Below, piece by piece: positions 1 to 22,109 of a stretch of DNA of 22,109 nt (positions within the stretch are counted from its first letter, which is position 1; each line of letters starts with the position of its first letter). Source of the DNA: a virus. The notes beneath the pieces were generated by a model that saw only the letters and a list, made by a program, of their open reading frames with translations, ran no database searches and was not told the origin of the DNA. The DNA lies in the IMG/VR virus record IMGVR_UViG_3300036819_000337, positions 1 to 22,109 of that record. One strand, written 5' to 3'. The position numbers and the translations under genes were made by a program.

Positions 1-1272
1 CAAGCCAATGATGTTGTCACCACCGGCCGAAGGCGAGTTGATCGAAATACCGGCCGGGGTATCAACAGCGGTTGCCGTGCCCTGGTTCAACCAACTTGTG
101 AATCCGGTATTGGCTTGAGTTGGGATGACTGCGGTTAGTGAGCCATAGAGGCCACCACGTTGCAGCACGACATCGGTATTGCCGGCGCCGCTACCGGAGC
201 CGGGGATGTAGAACATAAAGCCGGCGGTATCGTGCGCCGCGTTCAGCGTGGCAATAACGGTCGCGTGACCTGTAGCACCGTTGACATGGAAACCCTTGAT
301 ACGGCGCGGCGTGTTGTTCGGCGTTGTACTTGTGACATTGGCATCGATGCCAGTGGCGCCGGTCAACGGATAATCGTAGTTGGACGCCTGAACCGAGAAT
401 GCACCAACGATCAACCCCGCTGGCGAGTTGTATGAGTTCAGCGTCGGGGTGACGGAAGCGCTTTCCTGAAAACTGCCAACGATGGCGATCGGGCCGGCGA
501 CTCCGGCAAGCTCCCAAATGAGGGTTGATTGACCGCCGGCCGATGTGCCGAACGGAGTCTGCGTCGTGCTTTCGCCCGTACCGGCAACCCGGAACGCGGC
601 AAGAATGCCGTCCGTCGCGCTGCCATTCGTAACGATGATGGCGGTCCAGCCGGCAGATACGCCGACGCCATTGGACCAGTGCGTGCCGACTGCCAGCAGC
701 ACGTTGCCGGCTGCCGGCGTGCCGGACAGCGTGACCGCTGCGGACGTTCCGACAACACCGCCGGCTTGCACAACCGTGGGGGGTGTTCCACCGCCGCCAC
801 CACCGCCGGATACGGCAGTCCATGAGGGATTGGCGCCCGCACCGCCAGTCGTCAGAACGTTGCCGCTTGTACCGGGAGCTAGGACCGTCCAGCCGGTCGC
901 GCTGCGAAAGGCGATGTTGCCTTGCGTGGCGCCGAGCGCGTTATCGAGGTCGAGCGAATGGGTAAGGTGGTTGGCGGCTGCCGTGCAAAACACGGTGTGC
1001 GTGCCTGCCGACAAGCTGATCTTGCTGCCGCTGTTGGTAGAGGCATAAACCGACGTGCGGCTGAGCGTGTCAGGCGAGCCGGCGGTTACCGTTCCGGTGC
1101 CGACTTCCCAGCCGGTACCGTTGGCGTCGAGTAGGCAATAGTCACACGTGTTCGTGGTACCAATGCCGGAGACAAACGACTGATATTGTAAGGTTGGGCC
1201 ACCAAGAGAAAGGTCACTTGTTCCGGTTGTTGTGGTCGTCTCTTTGACGCGGTCTGCTACTATGAATGCCAA
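1..1272 (-). CDS. Phage tail fibre-like protein, 3' end outside window
   Basis: An open frame of 424 codons runs leftward off the window with no stop. It begins with TTG at 1272, giving MAFIVADRVKETTTTTGTS, a beginning I recognise from many phage tail proteins (MAF/Y-x-VADRVKETT); this decides the TTG start. No ATG is available at this position. The N-terminal part (about residues 1-155) is Thr/Gly/Ser-rich and beta-prone, with Cys43, Cys46 and Cys96. A run of seven glycines at 156-162 forms a linker to a second beta-rich domain. The Shine-Dalgarno AGAGG (1285-1289) lies 12 nt from the TTG but only 5 nt from an ATG that is followed at once by TAA (1274-1279). It is the last visible gene of the leftward virion operon, 21 bp after the LamG-like gene. 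A role in host attachment is inferred from position and composition. Confidence 0.82.
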   Translation of the reverse strand, partial: MAFIVADRVKETTTTTGTSDLSLGGPTLQYQSFVSGIGTTNTCDYCLLDANGTGWEVGTGTVTAGSPDTLSRTSVYASTNSGSKISLSAGTHTVFCTAAANHLTHSLDLDNALGATQGNIAFRSATGWTVLAPGTSGNVLTTGGAGANPSWTAVSGGGGGGGTPPTVVQAGGVVGTSAAVTLSGTPAAGNVLLAVGTHWSNGVGVSAGWTAIIVTNGSATDGILAAFRVAGTGESTTQTPFGTSAGGQSTLIWELAGVAGPIAIVGSFQESASVTPTLNSYNSPAGLIVGAFSVQASNYDYPLTGATGIDANVTSTTPNNTPRRIKGFHVNGATGHATVIATLNAAHDTAGFMFYIPGSGSGAGNTDVVLQRGGLYGSLTAVIPTQANTGFTSWLNQGTATAVDTPAGISINSPSAGGDNIIGL

Positions 1273-1293
1273 TTTACATCAGCGCCTCTTTCG

Positions 1294-2808
1294 TTATGTT
1301 GCGACCTTGGGGCCAGCTTGTAGTGCGTTCGCGGCTGCCAAGGTCCAATCCGCACCACCCGGTTGCACCGGGAAATACGAGTCTTTCCAACCATAGGCAG
1401 TACCAGCGGTCAGACCGGAGTTGGACCCTGCCGAGTCACTGGCACCGGACTTAATGCGTAGGTCTACTGTTCGCGGCCCGGTATCAGACCGCTTGAAGTT
1501 ACCTTTTGCCGCGACCGAATAAATGAATGCTTGCGACGGTGCGAGCGGCGGGAAGTTGTACCAATCTTGTTGTCCCGGTGTGCTCGACGTGATGACGCTG
1601 TAATCACCACCATTCGGGTTAAGGCTCACTGCCTCCCAATTGGTAGGCGCCGAGACGCAGTTACCCCAAACCATGTAGTTTGGCAGACCGCCTGTCATGG
1701 CCGGCGCCGTGCCGGGCAAGCCGGATGCGTAGGTGCGAGCCACAACAAAGCTGAACGCCTGAATATCATTCAGGAAGAGGAAAGAGCCGGTATCGGTGAG
1801 GAAACCAAGCCAATACGGAGTACCGGCGACAAGGCTTTGCGGCGTAAGGAGATCGCTTGTGACCGTGACACCGGAGGTCGTGCCTACTTGCTCAACGCCA
1901 CCTGACATCAGTGTGCCCGGCACACCGGACGCATCGGCATAGATGGCGCCTTTATATTTGGCGGCGCCATTGGTCTGATTGCTCACAGTGCTAACGGACG
2001 TGATGGTCTGATTGACCTTACTGACGAACTTGCGCAGCCATAGCGTTGCGCCGGGGCCGTCTGTCGAAATGGTGGTCGATGTATTGGTGCCGAGCATCGT
2101 CGCGGTCGCGGCCCACTGCGTCTGTGCGTCGGCATTCGGGAACCGCGTCTCGATACGCGGGTTGACCAACAACGGTGCGTTGTTGTGGGTGCCGGTCGTA
2201 TCGAACAAATACAGGTCGTCATAGGCCACAACGTTTAGGCCGGTTCGCCCGGTGTCGTTGCCAAGCATGAACACGTTGGCGTAGGAATTCGCGTTGGTGA
2301 TCGTGCTATGGGTGCCGGTCATGATGGGCAGCCCATCAAGCCAAAACTCGTACGACGCTGACGTGCCAAAGCCGATTTGAAATTCGAGGTAATGGCTGGT
2401 GTTTTGTGAAATTGAGGTCGCGCTTGCTTGGATTTGGGTACCGTTATACCCACCCTGGAAAAAGCCAATGGTACCGTTTGCCCACAACTGTACTGAGCAT
2501 TGCGTGGTGGTGATGTCCATGAACTTGAACATCGGGGCATAATCCGCACCGGCTGAGAGCCATGAGAAACGAAGGCCACCTATCAAAGTTGTGAAATTGC
2601 CGGGCAGAGTCTTTGTTACCCAACCCTCGGTACCGCCCTGGTTGTGAATCGCATATCCGGTGCGGGATAGGCCGGGAATGACAATCCATGAGTTTTGACC
2701 ATAGGAGGTCCATTCACCTTGCACCATTAAGGTGGCAAGGTCGGGCCGGCTTTGATTGCTTACCTGTGGGCCGTACTTGTCGAATCCATCGTAGAAAATT
2801 TCTGCCAA
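1294..2808 (-). CDS. Tail protein with LamG/concanavalin-like N-terminal domain
   Basis: About 504 aa from a TTG start at 2808 (MAEIFYDGFDKYG). The frame stays open upstream to 2859, but that part overlaps the preceding gene and looks like its shadow, so the TTG is preferred. Residues about 1-230 have the pattern of phage jelly-roll (LamG/concanavalin-like) virion proteins, including a YDDLYLFDTTG segment followed by NPRIETRFPNADAQTQW, which I know as a conserved junction in such proteins. The C-terminal half is beta-rich and ends with TLAAANALQAGPKVAT. A GAGG Shine-Dalgarno (2820-2823) overlaps the upstream stop codon and sits 11 nt before the TTG; an out-of-frame ATG lies 6 nt after it. Carbohydrate or receptor binding at the tail tip is a family-level inference. 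Confidence 0.75.
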   Translation of the reverse strand: MAEIFYDGFDKYGPQVSNQSRPDLATLMVQGEWTSYGQNSWIVIPGLSRTGYAIHNQGGTEGWVTKTLPGNFTTLIGGLRFSWLSAGADYAPMFKFMDITTTQCSVQLWANGTIGFFQGGYNGTQIQASATSISQNTSHYLEFQIGFGTSASYEFWLDGLPIMTGTHSTITNANSYANVFMLGNDTGRTGLNVVAYDDLYLFDTTGTHNNAPLLVNPRIETRFPNADAQTQWAATATMLGTNTSTTISTDGPGATLWLRKFVSKVNQTITSVSTVSNQTNGAAKYKGAIYADASGVPGTLMSGGVEQVGTTSGVTVTSDLLTPQSLVAGTPYWLGFLTDTGSFLFLNDIQAFSFVVARTYASGLPGTAPAMTGGLPNYMVWGNCVSAPTNWEAVSLNPNGGDYSVITSSTPGQQDWYNFPPLAPSQAFIYSVAAKGNFKRSDTGPRTVDLRIKSGASDSAGSNSGLTAGTAYGWKDSYFPVQPGGADWTLAAANALQAGPKVAT

Positions 2809-2821
2809 ACCATTCCGCGCC

Positions 2822-3343
2822 TCACAAGCTCGCCGTGTATGACACCTGAATGGTGTCAAAGATCGCGACTACTCTATCGCCGGAAGTGAACAATCCCGCC
2901 GAGTACAAGAATCCAGTTGTTGCGCCCGGTGTGCTTGTAGACCCTATGGTGATAAAGCCTCCCTTAACCGTTCCGGCGCCGGAAAACGAAAACAGCAATC
3001 CAATAGTCAATGCTTTGGTGCCTGCGCTGGCAGCGCTCCATGTGCAAATCTTTCTATTGCCGGTATAGGTCGGCGTATTGCCGGTTGTGTTGGCTTCTTT
3101 CCAGCCGTTGCTACCGTTGATCTGTGCGGCGGTGTCAGTCGCGGCCAATGCGCTAAACGACGTGCTTGAGATCAAACCCATGTGGGTGACACCACCCGCA
3201 CCCATCGCGAGGTATGTATCGAGGGCGTAGTTCTTTCCCTGCGTGGTGACGAGATTGTCTATGACATCGCGCCATTTCTCTTTACCGTCCGGGCCGTAAC
3301 AAACAACGTCATACCGCCCGTGCGCTTGCAACAAATCCTGCAC
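2822..3343 (-). CDS. Phage tail/virion protein next to fibres
   Basis: 173 aa from a GTG start at 3343 (MQDLLQAHGRYDVVCYGPDGK). The N-terminus matches a widespread small phage protein whose members begin with GRFDV-C-DADG-xKW followed by NLV-T-GKN; here it reads KWRDVIDNLVTTQGKNYALD. The rest is Gly/Ser/Thr-rich and beta-prone, as in structural proteins found between tail hub and fibre genes. Immediately before the GTG, in frame, are ATG (3347-3349) and TAG (3344-3346). AGAGG (3355-3359) is ideally placed (5 nt) for that ATG, not for the GTG. The gap to the upstream hub gene is 32 bp. Biochemical role unknown; a structural role is inferred from neighbours. Confidence 0.72.
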   Translation of the reverse strand: MQDLLQAHGRYDVVCYGPDGKEKWRDVIDNLVTTQGKNYALDTYLAMGAGGVTHMGLISSTSFSALAATDTAAQINGSNGWKEANTTGNTPTYTGNRKICTWSAASAGTKALTIGLLFSFSGAGTVKGGFITIGSTSTPGATTGFLYSAGLFTSGDRVVAIFDTIQVSYTASL

Positions 3344-3372
3344 CTACATGCGCGCCTCTTAAACTGTTGTGG

Positions 3373-3378
3373 TATTTA
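3373..3378 (-). promoter_or_regulatory. TAAATA box before 173-aa gene
   Basis: Leftward GCTAAATACCAC; the TAA is also the hub gene's stop. It lies 23 nt before ATG-TAG and 29 nt before the GTG. Confidence 0.35.
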
Positions 3379-5448
3379 GCGGTAGGTCGAGGCGGCAGCT
3401 TCTACCTCGACTCCCTGTATGTGCTGCCACACCGCTGCCGCCGGGATCGTGATGCGACCGCGCATGAACCGCGCGTCTACCCGGATAGGACATCCGCCAT
3501 AGGCATTCATCGCTACCGGGTCGCTGTAGACCACCGCATCCTCAAGACGGTTGCGGCTGCCGACGCTCACGGACGGTACGCCACCATCAACGATCGGCCG
3601 GGCCAACGTCGCGCGGGATCGCTTGCCCTCGGTAGGCTGGCCTTCCAACGTCTCTATCGTCGCGGCAAGGTTGGGGCCGGCGAAGGTTGACACCTGCCAG
3701 TCGGCATCAAAGGCTAGGAGGTACGGCTTGCCGCCCTGCCAGAACGGGGAGTCGAGTTCCGGGGTTAAGGTGTCAAGGGTGCCGAACTGGTCTAGCTGGT
3801 CCAGGCTGTACCCGGTGCTCAAACCCTGCCCCAGCCATGAAATGTTGATCCGGGCCATAGACCAACGGTTAAGCTGCCAATTGTAGACAAGTAGCCGGTT
3901 GGGGATGCCGCCCGACTCCGGGCCGCAATATGCCCACATAATGAGCCGGCCGGTCGGATCAGCACTACCTTGCGTTAGGTACAGGTAATCAATATCGACT
4001 CCATCGTCGGGGTCGCTAAAAAACCATTTCGCGATCTTGTTCGCAGAAATGAAAGATGGTGTATTTCCGTCGAATGCTACAAATCCTGACGAGCCGCAAT
4101 AGTAGCAGATTCCATTATTAACAACTACTGAGCGCGGCACCCTACAACCAACCGCACCTTGTGCAATCTGAAAGTCAAAGATGGCAGGACTACCGACATA
4201 GCGGCCGGTATAAACGCCATCATCTAGCAGGATCACAAGGTCGGCAGCTTGAAGATTTGAAGCGATACCTCGGATATGTCCAAGGTCAGACCGCAAGTCT
4301 TGTGCGTCGGATTGTACTTGTGCCGCCTCGGTTGATCCCAGGTCAGGCCAGTACGCGGCGTCACCAATGGCAGACCAATGCACCCGCTGCGGATAGTTGA
4401 TGCCGTCTGATGGTTCGGTGACGTTCGCCAACATGAGGAAGTTGCGAACGGTGCAGACGTACTTGCCGAATGGCGCCCGGTACCTGTTCAGCGGAGAGAA
4501 CTGGCGATCCGTGTCAATGTTCATGCATTGCGGAGGATCGTCGCCATTGGTCGCGATGATCGCGTTGCCGAAGGCCGTCATTGACCACGGATTGTAAGAC
4601 GTGGCCGTGTAGGAGATCGCCGAGCTTGTCGTTGCCGTGGTGGTCAGATTGAACGTGACGCCATCGCCAGTGCCGCCCGCGACCGTGACCGGGTTGTTAG
4701 GCTGGTCTGTGTAGTCGCCAGGGCGGGAGACGTGCGCTGTCAGCACTTGGCCGGTTGTGGCGTCTGTCAGCCATGTGAGATTGAACTGAGCGCCTGTGCC
4801 GGCGCCTCCGGTCACTGCCGCCGGGTTTGTCGGCTTGACGCTGTAATCGCCCTGCCGCGACAGATGGCATGTGACGATCGCGCCGCCGCCACCTACCGTA
4901 TCGACCGTGACCTGTGCGGCCGTCGTGAACGTGCCGCCGACAAGGGTCAGGATGTTGCCCGGTGCGTACCCGGTGCCATCGGCCGCGAATGCCGCCGTCT
5001 CGACGTGGTAGAGGGCCGGGCCTACGCTATCGATCGTGATTTGCGAGGTCGTGAAACTGGTAGGCCAAACGACGGTCACAATGTCGCCCGGCGCATAGCC
5101 GTGGCCGTGATTGACGGTCGCGAGCGCGGTCACGCTGTAATGGGTGTTGACGCCGGAAACGTCTACAAAGCCGGAATCACCCGTCTTGAACTGGTACAGC
5201 TTTGACTTGGTGCCGGTGATAATGTGCTCATTACCGTTGGCATTAAGGAAGCTGTAGAGGCCGAACGGTTCGTCTGGCAGCGCTGGAATAGGGTTGACGC
5301 TGCGATTGCCGGTAAAGGCAGTGAGCGACGGCAGCGGACCATAGGATTGCGATGTGAGCGGCACGACATTGCGTGCCACGGTCATGCCGGGGTTGTTGAA
5401 TGACGGTAAATCGGGAGTCCACTCTCCAAGTGGCAATGTTGCGGGCAT
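3376..5448 (-). CDS. P22 gp10-like tail hub / DNA stabilisation protein
   Basis: 690 aa. The central and C-terminal parts (FGKYVCTVRNFLMLANV, RVHWSAIGDAAYWPD, DLVILLDDGVYTGRYVGSP, GICYYCGSSGFVAFDG) resemble the P22 gp10 family, which forms the beta-propeller hub that closes the portal after DNA packaging and carries tail appendages. It starts MPATLPLGEWTPDLPSFNNPG, typical of the group. Residues about 105-275 are an inserted cassette of short beta modules: GYAPG at about 117 and 160, GDY at 200 and 244, and NPxxVxGGxGxGxxFNLT at about 208-225 and 252-269. The ATG overlaps the adaptor stop codon (TAATG), so translation is probably coupled; no Shine-Dalgarno is evident. Family assignment is by pattern recognition only. 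Confidence 0.75.
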   Translation of the reverse strand: MPATLPLGEWTPDLPSFNNPGMTVARNVVPLTSQSYGPLPSLTAFTGNRSVNPIPALPDEPFGLYSFLNANGNEHIITGTKSKLYQFKTGDSGFVDVSGVNTHYSVTALATVNHGHGYAPGDIVTVVWPTSFTTSQITIDSVGPALYHVETAAFAADGTGYAPGNILTLVGGTFTTAAQVTVDTVGGGGAIVTCHLSRQGDYSVKPTNPAAVTGGAGTGAQFNLTWLTDATTGQVLTAHVSRPGDYTDQPNNPVTVAGGTGDGVTFNLTTTATTSSAISYTATSYNPWSMTAFGNAIIATNGDDPPQCMNIDTDRQFSPLNRYRAPFGKYVCTVRNFLMLANVTEPSDGINYPQRVHWSAIGDAAYWPDLGSTEAAQVQSDAQDLRSDLGHIRGIASNLQAADLVILLDDGVYTGRYVGSPAIFDFQIAQGAVGCRVPRSVVVNNGICYYCGSSGFVAFDGNTPSFISANKIAKWFFSDPDDGVDIDYLYLTQGSADPTGRLIMWAYCGPESGGIPNRLLVYNWQLNRWSMARINISWLGQGLSTGYSLDQLDQFGTLDTLTPELDSPFWQGGKPYLLAFDADWQVSTFAGPNLAATIETLEGQPTEGKRSRATLARPIVDGGVPSVSVGSRNRLEDAVVYSDPVAMNAYGGCPIRVDARFMRGRITIPAAAVWQHIQGVEVEAAASTYR

Positions 5449-6089
5449 TATGGGTTGCCCGTGTCAGTGCGCATCGTGAGCGCGGCGCCACCAAGACGAT
5501 AACGCTGATCTTGTATCTTGATTCCGGCATATGCAGCTTCACGACGCTGCACGAACAACTGGAATCGTTGTACTGAGTTGTCCGCACCAAGGAATAGCTC
5601 GGCTTCCGCGAGACTTCCCCACAAGTAGGCGTCTGGAAACTGCGCCAAGAGCCAATTTGAGGCGTTGTCATCGGATAGAGCGGGGATCGCCTGCCAATAC
5701 TCGACGCGGATCGTGTAAACACCACCCGGTGTTGGTCCAAACCGAACATTTGACCCTTCAATGGTGTAGTTGAACGGTTGTGCGGCGTTATTCCATATCC
5801 ATGTGTCGTCGAGTTGTGTCGGCGGCAGGTAATCGAGCACAACAAGCGGCTTTGCAGTCGCGATTGATAGCTCACGCGGCGCCAAAAAGTCGTCTGGCAA
5901 CGCGTACGTGTCCGTACCGTTAACCGTCGTGATGTTATAGCTGATTTCTTGGTAGTGAGTGCGTAGCTGACGCGATGCATCCGCCTCGAACAAGGCAATG
6001 AGATCGCCTGTCGGGATTAGTGGATCGCCAGGACGGCCGAGCCACGAACAAATCGAGTCTTTGAGGTCGGAATATGATGATAGGCCCAT
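5448..6089 (-). CDS. Head-to-tail adaptor (P22 gp4 / tail tubular A type)
   Basis: 213 aa. It opens with SSYSDLKDSICSWLGRPGD and ADASRQLRTH, then YNITTVNGTDTYALPDDFLAPREL. This is the standard layout of phage adaptor proteins: an N-terminal helical bundle, then a TYALPDDF beta segment, then a C-terminal helical part (FPDAYLWGSLAEAELFLGAD). Such proteins form the ring that joins portal to tail hub, which fits its place between the capsid and gp10-like genes. There is no Shine-Dalgarno. TAAATA lies exactly 6 nt before the ATG, so the message may be leaderless. The stop overlaps the next start (TAATG). Length is normal for the group. Confidence 0.8.
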   Translation of the reverse strand: MGLSSYSDLKDSICSWLGRPGDPLIPTGDLIALFEADASRQLRTHYQEISYNITTVNGTDTYALPDDFLAPRELSIATAKPLVVLDYLPPTQLDDTWIWNNAAQPFNYTIEGSNVRFGPTPGGVYTIRVEYWQAIPALSDDNASNWLLAQFPDAYLWGSLAEAELFLGADNSVQRFQLFVQRREAAYAGIKIQDQRYRLGGAALTMRTDTGNP

Positions 6090-6095
6090 ACACGA

Positions 6096-6101
6096 TATTT
6101 A
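6096..6101 (-). promoter_or_regulatory. TAAATA box, 6 nt before adaptor ATG
   Basis: Leftward GAGTAAATATCGTGT then ATG. No Shine-Dalgarno and no TTGACA-like -35 is seen. The spacing puts the A of ATG at the expected transcription start of a -10-only promoter. Confidence 0.5.
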
Positions 6102-6117
6102 CTCGCGGGGCCTACCT

Positions 6118-6447
6118 TCACATTATCATGTGGTTGACGCGCAAATAGCGCCACTCATTCGAGTTGAGCAACCGCTTGACGGCCGGCATGTGGTTTTTGT
6201 TGTAGATGTCCACGCCGTACTTGGTCAGCCACAAATAAATGATGTCAATCGGGATATGGGCCATATGCACCATGTCACGATCTTTGTCCGTGTAGCCATT
6301 GGTGCCGTCATTCTGCCGTTTCTTGTTCGACTCGATGATAGACGACACGTCCGCAGTGCGGTGTATGTATGCCTTATCTTCGGTTTCGTCGTACTCAAAG
6401 GTCTCGACGGCGCCCGTTTCCGGGTCGGTAAGGAAATGCCTTTTCAT
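6118..6447 (-). CDS. Conserved small phage protein downstream of major capsid
   Basis: 109 aa from ATG at 6447 (MKRHFLTDPETGAVETFEYD). An in-frame extension upstream to 6483 would read through the terminator hairpin after the capsid gene, so the later ATG is chosen. The beginning, a short strand then DPETGAVETFEYDE, and the later DKDRDMVHMAHIPIDIIYLWLTKYGVDIYNK resemble small proteins found after the capsid gene in other podovirus-like phages. Their function is not known to me. The protein is rich in charged residues with no membrane segment. No clear Shine-Dalgarno was found. A role in virion assembly is inferred only from position. Confidence 0.65.
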   Translation of the reverse strand: MKRHFLTDPETGAVETFEYDETEDKAYIHRTADVSSIIESNKKRQNDGTNGYTDKDRDMVHMAHIPIDIIYLWLTKYGVDIYNKNHMPAVKRLLNSNEWRYLRVNHMIM

Positions 6448-6462
6448 GGTTGTGTGAAAGCG

Positions 6463-6492
6463 AAAACCCCCGGCTTTTAACACCGGGGGTTT
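6463..6492 (-). terminator. Intrinsic terminator after major capsid gene
   Basis: Leftward, a 10-bp stem (AAACCCCCGG at 6483-6492 with CCGGGGGTTT at 6464-6473) with a 9-nt loop ends in TTTT. It begins 8 bp past the capsid stop codon. It probably lowers expression of tail genes relative to capsid. Confidence 0.8.
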
Positions 6493-6499
6493 AAGTCGC

Positions 6500-7450
6500 T
6501 TAGGTCAGGTCAGCGATGACACCCGAAGATGCCTCGTTGCGTGCCTCAAGCGTGTACTCGGCGATCAGCATCTTTTTCTCGGCGTCGCCAGTCTTGGCAA
6601 GGTCTGCCATCTGAATCGGCCGGTACCAAGCCAGCGCCCAATAGTCGCTGTTCAGTACGAAGATTTCACGCGCCCGCATGAAGCGGTCGGGTACAATCTT
6701 CACTTCACCAAAGTCGCCGGAATACAGGTTCACACCCGCAACGATCTTTTCAGCCGTCGCTTCCATGAACCGGGTCGCGTTACCCGTGAACGCCGAGACA
6801 GTGCCCTTCTGACCGGGAGGGGTCAGCATGATGTCCGGCTGTTCGCCCGATGCCGTGAAAATGCCCGCGAGGACAGTCTTCAGCATGGCCTCGGTAACCG
6901 CCCGCTGCGTGCCATCAGTCGGCAAATCCGTACCGTCGCCGGTTGGGTTTGTGCCGGACGTGCCGCGCGACGAACTGGTTTTGATCCACGCGGACACACC
7001 CGCGAGAGTCGGCGCCGTGCCGGACGCTGCCGCTACAGCCGCTTGGCGATTCAGGCAGATGCCCTCAATGTCGCGGCGAAGCTCGCGGCCACGCTTTGCC
7101 ACCTGATAGGCCATTTCCGACTTGCGGCCGGCCTTTAGGGCGACTTCCTCAGTACCCGAGATAATCAGCGTCTTACGGCTGATCTGTGTCCGGTTACCCA
7201 GGCGTGCGGTTGGCGTGGTCTGCTGGTACGAAGTGATGTCATCACCCTGTACCTGTGCATTGGTGACATCGAATGCGGCGAGCGCATCGGTCTGCCATTC
7301 GTGCAGAGTGTTTGTTGCCTTCGCCTTCGCGATCGACGTGACAAACGGGGTTTCTGTTGGCGAGACGTTCCAAATTACGTCTGTAAGGTCTTCACGCAGA
7401 CCCTTTGCGTCATAGCTCATGAAAGTGTTAGTGATTGCGTTACCGGCCAT
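6500..7450 (-). CDS. Major capsid protein (SU10/DUF5309-like)
   Basis: 316 aa. Conserved features are SPTETPFVTSIAKAKATNTLHEWQTD (about residues 30-55), LGNRTQISRKTLIISGTEE (84-102), RGRELRRDIE, PDIMLTPPGQKG and the C-terminal MLIAEYTLEARNEASSGVIADL. These match the SU10-type capsid family (DUF5309), HK97-fold shells seen in kuraviruses and relatives. The gene directly follows the scaffold gene, as expected. Upstream, AGAGG (7465-7469) is placed 5 nt from an ATG that reads ATG-CCA-TAG (7451-7459), and the true ATG follows directly at 7450. A terminator lies just after the stop. A shorter homologue of this protein is encoded at 12744-13448. Confidence 0.88.
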   Translation of the reverse strand: MAGNAITNTFMSYDAKGLREDLTDVIWNVSPTETPFVTSIAKAKATNTLHEWQTDALAAFDVTNAQVQGDDITSYQQTTPTARLGNRTQISRKTLIISGTEEVALKAGRKSEMAYQVAKRGRELRRDIEGICLNRQAAVAAASGTAPTLAGVSAWIKTSSSRGTSGTNPTGDGTDLPTDGTQRAVTEAMLKTVLAGIFTASGEQPDIMLTPPGQKGTVSAFTGNATRFMEATAEKIVAGVNLYSGDFGEVKIVPDRFMRAREIFVLNSDYWALAWYRPIQMADLAKTGDAEKKMLIAEYTLEARNEASSGVIADLT

Positions 7451-7477
7451 CTATGGCATCTGTACCTCTTGTCAAAA

Positions 7478-8536
7478 TCATAGGATATTTTCGAGAAGCC
7501 TTGCGGCATCCCGTGTCGAGCCAGACCGTCGTAGCTGCTTGTACTGATCGTTGATTACCTTGTTCCGACTATCCTCACGAACTGGCGCAGCATTGGGCGT
7601 CATGAGACGTGGTGCCGGAGCACCTGTCTTTTTGCCTTTTGCAGATACGCGAGCCGCTTCCAACTTTTCCAATTGGGCGAGGCGAGCCATCGCACGCACA
7701 ATACGTGCATCGGTGACTCCATTGACTTCCTCATGGCTGAAACCGAGGTTTGACATGGTTGAACCAATGTCTTTGACCAAGGCGACCGCTTTTGACTGGT
7801 CCTTAAACTCCGGGACATACTCGACAAGCTGGTCATATTGATTGGCAAGGCGAGCCTGCATCTGCTGCTGTTGGTGCGCATTCTGTTGCGCCTCAACCTG
7901 CTGCATCTGCTGCTGCATGAATCCAACACGTTGACGAAGGCCGTCACGAACCGCTGATAGGCGGACATACTCGGCTGGATCGTCAGATGCCAGTTTCACC
8001 CAATTAACATTCTCAACCTGCTGAATCTCGGGGATCGTCAGGGTAATAAGCTGATTAAGTGTTTGTGCATACTGAGTCTGTACTTCACTCGCTTTCTGAA
8101 CATGTGCCTCTACGGCTTTCCGTTCGTCGGCAAGCTGTTGCATCCGTTGATTGATAGCCTTGTCCCGCTCACCTTCCCGGCGTGCAACAACATGCTGCAA
8201 ATCGAGTGGAAGTTCCTTGAACTTAGCCGCATCTTCGGCTGACCATGATTTCGGAGGTTCGACAATGGCCGGCTTTTCTTCCGGTTCGTCACCTACTTCG
8301 TCGGTCTCTTCGTCCGCGCTGGCAGAACTCTCGTCCTGTGCGTCGTCTTCTACCTCGTCCTCTGCATCGTCTGCATTGTCCGGGGTAAAACTTGTGTCCT
8401 CATACTCATCATCCGAGGCGTCGTCTGTTTGCGGCACAACATGACCTGAAAGGTCTAGCAGACCTTCGATATGTGCCGCCGCAGACCGCTCATCGGTTAC
8501 GGGAGGAAGTGATTCTGTTTTGCTTGTTTCAGCCAT
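7478..8536 (-). CDS. Scaffolding protein
   Basis: 352 aa. The N-terminal 100 residues are extremely acidic (runs of D/E between about 40 and 92). A KSWSAEDAAKFKELP motif follows, common in phage scaffolds (the 'W-xx-EDAAKFxELP' segment). Then come long Gln-rich coiled-coil helices (RQRVGFMQQQMQQVEAQQNA region) and a basic C-terminus (RLMTPNAAPVREDSRNK, QLRRSGSTRDAARLLENIL). Scaffolds of this type line the procapsid interior and leave before DNA entry; the basic tail would contact the capsid. The gene sits directly before the major capsid gene with a 27-bp gap, the usual order. TAAATA followed by GGTTTTACG precedes the ATG. Confidence 0.85.
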   Translation of the reverse strand: MAETSKTESLPPVTDERSAAAHIEGLLDLSGHVVPQTDDASDDEYEDTSFTPDNADDAEDEVEDDAQDESSASADEETDEVGDEPEEKPAIVEPPKSWSAEDAAKFKELPLDLQHVVARREGERDKAINQRMQQLADERKAVEAHVQKASEVQTQYAQTLNQLITLTIPEIQQVENVNWVKLASDDPAEYVRLSAVRDGLRQRVGFMQQQMQQVEAQQNAHQQQQMQARLANQYDQLVEYVPEFKDQSKAVALVKDIGSTMSNLGFSHEEVNGVTDARIVRAMARLAQLEKLEAARVSAKGKKTGAPAPRLMTPNAAPVREDSRNKVINDQYKQLRRSGSTRDAARLLENIL

Positions 8537-8545
8537 CGTAAAACC

Positions 8546-8551
8546 TATTTA
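8546..8551 (-). promoter_or_regulatory. TAAATA box before scaffold gene
   Basis: Leftward ATAAATAGGTTTTACG then ATG; the box lies 9 nt from the start. It shares TAAATAGG with the boxes before the 149-aa gene and terS. Confidence 0.45.
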
Positions 8552-8562
8552 TGTTTTTGTTC

Positions 8563-9012
8563 TTAGTAGGGCTGTTTGGCTTGTGCCATGCGACGCTTGG
8601 CAGCTAGGTCCGCCTCGAAAATCTTGGCGCCGCCGACATACGCGCGGATCGCGCCTTGCACGTCCTTAAGGGCGGCTAAGCTCATGTGAGCGACACGCTG
8701 CGCCTCGATGTCACCACGGGGGGAGTTCTCCCATGCCAGCCGGTAGCGGGCCGCGACGGCGGCAAAGGCGGCAGACAACAGGGGATCGCTCAACAGGGAC
8801 TCCGCGCGCCGGCCGTTCAGCAGCCGGTCAGACGGGTCGAATGGCTGCGGCGGTTCCGGTGCTACGTCAGCGCCCCCGGAGGGTGCGGTGACTTCGTCAG
8901 CGCCCTCTTCCTCCGGCGCCGGGATCACATGCGGCGCGTCATCGTCAGCGGGGAGGTTGGCAAGCGCGGCGCCAACTGCGGCGCCAAATGGTTCGACTTT
9001 CTTTCTTGGCAT
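8563..9012 (-). CDS. Small morphogenesis-region protein, 149 aa
   Basis: The first about 75 residues are Pro/Ala/acid-rich and probably disordered (PADDDAPHVIPAPEEEGADE). Residues 75-149 form a helical domain (SDPLLSAAFAAVAARYRLAWENS, then GDIEAQRVAHMSLAALKDV, then IFEADLAAKRRMAQAK). The layout 'SDPLL..AF..v...y...We.sp.GD.eA' resembles small helical proteins that other phages encode between portal and scaffold. I know no proven function for them. It lies 9 bp after the portal gene and 26 bp before the scaffold gene. There is no good Shine-Dalgarno; TAAATA sits 6 nt before the ATG. Confidence 0.65.
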   Translation of the reverse strand: MPRKKVEPFGAAVGAALANLPADDDAPHVIPAPEEEGADEVTAPSGGADVAPEPPQPFDPSDRLLNGRRAESLLSDPLLSAAFAAVAARYRLAWENSPRGDIEAQRVAHMSLAALKDVQGAIRAYVGGAKIFEADLAAKRRMAQAKQPY

Positions 9013-9018
9013 AAACCC

Positions 9019-9024
9019 TATTTA
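9019..9024 (-). promoter_or_regulatory. TAAATA box, 6 nt before 149-aa gene
   Basis: Leftward GGTTAAATAGGGTTT then ATG. The TAA is also the portal stop codon. Confidence 0.5.
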
Positions 9025-11166
9025 ACCAGCCGCACCGCCGCCATTCATGTTAGTGGCCGCAGTCAACACGTTGTTGTGCATGTCATTCTGCGCTGACATG
9101 ACATTACTGTGCATGTCATTGTTCGCTTTCATTTGCGCCGTCTGTATGGCGAGTTGTGCGCGGGATTGTTCGCGCATCTGTTCAAGCTGTATCTCATGCT
9201 GCGCCTGCATCGCGGCAATCTGCATCTGATGCTGCGCCATCTGCTGTTCCAATTGCTGCGAATGTGCCGCTTTCTGCTGTTCAACCTGCATGTCATTCTG
9301 CGCCTTGAACTGCGCAGCTTGAGCCTGTGCCTGTGCCTTCACCATTTCAGGGTCCGGCGGCTTTGGCTGCGGCGGCTGTTGTGGCGCCTGCGACGGGTTG
9401 GTAAAGAAGTCCTGCTTGTATCCGGCATTGGTCGTCAGCTTATGCACAACATCAAAAATGTTCTGCGCCGTAACAAGCGGACCTTGTACACCACCCTGTG
9501 CCCCAACAATCTGCTGTTGCACTTGTAGTATCTGCATTAGCTGTTGCGAGGCAGAGTCACGGTTGCCGGTGCCCAGGCCGACGCTACAACTGCACGACAT
9601 GGATTCCCGCCAGTCTTTCGGGTCCATGTTTACCCATTTGCCAGTGAGGCGGATCACCCGGCCGCGCTGCTGATGCCGGACCACCAAGCCAAGAATGCGC
9701 TGGCCTAGCTCGCGCACCTGTTCCGCGAAAATCCGCGCGATCAACTCGACACGTTGGCTCGCGGCTTGTTGCAGCATGGAAATGCCCTGCGCCGTATGCC
9801 GGTTGAGATCGTCGGGTGACAGCCCTTGGTTGTGCCGGTCAATGCCGGTGCGGAGTTCCGACGCTTGGTCGAGGTATTGAATGATGGGAAGCGTCTGGCC
9901 GGCCACGAACGGCACTTCAAGGGGCTGAATACCCTGGACATTCGCCACCCGCACAATGCCGCCCGGCCGAACCGTCAACAGGTCATCGTACGTCTCTGTC
10001 GTCGCCGACATTTCATCAACGATCATGCGCGGCGAGTTGGACAAATAGAGGTTGTCCAATACCTGCCGCAGCAACGTGCTCTTAATGGACTGCAAATCCA
10101 TCACAAGATCAGCTTCCGACAATCCATAGAACTTGCCAGGAACCGGAATCGGGCAGCACGCTACAATGGGAACTTCGTCAACAAGCTCATTGGAGAAGAT
10201 GATTTGTCCGGCGCCGGCCGTCACAATGCGACGTAGCTCGGCAATACCATCACCATCATAGTCAACCGGGAGGTACGACTCTTCCAACCATACTTGGCGC
10301 ATGGCTTGGTCGGTGCGCTGGTCCATCGGCCATTCATCTTCGGGCGCGAACCGTTCAATGCGCTCCATATTGAACTCTTGGTCGTTGAAGCCTTGTGCTT
10401 CCTCGATCAAATCCTCATCAAAACCCATTTCGCGAAGGTCACTAATGCTCTTGAGAGCACGATGGCAGACGAAGTGCTTACCGTCTAATACAGTGCTTGG
10501 TGCCCGCCGGCTGACAAGCATTTCCTCCGGTACAACATGCTCAATCTTTACCCTGCCTTCGGTCTGCCATACGCGTATCTGAACGTCATGCAGCATTGGT
10601 GCGCCCGGTTCTGGCGCGTCCTCAGTGAACCACTGTAGGTTCGGGTCCGGGTTGGGATAGGTTTTCTCGGAAATAATCTCGACATCATCAGCTTGTGTGA
10701 TTTGCTGGTATTGTAGATCGTCCAACCCCTGATATGTGCTGGTACTGAACGTCCGTTCCTCATTCCAATAGACCTTGAGGAAACCAACTTTTTGTAGTAG
10801 CGCCGACGTGAAAAAGTCGTGCAGGATCATGAAACCGGGGTTGTCCCGCAACATGATGTAGTTGCAATAATCGGTCGCCTGTTCAGCCATTGCCTCTTCG
10901 CCGGGCTGATAGGGCTCAAACTCGAACACCTTGTCGCTGGCGAGGAAACAGCGCAGTAGCGCCGGCTTCACCCATTCAATGGTTTCGAGTACATTACGGG
11001 AAACTACTTGTGAGCGGCCTTCAATTTCGTTGCCGAATGGCTGGCCCATGTAGTAGTCGAGAGCCATGCGGCGCTCTTGTGACAGCATTCCACCGTCACT
11101 ACCCAATGCCGTGTTTATCTCACCCGCCAGGATGGCCTTTAGCTCGGTATCGTCCATCCTTGTCAT
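9022..11166 (-). CDS. Portal protein (P22-like)
   Basis: 714 aa, normal for large P22-type portals. Recognisable parts are RMALDYYMGQPFGNEIEGRSQVVSRNV near the N-terminus, then EWVKPALLRCFLASDKVFEFEP, LLQKVGFLKVYW, HVVPEEMLVSRRA, CCPIPVPGKFYGLSEADLVMDLQ, STLLRQVLDNLYLSNSPRM and SELRTGIDRHNQGLSPDDLN. The last about 115 residues are Gln/Met-rich coiled coil, the expected barrel/tunnel region. The portal ring sits at one vertex, passes DNA and docks terminase. Its ATG overlaps the upstream stop (ATGA); GGAGG in the upstream gene's end is 10 nt away, with an out-of-frame ATG in between. A second ATG three codons later is a possible start. Confidence 0.88.
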   Translation of the reverse strand: MTRMDDTELKAILAGEINTALGSDGGMLSQERRMALDYYMGQPFGNEIEGRSQVVSRNVLETIEWVKPALLRCFLASDKVFEFEPYQPGEEAMAEQATDYCNYIMLRDNPGFMILHDFFTSALLQKVGFLKVYWNEERTFSTSTYQGLDDLQYQQITQADDVEIISEKTYPNPDPNLQWFTEDAPEPGAPMLHDVQIRVWQTEGRVKIEHVVPEEMLVSRRAPSTVLDGKHFVCHRALKSISDLREMGFDEDLIEEAQGFNDQEFNMERIERFAPEDEWPMDQRTDQAMRQVWLEESYLPVDYDGDGIAELRRIVTAGAGQIIFSNELVDEVPIVACCPIPVPGKFYGLSEADLVMDLQSIKSTLLRQVLDNLYLSNSPRMIVDEMSATTETYDDLLTVRPGGIVRVANVQGIQPLEVPFVAGQTLPIIQYLDQASELRTGIDRHNQGLSPDDLNRHTAQGISMLQQAASQRVELIARIFAEQVRELGQRILGLVVRHQQRGRVIRLTGKWVNMDPKDWRESMSCSCSVGLGTGNRDSASQQLMQILQVQQQIVGAQGGVQGPLVTAQNIFDVVHKLTTNAGYKQDFFTNPSQAPQQPPQPKPPDPEMVKAQAQAQAAQFKAQNDMQVEQQKAAHSQQLEQQMAQHQMQIAAMQAQHEIQLEQMREQSRAQLAIQTAQMKANNDMHSNVMSAQNDMHNNVLTAATNMNGGGAAG

Positions 11167-11372
11167 GCATTTTCAACCTCCATAGCGGGGAGTGCTTTGT
11201 TGACAAGCGGCATGGCCGCTTTCGCGGCTTTCATCCGTCTGTCGAGCGACTGAGACGGGTCGCTGTAAACTTGGTGTGCTTGGAGAATCGTCAGTGCATT
11301 GCGCAGGTTAGCGATTTCTTGCTCAAGCGCCGCGAACCGCTGTTCAATGCGGATATGTTCACTAATACTCAT
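11163..11372 (-). CDS. Small coiled-coil protein between terL and portal
   Basis: 69 aa (MSISEHIRIEQRFAALEQE). Residues 5-35 form heptad-like helices (IRIEQRFAALEQEIANLRNALTIL, read in parts); a second helical part follows (RRMKAAKAAMPLVNKALPAMEVENA). No known domain is recognised. It overlaps the portal start by 4 bp, so the two are probably translated together. There is no Shine-Dalgarno; TAAATA is exactly 6 nt before the ATG, in a TAAATACGCGTCATGAG context nearly identical to that of the 66-aa gene at 15672. A packaging or assembly role is positional inference only. Confidence 0.65.
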   Translation of the reverse strand: MSISEHIRIEQRFAALEQEIANLRNALTILQAHQVYSDPSQSLDRRMKAAKAAMPLVNKALPAMEVENA

Positions 11373-11378
11373 GACGCG

Positions 11379-11384
11379 TATTTA
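11379..11384 (-). promoter_or_regulatory. TAAATA box, 6 nt before 69-aa gene
   Basis: Leftward CTGTAAATACGCGTC then ATGAG. No Shine-Dalgarno. Confidence 0.5.
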
Positions 11385-11392
11385 CAGAGGGG

Positions 11393-12700
11393 TTAGACGA
11401 TGCCCTTGTTCGTGTAGTTGATTGCTTTCTTCACGGTGTTGCGGACACCGCTTGTCGCCCAATACCGCATGGCGTCGGCAGGGTGACTGCACCAGTCGTG
11501 AAAGGGGCGATCCTCAAATGTGTGCCGCTTGTCAGACCATACCCGGCGGTACTGTTGCAGCGCCGCGATCAGCTTCTTGGCCTTGGTGCGGTCAAACCAC
11601 ATCATCGGCAATTGAGTGCGCACCGCGTTGATGCCATCAGCGACGCTCTGTTGCGGCACCACCCGTGTAGGAATGCCGAGAGATCGTAGCGTCTCAATGC
11701 GACTGCGGCCGGTGCCTAGCTCCCTGACAGCCGCGTCATGCGGCACCACGTGCGTGCCATACATGTACTGCCGGCGCTGCAATTCTTTGGCATACCAATC
11801 CAGGCCAACGCCGCTGTTCTCAAGGTAGTCAATGACCCGGATTTCTTGGCCGGCCAGTTGAAAGAAAATGATGCTTGTCGAGTCGGATATACCCAAGTCC
11901 CAGGCCGTATGAACTTGTAACCGAGGATCATGCGGCACATTGGTAATGCGACTTTGTTCCTCTGCAATCTCCATTTCGCGGCCGTAGTAGGAACCGACAA
12001 TCGCACTCTGAAACGAACACATGTATTCTTGGTTGGAGGTCGCGGCGCCCTGGTCCTCGCCAAACTCCCGTATAAGCTCGCGCTTTTCGGTGGCGAGTTG
12101 TTCGGGCGTGAACACGGATGTCTTGGTCGCGGGGAGGAGTTCCGCAAACCATGCCGGATCATCCCTTGCCGCCTCATAAAACGTCGCCGCATGGTTTCGT
12201 CCTCTCGGCGTCGTGATGAACAGTGCCCAACCCGAATTTTCTTGTAGGATGGGTCGCAGATATGACCATGCATTCGGGTCCGCCAATGCGAACTCGCTGA
12301 ACACCAATCCGACCGGCGGCGATCCGACCAATGAGTTGTAATTGTCTGAGCCTACAAGCTGCCATGTCGAGCCATTAACAAACTCGATCATCATTTCGTT
12401 TTCGAGTTCACGCGCGACAATGCTTGCCGGGAATGCCTCGCGGATTCGCCTCAGACCAGTGTGCGGGTTGATGGCAGACCAAACCGACTTCCGGGCTTGT
12501 ACTTGTGATGGCAATAGATGCCAGTACCCGCCGGGCCGCTGCATCGCGGCACATGCCGTAAAATGCAAGGCGAGGTCGTCTTTGCCGGCACGTCTATGGG
12601 CAATCCAGACAGCACGTTTGCCGCCTTTGACAAGATAGTCCCATACGTTCTTTTGGTATTCGCGAGGTTCCCAATTGTTGGGAAGAGTAACTTCAAGCAC
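11393..12700 (-). CDS. terL: Terminase large subunit (ATPase/nuclease)
   Basis: 435 aa from a GTG start at 12700. Walker A is HRRAGKD at residues 35-41. The Walker B region is GLVFSEFALADPNAW (131-145), with Ser where many terminases have Asp. The coupling motif is ALFITTPRGRNH (159-170). The RNase H-like nuclease has acidic residues at D268 (TAWDLG), D322 (VVPHDAA) and D409 (SHPADAMRY). The enzyme cuts concatemeric DNA and drives it into the prohead through the portal. An ATG 5 nt earlier is in another frame. No Shine-Dalgarno is seen; TAAATA lies 4 nt before the GTG. The gene is separated from terS by the capsid-like gene, which is unusual. Confidence 0.92.
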   Translation of the reverse strand: MLEVTLPNNWEPREYQKNVWDYLVKGGKRAVWIAHRRAGKDDLALHFTACAAMQRPGGYWHLLPSQVQARKSVWSAINPHTGLRRIREAFPASIVARELENEMMIEFVNGSTWQLVGSDNYNSLVGSPPVGLVFSEFALADPNAWSYLRPILQENSGWALFITTPRGRNHAATFYEAARDDPAWFAELLPATKTSVFTPEQLATEKRELIREFGEDQGAATSNQEYMCSFQSAIVGSYYGREMEIAEEQSRITNVPHDPRLQVHTAWDLGISDSTSIIFFQLAGQEIRVIDYLENSGVGLDWYAKELQRRQYMYGTHVVPHDAAVRELGTGRSRIETLRSLGIPTRVVPQQSVADGINAVRTQLPMMWFDRTKAKKLIAALQQYRRVWSDKRHTFEDRPFHDWCSHPADAMRYWATSGVRNTVKKAINYTNKGIV

Positions 12701-12704
12701 GCCA

Positions 12705-12710
12705 TATTTA
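12705..12710 (-). promoter_or_regulatory. TAAATA box before terL
   Basis: Leftward CAATTAAATATGGC then GTG. The box overlaps an out-of-frame ATG. Confidence 0.4.
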
Positions 12711-12743
12711 ATTGACGTGCCGGATAGTGCCTACCGTTAGGTC

Positions 12744-13448
12744 TTATTCGAGATCGAAGATGGCGCCGTTCTTTGACTCGTCAAACGCTTCAAGGGTGTA
12801 CTGTCCCCTCACCAACGTCTTGTGGCCTTCCTCATCAGTGACATCGTGCCGAGTGATAGGCTCAAGCCACGCGACGCCCCACGTGCTCATGTCGAGCGCA
12901 TAGACGCGATCCGTCTTCATGAAACGCTCCCGTGCAACGGTCAGGCCAGCCTTGTCGCCGGCATCAGCGACAACCCGGTCATAGAGCCGGGCCGGCACCA
13001 ACAGCAGCGTCGCACTCGGTACCCGCTCCAATAGCTCATGCAGCATCGCCGGCCGGTACGGGCGCCGCTCACCAAGGCTTGTGCGGGTAATGCGACCGTC
13101 ACCCCACGGTAGGATGGAACTCGGCGCCTGTATGACATGGGTGGTCAGGAATGACGGGAGGCCGGCGGTTATCGGGGCGATCTTGCGATACTCACCCTTA
13201 CGGCTGGCTTGGTCGTTGAGCAACACCGTCTCAATGTCGCGACCAAGTTCAATGCACCGTTTCGACAGTTGTTCGGCAACCTCACTATCGGCGCCGTTCA
13301 TGAATGCCTTGCGGCTGATCTGGCAGTAATTGCCGAGGCTTGTCTTTTGTGCGGTTTCCCATTCGTGGAAATCGGCTAACGCTTTGTGGTGAGATACCGC
13401 CGACAAAAATGGACGGTCTGAATGTTGTAGAGAAAGTGCAGTGTTCAT
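12744..13448 (-). CDS. Shortened major-capsid paralogue between terS and terL
   Basis: 234 aa from ATG at 13448 (MNTALSLQHSDRPFLSAV). It is clearly homologous to the major capsid at 6500-7450: FHEWETA matches LHEWQTD, LGNYCQISRKAF matches LGNRTQISRKTL, CIELGRDIETVLLNDQAS matches RGRELRRDIEGICLNRQA, RERFMKTDRVYALDMSTWGVAW matches PDRFMRAREIFVLNSDYWALAW, and GQYTLEAFDESKNGAIFDLE matches the capsid C-terminus. It lacks about 22 N-terminal residues and about 24 residues after HEW, and the middle differs. All blocks are intact, with no stops, so it appears under selection. A start at 13655 would add a shadow-like stretch. Possible roles: minor capsid subunit, assembly modifier, or interference with rival phage capsids. 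Confidence 0.78.
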   Translation of the reverse strand: MNTALSLQHSDRPFLSAVSHHKALADFHEWETAQKTSLGNYCQISRKAFMNGADSEVAEQLSKRCIELGRDIETVLLNDQASRKGEYRKIAPITAGLPSFLTTHVIQAPSSILPWGDGRITRTSLGERRPYRPAMLHELLERVPSATLLLVPARLYDRVVADAGDKAGLTVARERFMKTDRVYALDMSTWGVAWLEPITRHDVTDEEGHKTLVRGQYTLEAFDESKNGAIFDLE

Positions 13449-13449
13449 A

Positions 13450-13704
13450 CTATTTGATATATCTCCAATTCTGCCAAAAAAAAGGCGGGTACCCCCGGAG
13501 CCACACTGACGTTGCAATGGGGGGTTGCCGGGGTGTCTCTGCCACCATATCCTGTGCCCCATGCGCCGGCCGGGTACTAGGTGGCGTCTTGTTGTTGCGT
13601 CTAGCGATCGTCCAAAGTTGTGCGAGCCTTGAACGTTCGTGCTCAATGTTATCAATGACTTAGCGAGCCATGCACTCGGCGCATAGCTTGGCGGGTTGTG
13701 CCAT
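13450..13704 (-). pseudogene. Small ORF interrupted by TAA (or +1 frameshift)
   Basis: One frame reads MAQPAKLCAECMAR, then TAA at 13660-13662, then about 69 coherent codons (VIDNIEHERSRLAQLWTIAR ... GYPPFFWQNWRYIK) to a TAG at 13450-13452, 1 nt before the capsid-paralogue ATG. That adjacency and the sensible residue composition suggest a real product. An alternative upstream piece starts at ATG in another frame (MPDNGTTRQAMRRVHGSLSH then TGA), and a +1 shift at CAT-TGA would join it to the DNIEHERSRL frame. The gene is therefore broken, recoded, or affected by a sequencing error. CxxC in the first version hints at metal binding. Function unknown. Confidence 0.45.
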
Positions 13705-13736
13705 TGTCAGGCATCTTGAGATTGTTGACTCCAACC

Positions 13737-14171
13737 CTACGAGTCGTCGCCTTCGTCGCTCGACTCCATGTCATCAGCTACAACCTCAGACACAATAGCG
13801 TCGCGAATGGTCGGCGCAGTCGTTATCTGTAATGTGCTGCCATCACTCAAGATTGCGTTGCGGTCTGAGAAATCGCGTATGACGACAGTCATTCGTTGTG
13901 CATCCGGGTCTTTTACCTCGACAGATGACAGACGCGGCGAACAATAAGGAAGCACCGTTTTCAGCATATCGAGGCGCGTTGCCTTGTCTTCGTTCGGGTC
14001 CCACATGATCGCCAAAGCAAAATCAAGTGGGTGCGGCGCGCCGTCTTCGCCTAACGTTTGCTTGCCTCGCTCTAGGAGTTCAAAGGCTAACTTAGCTGAT
14101 TTAATTGGATTTAATGGCCTACCAGCGCCGGTACGCTTACCGCCATGTGGCCTACCATTCCGTAACGTCAT
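13737..14171 (-). CDS. terS: Terminase small subunit
   Basis: 144 aa. The N-terminus NGRPHGGKRTGAGRPLNPIKSAK has the basic Gly/Arg-rich 'GGKRxGAGRP' signature common at the start of phage small terminases and DNA-binding phage proteins. A helical core follows (AFELLERGKQTL, HPLDFALAIMWDPNEDKATRLDMLKTVLPYC), and the tail is acidic (VVADDMESSDEGDDS). TerS recognises the packaging site and loads TerL. It is the first gene of the leftward virion module. A TAAATAGGG box lies 32 nt upstream of the ATG; no strong Shine-Dalgarno is visible. Moderate certainty, because the family is very diverse. Confidence 0.72.
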   Translation of the reverse strand: MTLRNGRPHGGKRTGAGRPLNPIKSAKLAFELLERGKQTLGEDGAPHPLDFALAIMWDPNEDKATRLDMLKTVLPYCSPRLSSVEVKDPDAQRMTVVIRDFSDRNAILSDGSTLQITTAPTIRDAIVSEVVADDMESSDEGDDS

Positions 14172-14203
14172 AACCGCTTGAATACCCGAATTATTGTGAT
14201 CCC

Positions 14204-14209
14204 TATTTA
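14204..14209 (-). promoter_or_regulatory. TAAATA box upstream of terS
   Basis: Leftward GCGTTAAATAGGGATCAC, 32 nt from the terS ATG. No -35 match. Probable start of the leftward late transcript. Confidence 0.5.
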
Positions 14210-14233
14210 ACGCGCGCGCGTGCGTTTTCTCGG

Positions 14234-14262
14234 TTGACTCTCTGTCAGCTAACCGTCAATAT
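14234..14262 (+). promoter_or_regulatory. Sigma70-type promoter of ardC
   Basis: TTGACT (14234-14239), 17-bp spacer, CAATAT (14257-14262). It is aligned with the recombinase promoter at 15714-15742. Confidence 0.65.
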
Positions 14263-14269
14263 CCTGACA
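14243..14269. promoter_or_regulatory. Operator TGTCAG-N15-CTGACA at ardC promoter
   Basis: Inverted hexamers flank the -10 element; the same pair with the same 15-bp spacing occurs at the recombinase promoter. A bound dimer would block RNA polymerase. Confidence 0.6.
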
Positions 14270-14286
14270 CACCGCTGAACACGGTG
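14270..14286 (+). promoter_or_regulatory. 5' UTR hairpin with CUGAACA loop (ardC)
   Basis: Stem CACCG/CGGTG with the 7-nt loop CTGAACA, close to the predicted RNA 5' end. The recombinase mRNA has the same loop on a different stem. Confidence 0.55.
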
Positions 14287-14316
14287 CTTGGTCAACCCGC
14301 TACAGGATCACTCGAC

Positions 14317-15288
14317 ATGGCCTATACCCGCACCAAGACTGCACCCGCGAAACTCGACGTTTACGAAAAGATCACCAACACCATCATCGCCGCGTTAGAG
14401 ACTGGCGTTCGTCCGTGGCACAAGTCGTGGTCAAACACTGGCGCCGTCAACCCTGCCTCTATCTCGGTTCGGCCGCGTCGCTCATGCGGCACCCCATACA
14501 AGGGTATCAACACCATCGTTCTATGGTGTGAGGCTCAAGCCAAGGGTTACAGCAACGCAACGTGGATGACCTTTCAACAAGCTAAGGAACACGGCGCGCA
14601 TGTGCGCAAAGGCGAGACGGCAACCGTTGTCGTGTACGCGTCCAAGTTTGTCAAAACCGAGAAAAACGACGCGGGCGAAGATGTTGACCGCACGGTGCCA
14701 TTTCTCAAGTCATACTGCGTTTTCAACGTTGAACAAATCGAAGGCTTGCCGGAACGGTTCTACAACAAGGCGGCAGTAGTTGCGTCGGTTGTTGATGCGC
14801 CGGCATTCGAGCGGATCGAACACGTTGACGCGTTCGTGACCAACACTGCCATCGCGGTAGGTCATGGTGGCGACCGTGCGTTTTACTCACCCGCACATGA
14901 CCGCGTGCAAATGCCGTCATTCCATCAGTTTGACTCGGCTGCCAGCTATTACGCCACGTTGGCGCATGAGATCGTACACGCGACCAAGCATGAAAAACGC
15001 TTGAACCGTGAATTTGGTCAAAAGCGCTGGGGTGACGAATCGTACGCTGCCGAGGAATTGGTTGCCGAACTCGGCGCCGCGTTCCTTTGCGCCGATCTAG
15101 GCATCAGTGACCAGCCGCGCGACGATCACGCCAGCTACATCGCGTCATGGCTCAAGGTTTTGAAGAATGACAAGCGCGCGGTGTTTACCGCTGCCAGCCA
15201 TGCACAAGCCGCAGCGGATTGGCTACACGCTCAACAACCCGGCGCAATCGAGGAATCGGAGGAAATGGAATTTGCAATGGCTGCCTGA
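14317..15288 (+). CDS. ardC: ArdC-type antirestriction protein (ssDNA-binding plus zincin domain)
   Basis: 323 aa from ATG at 14317, with AGGA 9 nt upstream; a GTG 11 codons earlier is unlikely because it falls inside the hairpin. The N-terminal domain (about 12-130; DVYEKITNTIIAALETGVRPWHKSW, PYKGINTIVLW, WMTFQQAKEHGAHVRKGE) is the ArdC N domain, which binds single-stranded DNA. The C-terminal metallopeptidase-like domain has HEIVH (217-221) with E in EELVAELGAAF (247-251). ArdC proteins protect incoming DNA from host restriction and are common on conjugative plasmids and some phages. It has its own promoter, operator and terminator. It is the clearest anti-defence gene here. Confidence 0.88.
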   Translation: MAYTRTKTAPAKLDVYEKITNTIIAALETGVRPWHKSWSNTGAVNPASISVRPRRSCGTPYKGINTIVLWCEAQAKGYSNATWMTFQQAKEHGAHVRKGETATVVVYASKFVKTEKNDAGEDVDRTVPFLKSYCVFNVEQIEGLPERFYNKAAVVASVVDAPAFERIEHVDAFVTNTAIAVGHGGDRAFYSPAHDRVQMPSFHQFDSAASYYATLAHEIVHATKHEKRLNREFGQKRWGDESYAAEELVAELGAAFLCADLGISDQPRDDHASYIASWLKVLKNDKRAVFTAASHAQAAADWLHAQQPGAIEESEEMEFAMAA

Positions 15289-15305
15289 CAAAGTCGCTAC
15301 CTCAC

Positions 15306-15343
15306 GAACAACCCCGGCAGTGATGCCGGGGTTTTTTGTTGTT
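15306..15343 (+). terminator. Strong intrinsic terminator after ardC
   Basis: AACCCCGGC/GCCGGGGTT stem (15310-15333), loop AGTGAT, then six T. GAACAAC/GTTGTTC flanks may extend it. It lies 17 bp after the stop. Confidence 0.88.
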
Positions 15344-15471
15344 CGCAGACCCGTCTAGGAGCGTGCTAACCGCGAAGCGGTTTAGAGCGCGATAGCGCGC
15401 GCTACAGCGCGTCGAGACATTTCGGCTACAGCTACAGCGGCGCCGCTCGTTACCGCGTCTCTGTGACGATC
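15344..15471. repeat. Cluster of short palindromes, no gene
   Basis: Consecutive hairpins: CTAACCGC-GAA-GCGGTTTAG (15366-15385), AGCGCG-ATA-GCGCGC nearby, then AGCGGCGCCGCT, a perfect 12-bp palindrome, with GCTACA repeats around it. No ORF is supported. It may be a structured RNA or a recombinase site. Confidence 0.5.
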
Positions 15472-15672
15472 CTACGCGCGTTTGGCAAGCACAAGACGCC
15501 GCATGTGTTTCGTGATCTTGTGCATTCGATCCGCAAGACGACACACACAACCCGGCGGTGCATCATAGGATGCACGCAATTGCTCTATGGTTACCCCGCA
15601 ATCGTGGCAGGCATCGTCTTTAGGGTCGCGGCATAGGGTACCAACAACAGACCAAAACTCGTCATTGCTCAT
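15472..15672 (-). CDS. Small Cys-containing protein, 66 aa
   Basis: MSNDEFWSVVGTLCRDPKDD, with Cys at 14, 22, 25 and two more in PPGCVCRLADRM, so a zinc-binding fold (CHDC and CVC pairs) is possible. The C-terminus is basic (MHKITKHMRRLVLAKRA). No family is recognised. It is transcribed leftward between two rightward genes; the recombinase promoter region lies divergently upstream. There is no Shine-Dalgarno. TAAATA is 6 nt before the ATG in nearly the same context as the 69-aa late gene at 11372, so it may be expressed late with the virion genes. Confidence 0.6.
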   Translation of the reverse strand: MSNDEFWSVVGTLCRDPKDDACHDCGVTIEQLRASYDAPPGCVCRLADRMHKITKHMRRLVLAKRA

Positions 15673-15678
15673 GACGGG

Positions 15679-15684
15679 TATTTA
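15679..15684 (-). promoter_or_regulatory. TAAATA box, 6 nt before 66-aa gene
   Basis: Leftward CATTAAATACCCGTC then ATGAG. No Shine-Dalgarno. Confidence 0.5.
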
Positions 15685-15713
15685 ATGGGTGAATCGCACC
15701 GACTCCAGCATCG

Positions 15714-15742
15714 TTGACATTGTCAGCATATCAGCGGATAAC
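15714..15742 (+). promoter_or_regulatory. Sigma70-type promoter of recombinase gene
   Basis: TTGACA (15714-15719), 17-bp spacer, GATAAC (15737-15742). Confidence 0.68.
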
Positions 15743-15747
15743 TGACA
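15721..15747. promoter_or_regulatory. Operator TGTCAG-N15-CTGACA at recombinase promoter
   Basis: Same inverted hexamers and spacing as at ardC; it spans the -10 element. Confidence 0.6.
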
Positions 15748-15748
15748 C

Positions 15749-15767
15749 GCGCGGCTGAACACCGCGC
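15749..15767 (+). promoter_or_regulatory. 5' UTR hairpin with CUGAACA loop (recombinase)
   Basis: Stem GCGCGG/CCGCGC with loop CTGAACA, beginning at the predicted transcription start. Stem bases differ from the ardC hairpin but pairing is kept. Confidence 0.58.
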
Positions 15768-15798
15768 AAGCGCAACCAACCCTACAGGATGACAACCC

Positions 15799-16488
15799 AT
15801 GACAAAGGACTCGTCGCATAGCGACGTTCACGCACCGCAGGTGCGAGCTTTTGCATATCTGCGCACGTCGAGTGCCGCCAATGTCGGCGCCGACAAGGAC
15901 TCGGACGTTCGGCAACGGCTGGCAATCCAAGCCTATGCCGACGCGAACGGGATTGAGATCGCGGCAGAGTTTTACGATGCCGGGGTAAAAGGCGCCGACG
16001 CTATCGAGACGCGACCCGGCTTTTCGGAAATGTTGGGTGAGATCGGCGCATCTGATGACGTGCGCATGATCCTAATCGAGACCGCGTCTCGATTTGCGCG
16101 CACGTTGATGGTGCAGGAAGCGGGTTTCGCCAAGCTGCAAGCAATGGGTGTGGCGCTGGTACCCGTCGATAACCCGTTTCACTTCACGGCCGATAGTGAC
16201 GACCCGATGGTGACAGCGTTTCGCCAGTTTATCGGCATCATGAACGAACTCGAAAAGGCAATGACCGTCGCCAAATTGAAAGGCGCGCGGGATCGCAAGC
16301 GAGCCGCAACCGGCCGGTGTGAGGGTAGACCGCAAGCGCCGGCACCATGCCGCGCACTGGCGACGCGTCTGCGTGGTGAGGGTCTGTCATTGAGGGTGAT
16401 TGCCGAGCGGCTTGCCGATGCCGGCTATCATGCGCCGAGCGGCAAGGTGTATGGCGCCGAGTCAGTCAAAGCGATGGTGACCGCGTAG
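15799..16488 (+). CDS. Small serine recombinase / resolvase
   Basis: 229 aa. Catalytic domain: AFAYLRTSS at 17-25 with Y20, R22 and nucleophile candidate S24 (Y-x-R-x-S motif), then DVRQRLAIQAYADANG, YDAGVKGADAIETRPGFSEML and ETASRFAR (R98/R101), all typical of resolvase-type serine recombinases. The long helix (FRQFIGIMNELEKAMTVAKLKGARDRKRA) is the dimer/arm helix. The C-terminal about 45 residues (RLRGEGLSLRVIAERLADAGYHAPSG) form an HTH. It is too short for a large serine integrase. Likely jobs are resolving multimers, inverting a segment or controlling a plasmid-like state. AGGA lies 9 nt before the ATG. Confidence 0.85.
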   Translation: MTKDSSHSDVHAPQVRAFAYLRTSSAANVGADKDSDVRQRLAIQAYADANGIEIAAEFYDAGVKGADAIETRPGFSEMLGEIGASDDVRMILIETASRFARTLMVQEAGFAKLQAMGVALVPVDNPFHFTADSDDPMVTAFRQFIGIMNELEKAMTVAKLKGARDRKRAATGRCEGRPQAPAPCRALATRLRGEGLSLRVIAERLADAGYHAPSGKVYGAESVKAMVTA

Positions 16489-16493
16489 TGCCG

Positions 16494-16527
16494 TGACCCC
16501 AGGCTAGTTTGACCCCAGGCTAGTTTG
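16494..16527. repeat. Tandem repeat of TGACCCCAGGCTAGTT, 2 copies
   Basis: Exact 16-bp units at 16494-16509 and 16510-16525, immediately after the recombinase stop. Confidence 0.9.
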
Positions 16528-16562
16528 AAAAAAACCCTGGACATGAGGCTACATGTCCAGGG
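16528..16562 (-). terminator. Leftward terminator built from the CCTGGACATG repeat
   Basis: 11-bp perfect stem (CCCTGGACATG at 16535-16545 with CATGTCCAGGG at 16552-16562), 6-nt loop, then seven T in the leftward reading. It ends the replication transcript and may also protect the convergent recombinase. Confidence 0.85.
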
Positions 16563-16627
16563 AAGGCAGCAAACAACTTCGAGGAATGCGGCTCACAGGA
16601 AATGGTCAAACCTGCGACCCGCGTTAG

Positions 16628-16633
16628 TATTTA
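16628..16633 (-). promoter_or_regulatory. Orphan TAAATA box
   Basis: Leftward CCCTAAATACTAAC in non-coding DNA, with no leftward gene close by. It may start a non-coding RNA or be chance. Confidence 0.3.
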
Positions 16634-16772
16634 GGGTGGCGGCGCAAGGGCTGGTCACGGGGCCGGGCCGGGACACAAAGTCACCCTTGGTAATCGCGTC
16701 TATCCTAAAAGAGTTAACGACTCACCCTGGACACTTTCACCTAGACAAGACACCGGAATCCGGGTCCTAGAC

Positions 16773-16816
16773 CCTGGACAAGACACACACTTATAGTGTG
16801 TGTCTGTCTGTCCAGG
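16773..16816. repeat. Long inverted repeat with 19-bp arms
   Basis: CCTGGACA plus AGACACACACT, 3-nt centre TAT, AGTGTGTGTCT, a 3-nt GTC bulge, then TGTCCAGG. The inner 11-bp arms are perfect. There is no T run after it in either direction, so it is not an ordinary terminator. Confidence 0.75.
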
Positions 16817-16844
16817 TGTCCAGGTTGACCTTTTCGAGACATTT

Positions 16845-18053
16845 TTAGTTTGTCCTGGACATGTCCAGGCCATTTTGTCCAGGGTGGTTAACTGGCATTG
16901 GTGACGCGTCCAATGGTAGTGCCCAACCGTCTACACCAACCCGAAATTCGGCGAACTCGTCACGCTTGCGGTTTAGGGTGCGCTGCACGGAATCCTTTTT
17001 CTTGCCGTACTTGTCAGCGAGGTATTCCGCCAGCTTGCCAGTCGTGACGTAGCCACCATGACCGCGCCCCATCTCTGTCAGCGCGTCTAGGATCGTGTTG
17101 CGATCGATCTTGCCGGTTGTGGCTGCCTTGGCAACCTGTGCCATTTCGGTTTCGGTACACGGTTCCAACACCAAGCTATAGCCATCGTCGGTTTTGACCT
17201 GTCGCGATTTGAGCCGGTACTTGGCGCCGTCCGGTCCTACCTTTTGATAGCGTACCTCAACCGTGATGACATGTTCGTCGCTGTCGAGATCGTGGGCATG
17301 TTCGGTAATGTACATCACCGTATCAAATCCCGCTTCAAAGGCAGACGTACCGCGACCGCCGCGCGACGTGTCTTTGCCAAGATGGGCAACCGTCAACGTG
17401 GCGCCGCCAATCTCGTCTGTGATCCGTTTCAGCATGTTGAGGTATTTGCTCGCGGTGTGGGCGCGGTCCTCATCCTCGCCATTCAGGGCACGGTTGAGGG
17501 TGTCAATGACTGTCAGCTTGGCTTTACGGCCGGCGCCTAACCACCCTTTGATGTCTGCGATGGCTTGGTCAACAACGGCCGGTTGGTTCACATAGGGTGC
17601 GCCGTGGGCAAAGATGATGTTGTCCACTTCGTAGGGTAGGAACTCATGGGCAATTTCCCATGCGCATGAGCGATTTTTCACCACGTCATCGTGACCTTCG
17701 CCAGCGAAGTAGACGACGGGTCCGGGTTCGATCACGGGCAGCGATCCGAACGCCTTGAGGGCGGTTGCGATGGCATAGGACAGGTCCAGTGCCAGGAAGC
17801 TCTTGAGGAAACTCTTAGGCGCGTAGAGGGCGTTGTGGGTGTCTTCCTGCAACAGCCCTTCGATCATATATTTGGGTGGTGGCGCGGCCTTGTCATGTTG
17901 CCGCGTCCTGAACATGCTTTTGACCGGCGCCTCGCGTTTTGGTTCGTCTTCCGGTGGTGCGAAATCGTCGTGTTCAAAGTCAAAGTCGTCTCTGAATGCG
18001 TGCCGTAGGTCGTCATCAATCTTTTGGTTGATATTGTCGTCGTTGTTGAGCAT
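16845..18053 (-). CDS. RepA-like replicative helicase/ATPase (AAA_25 type)
   Basis: 402 aa. The first 60 residues are acidic and probably disordered. The ATPase core has a Walker A-like NALYAPKSFLKSFLAL (about 75-89), where both usual glycines are replaced but K84-S85 remain, then VVYFAGEGHDDVVKNR (113-128), Walker B LTVIDTLNRAL (180-190), and TLTVAHLGKDTSRGGRGTSAFEAGFDTV (219-246), all typical of RSF1010 RepA-like hexameric helicases. A C-terminal part (HGGYVTTGKLAEYLADKYGKKKDSVQRTL) looks like a winged helix. It should unwind DNA or load replication proteins at an origin. The only start is ATG at 18053, far (18 nt) from GAGG. Its 3' end contains three iteron copies. Confidence 0.82.
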   Translation of the reverse strand: MLNNDDNINQKIDDDLRHAFRDDFDFEHDDFAPPEDEPKREAPVKSMFRTRQHDKAAPPPKYMIEGLLQEDTHNALYAPKSFLKSFLALDLSYAIATALKAFGSLPVIEPGPVVYFAGEGHDDVVKNRSCAWEIAHEFLPYEVDNIIFAHGAPYVNQPAVVDQAIADIKGWLGAGRKAKLTVIDTLNRALNGEDEDRAHTASKYLNMLKRITDEIGGATLTVAHLGKDTSRGGRGTSAFEAGFDTVMYITEHAHDLDSDEHVITVEVRYQKVGPDGAKYRLKSRQVKTDDGYSLVLEPCTETEMAQVAKAATTGKIDRNTILDALTEMGRGHGGYVTTGKLAEYLADKYGKKKDSVQRTLNRKRDEFAEFRVGVDGWALPLDASPMPVNHPGQNGLDMSRTN

Positions 18054-18077
18054 TGGTGTGTTTTGAAAGAACCTCGT

Positions 18078-18761
18078 TTAAGTTATGTTGTGCTGCTGTT
18101 TCTTGTGGAATACGAAGCGCGCCAATTCCTTGACGCAGCGGTCGCGTTCTTCGTTGCTATCAAGGTTGTGCCAGTCTGCCGGTTGATCGTCGCCGAAATA
18201 GTCACCAAACTTCATGTCGCGTTCGATAAACCAACGAAGTTCGTTTTTCAGATCGAGCCATCGTTGCAGGGCAGCGCGAGCCGCAATCGACAATGGCGCC
18301 GCGCGTGCGAGGTCGCGCCACACCATGACCAAGCCGACAAGCGGCGTATAGGCGTCGTCAACTAGGGAAGGGTTGGCGTCTATGGCTGCCGCCAGTGCCG
18401 CTATCTTGGCGTCTGTACGCGGTATTGCCCGCCGTTCTGCCTCTAGCCTGCCCCGGTACTGAACACGCTCAAAATCGTCTAGCAGGCGTCGCCATTCGGC
18501 CGGGTCCGGGTTTTGATCCCAAGCCAGGATGCCGACTAACAAATCGTGGTCGGGATGATCGTCGCGTACCGAACCGATACGCTCGGCAAGCCGGAGGATT
18601 TGTCGTCCGGTTTCTTCGTCTCGCAATGTTTGGAGCCGGTGCTGTTCATCGTCTGTCAGCTTGGGTTTCTGTGACAGGGAGTACCGCGTAAATGCATCGC
18701 GGAGTTCCGGCGCCAGACGTTGAAATGTGGGGGCGTTCGACCTAAATATGGTAGTAGTCAC
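18078..18761 (-). CDS. Unknown 227-aa protein of the replication operon
   Basis: GTG start at 18761 (MTTTIFRSNAPTFQRLAPEL). Mostly helical and charged, with ELRDAFTRYSLSQKPKLTDDEQHRLQTL, LRLAERIGSVRDD, DPAEWRRLLDDFERVQYRGRLEAERR and a C-terminal HNLDSNEERDRCVKELARFVFHKKQQHNIT. No family is recognised. It lies directly upstream of the RepA-like gene with a 24-bp gap, so a replication accessory role is plausible but unproven. GGAGG (18774-18778) is 5 nt from an ATG-TAG pair (18763-18768); the GTG comes 1 nt after that stop. A 12-codon ORF ends at the same TAG. Confidence 0.65.
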   Translation of the reverse strand: MTTTIFRSNAPTFQRLAPELRDAFTRYSLSQKPKLTDDEQHRLQTLRDEETGRQILRLAERIGSVRDDHPDHDLLVGILAWDQNPDPAEWRRLLDDFERVQYRGRLEAERRAIPRTDAKIAALAAAIDANPSLVDDAYTPLVGLVMVWRDLARAAPLSIAARAALQRWLDLKNELRWFIERDMKFGDYFGDDQPADWHNLDSNEERDRCVKELARFVFHKKQQHNIT

Positions 18762-18762
18762 T

Positions 18763-18801
18763 CTACATCCTAACCTCCGTGTTTTGGTGTTGTGTGGTCA
18801 T
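18763..18801 (-). CDS. Possible 12-residue leader peptide MTTQHQNTEVRM
   Basis: ATG at 18801 with GGAG 7 nt upstream; it ends ATG-TAG 1 nt before the GTG of the 227-aa gene, and it contains that gene's Shine-Dalgarno. Translation of the peptide could control or couple the next start. Short, so uncertain. Confidence 0.35.
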   Translation of the reverse strand: MTTQHQNTEVRM

Positions 18802-18896
18802 CTAAAATCTCCAAGTGGTGTTGTGGGTTTTGGTGTTGTTGGGTCAAGGTGTAACCGGATCGAGAGAAATCTTGATCCGGTTTTTTCATGTTCTAC
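18802..18896. other. Short gap with GT-rich direct repeats
   Basis: Imperfect copies of GTTTTGGTGTTGT (near 18781 and 18827) and a hairpin at 18853-18882. No gene is seen. Confidence 0.5.
18853..18886 (+). terminator. Rightward terminator-like hairpin
   Basis: AACCGGATC/GATCCGGTT stem, 12-nt loop, then TTTT (rightward). Both neighbours are leftward, so it would stop antisense transcription or act leftward as an attenuating hairpin. Confidence 0.6.
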
Positions 18897-19088
18897 TTAC
18901 TCGCCACGACTGAGGCGGCGTTCGACTTCCTGTGAGTCGTAGAACTTACGATTTCCGATTTTGATGGCTTGTGGCATCAGGCCACGCTTCAACCACGCAT
19001 AGTATGTCTGCTTATGGATTTTCGCCCATTCGCAGATGTATGTCGGCGACCAATAGGTGCGGCCGTCCATTTCCAGTATCCGTTGCAT
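18897..19088 (-). CDS. Small HTH DNA-binding protein (excisionase/MerR-like)
   Basis: 63 aa. YWSPTYICEWAKIHKQTYYAWLKRGLMPQAIKIGNRKFYDSQEVERRL (read in parts) has the layout of AlpA/excisionase winged helix proteins: helix, turn, recognition helix (KQTYYAWLKRG), then a wing leading to IKIGNRKFY and a final helix. Such proteins regulate transcription or direct recombinases. It is the first gene of the leftward replication operon, so it could autoregulate it, bind the iterons, or be the repressor for the paired TGTCAG operators. A TTGACA/TAAATA promoter lies 32 nt upstream. AGAGG is 14 nt before the ATG. Confidence 0.75.
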   Translation of the reverse strand: MQRILEMDGRTYWSPTYICEWAKIHKQTYYAWLKRGLMPQAIKIGNRKFYDSQEVERRLSRGE

Positions 19089-19120
19089 TTCCCTGTGTAA
19101 AACCTCTTACGCTGATGGTC

Positions 19121-19148
19121 TATTTATCCCTGTCTGCGCAAGTGTCAA
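19121..19148 (-). promoter_or_regulatory. Promoter TTGACA-N16-TAAATA of replication operon
   Basis: Leftward -35 TTGACA (19143-19148), 16-bp spacer, TAAATA (19121-19126). It is the only TAAATA box with a clear -35. The box is 32 nt from the ATG, the same distance as at terS. Confidence 0.6.
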
Positions 19149-19209
19149 CGTTAGGTACGAAAATAGTTAGCATCTGCTATTGCCTTGTGTCGAGACTGGT
19201 CTATCTGTC

Positions 19210-19224
19210 TTGGTACACTACCAA
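19210..19224. promoter_or_regulatory. Operator-like inverted repeat TTGGTA-CAC-TACCAA
   Basis: Perfect 6-bp arms, 28 bp before the ATG of the rightward operon. A candidate repressor site. Confidence 0.4.
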
Positions 19225-19251
19225 CACCACATACGAGGCATTTACCACACT

Positions 19252-19818
19252 ATGACAGACAAGATTGAAGTTCCTGACATTCAGTTGTCGCTTGCCACAT
19301 TTCTCGATTTCCACGTGTATGAGGACAATGCCGACGCACTCGACAAGTTGCGGCTCCTTATGAAAGACCATTTGCGGTTAGCGACTGCGCTTGCCGCCGT
19401 TAATGTCAAACTATTGGGCGCATCCGCGCGGCGCTGCGACGGTGGCGTGAACATCAAAGTCGATATTAAAGGTGACGCCAGATCGTTCCTGCGGTGGTTC
19501 GAGACGACGTTCGCAGGCATCAGTATCAGCGGCGGTGGTCATATCACGTACCGCAGCGATATGGCATTTTACACGAACACGGACACCGGCACCATCGGGC
19601 TTTGTTTCGATCGTCCCGAGACTAAGTACCTCGGTCTGGATTTCTTTGGTCCGGTTGATGGTCCTTATACCGCGAGCACGGAAGGCTTGGAGTTCGACGA
19701 GCGCCACGGGTGGGTCTATATCGACCAAGACGACCAATACAAGGAACAAAACGAGTCAGCCGCTGCGACACTTCATCGGCGCTTTCATGCAGTCGTCATG
19801 CAGGAAGCGGCATCATGA
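19252..19818 (+). CDS. Unknown 188-aa protein, first gene of rightward operon
   Basis: Start at ATG 19252 (MTDKIEVPDIQLSLATFLDFHVYED); an earlier in-frame start at 19180 would read through the intergenic region. Residues 1-55 are helical and acidic; DALDKLRLLMKDHLRLATALAAVNVKLLG is a long helix. The rest alternates beta segments (VNIKVDIKGDARSFLRWFETTFAGISISGGGHITYRSDMAFYTNTDTGTIGLCFDRPE) and ends with a helix (AAATLHRRFHAVVMQEAAS). No known family. It is soluble and acidic. The stop overlaps the next start (ATGA), so the two are translated together. Early control or anti-host function is possible from position. Confidence 0.6.
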   Translation: MTDKIEVPDIQLSLATFLDFHVYEDNADALDKLRLLMKDHLRLATALAAVNVKLLGASARRCDGGVNIKVDIKGDARSFLRWFETTFAGISISGGGHITYRSDMAFYTNTDTGTIGLCFDRPETKYLGLDFFGPVDGPYTASTEGLEFDERHGWVYIDQDDQYKEQNESAAATLHRRFHAVVMQEAAS

Positions 19819-20033
19819 GTAAGCTGATGGCAACGGTTATTGTAGGAGGCGACTCCTACAATATCACCACCGCGACAGGCGACGCAGACGACATTGCCGA
19901 GCTTGTCGATTATGTCACGCGGCAAGAGGTACGTCGTGATCTTGCGACGGCAGCTTGCGAGGTCGCGAACGGAACACACAACAACGCATCCGGCCTATTG
20001 CTGTCGGGTGCGGCGCCGGCCGGAAGTGCATAA
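19815..20033 (+). CDS. Unknown 72-aa protein with internal RNA hairpin
   Basis: Start at ATG 19815, overlapping the previous stop (ATGA). Sequence begins MSKLMATVIVGGDSYNITT, then DADDIAELVDYVTRQEVRRDLATAA, a helical middle. No domain is recognised. Codons 8-17 contain a perfect 11-bp hairpin with a GCGA tetraloop (19838-19863). A small terminator follows the stop. The gene is probably co-expressed with the 188-aa protein. Confidence 0.6.
   Translation: MSKLMATVIVGGDSYNITTATGDADDIAELVDYVTRQEVRRDLATAACEVANGTHNNASGLLLSGAAPAGSA
19838..19863 (+). promoter_or_regulatory. Perfect 11-bp hairpin with GCGA tetraloop inside gene
   Basis: TATTGTAGGAG, GCGA, CTCCTACAATA; the loop is of the GNRA type. 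It begins 23 nt after the start codon of the 72-aa gene. Confidence 0.75.
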
Positions 20034-20038
20034 AACAC

Positions 20039-20059
20039 GGGGGTAAAAACACCCTTTTT
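20039..20059 (+). terminator. Small terminator after 72-aa gene
   Basis: GGGT/ACCC stem (extendable by G-T pairs) with loop AAAAAC and five T, 5 bp after the stop. Short stem, so termination may be partial. Confidence 0.55.
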
Positions 20060-20090
20060 GACATGGCTCCCAAAATACGGGGGCCATGTC
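20060..20090 (+). promoter_or_regulatory. Stem-loop covering the start codon of the 95-aa gene
   Basis: 12-bp stem (GACATGGCTCCC with GGGGGCCATGTC, one G-T pair), loop AAAATAC. The ATG at 20086 lies inside the right arm. Confidence 0.7.
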
Positions 20091-20373
20091 TTTACGCTTG
20101 CCACTTCCGAAACCGCCGCCGCCGGACCCGTGCCGTTCATTGTCTGATGAACCACCGTTGCCAGTGCTGCAACGGTTGTTGCGTTATTACGGGTTGGAGA
20201 CAAATTTCCAATTAAGTAACAAGTACACCGGCAAACCTGTGTGGCGCGATGTCATCACGATTTGTGGGTATCGCATCCGGCATGAGGACGCGGTGTATGT
20301 GGTCTGCTACAAAGAATGGCCGTGGGAGCGCCGACCGAAACCGAGGGAGCCGATTATCTCCCTTTTCGACTAA
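20086..20373 (+). CDS. Unknown 95-aa protein
   Basis: MSLRLPLPKPPPPDPCRSLS, then helix VLQRLLRYYGLE, then beta-rich WRDVITICGYRIRHEDAVYVVCYKEWPWERRP. Pro-rich N-terminus. No family is recognised. Its ATG is buried in a hairpin and no ordinary Shine-Dalgarno is seen, so expression may depend on RNA refolding. It lies 11 bp before the next gene. Confidence 0.55.
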   Translation: MSLRLPLPKPPPPDPCRSLSDEPPLPVLQRLLRYYGLETNFQLSNKYTGKPVWRDVITICGYRIRHEDAVYVVCYKEWPWERRPKPREPIISLFD

Positions 20374-20384
20374 ATCCCAACGTC

Positions 20385-20762
20385 ATGGCATACAGCGAAG
20401 CGGTGCTACAAAAGATCAACGAGTCGATGCGTGTAGCATTGGATATTGCGGAGCGCACTGCGATACAGCGTGCGCTTGTCCAAGAGCATTACCGTCGCAA
20501 CCCGCCTCAAGCTGTTGAGTACCCGCCGGGTTACATAGACTTTGATTGCATTATAGTGGTGCCGGAGTTGACGCGACGGAACCGACGTTATCGGCCGTAT
20601 CAGCGGATAAACGCGGCGCGCCGGCAATACATACGGGCGGTGATCCGCAAGCATTCTGCCACCATGACATATACCGCGATTGCCGGGATGCTGAACGTAT
20701 CAGTGACGACGGTTCAACGGCACGCTAGGCGGATCGCTGACTGGCGCACGTCTCAAGAGTAG
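20385..20762 (+). CDS. HTH-containing protein, 125 aa
   Basis: Start at ATG 20385 (MAYSEAVLQKINES); an in-frame start at 20316 would overlap the previous gene. The N-terminal helical part has VLQKINESMRVALDIAERTAIQRALVQEHYRR. The C-terminal part YIRAVIRKHSATMTYTAIAGMLNVSVTTVQRHARRIADW is a classic helix-turn-helix, with recognition helix VSVTTVQRHARRI. It could be a transcription factor for the phage. Its last 63 bp overlap the convergent gene's end. The basic segment ELTRRNRRYRPYQRINAARR precedes the HTH. Confidence 0.7.
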   Translation: MAYSEAVLQKINESMRVALDIAERTAIQRALVQEHYRRNPPQAVEYPPGYIDFDCIIVVPELTRRNRRYRPYQRINAARRQYIRAVIRKHSATMTYTAIAGMLNVSVTTVQRHARRIADWRTSQE

Positions 20763-21356
20763 TGACTCCACCGTCTCAAGGGTCATGACACCGCGCTTGC
20801 CATCCGATGTTGTTATCTTCGTCGACTCTGCCAGCGGATCGCGGTTGATATGAACCGGCGCCGGCTGCCCTTCGTCGAGTATCCACACCACGTACTGAGC
20901 GCCGGGCGGTAGGTCGTCATCATCGTTTGCCACGGCCGGCGCCGGATCGTCTGGCACTACCACCTTAGCGACGGGTGGGTTATGAGCCTTGCGGTAGGAT
21001 CGCCAGACGGCGGACGGGTGGTTGAGTTTGACCAGCCGTTTCGGGTCCAGGGTGGCACGCCATGCCTCTACCTCCGGCAAGTCGTGCATGAGGTCGAGCA
21101 ACCGCGACCGTGCCGCCGCGTCCAGCACGCGGGCATCATCAAAGCCGTGATCCTTAAGCCATAGGCCGAACGGCTTGCTGTAGCGCCGTCCTGCGCCCTT
21201 GGCACTGGTCAGGCCAAGCGACTGCAATAGCCGCTGTTGCTCGGTATAGATCGGGGCGCCGATGACCTGCCAATTGGCCCATGTAGACGCCTTGCCGATT
21301 GCACGGAACGCCTCTTGCGCGCGCCGGATTATGTCGGGGGTTGCATCGTCCGTCAT
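20700..21356 (-). CDS. Rhizobiales-type hypothetical protein, 218 aa
   Basis: Start at ATG 21356 (MTDDATPDIIRRAQEAFRAIG) rather than 21386, with AGGC just upstream. The segment ASTWANWQVIGAPI, then SAKGAGRRYSKPFGLWLKDHGFDDARVLDAAARSRLLDLMHDLPEVEAWRATLDPKRLVKLNHPSAVWRSY (in parts) matches, from memory, a helical protein frequent in Rhizobiales genomes and phages ('W..W..ig..l', 'GrrY..afg.WL...gf..id...Rs.Ll......ieaWR.tL....r..lnHP..v.r.w'). Function not known to me. The C-terminal part is acidic and probably loosely ordered. It overlaps the opposite-strand gene by 63 bp. Confidence 0.65.
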   Translation of the reverse strand: MTDDATPDIIRRAQEAFRAIGKASTWANWQVIGAPIYTEQQRLLQSLGLTSAKGAGRRYSKPFGLWLKDHGFDDARVLDAAARSRLLDLMHDLPEVEAWRATLDPKRLVKLNHPSAVWRSYRKAHNPPVAKVVVPDDPAPAVANDDDDLPPGAQYVVWILDEGQPAPVHINRDPLAESTKITTSDGKRGVMTLETVESLLLRRAPVSDPPSVPLNRRH

Positions 21357-21644
21357 AGCCTGCCTTTTATGGGTCGTCCGGGACAATCCTTAAGTCCTAA
21401 CCCCGGTCTGGTAAGTTAGCGAAAATCAATGGCAAGAAAACCAAGTCAACGAATTCCCGTACTTTTCAGACCTTCCGCGCGGCGCACCCGATAAAGCCGC
21501 ATCATGACCTGATTATCCCGCGCGGCAACATGGTGTTTGATGATCTAATCTTGCCATTCTCTCACGAAGCCTTGACTCTGCCGCGCAATATGGGAATATC
21601 TGGCGGATCGTCAACTATGTGCCGGGCTAGGGGCGGTGCGATTT
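21357..21644. other. Gap with possible gene remnants
   Basis: No convincing gene. Two overlapping frames look partly coding: ATG at 21530 (MVFDDLILPFSHEALTLPRN), and another frame reading SLDSAAQYGNIWRIVNYVPG to a TAG at 21628-21630. A frame change between them could make one remnant gene. Promoters for both flanking genes must lie here; none is clear. Confidence 0.35.
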
Positions 21645-22109
21645 ATGAGCGAGCTAGGGTTAGAGCTAAGATCGGCCGATGCCACGGCCGTGATGAATGC
21701 GGAGATCGAACGGCTATCCGGCATCGTGAGCGAATGGGAACAGCAGGCGCCGTCTATAGAGGCAGCGCGCGGGCAGATAGTGGCGTATCAGGCGGCACTA
21801 GGGATGATCGTGCCTGCCTCGGTTCAACCGGCGCCAGTGCCGCGCCGTGAGCCTATGGCGCGATCGTCGCGACGTGCCCCGTCAACTGGCGTGAGCCGGC
21901 GCGAGCCAATCATTGCGGTCTTAAAGGATGCCGGGGCGCCGCTGCGGCGTGCCGACATAATCGAGCGGTTAGGTCTGACGACTGACTCGGAAGCAATGTC
22001 CATTTCCAACGCCTTGGGCACGATGAAAAAGGCGCGGATCGTCAGCCATCAAAACGGCCGGTACACGATCGGGCCGGCATATGTCGCCCATCAACAAGCT
22101 GCGGAGTAG
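21645..22109 (+). CDS. Coiled-coil plus winged-helix-like protein, 154 aa
   Basis: Start at ATG 21645 (MSELGLELRSADATAV); a GTG three codons earlier is possible. The stop is the last codon of the window. N-terminal 1-55 is helical (NAEIERLSGIVSEWEQQAPSIEAARGQIVAYQAAL), a likely coiled coil. A Pro/Arg-rich linker follows with the RREP motif twice. The C-terminal domain EPIIAVLKDAGAPLRRADIIERLGLTTDSEAMSISNALGTMKKARIVSHQNGRYTIG (in parts) has the helix-turn-helix then beta-wing pattern of winged helix proteins. Probably a DNA-binding regulator. AGGGG is 13 nt upstream. Confidence 0.65.
   Translation: MSELGLELRSADATAVMNAEIERLSGIVSEWEQQAPSIEAARGQIVAYQAALGMIVPASVQPAPVPRREPMARSSRRAPSTGVSRREPIIAVLKDAGAPLRRADIIERLGLTTDSEAMSISNALGTMKKARIVSHQNGRYTIGPAYVAHQQAAE

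Follow-up and report, generated by a model that had tools for sequence, protein, structure and literature searches.

The late promoters of phage T4 are read by gp55 acting with gp33 and the gp45 clamp, and the late genes of T4 usually have leaders with a Shine-Dalgarno sequence. In phage phiEco32, the sigma factor gp36 is reported to use single-element promoters (tAATGTAtA) with starts 6-8 nt downstream (PMC8948821), and for the late promoters of phiKZ a minimal TATG near the start has been reported, its G being the start itself (quoted in PMC5312081). Leaderless mRNAs are reported to be common in alphaproteobacteria, with 375 in Caulobacter and 171 in S. meliloti (PMC4117421).

Here we analyse a virus fragment of 22,109 bases (IMGVR_UViG_3300036819_000337), which is the whole of the public record and is referred to below as the window. 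An earlier note on this DNA had read the hexamer TAAATA, found at the boundaries of its leftward genes, as a T4-late-like promoter that consists of a -10 element only and serves the leftward virion module. We consider it likely that a class of phage promoters has TAAATA as its entire core element, with transcription starting about 6-8 nt downstream and with many leaderless virion mRNAs. On the wider proposal, of a phage lineage that has a bare six-base promoter for virion genes and several small RNAs, a so far unrecognised specificity factor that reads it, and systematically leaderless virion mRNAs each with its own start, our judgement is evenly divided.

In the proposed mechanism, the promoter would be a solitary hexamer of the -10 type that has no -35 element and is read in one direction, presumably late. 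Placed ahead of most of the virion genes and of some small RNA units, it would start transcription about 6-8 nt downstream. Where TAAATA lies 4-9 nt before a start codon (the proximal class), a start at that distance would make the mRNA leaderless, its first base at or beside the AUG and a Shine-Dalgarno sequence not needed; where it lies 24-43 nt before (the distal class), the mRNA would have a normal short leader of about 17 nt or more, usually with a Shine-Dalgarno sequence. Candidates for the reader are a phage sigma whose divergence would hide it from recognition and the host RNA polymerase, helped by a phage-encoded co-factor, for example a small helix-turn-helix (HTH) protein.

Distribution of TAAATA in the window

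The window holds ten leftward copies of TAAATA and one rightward copy, at exactly the positions that the earlier note gives, where an order-2 Markov model expects 1.0 leftward and 1.2 rightward. As the note had also claimed, the leftward copies keep to gene boundaries and non-coding DNA: 10/10 are intergenic or begin at the upstream gene's stop codon. The intergenic DNA of the leftward genes (2,092 nt, GC 0.51) carries ten sense and no antisense copies, against a mean of 0.58 and a maximum of 4 in 2,000 dinucleotide-preserving shuffles of that DNA, while no other AT-only hexamer occurs there more than four times; the shuffled control that had been called for thus reveals a sense-strand, intergenic enrichment. 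The single rightward copy (18743-18748, plus strand), antisense inside the gene 18078-18761, is taken as a chance occurrence. Because the record contains the window only, the genome-wide strand count was made on relatives instead, and in one of these, L188 (full contig of 34,337 b), 16 copies are gene-sense and 2 antisense.

All ten leftward copies lie on the minus strand. Four have exactly the layout TAAATA-N6-ATG, at 15679-15684 (66-aa gene, 15472-15672), 11379-11384 (small gene, 11163-11372), 9019-9024 (gene 8563-9012) and 6096-6101 (SU10-type adaptor gene, 5448-6089), and the scaffold gene (7478-8536) and the large terminase gene, terL (11393-12700), are preceded by TAAATA-N9-ATG (8546-8551) and TAAATA-N4-GTG (12705-12710), respectively. 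The earlier note mentions neither this spacing nor the leaderless mRNAs that it would imply. Farther from their genes are the copies at 19121-19126, 32 nt before the start of the HTH gene at 19088 and with a perfect TTGACA 16 nt upstream; at 14204-14209, 32 nt before the start of a terS-like gene (13737-14171); and at 3373-3378, 29 nt before the GTG of the gene 2822-3343; the HTH gene and the gene 2822-3343 each have AAGAGG as a Shine-Dalgarno sequence. At 3373 and 9019 the TAA of the hexamer doubles as the stop codon of the upstream gene (3376-5448 and the portal gene, respectively). The remaining copy (16628-16633) is an orphan, with no start codon in range and a strong terminator that ends 93 nt downstream.

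Distance to start codons

Start-codon statistics were based on 57 starts curated by hand in three phages, the window and its relatives L188 and L165. The commonest hexamer ending 4-10 nt before these starts is TAAATA, in 16 genes; a Shine-Dalgarno hexamer reaches 4. The distance from TAAATA to the start is two-peaked, with 16 sites at 4-9 nt, none at 10-23 nt and nine at 24-43 nt (a small count, as are those of the terminator and orphan groups below), and a Shine-Dalgarno core is present in 1/16 proximal genes, 6/9 distal genes and 23/32 genes without TAAATA. A geometry suited to leaderless mRNAs, that is, a -10 element about 6 nt before the start and no Shine-Dalgarno sequence, thus fits 16 genes across the three phages, at spacings of N4-N9. 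Positional exclusion accounts for most of the low Shine-Dalgarno score of the proximal class, since the hexamer fills the place of such a sequence: when TAAATA was pasted into other genes the score was -2.3 kcal/mol, compared with -1.4 observed in the proximal class. Given nine distal sites, the empty zone at 10-23 nt has P = 0.023; it matches leaders too short for a Shine-Dalgarno sequence, which is suggestive, not proof. The terL site at 12705, with its N4-GTG spacing, would need a start distance below 6 nt.

Terminators and orphan copies

Four copies of TAAATA lie 6-16 nt behind an intrinsic terminator (L188 5195 and 9674; L165 6820 and 7298), and transcripts from farther upstream would thus end before the downstream gene, which needs a start at TAAATA. 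Another four, the orphans, have no sizeable ORF between them and the next terminator, which comes 93, 95, 159 or 294 nt on, and these units are predicted to be small RNAs. In the window, the predicted RNA of about 98 nt (16524-16621, minus strand) would run from the orphan at 16628 through the terminator hairpin (16562-16535), and its fold z of -4.6 comes in part from the terminator itself; the three orphan units tested gave -4.6, -5.0 and -6.7, terminator hairpins included. An Rfam search returned a single sub-threshold hit, which is irrelevant.

These observations bear first on the possibility that UAAAUA acts in translation, as an AU-rich ribosome-binding stretch that replaces the Shine-Dalgarno sequence of transcripts started elsewhere. 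Such a role would suit the 16 genes in which the hexamer stands exactly at the Shine-Dalgarno place, nearly all without such a sequence (1/16 has the core), and the fixed N5, N6 and N9 spacings to the start codon. It does not suit the nine sites 24-43 nt before starts, which mostly have their own Shine-Dalgarno sequence, the four copies directly behind terminators, or the sites, at least four, that have no gene start downstream; moreover, ordinary Shine-Dalgarno sequences serve many genes of these phages, and what recurs is the exact hexamer, not general AU-richness. We therefore regard a ribosome-binding element as unlikely and a single-element promoter as the better fit.

The copies right behind terminators, and those before terminator-ended orphan units, are likewise left unexplained by RNA processing, in which one long late transcript running leftward would be cleaved at UAAAUA by a single-strand endonuclease to give monocistronic, partly leaderless mRNAs. 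Processing of this kind would agree with the strict sense-strand bias and with the intergenic placement of the sites close to start codons, but no nuclease emerged as a candidate, the perfect -35 at 19121 would have to be put down to coincidence, and we hold such processing very unlikely.

Flanking sequence

The best match to TTGACA was sought 14-19 nt upstream of each window site. It is 6/6 at 19121 and at most 4/6 at the other nine, as the earlier note, which had excepted 19121 alone, had said of the -35 element. The lack of a -35, as in T4 late promoters, is thus shared by 9/10 window sites, and a -35 hexamer at the 16-18 nt used by host sigma-70 occurs at 19121 only, where the perfect TTGACA and TAAATA are arranged as for a -10 box. 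Across 31 sense-strand sites of the three phages, aligned from -50 to +25, nothing comes near the conservation of the hexamer (the best column reaches 0.33 bit), and the two bases preceding TAAATA are unconserved.

That the sites are weak host sigma-70 promoters, with TAAATA as the -10 box and no phage-specific factor, is hard to reconcile with these bare flanks, as neither a -35 nor a TG extension is present at the other nine window sites or at the sites of the relatives. TAAATA agrees with TATAAT at only 3/6 positions, and other AT-only hexamers number four or fewer in the same intergenic DNA. The TTGACA-N16-TAAATA at 19121 is what such promoters would look like, and host RNA polymerase would be obligatory if the phage has none of its own; even so, we give host promoters only a slight probability.

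Conservation in related phages

L188 (34 kb) is 46-48% identical to the window in the portal and 57% in the major capsid protein (MCP), and L165 is 52-53% identical in the portal and 53% in terL. One of the TAAATA copies of L188 falls inside its MCP gene. The copies in L165 number seven, of which six precede genes in sense, with one of those six on the opposite strand; among the seven is a copy upstream of its terL. The layout of portal stop codon and N6-ATG is identical in the window (9019) and L188 (12125), and the N9-ATG of the scaffold gene is kept (8546 and 12512). The small gene after terL has N6-ATG in the window (11379) and N5-ATG in L165 (9428) and L188 (9674), while the terS site stands at N32 in the window (14204), N43 in L165 (7298) and N31 in L188 (6423). 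At the adaptor boundary both the window (6096) and L188 (15818) have a site, with differing spacing, and TAAATA is absent in both before the portal gene, the MCP gene, the MKR-type gene and the 3376-type gene. In total, presence or absence agrees between the window and L188 at 9/10 orthologous boundaries (P = 0.024). Chance or composition, which might be thought to produce an A/T-only hexamer in comparatively AT-rich intergenic DNA, has practically no probability left against ten copies where 0.58 are expected, no antisense copies, and orthologous boundaries that keep TAAATA at about 50% protein identity; the relatives have already disproved this reading.

In the wider SU10-type family (loci L001-L187 of at least 9 kb and selected later loci), no enrichment was found except in L165 and L188. 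L095, L121 and L149 have raised TAAATA counts, but their listed contexts lack the spacing pattern, and they were rejected. L268 (MCP 58%, GC 66%) has no copy at all despite an MCP as close as that of L188, and the motif is absent from the prophages found with the portal profile (31-39% identity). As some relatives that are nearly as close or closer by MCP have no copy, the TAAATA class is lineage-restricted.

Host and candidate readers

The virion module is of the SU10/phiEco32 type, with portal, capsid and adaptor matched (PF23899, E 4.5e-204; PF17236, E 4.3e-93; PF24175, E 2.1e-34). Acetobacter phage phiAX1 has a terL product 57% identical to that of the window; the nearest matches of an ArdC-type anti-restriction protein (59%) are on alphaproteobacterial plasmids, and those of a resolvase are in Methylobacterium and Bradyrhizobium. 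These affinities point, with low confidence, to a host that is probably an alphaproteobacterium; a search by terL among genome contigs found no host. We considered TAG as a sense codon and dismissed it: TAG is the stop of four genes and occurs in frame within none.

The search for a gp55-like sigma or a phage RNA polymerase, which the earlier note had proposed, recognised neither in the scanned window genes nor in the 34 kb of L188. The PHROGs and Pfam scan of these genes gave no sigma match in either fragment record, and searches with gp36 and Sigma70_r2 were empty in the fragments G000, G001 and G002. The early region of L188 looks complete, as it has tail genes on both flanks. However, gp36 itself matches Sigma70_r2 only at E 0.002, so a diverged gp36-like sigma could be missed. 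Apart from the packaging and virion modules, the only gene common to the three records, of which those of L165 and the window are partial, is that of the small HTH protein (18897-19088), and one may speculate that this protein is an activator of the TAAATA promoters. Its gene is also the one in the window whose TAAATA has a full -35. For the early protein encoded at 18078-18761, the predicted fold was unusable (pLDDT 47).

Comparison with known systems

If our reading is right, few phage promoter classes are as short as TAAATA, many virion genes are as a rule translated from leaderless mRNAs, and 5' ends are predicted to the base; the class would also point to an unrecognised specificity factor. 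Its features (a sense-biased hexamer, a two-peaked distance to the start, and a terminator just upstream) could then serve as a sequence-only finder of late promoters in uncultured phages. Our search of a limited open-access literature turned up no system that joins a bare hexamer, a single direction and leaderless virion genes, though a negative from such a set carries little weight, and among titles and abstracts that name TAAATA with phage and promoter none was mainly on phages.

The phiKZ late promoters resemble the TAAATA class in having a minimal element close to the start, but they belong to a jumbo phage with a multisubunit RNA polymerase of its own and have another motif. The leaderless mRNAs of Caulobacter and Sinorhizobium share with the proximal class the start at the first base of AUG and the lack of a Shine-Dalgarno sequence, whereas they are products of host genes, and a lone TAAATA element is not described in the available text of that source (PMC4117421). 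Nearer are the middle and late promoters read by gp36 of phiEco32 (Kuravirus), which likewise have a single element, no -35 and an SU10/phiEco32-type virion module (PMC8948821). They differ in the element itself, tAATGTAtA instead of TAAATA, and a leaderless geometry is not reported for them in the portion of PMC8948821 consulted. A gp36 was not detected in the window or its relatives, which are fragments, and tAATGTAtA occurs with one mismatch once in the window and three times in L188, not above chance. Because the virion genes are of the SU10/phiEco32 kind, not the T4 kind, gp36 is the nearer mechanistic precedent.

With T4 late promoters the class shares a lone AT-rich -10 element, and TAAATA equals the last six letters of the T4 octamer TATAAATA. 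The octamer has no copy in the window and one in L188, the flanks are unconserved and no gp55 was recognised in the genes scanned, so of the earlier reading the specific link to T4 is not supported, while a single-element, -10-only promoter for the leftward virion genes, kept in relatives, is the best-supported explanation. On this comparison, "T4-late-like" is correct as an analogy, not as membership.

Additional features of the window and of a related contig

Besides the main capsid gene (6500-7450), the window carries a second capsid-like gene of the SU10 type (12744-13655; E 2e-17), which sits between the terS-like gene and the large terminase gene, terL. Behind the capsid gene lies a terminator, after which gene 6118-6446 begins directly (region 6449-6490); this gene has neither the candidate promoter core element TAAATA nor a Shine-Dalgarno sequence. 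Minimal start-stop ORFs are found at three genes, at 3343-3360 (ATGTAG-GTG), 7450-7475 (ATGCCATAG-ATG) and 18761-18780 (ATGTAGA-GTG), and in all three a strong Shine-Dalgarno sequence lies about 5 nt 5' of an ATG that runs immediately into TAG, just 5' of the assumed real start. The intergenic stretch 16530-16850 contains many CCTGGACA/TGTCCAGG inverted repeats and neighbours a RepA/AAA-type gene; this region is a possible replication origin.

In L188, a 34,337-b contig related to the window phage, terL holds an in-frame 36-nt insert (8130-8168) that splits the Walker-A codons between GGC and GGT and carries an in-frame TAG within a 12-bp hairpin (-24 kcal/mol). The core of this hairpin has no match in any other IMG/VR contig, and the insert possibly represents a broken gene or an assembly error. 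The layout of the insert resembles that of bypassing in T4 gene 60.
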